Source: Closterium sp. NIES-65 (Eukaryota; Streptophyta; Zygnematophyceae; Desmidiales; Closteriaceae). From it: a stretch of 64,000 nucleotides of DNA. Within the stretch, counting starts at the first letter, position 1. Each line of letters begins with the position of its first letter. Location of the stretch: contig CANXME010002489.1 in the NCBI GenBank assembly GCA_948144175.1, positions 146,078-210,077 of the forward strand. The letters are read 5' to 3'. The notes beneath the pieces were generated by a model. That model was not told the origin of the DNA. It was given only the letters and a program-made list of their open reading frames with translations, and searched no databases. Shown one piece after another: positions 1-64,000 of the stretch. A program made the translations under genes and the position numbers.

Positions 1-2336
1 GCTAGAGGCACGCGCGTCATGCACCGTGTCTGCAAGTCCACCCACATCGTGCGCCATTCAGTCTTGAAAAATGCTACAATGCCCTGCAACATTGGGTTCC
101 CATGTCCGGTACAGTATTATGGAGTTGCACAATGCGAGTATGGGTTCGGTGGTGCACCATGAAGGGCCCATTTGTTTTCCGCTTGCCCTCTCCCCAAGTG
201 AGCTTGTGATGACGTGAGGACACAAGGACGACGATGTCACGATCTTCGGCGAACTTCACTGCGTTGAGACCAAGCATGAATTGTGTGAAGAGCTGCACCG
301 TACAACAGCGACAATCACAGAGACATTTATTAAGCAACAACTTCAGGAGTCCATACACAAGAGACATCTTCTGATGTTCTACAGATGGCCATTACCTCAG
401 GTGTTATGCAGCCGGACCGAGTGCGGCGGACGTACACCCACTCATCGCCATTCACATCGGAGCCTAGCTGCATTGGCTCACGGTCGTGGCTCACTACAAT
501 GGGCTTGAAGCGGTGCGCGACGTCGACGGAATAGAGAAGGCCGATAGACAGCCTCTTCAGTTCATTCCCATTGCGCGCGCCAAACGGATGCACGTACAGG
601 GAGGAGTGTAACCTCTACAAAGCAGTAGACGTGGCATGGGGTTGCACCGAGGCGCGTCATGAGATCCTTTAGTGCCGCCATGGAAGTAAAATAGCGTCCC
701 AAAACCCCAAGCTGCATATGATATACCCGTTAAGTGAGGAGGGTCCAACGTCCACTCTCTAGGCTACTTGAGAAAGCCCGGGTCGAGCTTCTGTTTGCAT
801 GAGCACCAGTGCACCAGGCGTGTTTTTGCCCTGCCCAACGTAGATTGACCATCTGTGACCACAGAATATACGGATTGCGTAATTACGTGGGTACATGCCA
901 TAGACTAAAAGAGTTGTGCGCGGTTATAACCACATGTGTGTGCCCAGAATGCTCATCTGTTAGTGACTTCGCAGTACCCTTTATAGTTTCATCGCGGGCG
1001 TGTTGGGTATGCTAGCATTTGTGAACATGATTTTGTATGTCAAGACGCATTCATAGTTTGTGAAAATTCCCAACATACTCCTTACTAACTGGAGCTCATT
1101 ATGAAGCTACATCCAACTGCATTTTAACGTGGATATTCTTTTCTTTCACCATACCTTTGTTCGTGGAATTTTCATTTTGTCCACGTTACAAGACGAGCTC
1201 AGTCAATTTCTATCCCCATCATGGAACTGTTCGGTACAGTAACATCCTTGTTATTAGTGTTTTATTGTTTTATCGTGGGACATATGCCGTTTATAAAATA
1301 TTGCACCACTGGGTACCACAATGTTGTGTTGTGTCGCAAAGTTGTATGTTGACAAGGGAGCAGTATCCTTGGAAAGTTAAAGGCACGTAACAAGTGTCAG
1401 CTTCACACGAAACTTGCTACCAATCACGCACCGCCTTGGTGGTATCCACATTCAGAAATCGCGAGTAGTGCCTAGGTCTACATCAACTCAACCGATCCGA
1501 GAATGTTTACCGATGGTGCCTGTTTGTGCCGATAAGTGGTTTTGTAGAACCAAAGCCTAGGGGCTAAGTTCTTGCCAGGCTAGGGTTTCATCCTGTATCC
1601 CCATCTCGGAGTAGCCATGGTGCCTCGAACCAAAGCACAGACCGCTATGCGCGGTCTCCGCATGCCTGAGGCCATGGCAACGCGTAGACAAGCAGTTGGG
1701 GCGTGGCAGGATAAAACCACTATCCCGGAATCACAGGGCCACAAGCGAATGCGCTTGCATGAAATTCAGCAGGGGAAAACCATTCATGAGAATGCAGCTG
1801 AGGCGAGAATATCCCCATGGGGCTAGCAGTTGGTTGGCGTAAAGGAAGAGCCTGCGTATAATGACGCTGGCCGACAATACATATTTCGGGAACGCGGTCA
1901 TGGATTTCCATAACATGTACGTTTTCGCAGGCGGTACTCATACACGCGAACATGTCGTTAGCACGGCCTGTTGATCAGTAAGTTGCGTCATGCCTCGTCC
2001 TTTGTCCCTTCACCCCCATGCAGCCTCCTGAACATCAGGTACCCGAGATGTCCGAATGGAAAATCTTGGGTGGTCCTTGACAGCAAGGCGTATGCGTATG
2101 CCCAGATTCACAAGAAGCCCGTCGGGAGATGCACGGGCCAATCCGTATTCGACTACGATTACATCGCCAATCCAATATTTGCCGGGTACGTACGGGATCT
2201 TCTCCCGTGTTAAATTCGCCCATCCAACGCGCCCGTCAAACACCAAATCGTGGATCGTGCAATAAGCACTATTCTTTGATGGTGGTCACCAACCCGAGCG
2301 GAATTGTAAGCACATCGGCATCACCTATGGAGTTCA
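1..2336. other. No recognisable gene
   Basis: I see no domain, splice pattern, RNA gene or repeat boundary that I can name. Short open frames occur on both strands, the longest about 80-100 residues, without recognisable motifs. The base composition is more even than in the GC-rich transposons that follow. It may be intergenic DNA or decayed repeat. Confidence 0.5.
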
Positions 2337-2464
2337 TGTCAAAGGAAACGAGAGAATGAACTATGAATGAGTTGGGTACAAGTACTAACCCTAATTGGGT
2401 TGTACCCCTTATGGGATACCCCACTACAGCCTACACAAAATGTATAAGCTACAACATTCTGACA
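2337..2464 (-). repeat. E1 3' LTR (left)
   Basis: This starts TG and ends CA, next to the polypurine tract at 2465-2480. It resembles the LTRs of C and D (block GTTGGGTACAAGTACTAACC) rather than the LTR at the other end of E1. The left limit is my best choice and not certain. Confidence 0.65.
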
Positions 2465-2674
2465 CACCCCCATAGGCAAGGTGGGGGAGAACAAGGGGTC
2501 ACAAGACCAGTCAAGCAAAGCAAAGCAAAGCAAGCTCAGGGTGGATCTCAAAGTCACCACACATTCCGAGCACAAGTTCAAGGCCACAAGGCCAGTTCAC
2601 ATGCAGGAGTACACATATATATATAAAACTAGACAAGTAAGAGCAGTTATATATATGTAACAGTACAAGCAAGG

Positions 2675-4853
2675 TCAAGAGGTGAGCAAGTGAGGCAAGA
2701 CAGGCACAAGACCCAGCTGGGTGCAGAAGCGCTGATGATCACAAGGCGCAAGTGCCTTGGTGAAGACATCAGCAGTGTTGGCCTCAGAGGCCACGTAGGC
2801 AAGCCGCAACTGACCACGCTGCTGTAGCTCATGAGCAAGGAAGTAGCGGAGAGCAATGTGCTTTGTTCTGTGCTCCAGTCTCTGCTCTCGACACAAGGCC
2901 AACATGGCCTTGTTGTCTACGTACAGAACTGGAGGAGAACAAGGCGGCTCTCCAAGGTCAGTCAGCAGGTAGGTGAGCCAGCGAAGCTCCTGTGCAGCCA
3001 TGGCCCCTGCGTAGATCTCAGCCTCACAACTGGAGCCGAGAACAGAAGATGAGCGAGTAGCCCGCCACAAAACAGAGCCGGAACCAAGGCTGAAGGTGTA
3101 ACCCTGTGACGACCGCTGCGTAGCCTGGTCGTCAGCCCAAGAAGCGTCTGCATGCCCACTGAGGACCACTGGACTCCGCCCTCCAAGCACTAGCCCCATG
3201 CCCGTACGAGCAACCTCCATGACTAAGCCAATGCGGCGCTCAGCAACCCCATTCTGCTGCGGAGAGGCCGGAAGCGTGAACGTCAAGGGGATGCCGTGCT
3301 CCTCACAGAAGGCTGCCAAGAGGTCGGAGGAAAACTCAGTCCCGACGGAGTGCAAACGCAGGATGGGAAACTCCGTCCCGAACCGCTCGCGGAGCTGGAG
3401 ACGAGCAGTGCGGATCCAAGGGATCAAAACATCAGGGACCTCACCCTTGGTGCGCAAGGGGAAGACCGTGGTGTAACGCGTGTAGTCGTCGACGACCAGT
3501 AGGAAGTACTGCTCGTGGCCCTATCCACGGACGCGAGCTGGGCCCCACGCGTCCAGGTGGAGAGTCTGCAAGGGAGCCTCTGTGGGAGGGAACGAGGAGG
3601 AGTGAGGAGCGGTGCGCTTCCGCCCCTCGATACAGGGAGAGACAGGGAGGAGCAGGCGAGGGTGGGAGGGGAGGGAGAAACCTGGGAAGACCAGAGAGAA
3701 GGACACGGCGGTGCATGCTGCGAAGGCGCTGCACCGAGGGGTGACCAAGGCGGTGGTGCCAAAGGAGGGTCTCGTGCGACAAGGCGCGACACGAGCAGGG
3801 GGCTGACAACTGACCTGACGCAGACGCAGACGCAGCTACTTGAGGGGACTCAATGACCAGTGTGTACAGGCCCGACCCCGGCTGCCGAGTGAAGGTAGCC
3901 AGGTAACGACCCGTCTGAGCACACGTGCAGTGTGTCACACGCTCGTAGGCAGGGGTGAACTTGTGGACACTCGCGTCCTGGAGCACAGACCCCACCACCA
4001 AGTTTGTAGAGAACGAGGGGAGGTAAAGACCCGACAGTGTGCCAGACGAGACAGCAGAACAAGGGAGGACAGTGGAGGAGGTCGCACGGACTGGACCACC
4101 AGAGGGGTCTGCAAGGGAGACTGGAACCGGCGGACTGAGCGGTGCGAGGGTGGTGCTGTCGCGAAAGAAGGAGCGAGAAGCACCAGAGTCAAGTGTAAAG
4201 GTATAAAAGGCCGCAGCAGGCGCAGTACCAGAGAGAGCAGACTCACCAGCACCTGGAGCAGCACTCTCACCCGTACCTAGAGCAGGAGACACACTAGCCC
4301 CTAGAGCAGCAGCCTCACCAGCACCTAGAGCAGCAGGCTTTATATCTGGGTCAGGCGATACGCACAGGTAACAGGCACGGTCAGCACTAGTAGGCAATGC
4401 ATACATGGCAGTGAGGATAGCATCATAGTCAAGAGCATATATATCTACCCTCTGTCCAAGCAGCTCCACCCAGTTGGGGAGATCAGCCTCGTCACCAAAC
4501 TCGGTATGCCAGGCGTCGCTCAGACGGGCGAAGCAGCGGGATTGTGTGTGACGAAGAGTCCCGCATGCCTGACCAGTCCAAGCACCAGTGCGAATGACGT
4601 ACGGGCAGCAAACGGTACTCAGAGACCCTCTACTCTAAGCGTACCACTCACGAAGCTGCTGGGGCGTGAGAGACTCACGCGGACATCGCTGGAGCTGCAT
4701 CTGGCCACTGCCAGTCGCAGCAGTAGCATTAGTAGCAGTAGTAGTAGCAGTAACAGCAGTAGCAGCGCGGCCACCCCGACAACCCCAACTAGTGTACCAC
4801 TCACGAAGCTGCTGGGGCGTGAGGGACTCACGTGGACGTCGCTGGAGCTGCAT
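2675..4853 (-). pseudogene. E1 copia polyprotein remnant (protease, GAG-pre-integrase, integrase piece fused to RNase H)
   Basis: The N-terminal end has two copies of the TPQQLREWY motif (about 4640-4850), then the C-x13-C-x4-H-x4-C motif. It continues with VDIYALDYD, the protease motif FTLDSGASRSFF (near 4180) and the HHRLGHPS GAG-pre-integrase motif (near 3760). The frame is broken by TAG at 4635-4637 and 3523-3525, both at Gln positions of related copies, and by a frameshift near 3720. Around 3205 the integrase motif QQNGVAERRIG runs in frame straight into the RNase H region (GLVLGGRSPV), skipping the integrase C-terminus, the linker and the whole reverse transcriptase. The second integrase Asp is also lost (LHSVG instead of LHSDRGG). 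The RNase H end is open to a TGA at 2675. It cannot support its own transposition. Confidence 0.85.
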
Positions 4854-4909
4854 CTGGCCACCGCCAGTAGCAGCAGCAATAGCAGTAGTAGTAGCCGCAA
4901 CGCGTCCAG

Positions 4910-6080
4910 GGCAGGCGCGGCAGGCAGGCAGGCAAATAGGCAGGCGAGCAGGCAGGCAGGCAGGTAGGCAGGCGAGCAGGCAGGCAGGTAGGCAAGCATG
5001 CAGGCAGGCGGCAGCGCTCGAACAAGGCAGGTGCTCACCAGTGGCAAGTAGGGCCAGCGCTCGGCATGGCCGCAACAGTGGCTGTATTTTAGGGCCACAG
5101 CAGTTGTAGGGTAGGGTCGCGTCAGCTGTAGGTCGGAGCCGCGTCAGCGTCCAGGCAGGGCCGCGTCGGCGGGAGGGCGCGGCCGCGGCAGTTGCAGGGC
5201 TGGGTCGCTCGAGCGGCAGGTCGGGGTCGCGGCAACTGCAGGGCTGGCGGGGCCGCGTCGGAGTCAGGGCGGGGCCGCGTCAGCAGCAGGGCGTGGCCGC
5301 GTCGGCGTCTGGTTGGGGCCGCGTCAGCAGCAGAGCGCGGCCTCGGGAGGTTCGGGCAGCGACCTGACGGGGCCGCGACAGCGGCAGGGCGGGGCCGCGA
5401 CCTGGCGGCGCCGCGAGAGCGGCCTGACGGGGCCGCGACAGCGGCAGGGTGGGGGCGCGACTGCGGCAAGGCGGGGCCGCGACCTAACAAGACCGCGACA
5501 GCGGCAGGGCAGGGCCGCGACCGCGGCCTGACGGGGCCGCGACTTCGGCAGGGCGGGGCTGCGACCTGACGGGGCCGCGACAGCGGCAGGGCGGGGCCGC
5601 GACCGCGGCCTGACAGGGCCGCGACTGCGGCAAGGCGGGGCCGCGATCGCGGCCTGACGGGGCCGCGACTGCGGCAAGGCGGGGCCGCGATCGCGGCCTG
5701 ACGGGGCCGCGACTGCGGCAAGGCGGGGCTGCGACCGCGGCCTGACGGGGCTGCGTCAGCGACCTGGCGGGGCCGCGCTCTTGCCTGCAGAGGCTGCGGG
5801 CGGGCGGCGAGGGCCTGCAGGGGCGGCGCGCGGTCGGGCAAAGGCTGCGCGCGGGCGGCGAGGGCCTGCAGGGGCAGCGCGCCGGCCTGACGGGCCTGCA
5901 GGGGCGGCTCGCGGGTCTGAGTGACCTGCAGGTGGTAGCTCGGGGGGCTGACGGGCCTGCAGGAGCGGCTCGGGGGCTTGACGGGCCTGTAGAGGCGGCT
6001 CGGGGGCCTGACGGGCCTGTAGAGGCGGCTCGAGGGCATGATGGGCCTCCAGGGGCGGCTCGTGGGCCCTACTAGCCTGG
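4910..6080 (-). repeat. E1 leader tandem arrays
   Basis: A (CAGG)n-like stretch (about 4915-5010) is followed by a long array of short GC-rich units (about 5130-5780; coding-strand core GCGGCCCCG with CGCGACC-type spacers). Longer units of about 40-55 bp with CTGCAGGGGCGG follow (5780-6080). Open frames across it are composed of Arg/Pro/Ala repeats and are by-products of the array. Confidence 0.75.
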
Positions 6081-6215
6081 AGGGGCGGCGCACTGGCCTA
6101 GGGCAGCAGGAGACAGCGCGAAGGCTGCAGGACGGCGCGCGCATCGCAGCACGTCACTAGGCAAGGCAGGCAGGCACAGGACAACACGTGGGGTAGCGCG
6201 GTTACCGCAACGGTA

Positions 6216-6270
6216 GGTGGGCCCGAAGAAAAAAAAAAAACGGTCCTACGGACCTAGTGCTCTGATGCCA
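6216..6270 (-). promoter_or_regulatory. E1 primer-binding site, hairpin and GGGCCCACC box
   Basis: On the minus strand, directly inside the LTR, lies TGGCATCAGAGCACTAGG (6253-6270). It is close to the plant initiator-Met primer site TGGTATCAGAGC. It overlaps a hairpin GGTCC-GTA-GGACC (6242-6254) and is followed by GGGCCCACC (6216-6224). Confidence 0.75.
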
Positions 6271-6401
6271 TGTTAGAATCTAGCAGTAGGAATGATTGCA
6301 TTGAGCAGCATGAGGAGTACAAGTAGGAAACCCTGAAGTGTTGTACCCCATATGAGCTACCCCACTACAGCCTACACAGACTATAGCATATGAGTTTGAC
6401 A
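6271..6401 (-). repeat. E1 5' LTR (right)
   Basis: 131 bp, bounded by TG and CA on the plus strand (TGTTAGAATC to TTTGACA) and abutting the primer site. It resembles the LTR of element I (62142-62272) more than the left LTR of E1. Confidence 0.75.
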
Positions 6402-7675
6402 AGTACTTCGAATGAAGCCTAGCTAGCCTGTGGATCCGGTCGAGTCACGCGGTTTGGGTGGAAGCGCGGCGAGCAACCAACAGAGAGGCGGGGTGGAAGC
6501 TGAGGAGGGAGAAACGCGTGATCTTAGCAGCGGCACGCTAGTGTATGAGAGCTTTACATGTAAAGCGGCAGCGAGAAGCTGAAATGTGGCTTGCTTGTTG
6601 GGCTTGCCTGATGGAACCCCAACGGTCACTCCCTAGATATTGCACAGGAAACCCGGCCCTGAAATTGCTACCAATTTTGACACGTTGACGGCTTCGGCTC
6701 GGCGCGCGAAGGTGGCTGTCAGCAGCAGGTGGAGGATGATTGGTTGTGCTCTCTGAATCTGTCAGCCAATGAAGAACACCTTCGCTGTGAGCTGGATGTG
6801 AAGCGAAGTAACAGACTTCGAAAAGAGATAGCGAAGTTTTATTTGGAATCAAGTCATCCATTCTTACTAATCTAGCTTTTGTGTTCGTATCGAGGTATCC
6901 TCTGTATGGAAACGTTCGCCAACCTCCGCTGCCCTTTCCTGCTGCGCCACCTGCGCCAACAACGGCAGTCAAGAAAGTCCTTGACCAGGTTTATTGCACA
7001 TGTGGCGGGGCGGAGAACAGAAATCGTGAGAGAAGGCGTCACGAGGTTTCACCTGAATTTCTCCTTTTGATTAGTTTCCGTGCCCTGCGGCGATTCATCC
7101 GCGGCCTTTGCAGTGTGAGGTTGCAGAATTACGGTTCGATTAGGCTGCCCGGACGATTCGAAAATATCAACATCAAAGTTATTTTTGATGTATCAGAACT
7201 CACGGAAAAACGGTTGGAAACTCTACTCCCACACTCCTCCCCTCCCCCTCCACCTTCGTTACATTTCACGCTGGCGCTTGCAGAAAAAAATTCGGCAGGT
7301 TGCCCGCTATCGTACCCTCCAAATATGTCACTAACATTGTGGTCACCTTTCCCGCCAGGTAACCCGCCAATTGCGTCCATGTAAATGTCGTCACGCATTC
7401 TCCTGGTTTTCCAGAGCGCATATTGAACAGAACACCCCCAAATCATCTCCTGAAACCGATGTGTATCTCTGCGTACCGTTGCTTAAAAGTTCAGCACCAT
7501 AAAGGTTTGGTTCGTAACCTCCTCATATGCGGCCTCCACCAGATCAGAATATATAGCTATCGACAGGTGATCGAGGTATCAAGTGTTTACTTCGTTAGCT
7601 ATCTCATCACCCAGGCAACATTCCATTTCATTATACTCTAGAAATTGACTCACTAGCTAGGGGCTTTGGTCCGCG
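6402..7675. other. Intergenic region upstream of the CHRD gene
   Basis: No domain is recognised. Open frames exist on both strands (for example minus 6538-6972 and 7129-7446, plus 6881-7384), but none has a motif I can name. An AATATATAGC sequence at 7548-7557 lies about 120 bp before the start codon of the next gene and could be its TATA element; this is weak. Confidence 0.4.
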
Positions 7676-10600
7676 ATGGGGCTCCACCGTTACCTCGGCT
7701 TGTCGGTTTTTCTCCTAGTCGTCACAGCATCCTTCGGTGAGTGACAATAGTAGTTCTCACTCGAATTCCATTAATACATCGAATGTCAGTAGATTCCCTT
7801 GAATTTATCACTCACCCATGCGTTCAATTCAGCTGTTGCTTTCTCATTTATTCCACGTGATTGTTTTCTTCCATCTGCTGCGCAGCGATCACGACGGCAC
7901 GCCCTGTGAAGGACGGGAAGGACAAGGGCGGGAAAAAGGGGCCCCCCGACGCGGGCCCGTGCCTGCTGCCCAAGCCGAAAGACGCCGAGGCTCTCGGGAA
8001 TCTGACGGGTGAGATTTCTCCAGGGAATCTGACGGGTGAGATTCCTCCCGGGAATCTGACAGGTGATAGAATCTCGGGAACGTCTAGACGCTTGGCGGGT
8101 GGTGTGGTCTGTCCGTTCGAGGATTTACGCGTTGAGTTGAAACACGCATCGACGAGATTCAAAAGGATTTCACAAACAAAACGCCAGCTTCTCTCCTTTT
8201 CTCGCCTCTCCTCACACCTCTACCTTCGCGCGCTCACTGTCCTCTCCGCCCTTCTCCCACACCCTTTCGCTCCCCCGCTCCCCTCCCCTCCACGTGCCCT
8301 CCTCTCGGCGTACTCCCTCTCCGCGTCTCCGCGCAGCGATTCTCGCCGCGCGGCTGAACGGATCCGAAATGCTTGGGGCGACGGGCGACGTCAACGCCAC
8401 TGGGCGAGTCTGCCTCGCCGTCTTCGAGTAAGCCACTTGATCCCACTTGCGTATGGTGCGGCCATCACACCATATGCCATCCGCCTGTGATGCGGCCACT
8501 TGTCCCTCTGAGATGCCTTCCGTCTTCAGTCTTCCTCCTGCTGACGAGTCTGCCTCGCCGTCTTCCAGTAAGTCGCTTCATCCATCCGAGTCAGATAAGT
8601 CTCGCCACTTGTCTTCCCCTTGCACATGGTGCCTCGCCGTCTTCGAGTAAGCCCAACCGCTCGTGCTCTGTGCGCCCACCTGGACCTCTATGCTGCCTTC
8701 CCCCTTCCACCCACCCACACAACGGTCACTTTCCGCTCGTGCTCTGTGCGCCCACCCGGACCTCTGTGCTGCCTTCCCCCTTCCACCCACCCACACAACG
8801 GTCACTTTCCGCTCGTGCTCTGTGCGCCCACCCGGACCTCTATGCTGCCTTCCCCCTTCCACCCACCCACACAACGGTCACTTTCCGCTCGTGCTCTGTG
8901 CGCCCACCCGGACCTCTGTGCTGCCTTCCCCCTTCCACCCACCCACACAACGGTCACTGTCCGCTCGTGCTCTGTGCGCCCACCCGGACCTCTATGCTGC
9001 CTTCCCCCTTCCACCCCCCTGGCCACTTTCCGCTCGTGCTCTGTGCGCCCACCCGGACCTCTATGCTGCCTTCCCCCTTCCACCCCCCTGGCCACTTTCC
9101 GCTCGTGCTCTGTGCGCCCACCCGGACCTCTATGTTGCCTTTCCCCTCCCACCCACCCAAACTCAGCGGTCGCTATCCGTTACTCCACTCACATGCGCAT
9201 TTCCATCCCTCCCTTCTGCTCGCTCGTGTGAACCATGACGGAAACTGTCAGGTTAGACGGCGACTACAACGTTTTCTACAGCGTCGTCACCTCCGCCTCC
9301 GACGAAGCCGAGCCGTACGCCCCTTCGATCTATCAAGGCGCGGCGGGAGAGGCGGGAACCGCCGTTCATAATACTGTCGCGGCAGGGGAAACCGCCACGT
9401 GGGTAAATCTTACTCGTTCGCCGCCTCCCCCGCCCAAGGGCAAGAAGAACAAGGGCACACCGCCCGCCCCGCCTCCTCCGAAGTACACTTATGCCACTAA
9501 CGGGACGTGGCTTAAAGCGAGTACATTGTCCACGATCGGCGGGCAGACACTGAAGGAGCTGGTGGATGCGATTATTGCGACGCCGGACGGGTACTACGCG
9601 ACATTCGCGACTACTGATTTTGAGTCGGGTGCGGCGCGGGGGCAGTTTCAGTCGGACCCGCTTCCGCCACCGCCGAAGGGCAAGAAGAGCGGGAAGGATG
9701 GAGGGAAGAAGGGTGGTGGGAAGACTGATGGCGATCGGTTCGGCACTCTTGTGGGTAAGCGCTTAAGAAATGAAGCCTGCTTCGGCTCTCCTGCCTCGCC
9801 CATTCCTGCCTCGCCCAGGCAAATCAACCAAGCGCCGTGCTCCCTCTGGCTCTCACGTAGCAGAGGCAGCGCGACTCACAGCTCCAATTGATATTCTCTG
9901 CATTTTTTTTCCTTCTCCGTGGTTCCGCGACTTCGTGCAGGTGCGGTCGCAGCGCGGGTCAACGGCTCAAGCGTTGACCTCCAAGCTGACGTCAACGCCA
10001 CGGGCTGCGTTGACCTCGTCATCTTCTTGTAAGTTCCCCTTCTCACGTCTCTTTTTGAGGCGCCTCATAAATAGACGGGCTGCGTTCACATCGTCATCTT
10101 CTTGTAAGCTTAGCCGTCTCTCTTCCCTTTTCTCCCTTCTCCCTTCTCCCTTCTCCCTTCTCCCTTCTCCCTTCTCTCGTCTCTCGTCTCTCGACTCGTC
10201 TCATTTTCCTCAGTTCTTCAATTCACTTCTGAGTCGACTCAAAAAAACTCCTCAGTTCTTCAATACTTTTCTCCCCTCCGATCACTCCTTAATCACTCAA
10301 CCTCACCGTACGTGTAGTAACACCCGTCCCTCCCTGCCCCTCCCTGCCCCTCTCTACCAACACCCTCGGTAGAAACGCCACAACCAACGACTACGACATT
10401 TATTACCACGTCCGCGTCAATCTGAACGACTCTGGGGAGCCCACTGGTGTCATCATCAAGAAAGGCGCTGACGTGGCACTCACCGTGACCACCAGCGACG
10501 CCAAGTGGACCAATCGCACGCTCTCAGTCGCCGAGCGCGCCAAGCTGGGCAGGAAACTGTCTCCCAAGGGCAGGAAGGGCAAGCAGCCGCCTCCCCCTCC

Positions 10601-10862
10601 CCCTCCCCTCGGCTACAACTACGAAACCACCGGCACTTGGCTAAGCGTCAGTACCTTGACCGCGGATAACGGGCAGACGTACAAGGAGCTGGCGGATGCC
10701 ATGCTGACTGCGCCTGACGCTTACTCTGCTCTTGTCTACACCACGACGTACGAGAACGGTGCTGCGAGCGGAGCGTTCGCGAATGTCACCACAGGTGGTG
10801 GTGGTCGTGCTGGCAAATTGTCCGTCAAATTGGCCGTTCGGACTTACCTGAGAGGCCATTGA
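7676..10862 (+). CDS. Secreted protein with two CHRD domains, six exons
   Basis: My model joins 7676-7736, 7886-8008, 8337-8427, 9252-9754, 9941-10028 and 10373-10862, giving 451 residues and a TGA stop. All five introns are GT-AG and phases match. Exon 1 encodes a signal peptide (MGLHRYLGLSVFLLVVTASF). Two similar CHRD modules follow, each with an ARLNGSE/ARVNGSS start, an ATGxV strand, a second exon beginning YNVFYSV or YDIYYHV, and a C-terminal part TGTWLxxSTL, a Leu-rich stretch, then FExGAARGQF or YENGAASGAF. Between the halves are Pro/Lys linkers such as PPPPKGKK. CHRD domains occur in chordin and in bacterial and algal secreted proteins; the molecular role here is unknown. N-glycosylation sequons (NLT, NAT, NRT) fit secretion. 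The module-exon-module-exon layout suggests internal duplication. Exon 2 has three tandem donor sites (see 7997-8064). It is the only gene here with no lesion. Confidence 0.85.
7997..8064 (+). promoter_or_regulatory. Triplicated 5' splice site at the end of exon 2
   Basis: A 27-bp unit (GGGAATCTGACGGGTGAGAT plus a short spacer) is present three times. Each copy has its own GT donor, with exon ends at 8008, 8035 and 8062. All three donors are in the same phase, so alternative use would add 0, 9 or 18 residues without changing frame. Each added block contains an Asn-Leu-Thr sequon. Confidence 0.7.
8658..9168 (+). repeat. Tandem repeat in intron 3 of the CHRD gene
   Basis: There are seven units beginning CGCTCGTGCTCTGTGCGCCC at 8658, 8734, 8810, 8886, 8962, 9031 and 9100. 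The first five are spaced 76 bp, and the next two are 69 bp through a short internal deletion. The coding-looking frames through it are by-products. Spacers and units are of one kind, so it is not a CRISPR. Confidence 0.85.
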
Positions 10863-11072
10863 GCGAGGTCTGAGTGTATCCTTACCCTACTCAACCTCAT
10901 CCAGCACCACCAGACGGGGATCATCTACGTAATGGGAGTAAGGGTTTGGTACCCGTGTGGCCTTTGTACAAAGGCTTGGTTTAAATACTTGTTGTAGACA
11001 TTGATGGTGCTGGCTTTTTGCCTTATTAGTGCATGTTACGTTACCAATCGATTATCTCACTAACAGCCTCCT

Positions 11073-11309
11073 TGTAAGGAATTAGAATTTCTTACTGTAG
11101 TCACTTCTTAGCGAGAACATTCCGAAGGTTACGCGACAAACCTGTTCGGCCTATTTCGTCGGCCGGTTTACCCCCAAATCCTGCTACAATCACATCCATC
11201 ACCGGGCCAACCTCGCCCAACCTCCCCGCCTTGCAAGGACTCCCCCTATTTAGCGCTCGTCACTTTGTGATTTCAGTCATTCAATAATTCTCATTCTTGT
11301 TACCGTAAG
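11073..11309 (+). repeat. Dispersed LTR-like repeat, copy 1 (3'-truncated)
   Basis: Starts TGTAAGGAATTAGAATTTC and matches 54689-54961 and 55289-55560 over most of its length, including CTGTTCGGCCTATTTCGTCG and the CCCTATTTAG block. The last 30-40 bp present in the other copies are missing where the inverted-repeat element begins at 11310. Confidence 0.7.
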
Positions 11310-11770
11310 CAGGGCCTCAGATTCACTTTTAGGGTCGTCGACCCATCAGGGTACCCTTATGTAGAAACCCTGATTGACAGTGTTCCTAAAAAAAAAGCCT
11401 GAAATATCAGTGTTGCCTTTGAAAAAAGGCTGATGCATCAGTGTTCAATAATATAAAAGGCTGTTATTACTAGAAATCTCTATTTTAATTAATAGGTCAG
11501 TAGCGGCCTTCCGAAACATTGCTAAGCTAACATGCCTCATGAATCATCACCAGCCGTGCTATCATCACTGCCCTTAGCCTTTGGTTTTTCTCTCTCATCC
11601 TCAGCTTGGGACACCAGTACGTGACAGTGCTCTGCTGCAGCACACACCCCGTCTTCACTTCTGCTTGCGACACATACACGTTGAAGCTGCAGGGGCAGGG
11701 TTTGGGGGAGGAACCTGATTGACAGGCAGGGTGAGGCAGGGAAAGAGAGAACAGGAGGGAGAGAGGAGGG

Positions 11771-11902
11771 TGTCAAACATTATATATGTTATACTTGTGT
11801 AGGCTACAGTGGGTTAGCCTATAGGGGGTACACAATTCTAGGATTTACTACTTGTACTCTTTTCACTTCTAGTTGATCCATTCCTGTTCGCTTATTCTCA
11901 CA
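11771..11902 (+). repeat. B 5' LTR
   Basis: 132 bp, TGTCAAACAT to TTCTCACA, with a TATATATG stretch near the start that could serve as promoter core. Differs from the 3' LTR at two bases. Confidence 0.92.
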
Positions 11903-11946
11903 TGGTATAGAGCGGGTCCTTCTACGGACCGTTTTTTGGGCCCACC
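11903..11946 (+). promoter_or_regulatory. B primer-binding site, hairpin and GGGCCCACC box
   Basis: TGGTATAGAGCGGGTCC starts right after the LTR. The hairpin GGTCC-TTCTAC-GGACC is at 11915-11930. GGGCCCACC is at 11938-11946, 36 bp from the LTR. Confidence 0.75.
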
Positions 11947-12004
11947 GAAGCGCCCCCCGAGGCGCGATCATTTTTTTTAGCGACCCCTCGGGTCGCCATT
12001 TCCC

Positions 12005-12590
12005 CTGCGGCCCCGCCGCCTTCACTGACGCGGCCCCGCCGCCCTCTCTGTCGCGGCCCCGCCGCCTGCTCTCACGCGGCCCCGCCCCGGCTCCTTCGCG
12101 GCCCCGCCGCCTGCTCTCGCGCGGCCCCGCCCCGGCTTCTACGCGGCCCCGCCCCGGCTTTCACGCGGCCCCGCCGACGGCTTTGTCGCGGCCCCGCCCA
12201 GGCCCTTACGCGGCTCCGCCGCCTGCTCTCACGCGGCCCCGCCCCGGCTCCTTTGTGGCCCCGCCGCCTGCTCTCGCGCGGCCCCGCCCCGGCTTCTACG
12301 CGGCCCCGCCCCGGCTTTCACGCGGCCCCGCCGACGGCTTTGTCGCGGCCCCGCCCAGGCCCTTACGCGGCTCCGCCGCCTGCTCTCACGCGGCCCCGCC
12401 CCGGCTCCTTCGCGGCCCCGCCGCCTGCTCTCGCGCGGCCCCGCCCCGGCTTCTACGCGGCCCCGCCCCGGCTTTCACGCGGCCCCGCCGACGGCTCTGT
12501 CGCGGCCCCGCCCAGGCCCTTACGCGGCCCCGCCGCCTGCCCCCGTCGCGGCCCGGTCACCTCCTGACGGCCTCGCCGTCCCTTCGTGAC
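12005..12590 (+). repeat. B leader GC-rich tandem array
   Basis: Short units built on CGCGGCCCCGCC are organised in a higher-order repeat of about 170-180 bp, present roughly three times. It gives long spurious frames rich in Pro, Arg and Ala. Confidence 0.8.
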
Positions 12591-12709
12591 GGCCCCGCCG
12601 TCCCTTCTTGACGGCTCCTGCCGTCCCCTTCTACCGGCCCCGCAACTGCACCTGCTGGCCCCGCCGCTGCACCTACCGGCCCCCCACCACCCACCCCCCC
12701 CCTTTTCCC

Positions 12710-12727
12710 GTCGCCTGTCGAGGCGAC
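12710..12727 (+). other. B leader hairpin GTCGCCT-GTCG-AGGCGAC
   Basis: A perfect 7-bp stem with a 4-nt loop follows a C-rich run. The same hairpin after a C-run is kept in the short elements E3 (20923-20940) and E3b (51292-51309), there with one G.U-compatible change. It may be a packaging or dimerisation element; this is inference. Confidence 0.5.
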
Positions 12728-13182
12728 CTGAGGGGGCCGCTCCAGCAGAGGGGTGGCAGGTGTGTGGCCTCCCCTGCTTCTCCTCCTCCTTCCTCTCCCA
12801 CTGCAGCAGCCGAGCCGCTCACCTGCAGCAGCCGAGCCGCCCCACAGCCGAGCCGTCCTGCCGCCGAGCCGCCGGGTCGCTGAGCTGCTGAGCTGCAGTT
12901 GCTGCCGAGCCGCCCTGCCGCCGAGCCGCCGAGTCACCGAGCTGCTGAGCTGCAGTTGCTGCTGAGCCGCCTTGCCGCCGAGCCGCCCGAGTCACCCGAG
13001 CCGCCGAGCCGCCGAGCTGCCGAGCCGCTGAGTCGCCGAGCCTACTCTTCCCACCACTGGTGAGCTCTTGCCCTGCTAGCACGCTGCGCGTCGCCTGCTT
13101 GCCTGCCTGCCTGCCTTTTGGCTTGCCTGGCTGCCTGCCTCCCTGCTGCTAGTCCTGCTCCTGCTTCTACTTGCGGAGCCAC

Positions 13183-16100
13183 ATGCAACCCCAGCGACGC
13201 CGGCGTGAGTCCCTCACGCCCCAGCAGCTGCGTGAGTGGTACGCTGGTTGGGGCTGTAGGGGTGGCGACGCTACTCCTACTACCACTCCTGCTGCTTCTA
13301 CTCGTGGTGACGGCCAGATGCAGCTCCCGCGACCCTCTCGCGTGTCTCTCACGCCTCGCCAGCTTCGTGAGTGGTACGCTCAGAGTGGAGGGTCTCTCAG
13401 TGCTGTTCGCTGCTCTTACGTGATTCGCACTGGTACTCGGACTGGTCAGCCTTGTGGGACACGTAGTCATACACCGTCCCGCTGCTTCGCCCGTCTGAGC
13501 GACGCCTGGCGTACCGTGTTTGGCGACGAGGCTGAGCTTCCCGACTGGGTGGAGTTGCTTAGGCAGAAGGTAGATATATATGCTCTTGACTATGATGCTA
13601 TTCTCACTGCCATGTATGCATTGCCTACTAGTGCTGACCGTGCCGGTCACCTGTGCAACCCGCCTGACCCAGGTATAGGACCTGCTGCTCTAGCTACTGG
13701 TGAGGCTGCTGCTCTGGGTGCTAGTGAGTCTCCTGCTCCAGGTACAGGTGTGGCTGCTGCTCTAGGTGCTAGTGAGTCTGCTTCCTCAGGTGCGGGTGAG
13801 GCTGCGCTCTCAGGTACCGCGTTGGCTTCGGCCTCCCTCACCTTTACACTTGACTCTGGGGCTTCTCGCTCCTTCTTTCGGGACCGCACCACACTCACGC
13901 CGCTTGGTCGGCCGGTTGCAGTCTCCCTGGCTGACCCCTCTGGGGGTCCTGTCCTCGCTCACTTCTCCACTGTCCTCCCGTGTCCGGCTGCCCCCTCGGG
14001 CACCCTGTCTGGCCTGTACCTCCCCTCGTTCTCGACGAACTTGGTGAGTGGTGCAGACCTACAGGATGCGGGGGTTCACCAGTTCACTCCTGCGAGTCAG
14101 CGGGTGACCCACTGCACGGACGCACGCACAGGCCGGCACCTGGCCACGTTCTCGCGTCGGCCGGGGTCGAGCCTCTACACCCTGACCACTGAGTCTCCTC
14201 CTGTCCCCGCGTCCGGTCAGGTAGCAGCGTCGGGTCAGGTGTTTGCTGCTGCGTCCAGGTCTGGTCCTGAGTCTGCCCCCTGTACTTGTCGCCTCCTGTC
14301 TCACGAGACTCTCCTGTGGCACCACCGTCTTGGCCACCCCTCCTTGCCCCGTCTTCGGAGCATGGCTTCCCGTGTCCTTGTCTCTGGTCTTCCCCAGTCT
14401 CTCCCTCCTCTCCCCTCCGGGCCAGGACCTTCCTGTGTCCCCTGTGTCGAGGGTCGCCTCCGGGCTACTCCTCACTCCTCCCACTTCCCCCCGACAGAGG
14501 CTCCCCTGCAGACGCTTCACATGGATGTGTGGGGCCCAGCCCCCGTCCGTGGGCAGGATTACGAGCGCTACTTCCTGTTGGTGGTTGACGACTACTCGCG
14601 TTACACCACAGTCCTCCCCTTGCGCAGCAAGGGTGAGGTCACTGAGGTGCTGATCGACTGGATCCGCGAGGCTCGTCTCCAGCTCAGGAAGAGCTTCGGC
14701 TCGGACTTTCCTGTTCTGCGTCTGCACTCGGACAGAGGCGGAGAGTTCTCCTCTGGCCTTCTGCGTGCCTACTGTCGTGCGCGAGGCATCCGCCAGTCCT
14801 TCACGCTTCCGGACTCACCACAGCAAAATGGGATTGCTGAGCGCCGCATTGGCATGGTCATGGATGTCGCTCGTACGTCCATGATGCATGCGGCTGCCCC
14901 CCATTTTCTGTGGCCGTTTGCGGTGAGGTACGCGGCGCATCAGCTCAACCTTCACCCCCGGGTCTCTCGGCCTGTGATGTCCCCAGCCTTGCTGTGGACA
15001 GGGAAGGTTGGCGATGCGTCTGTGTTCCGTGTCTGGGGATCTCGGGCGTTTGTCCGCGACTTGTCTGCGGACAAGCTGTCCCCTCGTGCTGCTCCCTGTG
15101 TCTTCCTTGGCTTCCCCACTGACGCCCCAGGGTGGCAGTTTTACCACCCCTCCTCTCGTCGTGTTCTGTCCTCCCAGGACGTCACGTTCGATGAGTCAGT
15201 CCCCTTCTACCGTCTCTTCCCCTACCGCACTCCTTCCCTCCCCCCTCCCCCGGACTTCCTTGTACCGGTTCCCCCCCGGGTAGACCCCCTCCCCCCTCAG
15301 GTTCCTGCCCCCTCAGGTGTGTCCCAGGTAGACGCCGTTGACCCGGTCGAGGTTACAGGTGACTCTGGTGCTGCTGCGGGTGCTGAGCCTGGGGGTGCTG
15401 ACTCTGGGGGTGCTGTGCGCGGGGGTGCTGAGCCTGGGGGTGCTACTGCTGGGGGTACTGGGCCTGCGGGTGCTACTGCGGAGGGTGCGGAGCCTGGGGG
15501 TGCTGAGCCTGGGGGTGCTGCGTCGGGAGCTGCTGAGCCTGGGGTTTCTCCTGCTGCTGCGTCTCGCCGGGAGCCCCTCTCTCCACAGGAGCTTCGCGAG
15601 TGGTTCGCTCGCCGCTGGAGGCGTGCTGCTGAGTCTGGAGGTGCTGCTGGAGCTGGAGCTGGAGCTTCTTCGACCGTCGAGGGTGCGGGTGCTGCCGGTC
15701 CCGGAGCTACTGGACCTGCGGGTCCTCCTAGAGCTGGAGCTGCTGAGGGCGTTGGTGCTGAGCCTACTGCTGTTGGTCCTGCCGCTGGAGGTGTGGGTGG
15801 CGCTGGTGCTGTAGCGGAGGGTGCTGGTGCTGTCCCTGCTGCGTCTAGAGCTGCTGAGCCTGGGGTTTCTCCTGCTGCTGCGTCTCGCCGGGAGCCCCTC
15901 TCTCCACAGGAGCTGCGCGAGTGGTACACTCGCCGCTGGAGGCGTGCTGCTGAGTCTGGAGGTGCTGCTGGAGTTGGAGCTGGAGCTTCTTCGACCGTCG
16001 AGGGTGCGGGTGCTGCCGGTCCCGGAGCTGCTAGACCTGCGGGTCCTCCTGGAGCTGGAGGTGCTGAGGGCGTTGGTGCTGAGCCTACTGCTGTTGGTCC

Positions 16101-18426
16101 TGCCGCTGGAGGTGTGGGTGGCGCTGGTGCTGTCGCTGAGGGTGCTGGTGCTGTCCCTGCTGAGTCTGGAGCTGCCGCGCGGCCTCGGCCGTACTTCGTT
16201 CCGCTCCTACAGCAGGTTCTTGGTCTTTCTCCTTCGGTAGAGTGTCCACAGCCTGTCCAGTCGCAGTCACTGTTGGAGCCTTCCTCTCCTCTGCCTGCTC
16301 CCTCTCCTTACACTGGTCCTACTGGAGGTCTTGCTGAGCGTCGTGAGCCTGCGTCTCGTCCCGCGTCGCCTGTTCGTGCTGCTCGCGCTAGTGGTCGCGG
16401 TTCGCGTCAGCGTCCTCCTCCTGTCCCTGGCACGCACCGGATGTCTCTGCGTCCGTCCACTGCTCCTCTGCGTGCCCCTTTGCCTTCTCCTCCTGAGTCC
16501 TCTCTTCCTGCGCTTGCCGACCCTGAGTCGGACTCTCTTCGCGCTGCCAGTCCTACTGTCACGCGTCTGCTTGCTACTGTCGTCACTGACCCCTCTTTTG
16601 AGTCCACTGCTGCGTCTGCTCTAGTCGCTGAGCTCGTTGACTTTGCTGCTCGCTGTCGTCTCGACTACGCTGCTGGTCTTGTTGCTGAGTCTGTGTCTGT
16701 CTGTCCTCCGTCCGTCGGGGGTGAGTGTGCTCTTGGCACGGACGTCCTAGAGGACAGACAGGAGGAGTTACAGTGTCTAGCGGCTGCTTCACCTCATCTC
16801 GCGTCTGTACTGCTTGCCCCTGAGGGAGACCCGGATGCACTAGACATCCCGACTCCGCGTTCTTACGCGGAGGCCGTAGAGGGTCCCTACTCCTCTCAGT
16901 GGCAGGCAGCTATGGATGCAGAGATGGCTTCCTGGAAGTCCACAGGCACCTACGTTGACGCAGTTCCCCCTCCTGGGGCGAACATCGTCAGTGGCATGTG
17001 GATCTTCCGGGTGAAGCGGCCGCCGGGCTCTCCACCTGTCTTCAAGGCGCGGTACGTTGCTCGTGGCTTCAGTCAGCGGCAGGGAGTTGACTACTTTCAG
17101 ACCTTCTCTCCCACCCCGAAGATGACTACTCTTCGGGTGCTGCTGCACATAGCCGCTCAGCGCGACTACGAGCTTCACTCTCTCGACTTCAGCACTGCGT
17201 TCCTGCAGGGTAGCCTGCACGAGGAGATCTGGCTGCGCCGTCCACCTGGCTTCACTGGGACTTTCCCTCCTGGCACCCAGTGGAGCCTCCGACGGCCAGT
17301 CTACGGTCTCCGCCAGGCACCGCGTGAGTGGCACGACACACTGAGGACTACGCTTGCGGCTCTTGGGTTTGCTCCTTCTACTGCTGACCCGTCGCTGTTT
17401 CTGCGCACCGACACTTCACTGCCGCCGTTCTACATCCTCGTGTACGTCGACGACTTGGTCTTTGCCACAGCGGACACTGCTGGACTCGCCTACGTGAAGT
17501 CCGAACTGCTGAAGAGACACACGTGCACAGACCTGGGTGAACTGCGCAGCTACCTTGGCTTGCAGATCACTCGGGACAGAGCACGCCGCACCATTACCTT
17601 GACTCAGTCACACATGGTGCAGCAGGTCCTTCAGCGCTTCGGCTTCACGTACTCCTCGCCTCAGGCCACTCCTCTGCCTACTCGCCACTCACTCTCAGCT
17701 CTGCCTTCGGATGAGTCCGTAGAGTCGAGTGGTCCGTATGCAGAGCTTGTTGGCTGCCTCATGTACCTGATGACCTGCACACGACCTGACCTTGCATATC
17801 CTCTGAGCATTCTTGCACGCTATGTTGCTCCTGGGAGACACAGACCAGAGCACATGGCTGCAGCGAAGAGGGTATTGCGCTACCTGTGCAGTACGTCGGG
17901 CATGGGGCTTGTGCTTGGAGGGCGGAGTCCAGTGGTCCTTACCGGCCACGCGGACGCTTCTTGGGCTGACGACCAGGCTACGCAGCGGTCGTCACAGGGT
18001 TACACCTTCAGCCTTGGTTCCGGCTCTGTCTCGTGGCGGTCTACTCGCTCGTCTTCGGTTCTCGGCTCCAGTTGTGAGGCTGAGATCTACGCCGGGGCCA
18101 TGGCTGCACAGGAGCTTCGCTGGCTCACCTACCTGCTGACTGACCTTGGAGAGCCGCCTCGTTCTCCTCCAGTGCTGTACGTAGACAACAAGGCCATGCT
18201 GGCCTTGTGTCGAGAGCAGCGCTTGGAGCACAGAACGAAGCACATTGCTCTCCGCTACTTCCTTGCTCGTGAGCTGCAGCAGCGTGGTCAGTTGCGACTT
18301 GCGTACGTGGCCTCTGAGGCCAACACTGCTGATGTGTTCACCAAGGCACTTGCGCCTTGTGATCATCAGCGCTTTTGCACCCAGCTGGGTCTTGTGTTTG
18401 TCTTGCCTCACTTGCTCTCCTCTTGA
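13183..18426 (+). CDS. B copia polyprotein (protease, integrase, reverse transcriptase, RNase H)
   Basis: 1747 residues from the first ATG; the frame is closed by a TAG shortly upstream. It holds two TPxQLREWY motifs in the first 70 residues and C-x13-C-x4-H-x4-C (13411-13485). The protease motif LDSGASRSFF has its Asp at residue 224. The GAG-pre-integrase motif HRLGHPS is near 14330. The integrase triad is Asp448, Asp517 and Glu553, with canonical D-x35-E spacing. A long Gly/Ala/Pro linker (about 15300-16300) contains a 107-residue tandem duplication. The reverse transcriptase has YVDD at residues 1421-1424. RNase H carries Asp1591 (GHADASW), Glu1634 (CEAEIYA) and Asp1668 (YVDNKAM), and the protein ends in TGA. 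The product would cut itself, copy the RNA and integrate the cDNA, but it lacks the Gag shell. It is the only full-length undamaged polyprotein here. Confidence 0.93.
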   Translation: MQPQRRRRESLTPQQLREWYAGWGCRGGDATPTTTPAASTRGDGQMQLPRPSRVSLTPRQLREWYAQSGGSLSAVRCSYVIRTGTRTGQPCGTRSHTPSRCFARLSDAWRTVFGDEAELPDWVELLRQKVDIYALDYDAILTAMYALPTSADRAGHLCNPPDPGIGPAALATGEAAALGASESPAPGTGVAAALGASESASSGAGEAALSGTALASASLTFTLDSGASRSFFRDRTTLTPLGRPVAVSLADPSGGPVLAHFSTVLPCPAAPSGTLSGLYLPSFSTNLVSGADLQDAGVHQFTPASQRVTHCTDARTGRHLATFSRRPGSSLYTLTTESPPVPASGQVAASGQVFAAASRSGPESAPCTCRLLSHETLLWHHRLGHPSLPRLRSMASRVLVSGLPQSLPPLPSGPGPSCVPCVEGRLRATPHSSHFPPTEAPLQTLHMDVWGPAPVRGQDYERYFLLVVDDYSRYTTVLPLRSKGEVTEVLIDWIREARLQLRKSFGSDFPVLRLHSDRGGEFSSGLLRAYCRARGIRQSFTLPDSPQQNGIAERRIGMVMDVARTSMMHAAAPHFLWPFAVRYAAHQLNLHPRVSRPVMSPALLWTGKVGDASVFRVWGSRAFVRDLSADKLSPRAAPCVFLGFPTDAPGWQFYHPSSRRVLSSQDVTFDESVPFYRLFPYRTPSLPPPPDFLVPVPPRVDPLPPQVPAPSGVSQVDAVDPVEVTGDSGAAAGAEPGGADSGGAVRGGAEPGGATAGGTGPAGATAEGAEPGGAEPGGAASGAAEPGVSPAAASRREPLSPQELREWFARRWRRAAESGGAAGAGAGASSTVEGAGAAGPGATGPAGPPRAGAAEGVGAEPTAVGPAAGGVGGAGAVAEGAGAVPAASRAAEPGVSPAAASRREPLSPQELREWYTRRWRRAAESGGAAGVGAGASSTVEGAGAAGPGAARPAGPPGAGGAEGVGAEPTAVGPAAGGVGGAGAVAEGAGAVPAESGAAARPRPYFVPLLQQVLGLSPSVECPQPVQSQSLLEPSSPLPAPSPYTGPTGGLAERREPASRPASPVRAARASGRGSRQRPPPVPGTHRMSLRPSTAPLRAPLPSPPESSLPALADPESDSLRAASPTVTRLLATVVTDPSFESTAASALVAELVDFAARCRLDYAAGLVAESVSVCPPSVGGECALGTDVLEDRQEELQCLAAASPHLASVLLAPEGDPDALDIPTPRSYAEAVEGPYSSQWQAAMDAEMASWKSTGTYVDAVPPPGANIVSGMWIFRVKRPPGSPPVFKARYVARGFSQRQGVDYFQTFSPTPKMTTLRVLLHIAAQRDYELHSLDFSTAFLQGSLHEEIWLRRPPGFTGTFPPGTQWSLRRPVYGLRQAPREWHDTLRTTLAALGFAPSTADPSLFLRTDTSLPPFYILVYVDDLVFATADTAGLAYVKSELLKRHTCTDLGELRSYLGLQITRDRARRTITLTQSHMVQQVLQRFGFTYSSPQATPLPTRHSLSALPSDESVESSGPYAELVGCLMYLMTCTRPDLAYPLSILARYVAPGRHRPEHMAAAKRVLRYLCSTSGMGLVLGGRSPVVLTGHADASWADDQATQRSSQGYTFSLGSGSVSWRSTRSSSVLGSSCEAEIYAGAMAAQELRWLTYLLTDLGEPPRSPPVLYVDNKAMLALCREQRLEHRTKHIALRYFLARELQQRGQLRLAYVASEANTADVFTKALAPCDHQRFCTQLGLVFVLPHLLSS
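15541..16182 (+). repeat. In-frame 321-bp tandem duplication in the B linker
   Basis: GGGGTTTCTCCTGCTGCTGC begins at 15541 and again at 15862. Each unit codes 107 residues including REPLSPQELREW, so the protein has two copies of the linker segment. Confidence 0.85.
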
Positions 18427-18632
18427 CTTTACTTGTACTGTGACATATATATATACCTGCTCTTGCTTGTCTAGTTTTATATATATGTCTGTACTCCTGC
18501 ATGTGAACTGGCCTCTGGCCCTGCTCTTGTGCTCGGACTGTGTGGTGACTTTGTGATCCACCCTGAGCTTGCTTTGCTTTGCTTGACTGGTCTTGTGACC
18601 CCTTGTTCTCCCCCACTTTGCCTATGGGGGTG

Positions 18633-18764
18633 TGTCAAACATTATATATATTATACTTGTGTAGGCTACAGTGGGTTAGCCTATAGGGGGTACACAATTC
18701 TAGGGTTTACTACTTGTACTCTTTTCACTTCTAGTTGATCCATTCCTGTTCGCTTATTCTCACA
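18633..18764 (+). repeat. B 3' LTR
   Basis: 132 bp, directly after the polypurine tract and followed by the GAGGG duplication at 18765-18769. Confidence 0.92.
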
Positions 18765-18869
18765 GAGGGAAGACTGGCATGGTTGGGGGGGGAACGACCG
18801 GGGGAGACAGGGAGTGGACGGAGTGCGGGGTAAAGGGAGCGGGGGAATGGACGATGGGCGCGCGGGTCA

Positions 18870-19052
18870 TGCGCGGGTCATGCCGTCGCGCAGCACGACG
18901 CTATGCGCGCCGCCCGCGACGCAGATGGCCTTTCAACCGCGGTTCGTGCTGGCAACGAGGCAGCCTTCGGTCGTCGCCATTAGCACGAAAAACCACGCGT
19001 CGTCGAGTCGTAGCGGGCCTGCGACGCCGGCGGGCATCTCGCAGGCCCGCTA
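18870..19052 (-). pseudogene. HMG-CoA reductase fragment, broken
   Basis: The minus strand reads [11 protein letters not shown], then [15 protein letters not shown], then KAI, GGA and SVVLRDGMTRA. This is the conserved core of class I HMG-CoA reductase around the catalytic Glu (MATTEGCL), the enzyme that makes mevalonate. The Cys codon after STNRG is a TGA stop at 18933-18935. A second TAG lies just upstream (19050-19052). The usual segment between CEMP and GVAGPL is shortened by about seven residues. Only about 60 residues are recognisable; the rest of the enzyme is not found nearby. It sits inside the inverted-repeat element, so gene-fragment capture is one explanation and a decayed resident gene another. 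Confidence 0.8.
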
Positions 19053-19674
19053 CGATTCGACGACGCATGCGCTGCGGATCGCGTCGAACGGGAGCGATGT
19101 GTTCGGCGAGACTAGAGGAGGTTCGGCGGCGCTCGCGATGGGTTCGATTCCAGACAGCCCGCCGTTTCTGGTGCTGGTGGCGCCATGTAATAGTGCAGAC
19201 GAGAAAGCACGAGAGGAATCTGGCTGAGAGGGAGGGAGAGAGAAACAGGAGGAAAAGAAACAAGAGAGATTAGATTGGAGGGAACGGGACCATCAGAGCT
19301 CGCCAGCACAGTCAACGGTGCAGGAACCCTCGCAGCCCTCCTGCACCACATGGTTGCCACATTCTGATTAGCCAACGCTTATGCTGCAGCGAAACTGCCC
19401 AATGGAGTGCTGGCACCGCAGGAATCTGAGATTCCCGGTAATTGCGGGCAAATTCACACGGAACAAGTCAGAATTGCATTCAGTGGTAGTTTCATTAGAA
19501 CGTTGTGGAATCAGTGTACTTGGGAAAAAAAGTCTTAAATTTCAGTGTGGCCTAACAAAAAAGGCTAAAAGATCAGTCCCACAAAAATCCCAACACTGAT
19601 TTTTCAGTGTAGGTAAAAAAACGACTGCCAAAATCAGGAATTCCAGGGCTTTTTTCCTGATATCTGAGGCCCTG

Positions 19675-20149
19675 GTCGAGAAGTCACGATCAGGGTACGT
19701 GTAGTAACGCGCTGTGCATTATCGAAACTGAACTTTGATGGCGAATCTGTTCTGTGAAAGGGCGAATGTGCAATGTCAGATACATTTTACTGTGATTGGT
19801 CAAGACCTTTGTGCTCTGACAGCTCAAATCTGCTGTGTCAGGGCCATTTCGCTGTGATTGGGCAAATTCGTTGCTCCGTACGGCGCGAATTCGCTTTGTC
19901 AACGCGAATTTTTAATGACGCTGGTGCTGTGACCAGTCAAGACGGGTTTGACTCACCAGTTTGACCCTCACTAGTGAACCTCGGAGGTGGGTGTATCGAA
20001 AGGAAATTTCGAGGAAGCTTCCTCTCGATAAACTTGCATGCAGGGACCACAGAACGCATACTCTGTAGTGACAGACTCCAGAAATGACTAACACTGAGGC
20101 CTATTACACTGAATCAGGGGCCATAAAACAATAACTCTGAGGCTCTCAG
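19675..20149. other. AT-richer intergenic DNA
   Basis: Without a gene. Contains two copies of CTGTGATTGGNCAA (near 19791 and 19853) and several GCGAAT motifs; no function can be assigned. Confidence 0.4.
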
Positions 20150-20279
20150 TGACAAAATTAGAAGAAAGAAAGAGGATTGAACTAGCAGAAATGGGGATAC
20201 AAATAGCAAACCCTAGAAGGGTTGTACTCGCTATAGAGCACCCCACTACAGGATAGAACATAAGAATAACATTCTGACA
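20150..20279 (-). repeat. E3 3' LTR (left)
   Basis: 130 bp, TGACAAAATT to ATTCTGACA. The polypurine tract (as CACCCCCATA) follows at 20280. Confidence 0.88.
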
Positions 20280-20973
20280 CACCCCCATAGCCAAAGTGGG
20301 GTGTAATCAGCAGAGCAGGCAAAGCAGTACAAGCTCAGGGTGGATCACAATGTCACCACACATTCTGAGCACAAGTTCAAGAAGAAATAGTTTAGAGTTC
20401 ACAATTATGAGCAAAGCTAGTGGTGGTCACAACGGGCAGGTGAGGAGGAGGAGGGAGAGTGAAAGGAGAGGAGATAGAAGGCGGCGGCTGAAGCTGCAGA
20501 CACACGGGCAACAGGAGTGGCGAGCACAGTGGCTACCGGACTAAGCGCCCGGACTACAGGAGTAACAGGCCCCGCGGCTCAAGTAGCGGCAGACGGGCAA
20601 CGGACCCACAGGCGACTGGCTCAGCGACAAGCTCACTGGGCTACCGGGACAGCGCCCCGGACTACAGGTGCTGCTGACGACAAACTGGCAACCTCCGCTC
20701 ATCCTCCCGCACACAGTCCCACCCCCCCTGATACACACCCACTGCTACACCGCTAGCTCTACTCCCACGCACCCCCCTTAAACCCTAAACCCAGTCTCCC
20801 ACACATCCACCCCCCTCAGCGACAGCTGCAGCAGTGGGAGACGAAGGAGGAGGAGGAGCAAAGGGAGGAAGGAACACCGGCCACCCCCATACCCGCCACC
20901 CCACAGCAAGCGGCCCCCTCAGGTCGCCTCGACAGACGACGAGAAAAGGGGGGGGGGGGGGGGGGAAGGGGGT

Positions 20974-21378
20974 GTGGTGAAAGGGGCCCACCACGGGCCT
21001 GGTTGGAGGGCGGGGCCGCGACGAGGGGCGGGGCCGCGACGGTCGGGGCGGGGCCGCGACGTAGGGCGAGGCCGTTTCGAGGGGCGGGGCCGCGACGCAG
21101 GGCGGGGCCGCGACGTAGGGCGGGGCCGCGTCGAGGGGCGGGGCCGCGACGGTCGGGGCGGGGCCGCGACGTAGGGCGGGGCCGCTTCGAGGGGCGGGGC
21201 CGCGACGCAGGGCGGGGCCGCGTCGAGGGGCGGGGCCGCGACGGTCGGGGCGGGGCCGCGACATAGGGCGGGGCCGCGACGCAGGGCGGGGCCGCGTCGA
21301 GGGGCGGGGCCGCGACGGTCGGGGCGGGGCCGCGACGAGGGGCGGGGCCGCGACGCAGGGCGGGGCCGCGACGTAGGG
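20974..21378 (-). repeat. E3 GC-rich tandem array
   Basis: More than 20 short units of the type GGGGCGGGGCCGCGACG on the plus strand. The frames of up to 269 residues on the minus strand here consist of APPxRRGPA-like repeats and are not taken as genes. Confidence 0.85.
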
Positions 21379-21495
21379 CAGAAGCCCGCCGCGCGCCTCG
21401 GGGCGCACAGCGGGCAAAGAACCGCCGCGCGCCTCGGGGCGCACGGCGGGAGGAAAAAGTAGCAGCGGAAGCGAGGTGGTAACCCACCCACAGGA

Positions 21496-21528
21496 TCGAT
21501 CCAAGGGGATCGACCTGCTCTGATAGCA
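21496..21528 (-). promoter_or_regulatory. E3 primer-binding site and hairpin
   Basis: The minus strand reads TGCTATCAGAGCAGG next to the LTR, then the stem TCGATCC-CCTT-GGATCGA (21496-21513). Confidence 0.75.
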
Positions 21529-21659
21529 TGACAAAATTAGAAGAAAGAAAGAGGATTGAACTAGCAGAAATGGGGATACAAATAGCAAACCCTAGAAGGG
21601 TTGTACTCGCTATAGAGCACCCCAACTACAGGCTAGAACATAAGAATAACATTCTGACA
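21529..21659 (-). repeat. E3 5' LTR (right)
   Basis: 131 bp; followed by the CTCAG duplication. Confidence 0.88.
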
Positions 21660-21739
21660 CTCAGTGATGAAAATTTGACAACTCTGGAATTCCATTTTTT
21701 CACAAACTCGATGGTCAGACTAATCAGACTATTTACTCT

Positions 21740-22489
21740 GATAGCGTCAGCCCTGGATCGACCGTGGCCTCTCTCCCCCCGGGCAACGGACAGCTGAAGT
21801 TGTCGCGACATTGAACGTGAGTTATTTCCGCTGCGTTCCGACAATTTCGGAGTTGATTTTCGTGTGGCAGCTGTCCTGCGTCGGCATCTGCACGAAGATT
21901 TCGGAGTCGTCCGGTGCGGCAGTTGGCGTGGTTGTTCATCAACGTGCGCGCAAGATTTTCGAAGGTTTCTTCTGTGAAGAAAAGGGCAGCTCGAAGAACT
22001 CGCCAGGCGCAAATGGAGTTTTGCGTCAGAGGATCTCGACGGTTGGGAGAGATAGACGCTCAAGCCGCCCGAATTAAACGGGGGTTGAGTATTGTCAGAA
22101 TGTAATTGTATACAAAACTATAACTGCCTGTAGTGTAGACCTAGTGTATTTATATTGCTTTCATGTTAGGTGGTGCACCCTTTTCCTTCATTATATCTTG
22201 TACAACTTTCTATAGTGAAACCCTCATTCTCCTTCTCAAACTTGCTCGATACTTTCATTCAACTCGATCTTCTCCTACCTCACTAGCCATGGCTCCTAAG
22301 CCTCGCTAGATTCTCAACAAGTATCATCCCGTCCGACCGGAAAGTACGGCGCTTACCGTACTGGCGGGCGAGTCGTCGACGATTTTCGGCAGAAGTGTTT
22401 GTGGACAGACGGGAACTTTGGACCCGCCGACACTCACGGGCTGCAACAGACAACGACGTGGCTGAATCGCACTTAGCGGGAGTGGGGCG
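21740..22489 (+). repeat. Non-coding repeat R, copy 1, first segment
   Basis: Matches 55798-55882 and parts of 57937-58430 (for example GGGCAACGGACAGCTG, AACTCGCCAGGCGCAAATGG and the GAAGTGnTnGTGGACAGA block). Contains GACAATTTCGGAG (21840). No coding potential is recognised. It is interrupted at 22489 by E4. Confidence 0.65.
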
Positions 22490-22632
22490 TATCGAGATTA
22501 GGAGTAGAAAGTCTAGTTTGAAGAAAAAAGGGGGTTCACTAGAAAGCAGCAGGATACATATAGGAAACCCTAAGGGGTTGTACTCGCTATAGAGTACCCC
22601 ACTGTAGGCTAGAGAACAATAACATTCTGACA
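22490..22632 (-). repeat. E4 3' LTR (left)
   Basis: 143 bp, followed by CACCCCCATA, the complement of the polypurine tract. Confidence 0.83.
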
Positions 22633-23534
22633 CACCCCCATAGCCAAAGTGGGGTGTAATCAGCAGAACAAGCTCAGGGTGGATCACAATGTCACCACAC
22701 ATTCTGAGCACAAGTACAAGAAGCAACAGTTCAAAGTTCACAAATGTAAGCAAAGTTAGAGGCTATCGCAGAGGGCAAGCGAGGAGGAGGAGGCGAGACT
22801 GTAAGAGGAGAGGAGATAGGAGGCGACGACTGAAGCTGCAGACACACAGGCAACAGGAGTCACACTGGCACAGCGGCTACCGGAACAGCGCTCCGGACTA
22901 CTGGAGTAACTGGCCCCGCGGCTAAAACTAGCGGCAGACGAGCAACGAACCCACGGGCGACTGGCACAGCTGGCTGCGACTGGGCTACCGGAGCAACTCC
23001 CCGGACTATAGGTGCTGCTGGCGATACGACGGCAACCTCCGTTCAACCTCCCCAAACAGTCCCACCCCCCCTGACACACACCCCCTGCTTCACCCCTAGC
23101 TCCACTCCCCCTTCACCCCCCTTAGTACCACTCCGACAGCTCCAACAGGTCCAACCCCCTCAGCGGCAGCTGCAGCACTGGGAGACGGAGGAGGAGGAGG
23201 AGCAGGGGACGGCACACAGAAGCTGCACCCCCATACCCCCCACCCCAAACCCTAATGCAGGAGAACGGGCAGCAGCAGGGGTGGGGCGCCGTCAGAAGCA
23301 CGGGGGACGAGGAAACAGAGCGCCCACTGGCATCGCGCAGCCCATACGAGCCGCGCGCGGGCGGCCTGAGGCGCGCCCTGGCCTGGCGCAGCCCGTACGG
23401 GCCGCGCGCAGGCTGTACGGGCCGCGCGCGGGCCCTACGCAGGTCGCGCAGGCCGCGACGGGCAACGGGGGGCGACGCGCGGGTCCCCGTCGCTCGTCGC
23501 AGCGCCTCCCGGGAGCGACGCGCGGAGTGACGGG

Positions 23535-23680
23535 GCAGAAAGCTGCCGCGCGCCTCGGGGCGCACGGCGGGCAGAAAACCGCCGCGTGCCTCGGGGCGCA
23601 CGGCAGGCAGAAAACCGCCGCGCGCCTCGGGGCGCACGGCAGGCAGAAAACCGCCGCACGCTCGGAGCGTGCGGCGGGAT
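23535..23680 (-). repeat. E4 tandem hairpin units (four)
   Basis: Each unit, about 36 bp, is CCGCCGCGCGCC-TCGG-GGCGCACGGCGG or a close variant followed by a CAGAAAA spacer, and can fold into a GC-rich stem of up to 12 bp. In the fourth unit (23651-23677) both arms are changed so that the stem is perfect. E3 has two units (about 21385-21455) and E3b has three (about 51708-51815). Confidence 0.75.
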
Positions 23681-23778
23681 GAAAAATACGTTGCACGCCA
23701 CGGGGCGCGCAACACAGAGAGTAGCAGTAGCAGCGGAAGCAGTGAGGTGGTGAGCCCACCCACAGGATCGACCCAAGG

Positions 23779-23800
23779 GGATCGACATGCTATGATAGCA
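23779..23800 (-). promoter_or_regulatory. E4 primer-binding site
   Basis: The minus strand reads TGCTATCATAGCATGTCGATCC next to the LTR. It diverges from the usual TATCAGAGC, and the first 13 bases are nearly palindromic. An imperfect hairpin around GGATCGACCC and GGGGATCGAC follows. Confidence 0.6.
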
Positions 23801-23943
23801 TATCGAGTTTAGGAGTAGAAAGTTTAGAATGAAGAAAAAAGGGGGTTCACTAGAAAGCAGCAGGATACATATAGGAAACCCTAAGGGGTTGTACTCGCTA
23901 TAGAGTACCCCACTGCAGGCTAGAGAACAATAACATTCTGACA
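23801..23943 (-). repeat. E4 5' LTR (right)
   Basis: 143 bp, followed by the GGGCG duplication. Confidence 0.83.
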
Positions 23944-24369
23944 GGGCGCAGGCGCAAGGGCATATCGGGACTGAACACCCGAAAAATACTCGTTTGTTGC
24001 TGCGTGCCTGGAGTTGCTTGCCAGCTGTTCGACAGTTTCGAGATCGGTTTCCCCGTTCAAGGAAACCGTTTTCGGGGACAGCCGCAGCAGCCCACGATTA
24101 AACGGTGTTCAAAATACTACCCCAACAATTTCGGAGTGTGGTGCAGGCCGCCGGGACACGCGAAAAGAGACTACCCAACGGCTAAGCGGGGGCTGAAGAA
24201 CATCGTGGGGAGCAGATAAAAGCCGGTGGAACCGATCTGCGGCCCTACTTCGCCCGAACCTCACCATCCCCACCGTTTACTGTTCCGACTCATGTAGTCG
24301 ACCTTATTCGGATGAATAACGGGGGTGAACACCAGCCTACCCTGTGCTGGTCAAAAGCATCTGGTTTGG
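23944..24369 (+). repeat. Non-coding repeat R, copy 1, second segment
   Basis: Continues the sequence interrupted by E4 and matches about 58430-58860 (CGATTAAACGG, GAnCGATCTGCGGCCCTACT, GAATAACGGGGGTGAACAC). Ends abruptly at the copia fragment G. Confidence 0.7.
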
Positions 24370-27300
24370 TGCCCGGGCATTAGGGCTGCTGCTCTAGGTG
24401 CTGGTGAGGCCGCTGCTCTAGGAGCCAGTGATGCTGCTGCTCTAGGTGCCAGTGAGTCTGCTGCCCCAGGTGCTGGTGAGTCTGCGCTCTCAGGTACCGC
24501 GTCGGCTCCGGCCACCCACACCTTCACCCTTGACTCGGGTGCTTCTCGCTCCTTCTTTTGAGACCGCACCACACTCACGTCGCTCAGTCGGCCAGTGGTG
24601 GTCTCCCTGGCAGACCCCTCCGGGGGTCCTGTTCTTGCCCACTTCTCTACTGTCCTACCGTGTCCGGCGGCCCCTTCTGGCACCTTGTCAGGTCTTTACC
24701 TTCCCTCGTTCTCTACGAACTTGGTGAGTGGTGCTGACCTTCAGGATGCAGGGGTTCACCAGTTCACTCCTGCGAGTCAGCGAGTGACCCACTGTACCTG
24801 CGCTCGGTCAGGCCATCACTTGGCCACGTTTACCCGTCGGCCGGGGTTGGGCCTTTACACACTGACCACTGAGTCTCCTCCAGTCGCTGAGTCTGCTCAG
24901 GTAGCCGCGTCGGGTCAGGTACTTGCTGCGGCGTCCAGGTCTGGTCCTGAGTCTGCCCCCTGCTCTTGTCGTCTCCTGTCTCACCAGACTCTCCTCTGGC
25001 ACCACCGCCTTGGTCACCCCTCCCTGCCTCGTCTTCGAGGCATGGCCTCCTGTGTCCTTGTCTCTGGTCTACCCCGGTCCCTTCCTCCCCTTCCTCCGGG
25101 GCCTGCCCCTACCTGCGTTCCCTGCGTCGAGGGGCGGCAGCGCGCTGCCCCTCACTCCTCCCAGTTTCCTCCGACAGAGGCTATGCTGCAGACGCTTCAC
25201 ATGGACGTGTGGGGCCTAGCCCGCACCCGTGGACAGGGTCACGAGCGTTACTTTGTGCTGGTGGTTGACGACTACTCGCGTTACACCACAGTCTTCCCCT
25301 TGCGCAGCAAGGGTGAGGTCACTGGGGTGTTGATCTACTGGATCCGCGCAGCTCGTCTCCAGCTCAGAGAGAGTTTCGGCTCGGACTTTTCTGTTCTGCG
25401 TCTGCACTCAGACAGAGGCAGAGAGTTCTCCTCTGACGCTCTACGAGCCTTCTGTCGTGCACGAGGCATCCGCCAGACCTTCACGCTTCCGGACTCTCCA
25501 CAGCAAAATGGGATTGCTGAGCGCCGCATCGGCATGGTCATGGACGTCGCTCGTACGTCCATGGTCCATGCGGCTGCTCCCCATTTTATGTGGCCGTTTG
25601 TGGTTCGGTATGCGGCGCATCAGCTCAACCTTCAGCGCCGGGTCTCCATGCCAGAGACCTCCCCTGCTTTGCTGTGGACGGGGAAGGTTGGCGATGCGTC
25701 TGTGTTCCGTGTCTGGGGATCTCGGGTGTTTGTCCGCGACTTGTCTGCGGACAAGCTGTCCCCTCGTGCTGTTCCCTGCGTCTTCCTTGGCTTCCCCCCT
25801 GATGCGCCAGGCTGGCAGTTCTACCACCCCACCTCGCGCCGTGTTCTGTCCTCCCAAGACGTCACGTTTGACGAGTCGGTTCCCTACTACTGTCTCTTCC
25901 CCTACCGCACACCGTCCCTCCCTCCCCCGCCGCTCTTCCTTACGCCAGGTCCCCCTCCGGTAGACCCCCTCCCTCCTCAGGGTCCTGCCCCCTCAGGTGT
26001 GTCTCAGGTAGACGCAGTCGAGCCTGTCGAGGTAGCCGTAGACTCTGGTGCTGCTAGGGGTGCTGAGCCTGCGGGTACGGGGTTTGGGGGTGCTGAGCCT
26101 GGGGGTGCTGAGACTGGGGGTGCGGAGCCTGGGGGTGCTGAGCCTGGGGGTGCTGAGCCTGGGGGTGCGGAGCCTGAGGGTGCTGGGCCTGGAGGTTCTT
26201 CGGGTGCTTTGTCCCGGTAGGAGCCACTCTCTCCACTGGAGCTGCGTGAATGGTTTTCCCGGCGCTAGAGGCGAGCTGCTGGAGCTGGAGGTGAGCTGCT
26301 GGAGCTGGAGGTGCTGCGGGTGCTGAATGTTATGTTGCTGCTGAGGGTGCTGGTGCCGCGGGTCCCGGAGGTGCTCGTACTGGGAGTACTGGAGCTCCCG
26401 GGCCTGCGAGTGCTTCCCGTTCTGGAGCGGGTGGTGCTGTGGGCGTCGGTGCTACTGAGGGTGCTGGAGCTGCTGGACCTGCTGCATCTTCTGGTGGTCT
26501 GGCTGGGGCTGCTGAGGGTGCTGCTGGTGCTGGTGCTGGTGCCTCTGCGGGTGCTGGAGTTGGCACTACTGGAGCTGGGGGTGCTGCTGGCACTGGTGCT
26601 GTCGTTCAGAATACTGGTGCTTTCTCTTCCGGTGCTGGTGGTGCTGAGCGGCCGCGACCGTACTTCGTTCCGCTTCTTGAGCAGGTTCTTGGTCTTCCGC
26701 CCTCAGCTAGGCCAGCTCCTCCCGTAAAGTGTCCACCACCTGTCCAGTCCGAGTCATAGTTACAGCCTACCTCTCCTCTGCCTGCTCCTTCTCCCTACAC
26801 TGGTCCTACTGGAGGTCTTGCTGAGCGTCGTGAGCCTGCGTCTCGTCCTGCGTTGCCTGCTCGTACTGCTCGCACTACTAGTCGTGGTTCGCGTCAGCAT
26901 CCTCCCCCTATCCCCGGCACGCACCGGATGTCTCTGCGTCCTTCCACTGCTCCACTGCGTGCCCCTTTGCCTTCTCTTCCTGAGTCCTCTCTTCCTATTC
27001 TTGCTGACCCAGAGTCAGACTCCCTTCGCGCTGCCAGTCCTACTGTCACGCGTCTCCTTGCTACTATCGTCACTGACCCTTCCTTCGAGTCCTCTGCTGC
27101 GTCGGCCTTAGTTGTTGAGCTTGTTGACTTCGCTGCTTGCTGTCATATAGACTACGCTGCTAGTCTTGTTGCTGAGTCTGAGTCTGTCTGTCCTCCGTCC
27201 GTCGGGGGTGAGTGTGCCCTTGGCACGGACGTCCTTGAGGACAGGCAGGAGGAGTTCCAGTGTCTTGCGGCTGTTTCACCCCATCTCGTGTCCATGCTAC

Positions 27301-28913
27301 TAGCCCCTGAGGGAGACCCGGATGCACCAGACATCCCGACTCCGCGCTCCTACGCGGAGGCGATAGAGGGTCCCTACTCCTCTCAGTGGCAGGCAGCCAT
27401 GGACGCAGAGATGGCTTCCTGGAAGTCCACAGGCACCTACGTTGACGAGGTTCCCCCGCCTGGGGCGAATATCATCAGTGGCATGTGGATTTTCAGGGTG
27501 AAGCGGCCGCCGGGTTCTCCGCCTGTCTTCAAGGCGCGGTACGTGGCTCATGGCTTCAGTCAGCGGTAGGAAGTTGACTACTTTCAGACCTTCTCTCCCA
27601 CCCCGAAGATGACCACTCTTCGGGTACTGCTGCACATAGCCGCTCACCGTGACTACGAGCTTCACTCTCTTGACTTCAGCACTGGTTTCTTGAAGGGCAG
27701 CCTTCACGAGGAGATCTGGCTGCGTCGCCCACTTGGCTACACTGGGACTTTCCCTCCTGGCACCCAGTGGAGCCTCTGGCGGCCAGTCTACGGTCTCCGC
27801 TAGGCACCTCGTGAGTGGCACGACACACTGAGGACTACACTTGCGGCTCTTGGGTTTGGTCCTGCTACTGCTGACCCGTCGCTGTTTCTGCGCACCGACA
27901 CTTCTTTGACGCCGTTCTACATCCTCGTGTACGTCGACGACTTGGTCTTTGCCACAGCTGACACTGATGGACTCGCCTAAGTGAAGTCCAAGCTGCAGAA
28001 GAGACACACGTGCACAGACCTGGGTGAACAGCGCAGCTACCTTGGCTTGCAGATCACCCGAGACCGAGCACAGCGCACCATTACCCTGACTCAGTCACAC
28101 ATGGTGCAGCAGGTCCTTCAGCGCTTCGGCTTCACGTACTCCTCGCCTCAGGCCACTCCTCTGTTTACTCACCACTCGCTCTCAGCTTTGCCTTCGGATG
28201 AGTCCGTAGAGTCGAGTGGCCCGTACCCAGAGCTTGTTGGCTACCTCATGTACCTCATGACCTGCACTCGACCTGACCTTGCATACCTTCTTAGCATTCT
28301 GGCACGCTATGTTGCTCCTGGGAGACACAGACCAGAGCACATGGCTGCAGTGAAGAGGGTGTTGCGCTACTTGTGCAGTATGTCGGGCAAAGGGCTAGTG
28401 CTTGGAGGGCGGAGTCCAGTGGTCCTCACTGGTCACGCAGATGCTTCTTGGGCTTACGACCAGAATACGCAGCGGTTGTCACAGGGTTACACCTTCAGTC
28501 TTGGTTCCGGCTTTGTTTCGTGGCGGTCTACCCGCTCGTCTTCTGTTCTCGGCTCCAGTTGTGAGGCTGAGATCTACGCAGGGGCCATGGCTGCACAGGA
28601 GCTACGCTGGCTCACCTACCTGCTGACTGACCTGGGAGCGCTGCCTTGTTCTCCTCCAGTTCTGTACGTAGACAACAAGGCCATGCTGGCCTTGTGTCGG
28701 GAGCACAGACTGGAGCACAAAACGAAGCACATTGCTCTGCGCTACTTCCTTGCTCGTGAGCTACAGCAGCGTGGTCAGCTGTGCCTTGCTTACGTGGCCT
28801 CTGAGCCCAACAATGCTGATATCTTCACCAAGGCACTCGCGCCTTGTGATCATCAGCGCTTTTGTACTCTGTTAGGTCTTGTGCCTACCTTGCCTCACTT
28901 GCTCACTTCTTGA
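24370..28913 (+). pseudogene. G copia polyprotein remnant
   Basis: The protease motif LDSGASRSFF is present (Asp codon 24532), then stop TGA at 24559-24561. The frame 24595-26220 carries GAG-pre-integrase and an integrase with HMDVWG, LHSDRG and QQNGIAERRIG. It is closed by TAG at 26218-26220 in the linker, followed by frame changes. The reverse transcriptase is broken by TAG at 27567-27569 and 27801-27803 (both at Gln positions) and TAA at 27978-27980, although YVDD near 27930 is intact. The remaining frame to TGA at 28911-28913 encodes the rest of reverse transcriptase and RNase H (GHADASW, SSCEAEIYA, YVDNKAM). It is non-functional. Confidence 0.88.
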
Positions 28914-29132
28914 CCTTGCTTGTACTGTTACATATATATATATATATACCTGCTCTTGCTTGTTTAGCGTTATATATATGTAACCCTGCATGTGAAGTGG
29001 CCTTGTGGCCTTGAACTTGTGCTCAGAATATGTGGTGACCTTGTGATCCACCCTGAGCTTGCTTTGCTTTGCTTTGCTTTGCTTGACTGGTCTTGTGACC
29101 CCTTGTTCTCCCCCACTTTGCATATGGGGGTG

Positions 29133-29253
29133 TGTCAGATATATATGACTTAGTGTTTGTAGGCTCTAGTAGGGTTGACACGAAGGGGTATAGGTTTCAT
29201 ATTTGTATCATTCTCCCTCATAGTTCACACCATTCTCGTTCTAACGTTTCACA
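29133..29253 (+). repeat. G 3' LTR
   Basis: About 121 bp after the polypurine tract CATATGGGGGTG, TGTCAGATAT to GTTTCACA. The right boundary is judged by analogy to the other LTRs. Confidence 0.7.
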
Positions 29254-29783
29254 ATACGCACACCTCGGGAAATTCATCGGAAAAAAGGGAGCGTGGGAGC
29301 AGTCGTAGCTTCGGGAAATTATCGACCGGCGACGAGTGATGCAGTGAAACATCTGCAAAGCGCTAGTGGGTGAAACGTGGTATTTTGTTAAGCAACATCG
29401 GCGGGAGCAGTAGCGACGACGGGGTCAACGGCGTTGATGCCACTAGGTTTCGTGAAATTCGGTCTCAGAATAACCTAGGGGCGGTCTCCGGTTCTCGCTT
29501 GAACCCACATGCTAGGGTCGGGTAACCGACGGAAACTGATGGTGACCGAGTGGGCGGCTATAGTACGTCCGATATTTTTCGGAGGCGAACTGCAACTGCA
29601 ACTTCGGATTTACAGGGTTTGATCCGAGCGACAATTTCGGAGTGTTTACATGGAGACTTACCGGTTTTACGGCAAGGAGCGCCAACAATTTCAGAGGAGA
29701 ATTCTGCGTTGGGTTAAATGCGCGCGACATTTTTCGTGGTGCAACACTGCGGAAACTACACGGAGTTTTCAAGGGGTACGAAC
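29254..29783 (+). repeat. Non-coding repeat R, copy 1, third segment
   Basis: Matches 59725-60015 (GGGAGCGTGGGAGCAG, GACGAGTGATG, GACGGGGTCAACGGCGTTGA) and goes on with two more AATTTC(G/A)GAG motifs at 29634 and 29688. Interrupted by element C at 29783. Confidence 0.7.
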
Positions 29784-29915
29784 TGAGAATATATGAACGA
29801 GAATGAATGCAGTATGAAAGAAGAGAGTACAAGTACTAACCCTAATTGGGTTGTACCTCCTATGGGATGCCCCACTATAGCCTACACAAAATGTATAAGC
29901 TACAATATTCTGACA
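29784..29915 (-). repeat. C 3' LTR (left)
   Basis: 132 bp, TGAGAATATA to ATTCTGACA; one base different from the other LTR. Confidence 0.92.
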
Positions 29916-30124
29916 CACCCCCATAGGCGAAGTGGGGGAGAACAAGGGGTCACAAGACCAGTCAAGCAAAGCAAAGCAAAGCAAGCTCAGGGTGGATCAC
30001 AACGTCACCACACAGTCCGAGCACAAGTTCAGGGCCACAGGGCCAGTTCATATGCAGGAGTATAGATATATAAAAGCTAGACAAGCAAGAGCAGGTATAA
30101 ATATAGGCAACAGTACAAGCAGCA

Positions 30125-33100
30125 TCAAGAGGTGAGCAAGTAAGGCAAGACAGGCACAAGACCCAGCTGAGTACAGAAGCGCTGATGATCACAAGGCGCA
30201 AGTGCCTTGGTGAAGACATCAGCAGTGATGGCCTTAGAGGCCACGTAGGCAAGCCGCAACTCACCACGCTGCTATAGCTCACGAGCAAGGAAGTAGCGAA
30301 GAGCAATGTGCTTTGTTCTGTGCTCCAGTCTCTGCTCTCGACACAAGGCCAGCATGGCCTTGTTGTCTACGTACAGGACTGGAGGAGAACGAGGCTGCTC
30401 TCCAAGGTCAGTCAGCAGGTAGGTGAGCCAGTGAAGCTCCTGTGCAGCCATGGCCCCTGCGTAGATCTCATCCTCACAACTGGAGCCGAGAACAGAAGAC
30501 GAGCGAGTAGCCCGCCACGAAACTGAGCCAGAACCAAGGCTGAAGGTGTAACCCTGTGACGACCGCTGTGTAGCCTGGTCGTCAGCCCAAGAAGCGTCCG
30601 CGTGCCCACTGAGGACCACTGGACTCCGCCCTCCAAGCACTAGCCCCATGCCCGACATACTGCACAAGTAGTGCAACACCCTCTTCGCTGCAGCCATGTG
30701 CTCTGGTCGGTGTCTCACAGGAGCAACATAGCATGCGAGAATGCTAAGAGGGTATGCAAGGTCAGGTCGTGTGCAGGTCATCAGGTACATGAGGCAGCCA
30801 ACAAGCTCTGGGTACGGGCCACTCGACTCTACGGACTCATCCGAAGGCAGAGCTGAGAGCGAGTGGCGAGTAGGCAGAGGAGTGGCCTGAGGCGAGGAGT
30901 ACATGAAGCCGAAGCGCTGAAGGACCTGCTGCACCATGTGTGACTGAGTCAGGGTAATGGTGCGGCGTGCTCTGTCCCGGGTGATCTGCAAGCCAAGGTA
31001 GCTGCGCAGTTCACCCAGGTCTGTACACGTGTGTCTCTTACGCAGCTCGGACTTCACGTGGGCGAGTCCAGCAGTGTCAGCTGTGGCAAAGACCAAGTCG
31101 TCGATGTACACGAGGATGTAGAACGGCGGCAGAGAGGTGTCGGTGCGCAGAAACAGCGACGGGTCGGCAGTAGAAGGAGCAAACCCAAGAGCCGCAAGCG
31201 TAGTCCTCAGTGTCTCGTGCCACTCACGTGGCGCCTGGCGGAGACCGTAGACTGGACGCCGGAGACTCCACTGGGTACCAGGAGGGAAAGACCCAGTGAA
31301 GCAAGGTGGGCGGCGCAGCCAGATCTCCTCGTGCAGGCTGCCCTGCAAGAAAGCAGTGCTGAAGTCGAGAGAGTGCAGCTCGTAGTCACGGTGAGCAGCA
31401 ACGTGCAGCAGTACCCGAAGAGTGGTCATCTTCGGGGTGGGGGAGAAGGTCTGAAAGTAGTCAACTCCCTGTCGCTGACTGAAGCGACGAGCCATGTAAC
31501 GCGCCTTGAAGACAGGCGGAGAACCCGGCGGCCGCTTCACCCTGAAGATCCACATGCCACTGACGATGTTCGCCCAGGAGGGGGGACAGCGTCAACGTAG
31601 GTGCCTGTGGACTTCCAGGAAGCCATCTCTGCATCCATAGCTGCCTGCCACTGAGAAGAGTAGGGACCCTCTATCGCCTCCGTGTAAGAGCGCGGAGTCG
31701 GGATGTCAAGTGCATCCGGGTCTCCCTCAGGGGTAAGCAGTACGGACACGAGATGAGGTGAAGCAGCTGCCAGACATTGGAATTCCTCCTGTCTGTCCTC
31801 AAGGACGTCCGTGCTAAGAGCACACTCACCCCGGACGGACGGAAGACAGACAGACTCAGACTCAACGACAAGACTAGCAGCGTAGTCTAGACGACAGCGA
31901 GCAGCAAAGTCGACGAGCTCAGCAACTAGGGCAGACGCAGCAGTGGACTCAAAGGAAGGATCAGTGACAACAGTAGCAAGGAGACGCGTGACAGTAGGAC
32001 TGGCAGTACGAAGAGAGTCTGACTCTGGGTCGGCAAGAGCAGGAAGAGAGGACTCAGGAGGAGAAGGCAAAGGGGCACGCAGAGGAGCAGTGGACGGACG
32101 CAGAGACATCCGGTGCGTGCTTGGGACACGAGGAAGACGCTGACGCGAACCACGACCACTAGTGCGATCAGCACGGACGGGTGACGTAGGGCGAGACGCA
32201 GGCTCACGACGCTCAGCAAGACCTCCAGTAGGACCAGTGTAGGGAGAAGGAGCAGGCAGTGGGGAGGTAGGCTGTAACTACAACTGTGACGGGAGAGGCT
32301 GAGGACACTCTAAGGGAGGAGGAGGACCAGTAGAAGGCGGAAGACCAAGAACCTGCTGCAGGAGCGGAACGAAGTACGGCCGAGGCCGCGCGGCGACTCT
32401 AGACACAGCAGGGACAGCAACACTACCCTCAGCAGCAGCACTAGCACCAGCAGCACCTCCAGCTCTAGTACCTCCAGCAGCACCAAGAACACCCCCGGCG
32501 GGACCGCCAGCAGTAGTCTCCGCGCCAACACCTTCAGCAGCACCAGCTCTAGTGAAACTCGCAGGCCCAGCAGCTCCAGTACGCCTAGTACGAGCACCTC
32601 CGGGACCCGCGTCAGCAGCACCCTCAGTAGTCAAAGAAACTCCAGCTCCAGCAGCACGCCTCCAGCGCCTGGAAAACCACTCGCGCAGCTCCTGTGGAGA
32701 GTGTGGCTCCCGCAGAGACGAAGCACCCGGAGAACCTCTAGGCGTAGCACCCGCAGGCACAGCACCCCCAGGCGTAGCACCCCCAGGCTCAGCACCCCCA
32801 AGCTCAGCACCCCCAGTCTCAGCACCCCCAGGCTAAGCATCCCCAGGCTCAGCACCCCCAGTCTCAGCACCCCCAGGCTCAGCACCCCCAGTCTCAGGAC
32901 CCCCAGGCTCAGCACCCTCAGCAGCACCAGAGTCACCAGTAACCTCGACAGGCTCGACTGCGTCTACCTGGGACACACCTGAAGGGGCAGGACCCTGAGG
33001 GGGGAGGGGGTCAACTGGGGGGGGACCTGATACAAGGAAGAGCGGGGGGGGGGGGGGGAGGGACGGAGTGCGGTAGGGGAAGAGGCGGTAGTAGGGAACC

Positions 33101-36028
33101 GACTTGTCAAACGTGACGTCCTGGGAGGACAGAACACGGCGAGAGGTGGGGTGGTAGAACAGCCACCCAGGCGCGTCAGGGGGGAACCCCAGGAAGACGC
33201 AAGGAACAGCACGAGGGGACAGCTTGTCCGCAGATAAGTCGCGGACAAACGCCCGAGATCCCTAGAACCGGAACGCCGACGCATCGCCAACCTTCCCCGT
33301 CCACAGCAAGGCTGGGGAGTTCTCCGGCCTTGAGACCCTGGGGTGGAGGTTGATCTGATGCGCCGCGTACCTCACCGCAAACGGCCACAGAAAACGGGGG
33401 GCAGCCGCATGCATCATAGACGTACGAGCGGCGTCCATGACCATGCCAATGCGGCGCTCAGCAATCCCATTTTGCTGCGGGGAGTCCGGAAGCGTGAAGG
33501 TCTGACAAATGCCTCGCGCGCAACAGTTAGCTCTCAGAAGGCCAGAGGAGAACTCTCCGCCTCTGTCCGAGTGCAGACGCAGAACAGGAAAGTCGGAGCC
33601 AAAGCTCTGCCTGAGCTGGAGACGAGCTGCGCGGATCTAGTCGATCAGCACCTCAGTGACATCACCCTTGGTGCGCAAGGGGAAGACTGCGGTGTAACGC
33701 GAGTAGTCGTCAACAACGAGCAGGAAGTAGCGCTCGTGACCCTGTTCCCGGACGCGGGCTGGGCCCCACACGTCCATGTGAAGCTTCTGTAGCGGGGCCT
33801 CTGTCGGAGGAAATTGGGAGGAGTGAGTGGCAGCCCGCTGGCGCCCCTCGACACAGGGGACACAGGTAGGGCCAGGGCCCTGAGGAAGGGGAGGGAGGGG
33901 CCGGGGAAGACCAGAAACAAGAAGACGGGAGGCCATGCCTTTGAGCCGAAGCAGAGAGGGGTGACCAAGGCGGTGGTGCCAGAGGAGAGTCTCGTGAGAC
34001 AGGAAACGACACGAACAGGGGGCAGACTCAGGACCAGACCTGGACGCTGCAGCAAACACCTGACCCGACGCAGCTACCCTACCAGACTCAGCAACTGGAG
34101 GAGACGCAGTGGTCAGTGTGTACAGGATCGACCCCGGCTGACGGGTAAACGTAGCCAGGTGTCGGCCTGTGCTAGCCTCTGTGCAGTGCGTCATCGCTAA
34201 CGCGCAGGAGTGAACTGGTGTACTCCCCCATCCTGTAGGGCAGCACCACTCACTAGGTTCGTAGAGAACGAGGGGAGGTAGAGACTAGACAGGGTGCCAG
34301 AGGGAGCCGCCGGACACGGGAGGACTGTGGAGAAGTGAGACAGGACATGACCCCCAGAGGGGTAAGTTAGAGACACCGCAACCGGCCGACAAAGTGGCGT
34401 GAGGGTGGTGCGGTCACAAAAGAAGGAGCGAGAAGCCCCAGAGTCAAGGGTGAAGGTGAGGGAGTCCGAAGCCGACGTAGTACCTGAGAGCGCAGACTCA
34501 CCAGTACCTGAGGACGCAGACGCACTAGCACCTAGAGCAGCAGCCTCGCAAGCACCTAGGGCAGCAGCCACACCAGCACCTAGAGCAGCAGTCTCAATGC
34601 CCGGATCGGGCAGCAAACACCGGTAACAGTCACCCTCATCACTAATAGACACAGCATACATGGCAGAGAGAATAGCATCAAAATCAAGATCATAGATGGC
34701 AACACCCGCCTTAGACAGCTCGCCCCAGCGAGGGATCTCTGTGGCCTCCGAGAACTGGTGACGCCACGCGTCCGTCAGGCGGCCAAAGCAGCGCTGGGTG
34801 GGGTGCGCACCCCCACACTGCTCACCCGCACGGTCGCCGGTGCGCAGGACGTAGGTGCACAGATCAAAACCCCCACCCCGCTGGCGTGCAGTGTACCACT
34901 CACGGAGCTGCTGAGGGGACAGGGTCTCACGACCGCGCTGCTGCTGCTGGCGCGGACCACCACCGGAGCCACTCCTCTGCGTAGACCCGCGACCAGCTCC
35001 ATCACCACCCCCGCCGCCTCCTCCGCCTCCGCCGCCTCCGCTACTACCGCCGCCTCCGCCACCTCCTCCACCGCCGCCACCTCCGCCACCTCCGCTCCCA
35101 CCGCCACCGCCGCCGCCACCTCCGCCTCCACTGCTGCCACCGACACCTCCACCCCCACCTCCACTCCCACCACCACCCCCACTCCCCCCGCCGCCTCCAC
35201 CTCCACCTCCACCGCCCCCGCTCGCTCCTCCAGCGCCCCTGCCCCCCTTGCCCTTGCCAGAGCGGCGTCTCCCGCTAGGGGCAGACGCCGCACCGACCGA
35301 CTCAAGACCAAGGAGGTCGGCCGCAAGCAGAGGCAACAGAGGGCAGAAGGGGGGAGGGGGAACACCCCTCAAAGATGGGGGTGCGCGGGTCACCACGAGA
35401 GGCCCCTACAGTGACTATGCTCTTCTCAGCCGCTAGGAGGGACTTCTCGAGGAGGTCTACAGTGAGAGTGGTGGGACAGACTGAGAGGAAGTGGTCCCTG
35501 ACTACACGAAGGGAGTCACGGAGACGAGTGACTATGTAGTAGAGAGTGATGTACATGGGGGGGGGGGTTATTGGCGCAGAAGTCAGCAGGAAGCGCAGCG
35601 CGGTAGCGAGTGTCACTAGTGCGGAGGTGCGTAATGAGGTCAGCAACTGTCGGAAAGGCAGCAAGGTCAGGGAAGAGGTACGGTAGCATGAGACGGCTCA
35701 ATGCAGCAGTGGCAGGGGAGGAGTAGCGTGCAACTACAGCGTCGTACAAGGTCTGAGCACTCTTGTACTGACCAAAGTGTGCACGCTCAGAGGTAGGGAG
35801 GTGGCGACGCACAGCAAGACGTGCAGCAACATCGCGCGTGGCCCACTGTGAGCGAACAGTGGCGTCAGCATCAGCAGCAGGAGCAGGAGAGGCACCAGAG
35901 GTGAGGTCAAAGAGGGAGAGACCGTCTGCCCTATCGCACTGTAAGAACAGCTGCAGGTCATCTAACCAGACGTCAAAGTCAATGGCTCGACCCTCGGCGT
36001 AAAAAACGAGGACACTAGGAGTAGCCAT
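30125..36028 (-). pseudogene. C copia Gag-Pol polyprotein, multiply disrupted
   Basis: It starts MATPSVLVF with a copia-type Gag (36028 to about 35560; motifs LDDLQLFLQCD, SPATAALSRLMLPYLFPDL, VADLITHLRTSDTRYRAAL). A run of 11 C at 35557-35567 shifts the frame. Gag then continues (MYITLYYIV), followed by a long Gly-rich stretch, LSPQQLREWY, and C-x13-C-x3-H-x4-C. The protease motif LDSGASRSFF (near 34440) and HHRLGHPS (near 33970) follow. The integrase is broken by TAG at 33637-33639 and 33262-33264 (both at Trp positions). The linker has REPHSPQELREW. A frameshift lies near 31575. The open frame 30272-31555 covers reverse transcriptase (YIDD instead of YVDD) and most of RNase H, up to TAG at 30272-30274 at a Gln codon. 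Confidence 0.9.
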
Positions 36029-36166
36029 GACAGCAGTAGACTAACAGTGCGAACTGTAGAGCAGTGGCAGCGGCGCTGCGCTCACCAGAGAGGGCGGGTC
36101 GGGCAGCTCGGGCAGCTCGGCAGTAACTGCGGCTCGGCAGCACCCGCGGCTCGGCTCCTCAGCTAC

Positions 36167-36720
36167 TCAGGCGGCCTCAGCGGCTCGGGCGGCTCGGGTG
36201 GCTCGGGCGGCTTGGGCGGCTCGGGCGGCTCGGGCTGTTGAGCGGCGTGGGCGGCTCGGTTGGGGCCGTAGGTAGGGCGTCGGGGCCGGAGCTGGGGCGC
36301 AGTTAGGGCGACGAGGCCGGGTCGAAGGTAGGGCGACGGGGCCGGGGCCGGGCCGTAGATAGGGCGACGGGGCCGGGTCGACGGTAGGGCGACGGGGCCG
36401 GTGCGCAGGTAGGGCGACGGGGCCGGGGCCGGAGCCGCAGGTAGGGCGACGGGGCCGGGGCCGGAGCTGCAGGTAGGGCGACGGGGCTGGGTCGACGGTA
36501 GGGCGACGGGGCCAGTGCGCAGGGAGGGCGACGGGGCCGGGGCCGGAGCCGCAGGTAGGGCAACGGGGCCGGGGTCGCGGGTAGGGCGACGGGGCCGGGG
36601 CCGCAGGTAGGGTGACGGGGCCGGGGTCGCAGGTAGGGTGACGGGGCCGACGCGTAGGCAGGGCGACGGGGCCGACGCGTAGGCAGGGCGACGGACACCC
36701 CCAAAACCACCACCCCCACA
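36167..36720 (-). repeat. C leader GC-rich tandem array
   Basis: (CGGCTCGGG)n at 36167-36235, followed by units of 18-40 bp around GGTAGGGCGACGGGGCCGGG up to about 36690. It lies between the primer site and the gag start. Confidence 0.8.
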
Positions 36721-37049
36721 CCCTAAGTGTGCGGTAAGCGCGCTCAGGTGTGTGCGAAGCGTGCACTAGCCTGCGGGAAGCGAACTCGGGTGTGCGGAAA
36801 GTGAACTCAGGTGGGCGGGAAGGGGGGGCCGCAGGGCGACGCGCGGGTCGGCGGGGACGAGCGCACGGGTCCTCAAGGGCGGCGCGCGGGTCGACGAGGC
36901 CGCCGCGAAGAGCGACGAAGAGCCGCGCGCGGGTCGACGGGGCCGCCACGAAGGGCGACGGGGAGCCGCTAGGGCGACTCGAAGAAGTAAGTGAAGGGAG
37001 CGCGACTCAGGGAGAGCGCGCTCCGGGCAGTAAAACAAATGTTCGAATT

Positions 37050-37095
37050 GGTGGGCCCTAGGCACAGTTCCCTCTAGGGAACCTGCTCGATACCA
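37050..37095 (-). promoter_or_regulatory. C primer-binding site, hairpin and GGGCCCACC box
   Basis: The minus strand reads TGGTATCGAGCAGGT at the LTR edge, then the stem GTTCCC-TAGA-GGGAAC (37067-37082), then GGGCCCACC (37050-37058), 37 bp from the LTR. Confidence 0.78.
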
Positions 37096-37227
37096 TGAGA
37101 ATATATGAACGAGAATGAATGCAGTATGAAAGAAGAGAGTACAAGTACTAACCCTAATTGGGTTGTACCCCCTATGGGATGCCCCACTATAGCCTACACA
37201 AAATGTATAAGCTACAATATTCTGACA
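37096..37227 (-). repeat. C 5' LTR (right)
   Basis: 132 bp, followed by the CGAAC duplication. Confidence 0.92.
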
Positions 37228-38101
37228 CGAACGACTTATGACGAACGGAAGGAGGCGACATCAACAGTGAAGGGGTGGGAGAGATAGCTGCGATTTTTCA
37301 TCTCTGCCCAGGAGCCCTCGGCGCATTACGACAATTTCTCGGCGAGTCTGGACAAAGCCGCTGAAGGTGCTGACATCATCTGACACTAGATCGCGTTCGA
37401 CAATTTCGACCGGAGTGATATTCGATTTCGGTTACATCTGCGACGACCATCGTCGAATCTCGTTTTTGCCTTCACCTTTAATCGTATTCATCGCCGACAA
37501 TTTCGTATACCCCTGATTTAACGGCCAGAGGATTTCAGGATGGTTCCATTCCGACTCTACTAGCGACAAAACCATCCACTCGACCCGCCCACAACAAACG
37601 ATTCGATTTCAATTGCTCCCAACTGCAACTGCTGAAGATATCGCCTGATTTCCGGCGATGTGAAGAGAAAATTATTCAGTTCGAGGAACATGGATTTTCC
37701 GCCGCGGTTTTCGGTCTACATCTACGGGTTCGCCCTCGAAGATTTTTGCGGCACGTAACACCCGGTTTCGTCATTGAAATTTCCACAGCGACGCAATCTC
37801 ATCTGGTTTTCTACGCTCGACGCTCTTCTTCGTGGGACTTAACACCTGGATTTTTTGTTGGTTTTCATCTCGGCGCAGCTATGAAACATTTTCTGGTGTG
37901 CTTTCTTGGAGGGGGGGGAGAAGTGCGCTCCACTGTTCTTTCCTTGGCGTTTTCCTCGGTCCTTTCTGGCTTTGTCAGGTTGCGTCAGCACGACGTACGA
38001 TCGCGATCACACCGACACAATCTACGGTCCCTGCTCAATCGCGTTTCAATTCGAGTCAGCAAGTTCCCTCCCTTTTCACGTCAGTCCTCGACCGTCAAAT
38101 C
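37228..38101 (+). repeat. Non-coding repeat R, copy 1, fourth segment (probable)
   Basis: Lies between C and F. It has three GACAATTTC motifs (near 37350, 37409 and 37498) like the other R segments, but I did not find a matching stretch in the second copy. No gene is recognised. Confidence 0.45.
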
Positions 38102-38234
38102 TGTCAAACTATATACATGCCATATATGTTTAGGCTGTAGTGGGGTAGCCAATATGGGGTACAGCCCCTTCTAGGGTTTCATATTTGTACCCAACTCTTT
38201 CATAGTTCATTCATTCCTGTCTAGTATTCTGATA
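38102..38234 (+). repeat. F 5' LTR
   Basis: TGTCAAACTA to TATTCTGATA; followed directly by the primer site TGGTTTCAAAGCAGG. Confidence 0.87.
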
Positions 38235-38256
38235 TGGTTTCAAAGCAGGAGGTCAC
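38235..38256 (+). promoter_or_regulatory. F primer-binding site and left half of its hairpin
   Basis: TGGTTTCAAAGCAGG at the LTR edge. The AGGTC arm that follows is cut by element D. Its partner GGACCT is at 45740-45745, and GTGGGCCCACC is at 45752-45762. With D and the duplicated five bases removed, the hairpin would be AGGTCC-CGA-GGACCT and the box would lie 36 bp from the LTR. Confidence 0.7.
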
Positions 38257-38387
38257 TGAGAAAACTGAAACGAGAATGAATGAACTATGAAACAGTTGGG
38301 TACAAGTACTAACCCTAATTGGGTTGAACCCCATATGGGCTACCCCACTACAGCCTATACAAAAGCATAAGCTATAATGTTCTGACA
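38257..38387 (-). repeat. D 3' LTR (left)
   Basis: 131 bp, TGAGAAAACT to GTTCTGACA. Confidence 0.9.
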
Positions 38388-38618
38388 CACCCCCATAGGC
38401 AAAGTGGGGGAGAACAAGGGGTCACAAGACCAGTCAAGCAAAGCAAAGCAAAGCAAAGCAAGCTCAGGGTGGATCACAAAGTCACCACACATTCCGAGCA
38501 CAAGTTCAAGGCCACAAGGCCAGTTCACATGCAGGAGTACACAAACACACATATATATATATATATAAGGCTAGACAAGCAAGAGCAGGTGTATATATAT
38601 GTAAGAGTACAAGCAAGG

Positions 38619-40604
38619 TCAAGAGGTGAGCAAGTGAGGCAAGACAGGCACAAGACCAAGCTGAGTACAGAAGCGCTGATGATCACAAGGCGCAAGTGCC
38701 TTGGCGAAGATATCAGCAGTGTTGGCCTCAGAGGCCACGTACGCAAGACGCAGCTGACCACGCTGCTGCAGCTCACGAGCAAGGAAGTAGCGAAGAGCAA
38801 TGTGCTTCGTTCTGTGCTCCAGTCTCTGCTCTCGACATAAGGCCAGCATGGCCTTGTTGTCTACGTACAGCATTGGAGGAGAACGAGGCGGCTCTCCAAG
38901 GTCAGTCAGCAGGTAGGTGAGCCAGCGTAGCTCCTGTGCAGCCATGGCCCCGGCGTAGATCTCAGCCTCACAACTGGAGCCGAGAACAGAAGACGAGCGG
39001 GTAGCCCGCCACGAAACAGAGCCGGAACCAAGGCTGAAGGTGTAACCCTGTGACAACCGCTGCGTAGCCTGGTCGTCCGCCCAAGAAGCGTCTGCGTGAC
39101 CAGTGAGGACCACTGGACTCCGCCCTCCAAGCACAAGCCCCATGCCCGACGTACTACACAAGTAGCGCAACACCCTCTTCGCTGCAGCCATGTGCTCCAG
39201 TCTGTGTCTCCCAGGAGCAACATAGCGTGCGAGAATGCTAAGAGGGTATGCAAGGTCAGGTCGAATGCAGGTCATCAGGTACATGAGGCAGCCAACAAGC
39301 TCTGGGTACGGGCCACTCGACTCTACGGACTCATCCGAAGGCAGAGCTGAGAGCGAGTGGCGAGTAGGCAGAGGAGTGGCCTGAGGCGAGGAGTACGTGA
39401 AGCCGAAGCGCTGAAGGACCTGCTGCACCATGTGTGACTGAGTCAGGGTAATGGTGCGGCGTGCTCTGTCCCGGGTGATCTGCAACCCAAGGTAGCTGCG
39501 CAGTTCACCCAGGTCTGTGCACGTGTGTCTCTTGTGCAGCTCGGACTTCACGTGGGCGAGTCCAGCAGTGTCAGCTGTGGCAAAGACCAAGTCGTCGACG
39601 TACACGAGGATGTAGAACGGCGGCAAAGAAGTGTCGGTGCGCAGAAACAGCGACGGGTCGGCAGTAGAGGGAGCAAACCCAAGAGCCGCAAGCGTAGTCC
39701 TCAGTGTGTTGTGCCACTCACGTGGTGCCTGGCGGAGACCGTAGACTCGCCGCCGGAGGCTCCACTGGGTGCCAGGAGGAAAAGTCCCAGTGAAGCCAAG
39801 TGGGTGGCGCAGCCACATCTCCTCGTGCAGGCTACCCTGCAAGAAAGCAGTGCTGAAGTCGAGAGAGAGAAGCTCGTAGTCGCGCTGAGCGGCTATTTGC
39901 AGCAGCACCCGAAGAGTGGTCATCTTCGGGGTGGGAGAGAAGGTCTGAAAGTAGTCAACTCCCTGCCGCTGACTGAAGCCACGAGCCACGTACCGCGCCT
40001 TGAAGACAGGCGGAGAACCCGGCGGCCGCTTCACCCTAAAAATCCACATGCCACTGACTTTCTTCGCCCCAGGTGGGGGAACCTCGTCAACGTAGGTGCC
40101 TGTGGACTTCCAGGAAGCCATCTGTACGTCCATAGCTGCCTGCCACTGAGAGGAGTAGGGACCCTCTATCGCCTCCGCGTAAGAGCGCGGAGTCGGGATG
40201 TCAAGTGCATCCGGGTCTCCCTCACGGGTAAGCAGTACAGACACGAGATGAGGTGAAGCAGCAGCCAGACACTGGAACTCCTCCTGCCTGTCCTCAAGGA
40301 CGTCCGTGCCAAGGGCACACTCACCCCCGACGGACGGAGGACAGACAGACTCAGACTCAGGGACAACACTATCAGCGTAGTCTAGACGACAGCGAGCAGC
40401 AAAGTCGACGAGCTCAGCAACTAGGGCAAACGCAGCAGTGGACTCAAAGGAAGGGTCAGTGATGATAGTAGCAAGGAGACGTGTGACATTAGGACTGGCA
40501 GAACGAAGAGAGTCCAACTCAGGGTCGGCAAGAGCAGGAAGAGAGGACTCAGGAGGAGAGGGCAAAGGGGCACGCAGAGGCGCAGTGGACGGACGCAGAG
40601 ACAT
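38619..40604 (-). CDS. D reverse transcriptase and RNase H, open 661-residue part of the polyprotein
   Basis: This is the longest undamaged piece of D. It begins MSLRPSTAPL in the linker after integrase; the methionine is internal to the polyprotein, not a natural start. It has the RVT_2-type copia reverse transcriptase (GPYSSQWQAAMD, FSQRQGVDYFQTFSPT, LDFSTAFLQG, YILVYVDDLVFA). RNase H follows (GHADASW, SSCEAEIYAGAMAAQELRW, YVDNKAMLAL, HRTKHIALRY) and TGA at 38619-38621. All catalytic Asp and Glu residues expected for both activities are visible. Whether any protein is made is doubtful, because the reading frame upstream is closed in several places. Confidence 0.85.
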   Translation of the reverse strand: MSLRPSTAPLRAPLPSPPESSLPALADPELDSLRSASPNVTRLLATIITDPSFESTAAFALVAELVDFAARCRLDYADSVVPESESVCPPSVGGECALGTDVLEDRQEEFQCLAAASPHLVSVLLTREGDPDALDIPTPRSYAEAIEGPYSSQWQAAMDVQMASWKSTGTYVDEVPPPGAKKVSGMWIFRVKRPPGSPPVFKARYVARGFSQRQGVDYFQTFSPTPKMTTLRVLLQIAAQRDYELLSLDFSTAFLQGSLHEEMWLRHPLGFTGTFPPGTQWSLRRRVYGLRQAPREWHNTLRTTLAALGFAPSTADPSLFLRTDTSLPPFYILVYVDDLVFATADTAGLAHVKSELHKRHTCTDLGELRSYLGLQITRDRARRTITLTQSHMVQQVLQRFGFTYSSPQATPLPTRHSLSALPSDESVESSGPYPELVGCLMYLMTCIRPDLAYPLSILARYVAPGRHRLEHMAAAKRVLRYLCSTSGMGLVLGGRSPVVLTGHADASWADDQATQRLSQGYTFSLGSGSVSWRATRSSSVLGSSCEAEIYAGAMAAQELRWLTYLLTDLGEPPRSPPMLYVDNKAMLALCREQRLEHRTKHIALRYFLARELQQRGQLRLAYVASEANTADIFAKALAPCDHQRFCTQLGLVPVLPHLLTS

Positions 40605-43600
40605 CTAGTGCATGCCAGGGACAAGAGGAGGAAGCTGACGCGAACCGCGACCACTAGTGCGAGCAGCACGGACAGGCGACGCAGGGCGAGACGCAGGCTC
40701 ACGACGCTCAGCAAGACCTCCAGTAGGACCAGTGTAGGGAGAAGGAGCAGGCAGTGGGGAGGCGGGCTGTAAGTGTAACTGTGACAGGACAGGCTGTGGA
40801 CACTCTAAGGGAGGAGGAGGACTAGTAGAAGGCGAGAGACCAAGAACCTGCAGAAGGAGCGGAACGAAGTACGGCCGAGGCCGCGCAGCGACTCAAGAGA
40901 CAACAGGGACAGCACCAGCAGCCCCAGCGGCAGCACCCGCGCCAGCAGCACCTCCAGCTCCAGTACCGCCAGTAACACCGCCGAAAGGACCGACAGCAGA
41001 AGTCTCAGCGCCAACACCCTTAGCAGCTCCAGCTCCAGACGCAGCCGCCGGCCCAGCAGCTCCAGTACCTCCACTACGAGCACCTCCGGGACCCGCGGCA
41101 CCAGCACCCTCAGTACCCGAAGAACCTCCAGCAATAGCAGTACACCGGGCAAACCACTCGCGCAGCTACTGTGGAGAGAGTGGCGCCCGCCGAGACGAAG
41201 CACCCGGAGAACCTCCAGACGCCTCACAAGCAGGCCCAACTCCCTCAGGCTCCACACCCCCAGGCTCAGCACCTCCAGACGTAGCACCCCCAGACTCAGT
41301 ACCCCCAGGCGTAGCACCCCCAGGCTCAACACCTCCAGACGTAGCACCCCCAGGCGCAGCACCCCCAGGCGTAGCACCCCCAGGCTCAGCACCCCCAGGC
41401 TCAACACCCCCAGGCTCAGCACCCCCAGGAGCAGCACCCCCAGTCTCAGCACCCCCAGGCTCAGCACGCACACGCTCAGCACCCTCAGAGTCAGCACCCC
41501 CAGGCTCAGCACCCTAAGCAGCACCAGAGTCACCAGTGACCTCGACAGGCTCGAATGCGTCTACCTGGGACACACCTGAAGGGGCTGGACCCTGAGGGGA
41601 GAGGGGGTGTACCTGGGGGGGACCTGGTACAAGGAAGAGCGGCTGCGGGGGGAGGGACGGAGTGCGCTAGTGGAAGAGACGGTAGTAGGGGACCGACTTG
41701 TCAAACGTGACGTCCTGGGAGGACGAGAGGTGGGGTGGTAGAACTGCCACCCTGGCGCGTTAGGGGGGAAACCCAGGAAGACGCAGGGAGCAGCACGAGG
41801 GGACAGCTTGTTCGCAGACAAGTCGCGAACAAACGCAACCTTCCCCGTCCACAGCAAGGCTGGGGAGGTCTCCGGCCGGGAGACCCTGGGGTGGAGGTTG
41901 ATCTGATGCGCCGCGTACCTGACCGCAAACGGCCACAGAAAGTGGGGGGAAGCCGCATGCATCATGGACGTATGAGCGACGTCCATGACCATGCCAATGC
42001 GGCGCTCAGCAATCCCATTTTGCTGTGGTGAGTCTGGAAGCGTGAAGGTCTGGCGGATGCCTCGTGCACGACAGTAGGCTCGCAGAAGGCCAGAGGAGAA
42101 CTCTCCGCCTCTGTCAGAGTGTAGACGCAGAACAGGAAAGTCTGAGCCAAAGCTCTGCCTGAGCCGGAGACGAGCTGCGCGGATCCAGTCGATCAGCACC
42201 TCAGTGACATCACCCTTGCTGCGCAAGGGGAAGACTGTGGTGTAACGTGAGTAGTCGTCAAACACCAGCAGGAAGTAGCGCTCGTGACCCTGTCCACGGA
42301 CGCGAGCGGGGCCCCACACGTCTAGGTGAAGCGTCTGCAGCGGGGCCTCTGTCGGAGGAAACTAGGAGGAGTGAGGGGCAGCGCGCTGGCGCCCCTCGAC
42401 ACAGGGGACGCAGGTAGGGCCAGGCCCCGGAGGAAGGGGAGGGAGGGACCGGGGAAGACCAGAGACAAGGAGACGGGAGGCCATGCCTCGGAGACGAAGC
42501 AGGGAGGGGTGACCAAGGCGGTGGTGCCAGAGGAGAGTCTCGTGAGAAAGGAGGCGACACGAGCAGGGGGCAGACTCAGGACCAGACCTGGACTCTGCAG
42601 CAAACACCTGACCCGACGCAGCTACCTGGCCAGACGCAGGGACAGAAGGGGACGTAGTGGTCAGTGTGTACAGGCTCGACCCCGGCCGACGAGTAAACGT
42701 GGCCAAGTGTCGGCCCGTCCGAGCGTCCGTGTAGTGGGTCACCTGCTGGCTCGCAGGAGTGAACTGGTGGACTCCCCCATCCTGAAGGTCAGCACCACTC
42801 ACCAACTTCGTAGAGAACGAGGGGAGGTAAAGACCAGACAGGGTGCCAGAGGGAGCCGCCGGACACGGGAGGACAGTGGAGAAGTGAGCAAGGAAAGGAC
42901 CCCGAGAGGGGTCTGCCAGAGAGACCGCAACTGGCCGACCAAGCGGCGTGAGTGTGGTGCGGTCTCGGAAGAAGGAGCAAGAAGCCCCCGAGTCAAGGGT
43001 GAAGGTGAGGAAGGCCGAAGCTGACTTGGTACCTGAGAGCGCGGACTCACCAGCACCTGAGGGAGCAGACGCACTGGCACCTAGAGCAGCAGCCTCACTA
43101 GTACCTAGAGCAGCAGTCTCAATGCCCTGGTCGGGCGGGAAACACTGGTAACAGTCATCCTCATCACTAATAGTCACATCATACATGGCAGCAAGGATAG
43201 CATCAAAGTCAAGATCAAAGATAGCTACTCCGGCCCTAGACAGCTCACCCCAGCGGGGGATCTCCGTGGCCTCCGGAAACTGGTGACGCAAAGCGTCCGT
43301 CAGGCGGCCAAAGCAGTGCTGGGTGGGGTGCGCACCCCCACACTGCTCACCCGCGTGGTCGACGGTGCGTAGGACGTAGGTGTACGGACCAGTACCCCCA
43401 CCCCGCTGGCGTGCAGCGTACCACTCACGGAGCTGCTGAGGGGGAGGGGGGGGGGGGATGTCACGAGTGCGCTGCTGCTGCTGCTTGCGCTGACCACCAC
43501 CAGAGCCGACCCTCTGCGCAGCGCCACCCCGACCAGCTCCACCTCCTCCGCCACCGCCTCCTCCACCACCGCCACCCCCGCCACCTCCGCTCCCACTGCC

Positions 43601-44572
43601 ACCACCGCCGCCTCCGCCGCCACTGCCGCCACCGACACATCCACCCCCGCCACCACCCCCACCACCACCCCCACCCCCTTCGCCGCCTCCACCGCCGCCT
43701 CCACCGCCCCTGCTAGCTCCTCCAGCGCCCCTGCCCCCCTTGCCCTTGCCAGGGCGGCGTCTCCCTCTAGGGGTAGACGCCGCACCGACCGACTCAAGCC
43801 CAACGAGGTCGGCCGCAACAGCAGAGGCAACAGAGGGCAAAAGGGGGGAGGGGGAACACCCCTCAAAGATGGGGGTGCGCGGGTCACCACAAGAGGCTCC
43901 TACAGCGACTATGCTCTTCTCCGCTGCTAAGAGGGCCTTCTCGAGTAGGTCAACAGTGAGAGTGGTGGGACAGACTGAGAGGAAGTGGTCCCTGACCACG
44001 CGAAGGGAGTCAGGGAGATGGGTGACTATGTAGTAGAGAGTGATGTACATGGGGGGGGGGGTTCTTGGCGCAGAACTCCGCAGGAAGCGCAGCGCGGTAG
44101 CGAGTGTCACTAGTGCGGAGGTGCGTAATGAGGTCAGCGACTGTGGGAAAGGCAGCAAGGTCAGGGAAGTGGTACGGTAGCATGAGGCGGCTCAGTGCAG
44201 CAGTGGCAGGGGAGGAGTAGCGTGCAACTACAGCGTCGTACAAGGTCTGAGCACTCTTGTACTGGCTAAAGTGCGCACGCTCAGAGGTAGGCAGGTGGCG
44301 ACGCACAGCAAGACGTGCAGCAGCATCGCGCGTGGCCCACTGTGAGCGAACAGTGGCATCAGCATCAGCAGCAGGGGCAGGAGAGGCACCAAAGGTGAGG
44401 TCAAAGAGAGAGAGACCGTCTGCCATATCGCACTGTAAGAAAAGCTGCAGGTCATCTAACCAGACGTCAAAGTCAATGGCCCGACCCTCAGCGTCAAAAG
44501 CGAGGGTCATTGACTTTGACGCTTGGATAGATGACCTGAGGGTCAAAAGCTTTTGACGCTAGGGGTAGCCAT
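40605..44572 (-). pseudogene. D Gag, protease and integrase region, disrupted
   Basis: The Gag start codon is at 44570-44572, but within 60 bases an inverted duplicate of the next segment destroys the frame (44500-44550). Gag then reads FDAEGRAIDFDVWLDDLQLFLQCD and on to a run of 11 C at 44051-44061, another shift. From 44158 the frame is open for 598 residues: rest of Gag, Gly-rich stretch, QQLREWYA, the C-x13-C motif, protease (LDSGASCSFF, with Cys in place of Arg) and GAG-pre-integrase. TAG at 42362-42364 at a Gln codon ends it. The integrase has HLDVWG, LHSDRGGEF and QQNGIAERRIG but a 12-residue deletion after LLWTGKV and a frameshift near 41720. The linker is full of GGAEPGGA repeats and a TAG at 41166-41168. 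Confidence 0.88.
44479..44550 (-). other. Inverted duplication at the D gag start
   Basis: Plus-strand CATTGACTTTGACGCTTGGA (from 44508), continuing through GATAGATGACCT, is an imperfect reverse complement of the neighbouring 44449-44476 segment (AGGTCATCTAACCAGACGTC...). The other gag copies lack it. It looks like a template-switch event. Confidence 0.75.
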
Positions 44573-44639
44573 GACAGCAGTAGACTAGCAGCGCAATTAG
44601 TAGGGTGAGGGCAGTGCAATGACAGAGGCGCTGCTCTTA

Positions 44640-45470
44640 CCGGACAGGGCGGCTCGGGCGGCTCGGCTGCAGGGCGACTCGGCGGCTCGGCGGCTCGGTT
44701 GCAGGGCGGCTCGGCGGCTCGGCGGCTTGGCGGCTCGGCTGCTCGGCTGCTGGGCGGCTTGGCTGCAGGGCGGCTCGGCGGCTGGGCGGCTCGGCGGTTC
44801 GGCTGCAGGGCGGCGCGGCGGTCGGCTGCTCGGCTGGGCGTGGCGGCTTGGGTGGCTCGGGTGGCGGGCGGCGCTGCAACAGGCTACGGCGGCTGCGCCG
44901 TAGTGGTGGCGGCGGGGCCGTGATGGGACGGCGGCGAGGCCGGCAGAGGCAGTGCCGGGGCCGCAAGTAAGGGCGGTGGGGCCGCAGGTAGGTGGCGGGG
45001 CCGCAGGTAGGTGGCGGGGCCGCAGGTAGGTGGCGGGGCCAGCAGGTAGGCGCCGGGGTCACACAGGTACGCGTCGGGGCCGCAGGTAGGCGCCGGGGCC
45101 GCAGGTAGGTGGCGGGGCCGCAGGTAGGTGGCGGGGCCGCAGGTAGGTGGCGGGGCCAGCAGGTAGGCACCGGTGCCGCAGGTAAAGGCGGCGGGGCCGC
45201 AGGTAGGTGGCGGGGCCGCAGGTAGGTGGCGGGGCCAGCAGGTAGGCGCCGGGGCCGCAGGTAAGGGCGGCGGTAGGGCCGCAGGGCGGCGCGAGGGCCG
45301 CGGGGCAGGCGACGAGGCCACAGGGCGGCGGATCGGGGCCGGGAGAGGGCAGTGCGAGGGCCACGGGGTAGGCGATGAGGCCGCAGGGCGGCGGGTCGGG
45401 GCCAGGAAGGGCGGCGCGAGGGCCGCGAGGTAGGCGACGGGGCCGCTAGGGCCACTGATCGGGGCCGCAA
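44640..45470 (-). repeat. D leader GC-rich tandem arrays
   Basis: (CGGCTCGG)n-type DNA at 44650-44880, followed by units of about 18-20 bp, GGTGGCGGGGCCGCAGGTA, at 44960-45270. Similar GC-rich DNA continues to 45470. Confidence 0.8.
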
Positions 45471-45555
45471 GGGCGGCGCGACGGGGTCGAGAAGGGGAGC
45501 GCGACTCGGGCTAGGGTTGAGCGCGCTCCGGGCAGGAAAAAAAAAATATCGAGTT

Positions 45556-45601
45556 GGTGGGCCCTAGGAACAGTTCCCACGAGGGAACCTGCTTGATACC
45601 A
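45556..45601 (-). promoter_or_regulatory. D primer-binding site, hairpin and GGGCCCACC box
   Basis: The minus strand reads TGGTATCAAGCAGGT, the stem GTTCCC-TCGT-GGGAAC (45573-45588), then GGGCCCACC (45556-45564), 37 bp from the LTR. Confidence 0.78.
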
Positions 45602-45732
45602 TGAGAAAACTGAAACGAGAATGAATGAACTATGAAACAGTTGGGTACAAGTACTAACCCTACCTGGGTTGTACCCCATATCGGCTACCCCACTACAGCC
45701 TAAACAGAAGCATAAGCTATAATGTTCTGACA
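45602..45732 (-). repeat. D 5' LTR (right)
   Basis: 131 bp; followed by GTCCC, the right copy of the target duplication. Confidence 0.9.
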
Positions 45733-45751
45733 GTCCCGAGGACCTAACTCT

Positions 45752-45762
45752 GTGGGCCCACC
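45752..45762 (+). promoter_or_regulatory. F GTGGGCCCACC box
   Basis: The full palindromic form of the box shared by six elements. It agrees with the consensus bound by plant TCP transcription factors (GTGGGNCCCAC). A T-run follows. Confidence 0.5.
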
Positions 45763-45824
45763 GTCCCTTTTTTTTTCGAGTCGCCCGCCCTACTGTCGCC
45801 CCAAGCGGGCCCTACTATCGCGTC

Positions 45825-46440
45825 GCGCCATGCTGCTGCGTCGCGCCCTGCTGCTGCGTCGCGCCCTGCTGCTGCGTCGCGCCCTGCTGCTGCGTCGCGC
45901 CCTACTGCTGCGTCGCGCCCTGCTGCTGCGTCGCGCCCTACTGCCGCGTCGCACCCTTCAGCTGCGTCGCACCCTTCGGCCGCGTCGCGCCCTGCTGCCG
46001 CGTCGCGCACCCAGCAGCGTCGCGCACGCTGCTGCCGCGTCGCCCGCCCGCCGCGTCGCGCGCCCTTCAGCCGCGTCGCCTGCCCTGCCGCGTCGCGCGC
46101 GCTGCTGCCGCGACGCCCGCCCTGCCGCGTTGAGCGCTGCTGCCGCGACGCCCGCCCTGCCGCGTCGCGCGCGCTGCTGCCGCAACGCCCGCCCTGCTGC
46201 GTTGCGCGCCCTGCTGCCGCCTCGCCCGCCCTACGTCGCGTGCCTGCTGCCGCCTCGCCCGCCCTGCTGCGTCGCGCGCCTGCTGCCGCCTCGCCCGCCG
46301 TGCTGCGACGCGTGCCTGTTGCCGCCTCGCCCACCTTGCTGCGTCGCGCGCCCTACTGCCGCGCCGGCCGCCGTGCTGTGTTGCACGCCTTGCTCGTCGC
46401 GCTCCCTGTTGCCGCGCGCTCTGCCTGACACGTTACCTGT
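45825..46440 (+). repeat. F leader tandem array
   Basis: Units of 15-45 bp built on CTGCTGCGTCGCGCC. It gives an open frame continuous with gag upstream of its ATG, but the Leu/Arg/Ala repeat sequence is not thought to be part of the protein. Confidence 0.78.
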
Positions 46441-49400
46441 GCTAGCGCGCCCTCCAAGCACTATGGCCACTCTTCGTGTTCTTTCCTTCGACACTGAGGG
46501 CCGCCCGGTAGAGTTCGACGCCGGGCTAGATGACCTGCAGCTCTACCTCATTAGCATCAGCAAAGACGAGATCTCCCTCTTTGACCACACCTCCGGTGCC
46601 CTAGCCGCTCCTGCTGACACAGCTGCCCTTAGCGAGCGCTCTCAGTGGCTGACATGCGATGATGCTACCCGCCTTGCTATTCGCAACCACCTGCCGCTAG
46701 CGGAACTCAAACACTTTGGCGAGCACAAAACTGCTAAGGCCCTGTACGACGCTGTAGTCGCTCGCTACTCCTCCCCTGCCACTGCTGCGCTCAGCCATCT
46801 CATGCTGCCGTACCTGTTCCCCGAGCTGTCGAGCTTTGCCACTGTAGCTGACCTCATCACCCACCTTTGCTCTAGTGACACTCGTATCCGTGCCACACTC
46901 TGCAAGGATTTTGTTGCCCAGCACCCCCCTCCGATGTACTGGACGCTCCACTTTATAGTGACCCGCCTCCCAGACACCCTTCGCTCAGTCAGGGACCACT
47001 TCCTAGCGCACTGTCCCTCTGACCTCACCATAGACCTCCTAGAGGAGCACCTCTTAGCCGCTGAGAGCAGCATTGTGAGTGTGGCTGCTGCTCGTGGCGC
47101 TCCTCGCACCCCCATCTTTGAGGGGTGCGCTTCTTCCCCTCTTGCCCCCTCCTACGCCACTGCTGCCGTCGTAGACTTCCTTGGAGCCGACTCGGTTGGT
47201 GCTGCCTCCACTTCTACCGGGCGGCGCCGCAACGGCAAGGGCAAGGGGGGCAAGGGCGGTGGTGGTAGTGGCGGCGGAGGAGGAGGTGGAGGAGGTGGGG
47301 GTGGCGGTGGGAGTGGAGGCAGTGGCGGCGGGGGTGCTGGTGGGAGTGGCAGCGGCGGTGGTGGAGGTGGTGGTGGCGGCGGCGGCGGTGGGAGTGGCGG
47401 TGGTGGCGGTAGCGGCAGTGGTGGAGGCAGTGGAGGTGGTGGCGGTCGTGGTGGAGGCGCTGGTCAGAGACAGTAGCAGCAGCGGTCCCTTACGCCTCAG
47501 CAACTTCGTGAGTGGTTGGCTCAGAGGGGTACGTCTGGGGGTACTCGCTGTCCGTATGTCATTCACACCGGTGAGCGTGCTGGTCAGACATGCGGCAAGC
47601 CCCACCCCCAGCAGCGTTACTTCTCCCGCCTTGACGACGCCTGGCGTGAGGAGATGGGTGCAGAGGTTGAGACCCCTCGCTGGTTTGATCTGCTTAAGAA
47701 GGGTTAGACATTTTTGCTCTTGACTATGATGCTATTCTTGCTAACATGCATGCATTGTCTGTTAGTGCTGAGGGTGACTGCTACCTGTGTCTGCTGCCTG
47801 ATCCAGGTATAGAGTCTGCGGCTCTTGGTGCTTGCGAGTCTGCGCTTTCAGGTACCGCGTCTGTTGCCTTAGGTGCGGGTGAGTCTGCGTTGTCCGGTAC
47901 TGCACCTCCTACCGCCTTGCACACCTTCACTCTTGACTCAGGTGCTTCCAGGTGTTTCTTCCGTGACAACACAGCCCTCACACCGCTCCTTGCACCAGTT
48001 GCAGTCTCCCTGGCTGACCCTTCAGGGGGTCCAGTCCTTGCACGGTCTACCACTGTGCTTCCTTGCCCAGCGGTCCTGTCTGGTTCGCTGTCAGGTCTCC
48101 ACCTCCCCTCGTTCTCTACGAACTTGGTGAGCAACGCTGTCCTTCAGGACCACTGGGTTGATACCTTCACCCCTGGAGGACAGCGTGTGGCGATCTGTAC
48201 GTGCTCCAAGACTGGGCGAGACCTGGCCATGTTCATGTGTGCGCCAGGGTCGAGCCTTTACACACTGACCACTGTGTCTCCCCAGGTCGCTGCTGTCGGT
48301 CAGGCGTCTGCATCAGGGCAGCTAGACTCCCCTTGCTCGTGTCGCTCTCTGTCGCACCAGACCATTCTCTGGCACCACCGTCTGGGCCACCCCTCCCTGC
48401 CCCGTCTTAGAGACATGCACCGTCGCGTCCTTGTGTCCGGTCTTCCTCGGACCCTGCCTCCCCTCCTTGCTTTGCCTGCCCCTGCCTGCCTTCCTTGCGT
48501 CGAGGGGCGGTAGCACGCCGCTCCTCACTCCTCCTCGTTTCCTCCGACAGAGGCTCCGCTGCAGACTCTCCACATGGACGTGTGGGGTCCCCGCCCGCGT
48601 CAGCGGACGGGGTGGAGAGCGGTACTTCTTGCTGGTAGTTGACGACTTCTCGCGTTACACCACGGTCTTCCCCTTGCGCACCAAGGGTGAGGCCCGTGCT
48701 GTCCTGATCCCTTGGATCCGAGCGGTTCGTCTACAGCTACGTAGGAGGTTTCAGACCGACCTCCCTGTTCTGCGTCTGCACTCTGAGAGGGGCGGAGAGT
48801 TCGCCTCCGACCTCTTGCACAGCTTCTGTCAGGAGGAGGGCATCACCCAGTCTTACACGCTTCCGAGCTCACTGCAGCAAAATGGGGTTGCTGAGCGCCA
48901 CATTGGCATGGTCATGGAGATCGCTCGTACCTCCTTGATCCATGTGGCGGCTCCCCATTTTCTGTGGCCGTTTGCGGTCCGGTACGCCGCACAACAGCTC
49001 AACCTCTGGCCCCGTGTCTCAGTTCCAGAGACCTCGCCCACACTGAGGTGGACGGGGGAGGTTGGTGATGCGTCGGTGTTCCGGGTCTGGGGTGCCCGTG
49101 CTCTTGTTCGCGATACGTCCGCGGACAAGCTCTCCTCCCGCACCCTTCCCTGTGTCTTCCTCGGCTTTCTGACTGACGCGCCTGGCTGGCAGTTTTACCA
49201 CCCCGCCTCGCGCACTGTCCTGTCTTCTCAAGACGTCACCTTTGACGAGTCAGTCCCTTTCTACCGCCTCTTTCCCTACCACACTGCCCCTCTCCCTCCC
49301 CCGCCGCTCTTCCTCGCTCCAGGTCCCCCTCCGGTAGACCCCCTCCCCCCCCAAGGTCCTGCTCCTTCAGGTGTGTCTCAGGTATACCCACCTCCCTTAG

Positions 49401-50517
49401 CTGAGCTTGACGAGGTCACTAGCGACTCAGGTGCTGCTGAGGGTGGTACTGCTCGAGGTGCTGCGTCTGGAGGTGCTGAGCCACGGCGTGAGGTACTGGA
49501 GAGTGCGGAGCCTGGGGGTGCTGAGCCGGTGCGTGAGGTGCTGGAGAGTGCGGAGCCTGGGGGTGCCGAGCCGGAGCGTGAGGTGCTGGAGAGTGCGGAG
49601 CCTAGGGGTTCTGTGTCGGTGCGTGAGGTCCTGGAGGGTGCAGAGCCTGGGCGCACTGCGCTGGAGGGTGCTGGACCGGTTTCTCGCCGGCCCCTTACAC
49701 CAGAGGAGCTGCGAGAGTGGTTTGCAGTTTGTCAGCGACTGTGGAGGCGTCCTGGAGTTCGCGGTTCTGCAGCTAGAGCTGGCGACCCTCGTGCTGCTAA
49801 CACCACAGGCCCTGGAGGTGCTCGTATTGGAGGTACTAGAGCTGCCGGGGCCGGTGGTGGTGGAGGAGGTCCTGCTGTAGGCTCTGGTACTGGAGGTACC
49901 GGGTCTGGGGGTGGGACTGCTGGAGGTACTGGAGCTAGAGACTCTGGAGCTGCTGGTTCTAGTTCTGGGGGTGCTGCTGGTGGTGCTGCTGGTGTTGGAC
50001 CTGCTGACGGTGCTGCTGGAGCTGCCGGTGGAGCTGGTGGAGCTGGTGGAGCTGGTGGTGGTGCTGCTGTTGGTACTATTGGTGCTGGGACTGCTGGAGG
50101 TGCTGTTGGAGCTGTCGGTGGAGCTGGTGGAGCTGGTGGAGCCGCCGGTGCTGGAGCTGCTGGAGGTGCTGCTGGAGCTGCCGGAAGAGCTGGTGGAGCT
50201 GCTGGTGCTGCTGGTGGTGCTGCTGGTGGAGCCGCTGGTGCTGGAGCTGCTGAAGGTACTACTCGAGCTGCTGGTGGAGCTGCTGGAGCTGCTGTTGGTG
50301 CTCCTGCTGGTTCTCAGGGTGCTGAGCGGCCGCGGCCGTACTTCGTTCCGCTCCTTGAGCAGGTTCTTGGTCTCCCGTCTTCTCCTAGTCCACCCCCTTC
50401 CTTAGAGTGTTCACCGCCTGTCCTGTCGCAGTCACAGCTACAGCCCACCTCCCCACTGCCTGCTCTGCCTCCTTACGCTGGTCCGACAGGAGGTCTTGCT
50501 GAGCGTCGTGAGCCTAC

Positions 50518-50647
50518 TGACAAAATTAGAAGAAAGAAAGAGGGTTGAACTAGCAGAAATGGGGATACAAATAGCAAACCCTAGAAGGGTTGTACTCGCT
50601 ATAGAGCACCCCACTATAGGCTAGAACATAAGAATAACATTCTGACA
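50518..50647 (-). repeat. E3b 3' LTR (left)
   Basis: 130 bp; one base different from the right LTR. Confidence 0.92.
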
Positions 50648-51379
50648 CACCCCCATAGCCAAAGTGGGGTGTAATCAGCAGAGTAGGCAAAGCAGTACAA
50701 GCTCAGGGTGGATCACAATGTCACCACACATTCTGAGCACAAGTTCAAGAAGAAATAGTTTAGAGTGCACAATTATTAGCAAAGCTAGTGGTGGTCACAA
50801 CGGGCAGGTGAGGAGGAGGAGGGAGAGTGAGAGGAGAGGAGATAGAAGGCGGCGGCTGAAGCTGCAGACACACGGGCAACAGGAGTGGCGAGCACAGTGG
50901 CTACCGGACTAAGCGCCCGGACTACAGGAGTAACAGGCCCCGCGGCTCAAGTAGCGGCAGACGGGCAACGGACCCACAGGCGACTGGCTCAGCGACAAGC
51001 TCACTGGGCTACCGGGACAGCGCCCCGGACTACAGGTGCTGCTGACGACAAACTGGCAACCTCCGCTCATCCTCCCGCACACAGTCCCACCCCCCCTGAT
51101 ACACACCCACTGCTACACCGCTAGCTCTACTCCCACGCACCCCCCTTAAACCCTAAACCCAGTCTCCCACAGATCCACCCCCCTCAGCGACAGCTGCAGC
51201 AGTGGGAGACGAAGGAGGAGGAGGAGCAAAGGGAGGAAGGAACACCGGCCACCCCCATACCCGCCACCCCACAGCAAGCGGCCCCCCTCAGGTCGCCTCG
51301 ACAGACGACGGGAAAAGGGGGGGGGGGGTGGGGGGGGGGGGGGGGAAGGGGGTGTGGTGAAAGGGGCCCACCACGGGCC

Positions 51380-51695
51380 TGGATGGAGGGCGGGGCCGCG
51401 ACGAGGGGCGGGGCCGCGACGGTCGGGGCGGGGCCGCGACGTAGGGCGGGGCCGTTTCGAGGGGCGGGGCCGCGACGCAGGGCGGGGCCGCGACGTAGGG
51501 CGGGGCCGCGTCGAGGGGCGGGGCCGCGACGTTCGGGGCGGGGCCGCGACGTAGGGCGGGGCCGCTTCGAGGGGCGGGGCCGCGACGCAGGGCGGGGCCG
51601 CGACGTAGGGCGGGGCCGCGTCAAGGGGCGGGGCCGCGACGGTCGGGGCGGGGCTGCGACGAGGGGCGGGGCCGCGACGCAGGGGGGGGCCGCGA
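51380..51695 (-). repeat. E3b GC-rich tandem array
   Basis: The same GGGGCGGGGCCGCGACG units as E3 with fewer copies. Confidence 0.85.
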
Positions 51696-51855
51696 CGTAG
51701 GGCAGAAGCCCGCCGCGCGCCTCGGGGCGCACAGCGGGCAAAGAACCGCCGCGCGCCTCGGGGCGCACGGCGGGCAGAAAACCGCCGCGCGCCTCGGGGC
51801 GCACGGCGGGAGGAAAAAGTAGCAGCGGAAGCGAGGTGGTAACCCACCCACAGGA

Positions 51856-51888
51856 TCGATCCAAGGGGATCGACGTGCTCTGATAGCA
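51856..51888 (-). promoter_or_regulatory. E3b primer-binding site and hairpin
   Basis: The minus strand reads TGCTATCAGAGCACGTCGATCC, with the stem TCGATCC-CCTT-GGATCGA at 51856-51873, as in E3. Confidence 0.75.
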
Positions 51889-52018
51889 TGACAAAATTAG
51901 AAGAAAGAAAGAGGGTTGAACTAGCAGAAATGGGGATACAAATAGCAAACCCTAGAAGGGTTGTACTCGCTATAGAGCACCCCACTACAGGCTAGAACAT
52001 AAGAATAACATTCTGACA
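51889..52018 (-). repeat. E3b 5' LTR (right)
   Basis: 130 bp, followed by the CCTAC duplication and the resumed F coding sequence. Confidence 0.92.
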
Positions 52019-54317
52019 CCTACGTCTCGTCTTGCGTCGCCTGTTCGTGCAGCTCGCGCCAGTCGTCGTAGTTTGCGTCCTCCTCCTGTCGCTGGCACGC
52101 ACCGGATGACTCTGCGTCCTTCCACTGCTCCGCAGCGTGTCCCTCTCCCGTCTCCGCCTGCGTCCTCTCTTCTTGCCCTTGCTGACCCGGAGTCTGACTC
52201 CCTTCGTGCTACTAGTCCTACGATCACGCGTCTCCTTGCCACAGTTGTCACTGACCCTTCCTTTGAGTCTGCTGCTGCGTCTGCTCTTGTTGCTGAGCTT
52301 GTTGACTTTGCTGCTTGCTGTCGTCTAGACTACGCTGCTAGTCTTGTTGCTGAGTCTGAGTCTGTCTGTCCTCCGTCCGTCGGGGGTGAGTGTGCCGTTG
52401 GCACTGACGTCCTTGAGGATAGGCAGGAGGACTTCCAGTGTTTGGCTGCTACTTCACCTCATCTCGTGTCCATGCTGCTTGCCCCTGAGGGAGACCCGGA
52501 TGCACTAAACATCCCGACTCCGCGCTCTTACGCAGAGGCGGTTGAGGGTCCCTACTCCTCTCAGTGGCAGGCAGCCATGGATGCAAAGATGGCTTCCTGG
52601 AAGTCTACAGGCACCTACGTTGACGAGGTTCCCCCACCTGTGGCGAACATTGTTGATGACATGTGGATCTTTAGGGTGAAGCGGCCGCCGGGTTCTCCGC
52701 CTGTCTTCAAGGCGCGTTACGTGGCTCAAGGCTTCAGTCAGCGGCAGGGAGTTGACTACTTTCAGACCTTCTCTCCCACCCCGAAGATGACCACTCTTTG
52801 GGTGCTGCTGCACGTCGCTGCTCAGCGTGACTACGAGCTTCACTCTCTTGACTTCAGCACATCCTTTCTACAGGGCAGCCTGCACGAGGAGATCTGGCTG
52901 CGCCGCCCACCTGGCTTCACTGGGTCGTTTCCCCTTGGTACCCAGTGGAGCCTCTAGCGGCCAGTCTACGGTCTCTGCCAGGCACCTCGTGAGTGGCACG
53001 ACACACTGAGGACTACACTTGCGGCTCTTGGGTTTGCTCCTTCTACTTCTGACCCGTCGCTGTTTGTGCGCACCGACACTTTGATGCCGCCGTTCTACAT
53101 CCTCGTGTACGTTGATGACTTGGTCTTTGCTACTGCTGACACTAAGGCACTGACTCTAGTGAAGTCGGAGCTGCAGACGAGACACATGTGCACAGACCTG
53201 GGTGAGGTGCGCAGCTATCTTGGCTTGCAGATCACTCGGGACAGAGCACGCCACACCATCACTCCGACCCAGTCACACATGGTGCAGCAGGTCCTTTAGC
53301 GCTTCGACTTCCAGTACTCCTCGCCACAGTCCACTCCTCTGCCTACTGGTCACTCGCTCTCAGCTCTGCCTTCGAATGAATTCGTAGAGCCGAGTGGCCC
53401 GTATCCAGAGCTTGTGGGCTGCCTCATGTACCTGATGACCTGCACTCGCCCTGACCTCGCTTACCCTCTTAGCATCCTGGCACGCTACATTGTGCCCGGG
53501 AGACACCATCCAGAGCACTGGAAGGCAGCTAAGAGGGTGATGCGCTACTTGTGCAGTACGTCAGGCATGGGGCTCGTGCTTGGAGGACGGGGTCCCGTTG
53601 TCCTCACTGGCCACGCAGACGCTTCTTGGGTTGACGACTTGGCTACGCAGCGGTCGTCATAGGGTTACACCTTCAGCCTTGGCTCCAGTTCTCTTTCTTG
53701 GCGATCTACTCGCTTGCTTCTATTCTTAGCTCCAGTTGTGAGGCCGAGATATACGCAGGGGCAATGGCTGCACAGGAGCTTCGCTGGCTCACCTACCTGC
53801 TGACCGACCTGGGCGAGGCGCCTCGTTCTCCTCCAGTTCTGTACGTTGACAACAAGGCAATGCTTGCCTTGTGTTGCGAGCAGAGACTGGAGCACAGAAC
53901 GAAGCACCTCACTCTTCGCTACTTCCTTGCTCGAGAGTTGCAGCAGCGTGGTCAGCTTCGTCTTGCCTACGTGGCCTCTCAGGCCAACACTGCTGATGTG
54001 CTCACCAAGGCACTTTCGCCTCGTCACCATCGGCGCTTCTGTACTGCACTTGGCCTTGTTCTTGTGTCTTCTCACTCACTTACTTCTTGACCTTGCCTGT
54101 ACTGTGATCTATATTGTATACCTGCATGCATGCACTTGTTAGGTAGTGATCACTGTACTTTTGCTGTTGCATTTATATCTCTGTATGCGGACTGGCCTTA
54201 TGGCCCTTTACTTTTGCTCAGATTGTGTGGTGACGTTGTGATCCACCCTGAGCTTGCTTTGCTTCTCTTGAATGGTCTTGTGACCCCTTGTTCTCCCCCA
54301 CTTTGCCTATGGGGGTG

Positions 54318-54450
54318 TGGTAAACTATATATATGCCATATATGTTTAGGCTGTAGTGGGGTAGCTAATATGGGGTACAGCCCCTTCTAGGGTTTTATAT
54401 TTGTACCCAACTCTTTCATAGTTCGTTCATTCCTGCCTAGTATTCTGATA
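54318..54450 (+). repeat. F 3' LTR
   Basis: 133 bp after the polypurine tract CTATGGGGGTG. Confidence 0.87.
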
Positions 54451-54688
54451 AGATCTACATCCGCTCGATCTACGGCCCACATTCCAACTTTCAGTTCATT
54501 TGGGACAGTTCATCATCAACCGTCAGATCGAAATCGGACTTCATCAACGGCCGGCATTCCAACCTTTCTTCAAATTTGTTGAAGACAATTTCAGCCGTCG
54601 GATTTACTTGGGCCGGAAGATCAACAGTGTTCTCGTTATGGAGAGACTCGTTTACGTACAGGGAAAGCTTATTTGGAAGGTGGGAGAG
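54451..54688. other. Non-coding DNA after F
   Basis: Contains a GACAATTTCAGCCGTCGG motif like those of repeat R. No gene seen. Confidence 0.4.
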
Positions 54689-54961
54689 TTTAAGGAATTA
54701 GAATTCCTTACTGTAGTCAGTTATTAGCGAAGACATCGCGAAGGTCACGCGAGGAACCTGTTCGGCCTATTTCGTCGGCCGAACCACCCCCGAGTCGGCC
54801 TCCGCTCCAATCGCATCCATCACCGAGCCATCCTCGCCCAAGCTCACCGCCTTGCTAGGACTTCCCCTATTTAGGCCTCGTCACTTTGTGATTTCAGTCA
54901 TTCAGTAATTCTCATTCTCGTTATTCGTTTTACTGCGCACTCTGCAAGTTCATTCATAACA
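54689..54961 (+). repeat. Dispersed LTR-like repeat, copy 2
   Basis: About 273 bp, beginning with the 9-bp inverted repeat TAAGGAATT-AG-AATTCCTTA and ending CATTCATAACA. Matches 11073-11309 and 55289-55560. Confidence 0.7.
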
Positions 54962-55288
54962 CTCCTTGTCACTCCCATAGCTCGCAAGACCCTGCTACCA
55001 GCACTTACAAGATTTCCCACCAACACTTACCATGGCAACACCCACGTGTACTCAATGCCTTGGACCTCACTTCTTGGCATTTGCGAACACCAAACACCGC
55101 TGGTAACATCACTAGTAATTTAGTTGTGCAACAAATCATGCTAGCCAGGAAACTTGATAAAAACGCCCAATGCGCTGTGTACAGTATCGGTGCCCAAAAG
55201 AGGTTTGGTTGGCCCACCCCAGGGTCCTCGCTAGTGCTAGAACCTGCCTGATGCATCAGACGGGCCCTTTGGGCCCGTCTTCTGCATC
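54962..55288. other. Spacer between two LTR-like repeats
   Basis: 327 bp with no recognised gene. Near its right end is the perfect hairpin AGACGGGCCC-TTT-GGGCCCGTCT (55258-55280), preceded by the palindrome TGATGCATCA. Possibly the interior of a miniature LTR element, but no primer site, polypurine tract or flanking duplication supports that. Confidence 0.4.
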
Positions 55289-55560
55289 TGTAAGGATTTA
55301 CAAATCCTTACTGAGGCACTCGTTAGCGAGGCCATCCCGAGGGTCACGTGACGAACCTGTCCTTCCTATTTCATCACACCGAACCACTCCCGAGTCGGCC
55401 TCCGTTCCAATCGCAACCATCACCGAGCCATCCTCGCCCAACCTCCCCGCCTAGCTAGGTTTTCCCCTATTTAGGCCTCGCTACTTCATTGTTTCTTCAT
55501 TCTGTAATTCTCATTCTCGTTATTTGATATTCTACGCACTCTGCAAGTTCATTCATAACA
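55289..55560 (+). repeat. Dispersed LTR-like repeat, copy 3
   Basis: 272 bp, TGTAAGGATT to CATTCATAACA. The opening inverted repeat is TAAGGATTT-AC-AAATCCTTA. Compared with copy 2 both arms changed together. Confidence 0.7.
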
Positions 55561-55616
55561 CCTTGTATTATAGCTACTTTCCTAGCCTACCCCGCTTTTT
55601 AGAGTGTAATATCCCT

Positions 55617-55618
<2 letters not shown>

Positions 55619-55668
<50 letters not shown>
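55619..55668. repeat. Run of 50 G
   Basis: An uninterrupted homopolymer of 50 bases directly after LTR-like DNA and before repeat R. It could be real, or a read or assembly artefact. Confidence 0.8.
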
Positions 55669-55670
<2 letters not shown>

Positions 55671-55744
55671 GAGGAAGGATGTCGTGGGGTCGAGGAGTTG
55701 CTTAGGCCGGCCCGGAGAACTAGTTAGTTGCTCCTCGCGGCTAT

Positions 55745-55882
55745 GTTTTTACGGGTACTCCTTCGGCACCGCCAGATCCTTGCCTCGAACGGTCGCGATC
55801 AACCGTGGCCTCCCTCCACCCGGGCAACGGACAGCTGTAGCTGTCGCGACATTAAACGTGAGTACTATTCCGCTGCGGTTTT
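55745..55882 (+). repeat. Non-coding repeat R, copy 2, first segment
   Basis: 55798-55880 matches 21757-21840 closely (CCCGGGCAACGGACAGCTG, GTCGCGACATTnAACGTGAGT). Interrupted by element H at 55883. Confidence 0.65.
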
Positions 55883-56008
55883 TGTCAAACTTATATGCTA
55901 TAGTTTGTGTAGGCTATAGTGGGGTAGACACTATGGAGTACAACAGTTTTAGGTTTTCATACTTGTACCCACCTCTTTCCTAGTTCATTCATTCCTCGTT
56001 TCTTCACA
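55883..56008 (+). repeat. H 5' LTR
   Basis: 126 bp, TGTCAAACTT to TTCTTCACA, judged by similarity to the other LTRs. Confidence 0.78.
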
Positions 56009-56054
56009 TTGTATAGAGCAGGTTCCCTAGTGGGAACTTTTCCTAGGGCCCACC
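56009..56054 (+). promoter_or_regulatory. H primer-binding site, hairpin and GGGCCCACC box
   Basis: TTGTATAGAGCAGGTTCC after the LTR, the stem GTTCCC-TAGT-GGGAAC (56022-56037), and GGGCCCACC at 56046-56054, 37 bp from the LTR. Confidence 0.75.
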
Positions 56055-56129
56055 AAATCAAGTTTTTTTTTTCCTGCCCGGAGCGCGTGTCGCCCCTGCC
56101 CGAGGCGCGCCCAGTGTGCCGCCCTCCCG

Positions 56130-56880
56130 TCGCGTCCCTTGCCCTTAGCGGCCCGTCGCGCCCCCCTAGCGGCCCCTTAGTGGCCCCGTCGCCGCCCTTT
56201 TGCGGCCCCATCACCGGCCCTTCGCGGCCCCTCTCGGCCCCTCGCGGCCCCTTAGCGGCCCCGTCGCCGCCCTTCGCGGCCCCGTCGCCGCCCTTCGCGG
56301 CCCCATCCCCGCCCTTCGCGGCCCCGTAGCCGCCCGTTGCGGCCCCGTCGCCGCCCTTCCTGGCCCTTCGCCGCCCCTCGCGGCCCTTCGCGGCCCCTCT
56401 TGGCCTCTCGCCGCCCTTCGCAGCCCCGTCGCCGCCCATCCCGGCCCGCCGCCGCCCTTCGCGGCCTCTTCACCGCCCTTCGCGGGCTCCTCGCGGCCCC
56501 TCTCGGCCCATCGCGACCCTTTCTCGGCCCTGTCACCGCCCTTCTCGGCCCCATCACGGCCCTCCCGCAGCCGCCGCCGCCGCCGCCGCCGCCAACAGAA
56601 GCCGCAGCCGCCGCCGCTACCGGGGCCGCCGCCGCCGCCGTCGGGACAACCGCCGCCGCCGCTGACGAGATCGCAGCCGCTGCCGCCGTCAACAGCAGCC
56701 GCCGCCGCCCTCAACAGCCGCCGCCGCCGCCGCCGCCGACAGAGCCGCCGCCGCCGCCGTCCCGGCCCTGCCCTGCAGTCGGGGAGCGGCTCTCCTCTGC
56801 CGCCCTGCCGCGGCCCTGTCCCCGCCGGTGCGCCTCGGCCCTGCCTCACCACCTGCGGGACTCTACCCTCCCGCCCTGGT
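56130..56880 (+). repeat. H leader GC-rich tandem array
   Basis: Units of about 20 bp of the type GCGGCCCCGTCGCCGCCCTTC to about 56560, then (CCG)n DNA. Confidence 0.8.
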
Positions 56881-56962
56881 AAGAGCACTCCCGAGCAGCG
56901 CCTCTGCCACTGGGCTGCCTCTAGCCTGCTGCTCTTACTGCTAGCCTGCTGCTGCTGCTGTC

Positions 56963-57936
56963 ATGGCTACCCCTAGTGTTCTTACCTTTGATGCTGAGGG
57001 TCGGGCTGTCGAATTTGAGGTCTTGGTCGATGATCTGCAGCTTTTCCTACAGTGCGATAGGAAAGACAGTCTCTCCCTGTTTGACCTCACGTCTGGTGCC
57101 TCTCCTGCCCCTACTGCTGATGCTGACAGCACTGTTCGCTCACAGTGGGCCACATGCGATGCTGCTGCCCGTCTTGCTGTGCGGCGTCACTTACCGACCA
57201 CTGAGCGTGCGCATTTTAGTCAGTACAAGAGTGCTAAGACCTTGTAAGGCGCTGTAGTTGCACGCTACTCTTCCCCTGCCACTGCTGCCCTTAGCCGCCT
57301 CATGCTGCCGTACCTGTTCCCTGACCTCGCCGCTTTTTCCCACAGTTGCTGACCTCATTACGCACCTTCGCACTAGTGACACCCGCTACCCGCGCTGCGC
57401 TTCCTGCTGAGTTCTGCGCCAAGAACCCCCCCCCCCCCATGTACATCACCCTCTACTACATAGTCACCCGGCTCCCTGACTCCCTTCGCTCGGTCAGGGA
57501 CCACTTCCTTTCTGTTTGCCCCACCACACTCACCGTTGACCTCCTCGAGGAGCGCCTCCTGGCAGCTGAGAAGAGTATTGTCGCTGTAGGAGCCTCTCAT
57601 GGTGACCCTCGTACCCCCTTCTTTGAGTGGTGTTCCCCCTCCCCCCTCTTGCCCTCTGTTGCCTCTGCTACTGCGGCTGACCTCGTTGGCCTTGAGTCGG
57701 TCGGCGCTGCGTCTGCCCCTAGCGAGAGACGCCGCACGGGCAAGGGCAAGGGGGGCAAGGGTGCTAGAGGAGCAGGCGGGGGCGGTGGAGGTGGCGGTGG
57801 AGGCGGCGGAGGGGGTGGGGGTGGCGGTGGGAGTGGTGGTGGGGCTGGGGGCATCGGTGGCGGCGGTGGAGGCCGAGGCGGCGGCGGCGGTGGCAGTGGG
57901 AGCGGAGGAGGCGGCGGTGGCGGCGGTGGCGGAGGC
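56963..57936 (+). pseudogene. H copia Gag, disrupted
   Basis: Starts MATPSVLTFDAEGRAVEF with LVDDLQLFLQCD and the expected Gag sequence up to TAA at 57245-57247, where relatives have TAC. Extra bases near 57335 and 57390 shift the frame. After the C-run (13 C at 57426-57438, which keeps frame) it continues MYITLYYIVTRLPDSLRSVRDHF, LEERLLAAEKSIVAVGAS and KGKGGKGARG into poly-Gly, then ends at the junction with repeat R. The upstream ATG and spacing fit the Gag of C, D and F. Confidence 0.85.
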
Positions 57937-60016
57937 ACCTGCACGAAATTTTCGGAAGTCGTCACGAGGAGTGGCACTTGACGACGATGGACCTGAGTCA
58001 ACAGATGCGTGTCAACTTCGGAGTCGTCCCATGCGGCAAGTGACAACGGTGGCTCGTCATCATCTTGCGCGCGTGATTCACGGAGTGTGGCTTGGTAGCT
58101 GGCGACAAGGGACGTGCGTCACCGTGGGCGTTATTTCGGAGCAACTGTGGAGAAAAAGTTTGTTGGGGAACTCGCCAGGCGCAAATGGAGTTTGCGTCCG
58201 AAAATCTCGGTGGACGAGGAGAGACGACACGCGAACTGCTCGAATTATGCGGGTCAACTGCCGTCCCGCCCGTTTGATAGTGCAGGCGGCTTTTACTGCA
58301 TGGCGGGCGCGTCATCGAATATTTCAGCAGAAGTGCTCGTGGACAGAAGGGACTTCGGACTCGCGACACTTACGGGCTGCAAACGAAAAGCGGAGTGGCC
58401 ATATCACACTTAGCAGAAGTGGGACGCAGGCGGCAAGGGAAATCGAGGCAGGTACACCTCGATTACAACTCGTGCGACGCTGCATGCCTGGTGTTGTTGC
58501 AAGCTGGCCGGCAATATCGAGAGCGGTTTCTCCTGACCAGGGATTTCGTTTTCGGGGACAGCTGCTGACAACCCACGATTAAACGGCGTCCAAGGTACCG
58601 CCCGACAATTTCTGAGGGGTAGGTACAGGCTGCCGGGACACACGGGAAGAAACGGTCCAACAACTAGCGAGGCTTGAAGAACGTTGCGGGGGGCAGATTA
58701 AAAGCCGGTGGAATCGATCTGCGGCCCTACTTCGCCCGAACCTCACCATCCCCACCAAGTCCTGGTTCTGACTCATGCATTCAACCTACTTTGCTGAATA
58801 ACGGGGGTGAACACGTGCCTACCCTGTGCTGGTTAAAGGCACCTGGATTGGTGCTCGTTCAACAGCTGTACAGAAACGACAAAAAAAGTGGAGCTCGCGG
58901 CACTGTTCTACTCCGACAAAAGCGGGCTGGGTGAATGGCACGCGAAAAAATTCGGGGAGCTGCGTGGACAAAATTGGTGCAGTTTACAGGTTTCTCCTGA
59001 CTCGGGCGTCTACACGATGTGACGGCGCAGCGGCGAAGCTGAGACTGGGAAGCTGTGGAGTTTTCGTGGCGTGATAGGCACGGCGGGCTGCAAATTGGTT
59101 GGGCGAGTTCCTTTTAACTAAGGCTACCCCGAATCCGATAGTTTTTGCCTCTCCACCGTGGCCGGGTTAGCGCGAGCAACAACGATGATACCCATCCGAA
59201 AAAAGCGGACGCTGGGTGAACGGCGGGACGCGGAATTGTCGGGGGGTGAATATGAAATATATGAAGACGGAGGGAAAGTTGTGGGTGATCCAGCAGATCA
59301 ATTGAGTGAGAGGTTGAGCCCGTGCACCAATCCACCGCGAATTTCGGAGTCTATTCGGTAGACCCCCGAAAGGGTTTGATATTGTTACATGGAGGCGCGG
59401 CGAGCGGTACATTGCCAATGATACCTGGGATTTGCTAAGTGGTTTCGACGGGTATGAAGATGGGTAAAAATCAGAGTACCAGGGTTAACGGCGGAAACGT
59501 CGGGGCTACACGGCGGAGAATGACTTCGGGACTGCTGACTCAACCACGATTTTCGGGTTATTCTTCTACAAAAAAAAAAAAGAGTTGGAGCTGCGGGTGT
59601 TTCTTCGCTTCTTGGAGTGCGGTTGAGCCGTTGGGGGACTTCGCCTGAAGGGTCACGTTTAAAGTCGCCTAGCAAGAAACACAGCGGCGGGGATACCTAG
59701 AACCCACTGGTGTTTAAACGGACACCGCGGGAAATTCTTCAGTAAAAGGGAGCGTGGGAGCAGCCGAAGTTTGGGATTTACCTGCCAGCGACGAGTGATG
59801 GGTGAAACATCTGCAAAGCACCAGTGGGAGTTTGCGTGTGACTTTGTTAAAACATCATCGGCGGGAGCAGTTTCGGCGACGGGGTCAACGGCGTTGATGC
59901 CTCTAGGATCCGTGAAAGTCGGTCTCGGAATACCTAGGTCTAGTCCCCAGTTCCAGATTATGCCCCCAGATGGGTTCTGAACTGACGGAAACAGCTGGTG
60001 ATCGAGTGGGTGGCAG
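57937..60016 (+). repeat. Non-coding repeat R, copy 2, second segment
   Basis: About 2.1 kb, matching in order parts of 21885-22489, 23944-24369 and 29254-29560. It includes ATTAAACGG, the block with GATCTGCGGCCCTACTTCGC (58716) and the GGGAGCGTGGGAGCAG block (59748). Several AATTTCGGAG-type motifs recur. No domain-bearing frame is seen; the frame 57599-58582 is Arg-rich and not credible. The right limit is where similarity to 29254-29560 stops. Confidence 0.65.
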
Positions 60017-61774
60017 GCCAGCTTTGCAGCCGCGCGCGGGCCTGCCATGCACCAGCGCCGCCCCTGGAGCAGCCGCCCCTGGACCCTGGACCAGCCACCG
60101 CTGCCCCTGGAGCAGCCGCCCTTGGACCCAGAGCAGCCGCCCCTGGCCCCTGGAGCAACCGCCCCTGGTGCAGCCACCCCTGGACCCAGAGCAGCCGCCC
60201 TTGGCCCCTGGTGCGGTCGCCCCTGGACCTCAGCAGCCGCCCCTGGCCCTGGAGCAGCCGCCCCTGGTGCAACCGCCCCTAGACCTCAGCAGCCGCCCCT
60301 GGCCCCTGGAGCAGCCGCCCCTGGTGCAGCCGCCCCTGGACCTCCGCAGCCGCCCTTGGCCCCTGGTGCAGCCGCCCCTGGACCCAGAGCACCCGCCCCT
60401 GGCCCCTGGAGCAGCCGCCCCTGGTGAAGCCGCCCCTGGACCTCAGCAGCCGCCCCTGGACCCCGTGGCTCCGACCCTGCAGCAGCCCGCAATGCCGCCC
60501 CAGGGACCCCGCGAGCCGCCCCAGCAGCAGCCCACGGCGCCGACCCTGCAGCTGCATGCGCCGCCGCTCTTGGACTCGGTACGGCTGCCTCCCTGTGCTG
60601 CCCGTTGCCGGCCCGTTGCTGCCCGTGCCTGTGCTGCCTGTTGCCGCCCGTTGCTGCCTGTGCCTGTGCTGCCCGTTGCTGCCTGTTGCTGCCCGTGCCT
60701 GTGCTGCCCGTTGCCGCCCGTTGCTGCCCATGCCTGTGCTGCTGTTGCCGCCCGTTGCTGCCTGTGCCTGTGCTGCCCGTTGCCTGCCTGTTGCTGCCCA
60801 TGCATGTGCGGCCCGTTGCCGCCCGTTGCTGCCCGTGCCCGTGCTGCCTATTGCCGCCCGTTGCTGCCTGTGCCTCTGCTGCCCGTTGCCGCCTGTTGCT
60901 GCCCGTGCCTGTGCTGCCCGTTGCTGCCCGTTTGCTGCCCGTGCCTGTGCTGCCTGTTGCCGCCCGTTGCTACCCGTGCCTGTGCTGCCCGTTGTCACCT
61001 GTTGCTGCCCGTGCCTGTGTTGCCCGTTGCCGCCCGTTGCTGCCCGTGGCCTGTGCTGCCCGTTGCTGCCCGTGCCTGTGCTGCCCATTGCCGCCCGTTG
61101 CTGCCCGTGCCTGTGCTGCCTGTTTGCCGCCCGCTGCTGCCTGTGCCTGTGCTGTTGCTGCCCGTGCCTGTGCTGCCCGTTGCCGCCCGTTGCTGCCCAT
61201 GGCCTGTGCTGCCCTGTTGCCGCCCGTTGCTGCCTGTGCCTGTGCTGCCCGTTGCCGCCTGTTGCCGGCCCGTGCCTGTGTGCTGCCCGTTGCCGCCCGT
61301 TGCTGCCCGTGCCTGTGCTACCTGTTGCCGCCCGTTGCTTGCCTGTGCATGTGCTGCCCGTTGCCGCCTGTTGCTGCCTGTGCCTGTGTTGCCGTTGCCG
61401 CTCGTTGCTGCCCGTGCCTGTGCTGCCCGTTGCCGCCCGTTGCTGCCCGTGCCTGTGCTGCCCGTTGCCGCCCGTTGCTGCCCGTGCCTGTGCTGCCTGT
61501 TGCCGCCCGTTGATGCCTGTGCCCTGTGTTGCCCGTTGCCGCCTGTTGCTGCCCGTGCCTGTGCTGCCCGTTGCTGCCCGTGCCTGTGCTACCCGTTGCC
61601 GCCCGTTGCTGCCCGTGCCTGTGCTGCGCGTTTGCCGCCCGTTGCTGCCCGTGCATGTGCTGCCCGTTGCCGCCTCGTTGCTGCCCGTGCCTGTGCTGCC
61701 CGTTGCCGCCCGTTGCTGCCCGTGCCTGTGCTGCCCGTTGCCGCCCGTTGCTGCTCGTGCCTGTGCTGCCCTGT

Positions 61775-61811
<37 letters not shown>

Positions 61812-62141
61812 TTCTTCGTCTCCCTGCTGCGCACGCAGCTGTGGAACAGGAGGCTATGGGGGTTGGCGGGTATGGGGGGGTGATGGGTGTGTGTGATCCC
61901 CTTCCCCTCCTCCTCCTTTCTCTCCCACTGCTGGAGCTGCCGCGGGGGGGGGGGGTGGGTGTGAGAGTGTGGGGGAGCTGGGGGAGAGTGCTAGGGTTGT
62001 CGAGGAGTGTGGAAGGGGGATTTGGAGGACTGGGGGAGGTTCCACGAAGCAGCCGCCTTGGACTATCTCAACACGTCCACCTGAATATTTTCACTCGCCC
62101 TTGTTGTCTTGCTACAGTTCTTCAACCTCGACAACATCATC
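60017..62141 (+). repeat. Tandem-repeat DNA related to the leaders of the short elements
   Basis: 60050-60470 has CCGCCCCTGG units of 18-40 bp. 60590-61775 has about thirty units of roughly 35 bp, GCCTGTGCTGCCCGTTGCCG plus CCCGTTGCTGCCCGT. A run of 36 C is at 61776-61811. After it come GGCGGGTATGGGGG and the CTCCTCCTCC...TCTCCCACTGCTG block, in the same order as in E3, E3b and B. Hence this is probably a remnant of such an element without recognisable LTRs. The 637-residue frame across it is a by-product. Confidence 0.6.
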
Positions 62142-62272
62142 TGTCAAAACCTAGCAGCAGGAATGAATGAACTATGAAAGAGTTGGGTACATGTATGAAA
62201 CCCTAACAGGGGTTGTACCCCATATTGGCTACCCCACTACAGCCTACACAATAACATGCATATACTTTGACT
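62142..62272 (-). repeat. I 3' LTR
   Basis: 131 bp, similar to the right LTR of E1. The coding-strand start is AGTCAAAG instead of TGTCAAA. Confidence 0.7.
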
Positions 62273-62502
62273 CACCCCCATAGGCAAAGTGGGGTGAGAA
62301 CAAGGGGTCACAAGACCATTCAAGAGAAGCAAAGCAAGCTTAGGGTGGTTCACAACATCACCACACACACTAAGCACAAGCAAAGGGCCACAAGGCCAGT
62401 TCACATGCAGAGGTATATATGCAACAACAACAGCACAGTGATCTCTACCTAGCCGGAGCAAGCATGCAGGTATATACATATATATCACAGTACAGGCAGA
62501 GC

Positions 62503-64000
62503 CTACAACAAGTGAGGAAAGGTAGGCACAAGGCCCAACAAAGTACAAAAGCGCTCATGATCACCAGGTGAAAGTGCCTTGGTGAATATATCAGCAGTGT
62601 TGGCCTGAGTGGCCACCTGAGCAAGACGAAGCTGACCACGCTGCTGCAACTCTCGAGCAAGGAAGTAACGCACAGCGATGTGCTTCGTTCTGTGCTCTAG
62701 TCTATGCTCCTGACACAAGGCAATGGCGGCCTTGTTGTCTACGTACAGCACTGGAGGAGAACGAGGCCGCTCTCCCAAGTCGGTCAGCAGGTAGGTAAGC
62801 CAGCGTAACTCCTGTGCAACCATGGCTGTGGCGTAGATCTCAGCCTTGCAACTGGAGCTGAGAACAGAGGAAGAGCGTGTAGAACGCCAACAAACAGAGC
62901 CCGAACCAAGGCTGAAGGTGTAACCCTGTGACGACCGCTGCGTAGCCTGGTCGTCAACCCAAGAAGCGTCTGAGTGACCAGTGAGGACAACGTCGCCCCG
63001 TCCTCCAAGAACGAGCCCCATGCTCGATGTACTGCACAAGTAGCGTGTAGTACCCTCTTAGCAGCATCCATGTGCACCTTTCGATACCAAACAGGAGCCA
63101 CGTAGCGAGCCAGAAGGCCAAGAGGGTATGCAAGGTCAGGACGAGTGCAGGTCATCAGGTACATGAGGCAGCCCACTAGATCTGGGTAAGGACCACTCGG
63201 CTCTATGGACTCGTCCGAAGGTGGAGCTGAGAGCGAGTGACCTGTAGCCAGAGGAGTGGCCTGTGTCGAGGACGAGGTGAAGCCGAAGTGCTGAAGGACC
63301 TGCTGCACCATGTGTGGCTGAGTCAGTGTGATGGTGTGGCGTGCTTTGTCCCGGGTGATCTGCAAGCCAAGGTAGCTGCGCAGCTCACCCAGGTCTGTGC
63401 ACATGTGTCTCTTCTACAGCTCGGACTTCACCAGGGCGAGAGCCTCAGTGTCGGCAGTGGCAAAGACCAAGTCCTAAACGTACACGATGATGTAGAACGG
63501 CGGCAGCGAAGTGTCGGTGCGCAGAAATAGCGACGGGTCAGCAGTCGACGGAGCAAACCTAAGAGCCGCAACTGTAGTCCTTAGTGTGTCGTGCCACTCA
63601 CGCGGCGCTTGGCGGAGACCGTAGACTGGCTGCTGGAGGCTCCATTGGGTACTAGGAGGGAACGACCCAGTGAAGCAGGTGGGCGGCGCAGCCAGATCTC
63701 CTCGTGCAGGCTGCCCTGTAAGAAGGCTGTGGTGAAGTCAAGGGAGTGAAGCTCGTAGTCACGCTGAGCGGCAACGTGCAGCAGCACCCGAAGAGTGGTC
63801 ATCTTCGGGGTGGGGGAGAAGGTCTAGAAGAAGTCGACTCCCTCTCACTGACTAAAGCCTCGAGCAACGTAACGAGCCTTGAAGACAGGCGGAGAACCCG
63901 GCGGCCGCTTCACCCTGAAAATGTTCGCCCCAAGAGGGGGAACCTCGTCGACGTAAGTGCCTGTGGACTTCCAGGATGTCATCTCTGCGTCCATGGCTGT
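62503..64000 (-). pseudogene. I reverse transcriptase and RNase H remnant
   Basis: RNase H is readable from 63039 to a TAG at 62503-62505 (GHSDASW, SSCKAEIYATAM with Lys for Glu before AEIY, YVDNKAAIAL, HRTKHIAVRY). Reverse transcriptase pieces include DLGELRSYLGLQITRD and YPDLVGCLMYLMTCTRPDLAYPL. Lesions are TAG at 63414-63416 and 63824-63826 at Gln positions, a stop replacing the first Asp of YVDD (near 63475), TGA for Arg near 63846, and a frameshift near 63045. A short deletion around 63920 removes the segment between VKRPPGSP and the PPPGAN motif. The enzyme is dead. Confidence 0.88.

Follow-up and report, generated by a model that had tools for sequence, protein, structure and literature searches.

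What does a conserved nine-letter box do in the leaders of algal retroelements, where it lies a short way behind the 5′ LTR, past the primer-binding site (PBS) and a hairpin? The question arises in a stretch of 64,000 nt from Closterium sp. NIES-65 (contig CANXME010002489.1; hereafter the window, whose positions serve as element coordinates), for which an earlier note had proposed a structure at the primer site together with an internal promoter element of TCP type. The first half of that proposal is supported, as the stem keeps its pairing and its 5′ arm shares bases with the PBS tail; the second is not, because the box complements the primer tRNA. To us the box looks, on the letters compared here, like an additional place for the primer tRNA to dock and not like a gene switch, and we consider it likely that the leader behind the 5′ LTR is a multi-segment PBS for initiator tRNA-Met (iMet) in these Ty1/copia elements.

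Leader architecture in the window

The ORF at 13171-18423 carries gag_pre-integrs, rve, SH3_retrovirus and RVT_2 in that order (Pfam), placing the integrase before the reverse transcriptase as in the Ty1/copia elements of the Pseudoviridae; among nine further window ORFs scanned with Pfam, seven held subsets of these domains and two gave no match. Over the window, Rfam returned no matches and ARAGORN no tRNA genes.

In element B (+ strand) an 11-nt PBS, TGGTATAGAGC (11903..11913), the iMet complement minus one base, is followed by the hairpin GGTCC-TTCTAC-GGACC (11915..11930) and the box GGGCCCACC (11938..11946). E1 (− strand) has the PBS segment TGGCATCAGAGC (6259..6270), which complements the iMet 3′ end with one mismatch, the hairpin GGTCC-GTA-GGACC (6242..6254) and the box at 6216..6224. 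The stem becomes GTTCCC/GGGAAC in three elements: C (− strand), with the 11-nt PBS TGGTATCGAGC (37085..37095), the hairpin GTTCCC-TAGA-GGGAAC (37067..37082), whose 5′ arm shares bases with AGGTT, the portion of the PBS that matches the T stem, and a box (37050..37058) that is the exact complement of iMet 34-26, or of 34-25 with the next A; D (− strand), with the 11-nt PBS TGGTATCAAGC (45591..45601), GTTCCC-TCGT-GGGAAC (45573..45588) and the box at 45556..45564; and H (+ strand), with the PBS TTGTATAGAGC (56009..56019), GTTCCC-TAGT-GGGAAC (56022..56037) and the box at 56046..56054. Element D (38257-45732) is nested inside F (+ strand) and splits its AGGTCC/GGACCT stem, which we read across the insertion: the PBS TGGTTTCAAAGC and the 5′ arm lie to the left of D (38235..38254), the 3′ arm GGACCT and the box GTGGGCCCACC to its right (45733..45762, box 45754-45762). 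Stem and box had been claimed for all six coding elements, and both are present in each, the boxes as six copies of GGGCCCACC. The reported distance from LTR end to box of 46 bp in E1 is correct, but the 36-37 bp given for the others is not quite what we measure, namely 35 nt in B, 37 nt in C, D and H, and about 38 nt in F (a hand count that skips the nested element).

Three short-element leaders lie on the − strand. That at 21462..21528 runs antisense to iMet, with gaps, from the tRNA 3′ end to nt 12, covering the PBS TGCTATCAGAGC (one mismatch), the T arm, the anticodon arm and the D arm, and its alignment to antisense iMet scores 22 against a shuffle mean of 8.6. The leaders at 23730..23800, which holds GGGCTCACC and GCTTCCGCTGC, and at 51822..51888 are like it. 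The short-element stem TCGATCC/GGATCGA was described accurately, with the addition that TCGATCC is also found paired with GGGTCGA.

The hairpin between PBS and box

The hairpin is real, and its sequence shifts while its pairs persist, as the earlier note had held. A stem of at least five Watson–Crick pairs is present in 52 of 74 distinct spacers, which are mutually related, against 13% of dinucleotide shuffles, and two-sided changes occur, for instance T-A/C-G at spacer pair 5:16 (from a register table in which kinship among copies was left in). Some box-bearing families lack the hairpin. In the window elements the PBS adjoins the hairpin, which sets them apart from GalEa, a fungal copia lineage whose Conserved Hairpin Site likewise lies directly behind the 5′ LTR but replaces the PBS (PMC5445492).

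Conservation of the box

In the window GGGCCCACC occurs eight times against 1.76 expected, a number reached in 0 of 100 shuffles; six copies are the leader boxes of E1, B, C, D, F and H, and two, at 20984 and 51364 (+), lie outside any leader. Genome copies were retrieved by the exact hairpin GGTTCCCTAGTGGGAAC (28 in all, 8 taken automatically and 20 hand-chosen among the matches listed), and 24 carry the exact box. Across 27 of them the box has a mean pairwise identity of 0.96, as against 0.70 over the 8 nt before it and 0.37 over the 12 nt that follow, in an alignment anchored on the best box match and somewhat biased towards the box. The copia-type families L040, L043, L044 and L048 share the PBS with box families yet have no box (the copia character of no-box sites was checked by Pfam on eight frames beside the PBS), so not every iMet-primed element needs the box.

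Complementarity to initiator tRNA-Met

The host iMet genes (32 genome matches at no more than two mismatches, 28 without mismatch) read ..GCGTGGTGGGCCCATAACCC.., with GGTGGGCCC at tRNA positions 26-34; ARAGORN called tRNAs in all five candidates tested (four as Met) and Rfam in both of two. The box is the exact complement of the iMet anticodon arm and is collinear with the PBS, which lies directly behind the LTR and complements the iMet 3′ end; as in Ty1, leader segments match other iMet arms (anticodon, D and partly T). A given 9-mer would match non-PBS iMet antisense by chance with a probability of about 2-7e-4. Genome-wide, a PBS with an exact box 10-40 nt downstream occurs at 23,280 places (2,409 with the 12-nt PBS and 20,871 with one of two 11-nt forms), and a reversed-pattern control gave 0; the leader analysis rests on this one host genome. 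The exact 12-nt PBS with the exact box was found in none of the viral and prokaryote contigs searched, where we assume eukaryotes to be few. Local alignment to antisense iMet reached p<0.05 in 16/16 box-type, 1/11 no-box and 0/2 B-box leaders, with p uncorrected across the 29 tests and some box-type leaders picked for carrying the box; the E1 leader scored 10 against antisense and 10 against sense tRNA. Calculated duplex energies with the tRNA are −21.8 kcal/mol for the box, −20.2 for the 12-nt PBS, and −14.6 and −13.2 for the two common 11-nt forms.

It is this complementarity that sets back the TCP reading, in which the box would be a DNA site for TCP or another transcription factor driving the element internally. 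GGGCCCAC does fit the class I TCP consensus, F's GTGGGCCCAC is palindromic, and the GGNCCCAC-type motif of TCP sites is present in all six coding elements. The motif and its core are, however, lost in the GGGCCCGCC, GGGTTACC and GGGCTTACC lineages, which keep long tRNA complementarity; the box exactly complements the primer tRNA and is collinear with the PBS, and similar leaders run on into a D-arm complement. We regard a transcription-factor site as very improbable.

Since the region matched is part of the anticodon stem-loop, which primes Ty5 (PMC5371799), the box might be where a cleaved iMet fragment primes, and a few leaders, for example L070, read TATGGGCCCACC. Here the LTR is already adjoined by a 3′-end PBS, the box lies 35-46 nt inside in five elements, and the window boxes do not have the TTAT needed by a fragment ending near nt 38. 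The pattern TTATGGGCCCACC gave 107 places against 76 in the control, 29 of the 107 at iMet genes, which is little excess. Half-tRNA priming of the copia/Ty5 kind is thus scarcely credible.

Two counts of substitutions leave pairing with the tRNA unsupported. Allowing C-to-T changes in CCC, where a G·U pair is kept, yielded 158 places more than the exact box, and allowing pair-breaking G-to-A changes in GGG yielded 87 more, with 3/4 of the inexact C-to-T rows listed coming from the short-element lineage; in D-arm leaders 23 substitutions keep pairing and 43 break it, some of the breaks being due to indels. Pairing would also need the anticodon stem of the tRNA to be opened, which we count against it.

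Leaders that extend to the D arm

The PBS with an 11-nt D-arm complement occurs at 795 places genome-wide, and a 29-nt antisense-like block taken from L117 at 904 places with no more than three mismatches (control 0 in both cases). The short elements and the L117 and L046 families carry a near full-length collinear antisense of iMet. D-arm leaders keep the blocks TCCTGG and CCTGTGGG, the bases preceding each being variable; in an alignment anchored on GTGGGCCC, GGGCCC is better kept than ACC, whose three columns are only 0.29, 0.47 and 0.76 identical.

The better survival of GGGCCC, which is self-complementary, would also be expected of a palindrome through which genomic RNAs dimerise (a kissing site); dimer initiation sites are described for retroelement leaders, and kissing loops for that of Ty1 (PMC5445492 and PMC5454406, respectively). 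Against this, hairpin families keep ACC, which lies outside the palindrome, short elements carry the non-palindromic GGGTTACC or GGGCTCACC, and the loop of the hairpin does not display the palindrome. A dimer contact therefore has, in our judgement, only a slim chance of being correct.

A more serious alternative, though still an unlikely one, is that the leader began as iMet antisense, made when reverse transcriptase ran past its usual stop on the tRNA primer, and that the box is a leftover without present function. The near full-length antisense of the short elements and the L117/L046 families fits such a relic, as does the decay of the ACC end of the box in D-arm leaders. It also fits that exact antisense continuing to nt 7 was found at only 28 places, all iMet genes (reversed control 29); in leaders no exact continuation from nt 12 towards nt 7 was found. 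This limit is close to positions 9-10, which are methylated in iMet of other eukaryotes. A relic is harder to reconcile with the hairpin families, which hold the box while the sequence downstream has diverged, and with the PBS itself, which tRNA-templated rewriting would restore and which is yet one base short at 20,871 of 23,280 places. A search for an iMet-like tRNA that would fit the 11-nt PBS, by an iMet-like pattern ending GCTCKATA, gave 0.

Proposed mode of tRNA contact

We infer that the tRNA pairs with the leader, and that this pairing has a role in tRNA selection, packaging or the start of reverse transcription. The multi-segment PBS would make its first contact with the 3′ acceptor end over 11-12 nt, plus the T-stem complement AGGTT in many families; its second with the anticodon arm through GGGCCCACC, from C34 to G26; and, in several families, a third with the D arm through GCTTCCGCTGC, to nt 12. 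The hairpin probably either folds the stretch between the first two contacts, and so draws these pairing sites together, or keeps the PBS tail covered up to the moment of tRNA annealing.

The leader may descend from antisense sequence copied off the tRNA. A fuller version, which we offer tentatively and hold to be possible but doubtful, is that the whole leader is captured iMet antisense, made by a reverse transcriptase that read the primer to about nt 12, and that families kept different subsets of contacts; in the largest the anticodon arm would have become the main anchor and the PBS weakened to 11 nt.

Comparison with known systems

By analogy, the leader is best read as working like the Box 0/1 contacts of Ty1, with the anticodon arm taken instead. 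Ty1, likewise a Ty1/copia element primed by iMet, has segments 3′ of its PBS (Box 0, Box 1 and Box 2.1) that complement other arms of the tRNA (PMC5454406, PMC4974528). Each Ty1 box measures 6-7 nt and complements the T or the D hairpin, whereas the main Closterium box, at 9-10 nt, is directed at the anticodon arm. Unlike in Ty1, the Closterium box is calculated to pair more strongly than the PBS, and some families span most of the tRNA.

The A-rich loop of HIV-1 sits upstream of the PBS, and the half-tRNA primer of Drosophila copia comes from iMet. The HIV-1 loop and tRNA-Lys3 likewise involve contact with the anticodon region besides the PBS (PMC7793103), but the tRNA differs and it is the loop that is contacted, where in Closterium the contact would involve the anticodon stem, chiefly its 5′ strand, together with part of the loop. 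Ty5 (genus Hemivirus) uses the matching iMet anticodon stem-loop (PMC5371799, PMC8515867); in copia and Ty5, however, the anticodon-arm site primes at the LTR, whereas in Closterium a 3′-end PBS is found there and the box is internal. In the bipartite PBS of Ty3 one iMet is likewise contacted by separate genomic segments (PMC5371799), but Ty3 belongs to Ty3/gypsy and its second part lies in the 3′ U3 some 4.8 kb off, while no Closterium part lies more than about 75 nt from the LTR end. The literature searched, in which subscription papers were mostly absent, yielded no report of such leaders in algal or plant copia elements.

Implications

Multi-site contacts with a primer tRNA are already known from yeast elements and HIV-1. 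What Closterium adds is a single genome in which a PBS is accompanied at 23,280 places by a segment exactly complementary to the anticodon arm of the primer, with related families carrying graded versions up to near full-length tRNA antisense, so that the contacts become testable by natural variation. A PBS annotation that takes in only the first 12-18 nt can leave some of the binding site out. If the captured-antisense origin were true, these leaders would offer a path by which anticodon-arm priming (Hemivirus type) could arise out of full-tRNA priming (Pseudovirus type).

Box and stem in the window

The earlier note described a stem and a conserved 9-nt box, GGGCCCACC, behind the primer-binding site (PBS) of six coding LTR elements (E1, B, C, D, F and H), and a stem in further, short LTR elements; read in place, all of these are present. 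The box sequence occurs eight times in the window against 1.76 expected (none of 100 shuffles reached eight), and six of the occurrences are the boxes described. The remaining two (20984-20992 and 51364-51372, + strand) lie in GC-rich repeats of short elements; they are on the opposite strand and are not leader boxes. The distance from LTR end to box is 35 nt in B, 37 nt in C, D and H, 46 nt in E1 and, by hand count, about 38 nt in F, whose stem and spacing are read across an insertion because element D (38257-45732) splits F. D is nested in the leader of F (the stretch behind the 5′ LTR), between both arms of the hairpin, and is flanked by GTCAC and GTCCC, a 5-bp duplication with one change. 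A single frame at 13171-18423 has the Ty1/copia domain order (Pfam gag_pre-integrs, rve, SH3_retrovirus, RVT_2), and a run of 50 G is found at 55619-55668, upstream of H.

Among the matches listed, 52 of 74 distinct PBS-to-box spacers have a stem of at least five Watson-Crick pairs, against 13% of shuffles; 13 of the 74 lack a stem of at least four pairs in the registers tried. That stem sequence varies while pairing holds, as had been claimed, is borne out by two-sided pair changes: in register 21, pair 5:16 changes from T-A to C-G; in register 20, pair 4:16 changes from T-A to G-C and pair 5:15 from C-G to T-A. Such changes favour selection on the hairpin pairing, short of proof, because each register was chosen for its best stem and the spacers are relatives of one another. 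The 5′ arm of the hairpin (AGGTT, AGGTC) shares bases with the part of the PBS that corresponds to the T stem. Families with a ATCTACGCTCCTGGCCTGT box have no such stem, and the box is therefore independent of the hairpin.

Frequency in the genome

The 874 Mb genome was searched for the initiator tRNA-Met (iMet) and for PBS and box patterns, with reversed patterns as control. The PBS TGGTATCAGAGC occurs 17,425 times (control 8) and is followed 10-40 nt on by the exact box at 2,409 places (control 0); the 11-nt PBS forms TGGTATAGAGC or TGGTATCGAGC with the exact box account for 20,871 places (control 0). A sample chosen on the PBS alone (100 TGGTATCAGAGC places among the matches listed, minus six that cluster together on contig C10) gave 90 leaders once identical stretches and two too-short ones were removed. 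The exact box is present in 13 of the 90, in agreement with 2,409 of 17,425, and the rest are other families or damaged copies: the box is near-exact in three (L046, L078, L117) and truncated in L066, and the remainder include B-box short elements and elements without a box. Eight no-box frames gave, with Pfam, copia-type gag in four (L040, L043, L044, L048), Pol_BBD alone in L053, a Ty3/gypsy type in L063 and no match in L042 and L068. When copies were retrieved by hairpin sequence alone, 24 of 28 carried the exact box (23 of 27 by script, and L143 by reading); in the 27, aligned by anchoring on the best box match, the box reaches a mean pairwise identity of 0.96, the preceding 8 nt 0.70 and the following 12 nt 0.37.

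Complementarity to the primer tRNA

The iMet search returned 32 matches at up to two mismatches, 28 of them with none; ARAGORN called a tRNA at all five loci tested (four Met, the fifth with a changed anticodon) and Rfam at both of two. The tRNA contains GCGTGGTGGGCCCATAACCC, so positions C34 to G26 in standard numbering have the box as their exact reverse complement; they cover the anticodon stem on its 5′ strand and some of the loop. The PBS complements this tRNA at its 3′ end, and the chance of a given 9-mer matching the rest of the tRNA is 2 × 10-4 to 7 × 10-4, by composition. There are two T-stem alleles among the loci (L009-L038), CGAGG/CCTCG and, in 6 of 30, CCAGG/CCTGG. TCCTGG, the complement of the rarer allele, appears in many D-arm leaders, which are also complementary to the iMet D arm.

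Short-element leaders at 21528, 23800 and 51888 align to antisense iMet over the T, anticodon and D arms, with scores of 20-22 against shuffle means of 8.6-9.0. A 29-nt antisense-like block from L117 (anticodon arm minus its 7-nt loop, plus D arm) recurs at 904 places at up to three mismatches (control 0), and the PBS with GCTTCCGCTGC (D arm to nt 12) at 795 (control 0); the 73 distinct PBS-to-D-arm spacers among the matches listed include some hairpin-type leaders with a D-arm segment too. The exact 16-mer reaching nt 7 occurs 28 times (reversed control 29), always at iMet gene places, thus no leader runs exactly to nt 7. Alignment to antisense iMet reached p<0.05 (per single test, uncorrected) in 16 of 16 box-type leaders, some chosen for having the box; it did so for L068 alone among 11 no-box leaders, and for neither of two B-box leaders. 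The E1 leader scores equally against sense and antisense. L068 shows a weak D-arm-like complement (p 0.03). That the box is a binding site for TCP factors, in line with the internal promoter element suggested earlier, is the less likely reading, as it leaves the D-arm and T-arm complementarity without account.

Several results weigh against pairing with the tRNA or lend it no support. Of 43 non-short D-arm spacers, 31 contain an exact GTGGGCCC and were aligned on it: the preceding CCT is 0.87-1.0 identical, the TCCTGG block before it 0.64-1.0 and bases further upstream 0.24-0.71. For the three columns of ACC, at the end of the box, identity is 0.29, 0.47 and 0.76, and for the next columns 0.32-0.55. 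The GTGGGCCC part is therefore kept in these families and ACC is not, which counts against the pairing reading. Substitutions in D-arm leaders keep pairing in 23 cases and break it in 43, a figure swollen by indels (four of the 43 spacers had no match and were left out). A wobble test gave no support: C-to-T adds 158 places and G-to-A 87, and three of four inexact C-to-T matches listed come from one lineage. The four copia-type no-box elements have the same 12-nt PBS, which counts against a multi-segment reading. They form a natural contrast set to the box-bearing families; in L040, L043 and L048 the PBS appears, by eye, 2-3 nt off the LTR end. The box evidence is the sequence of one genome, and two contig collections (viral and prokaryote) held no relatives with the exact PBS-plus-box pattern.

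Comparison, possible origin and role

In a group of short LTR-like elements (L059, L070, L087, L105 and others), a tRNA T arm in sense orientation stands behind the PBS and carries GGTCTCGGGTTCGAATCCCGG, which we take to be a B box. In L059 an LTR-start-like TGTCAGAATAATATATAG follows the start of the PBS at a distance of about 42 nt, which may leave an internal region made up almost solely of the tRNA-like stretch. In Helenus elements the tRNA-like sequence sits in the LTR, whereas in the L059 type it lies behind the PBS (PMC10886601).

We propose that the leader would act as a multi-segment primer-binding site for iMet. The calculated energy of the duplex with the tRNA is -21.8 kcal/mol at the box and -20.2 at the 12-nt PBS, and the two 11-nt forms reach -14.6 and -13.2; the box would therefore be the stronger contact in the commonest families. 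No iMet-like tRNA gene exactly fitting the 11-nt PBS was found in the genome. Because the antisense is collinear with iMet, the sequence suggests that the leader arose by reading through the tRNA primer. Lauermann and Boeke reportedly found in 1994 that Ty1 does not inherit the sequence of its primer, a finding that speaks against continual rewriting of the leader. The nearest known system is the extended primer interaction of Ty1; Ty3, HIV-1 and half-tRNA elements each share parts of the arrangement. By analogy with Ty1, the contacts of the leader would likely serve in tRNA selection, packaging or the start of reverse transcription.
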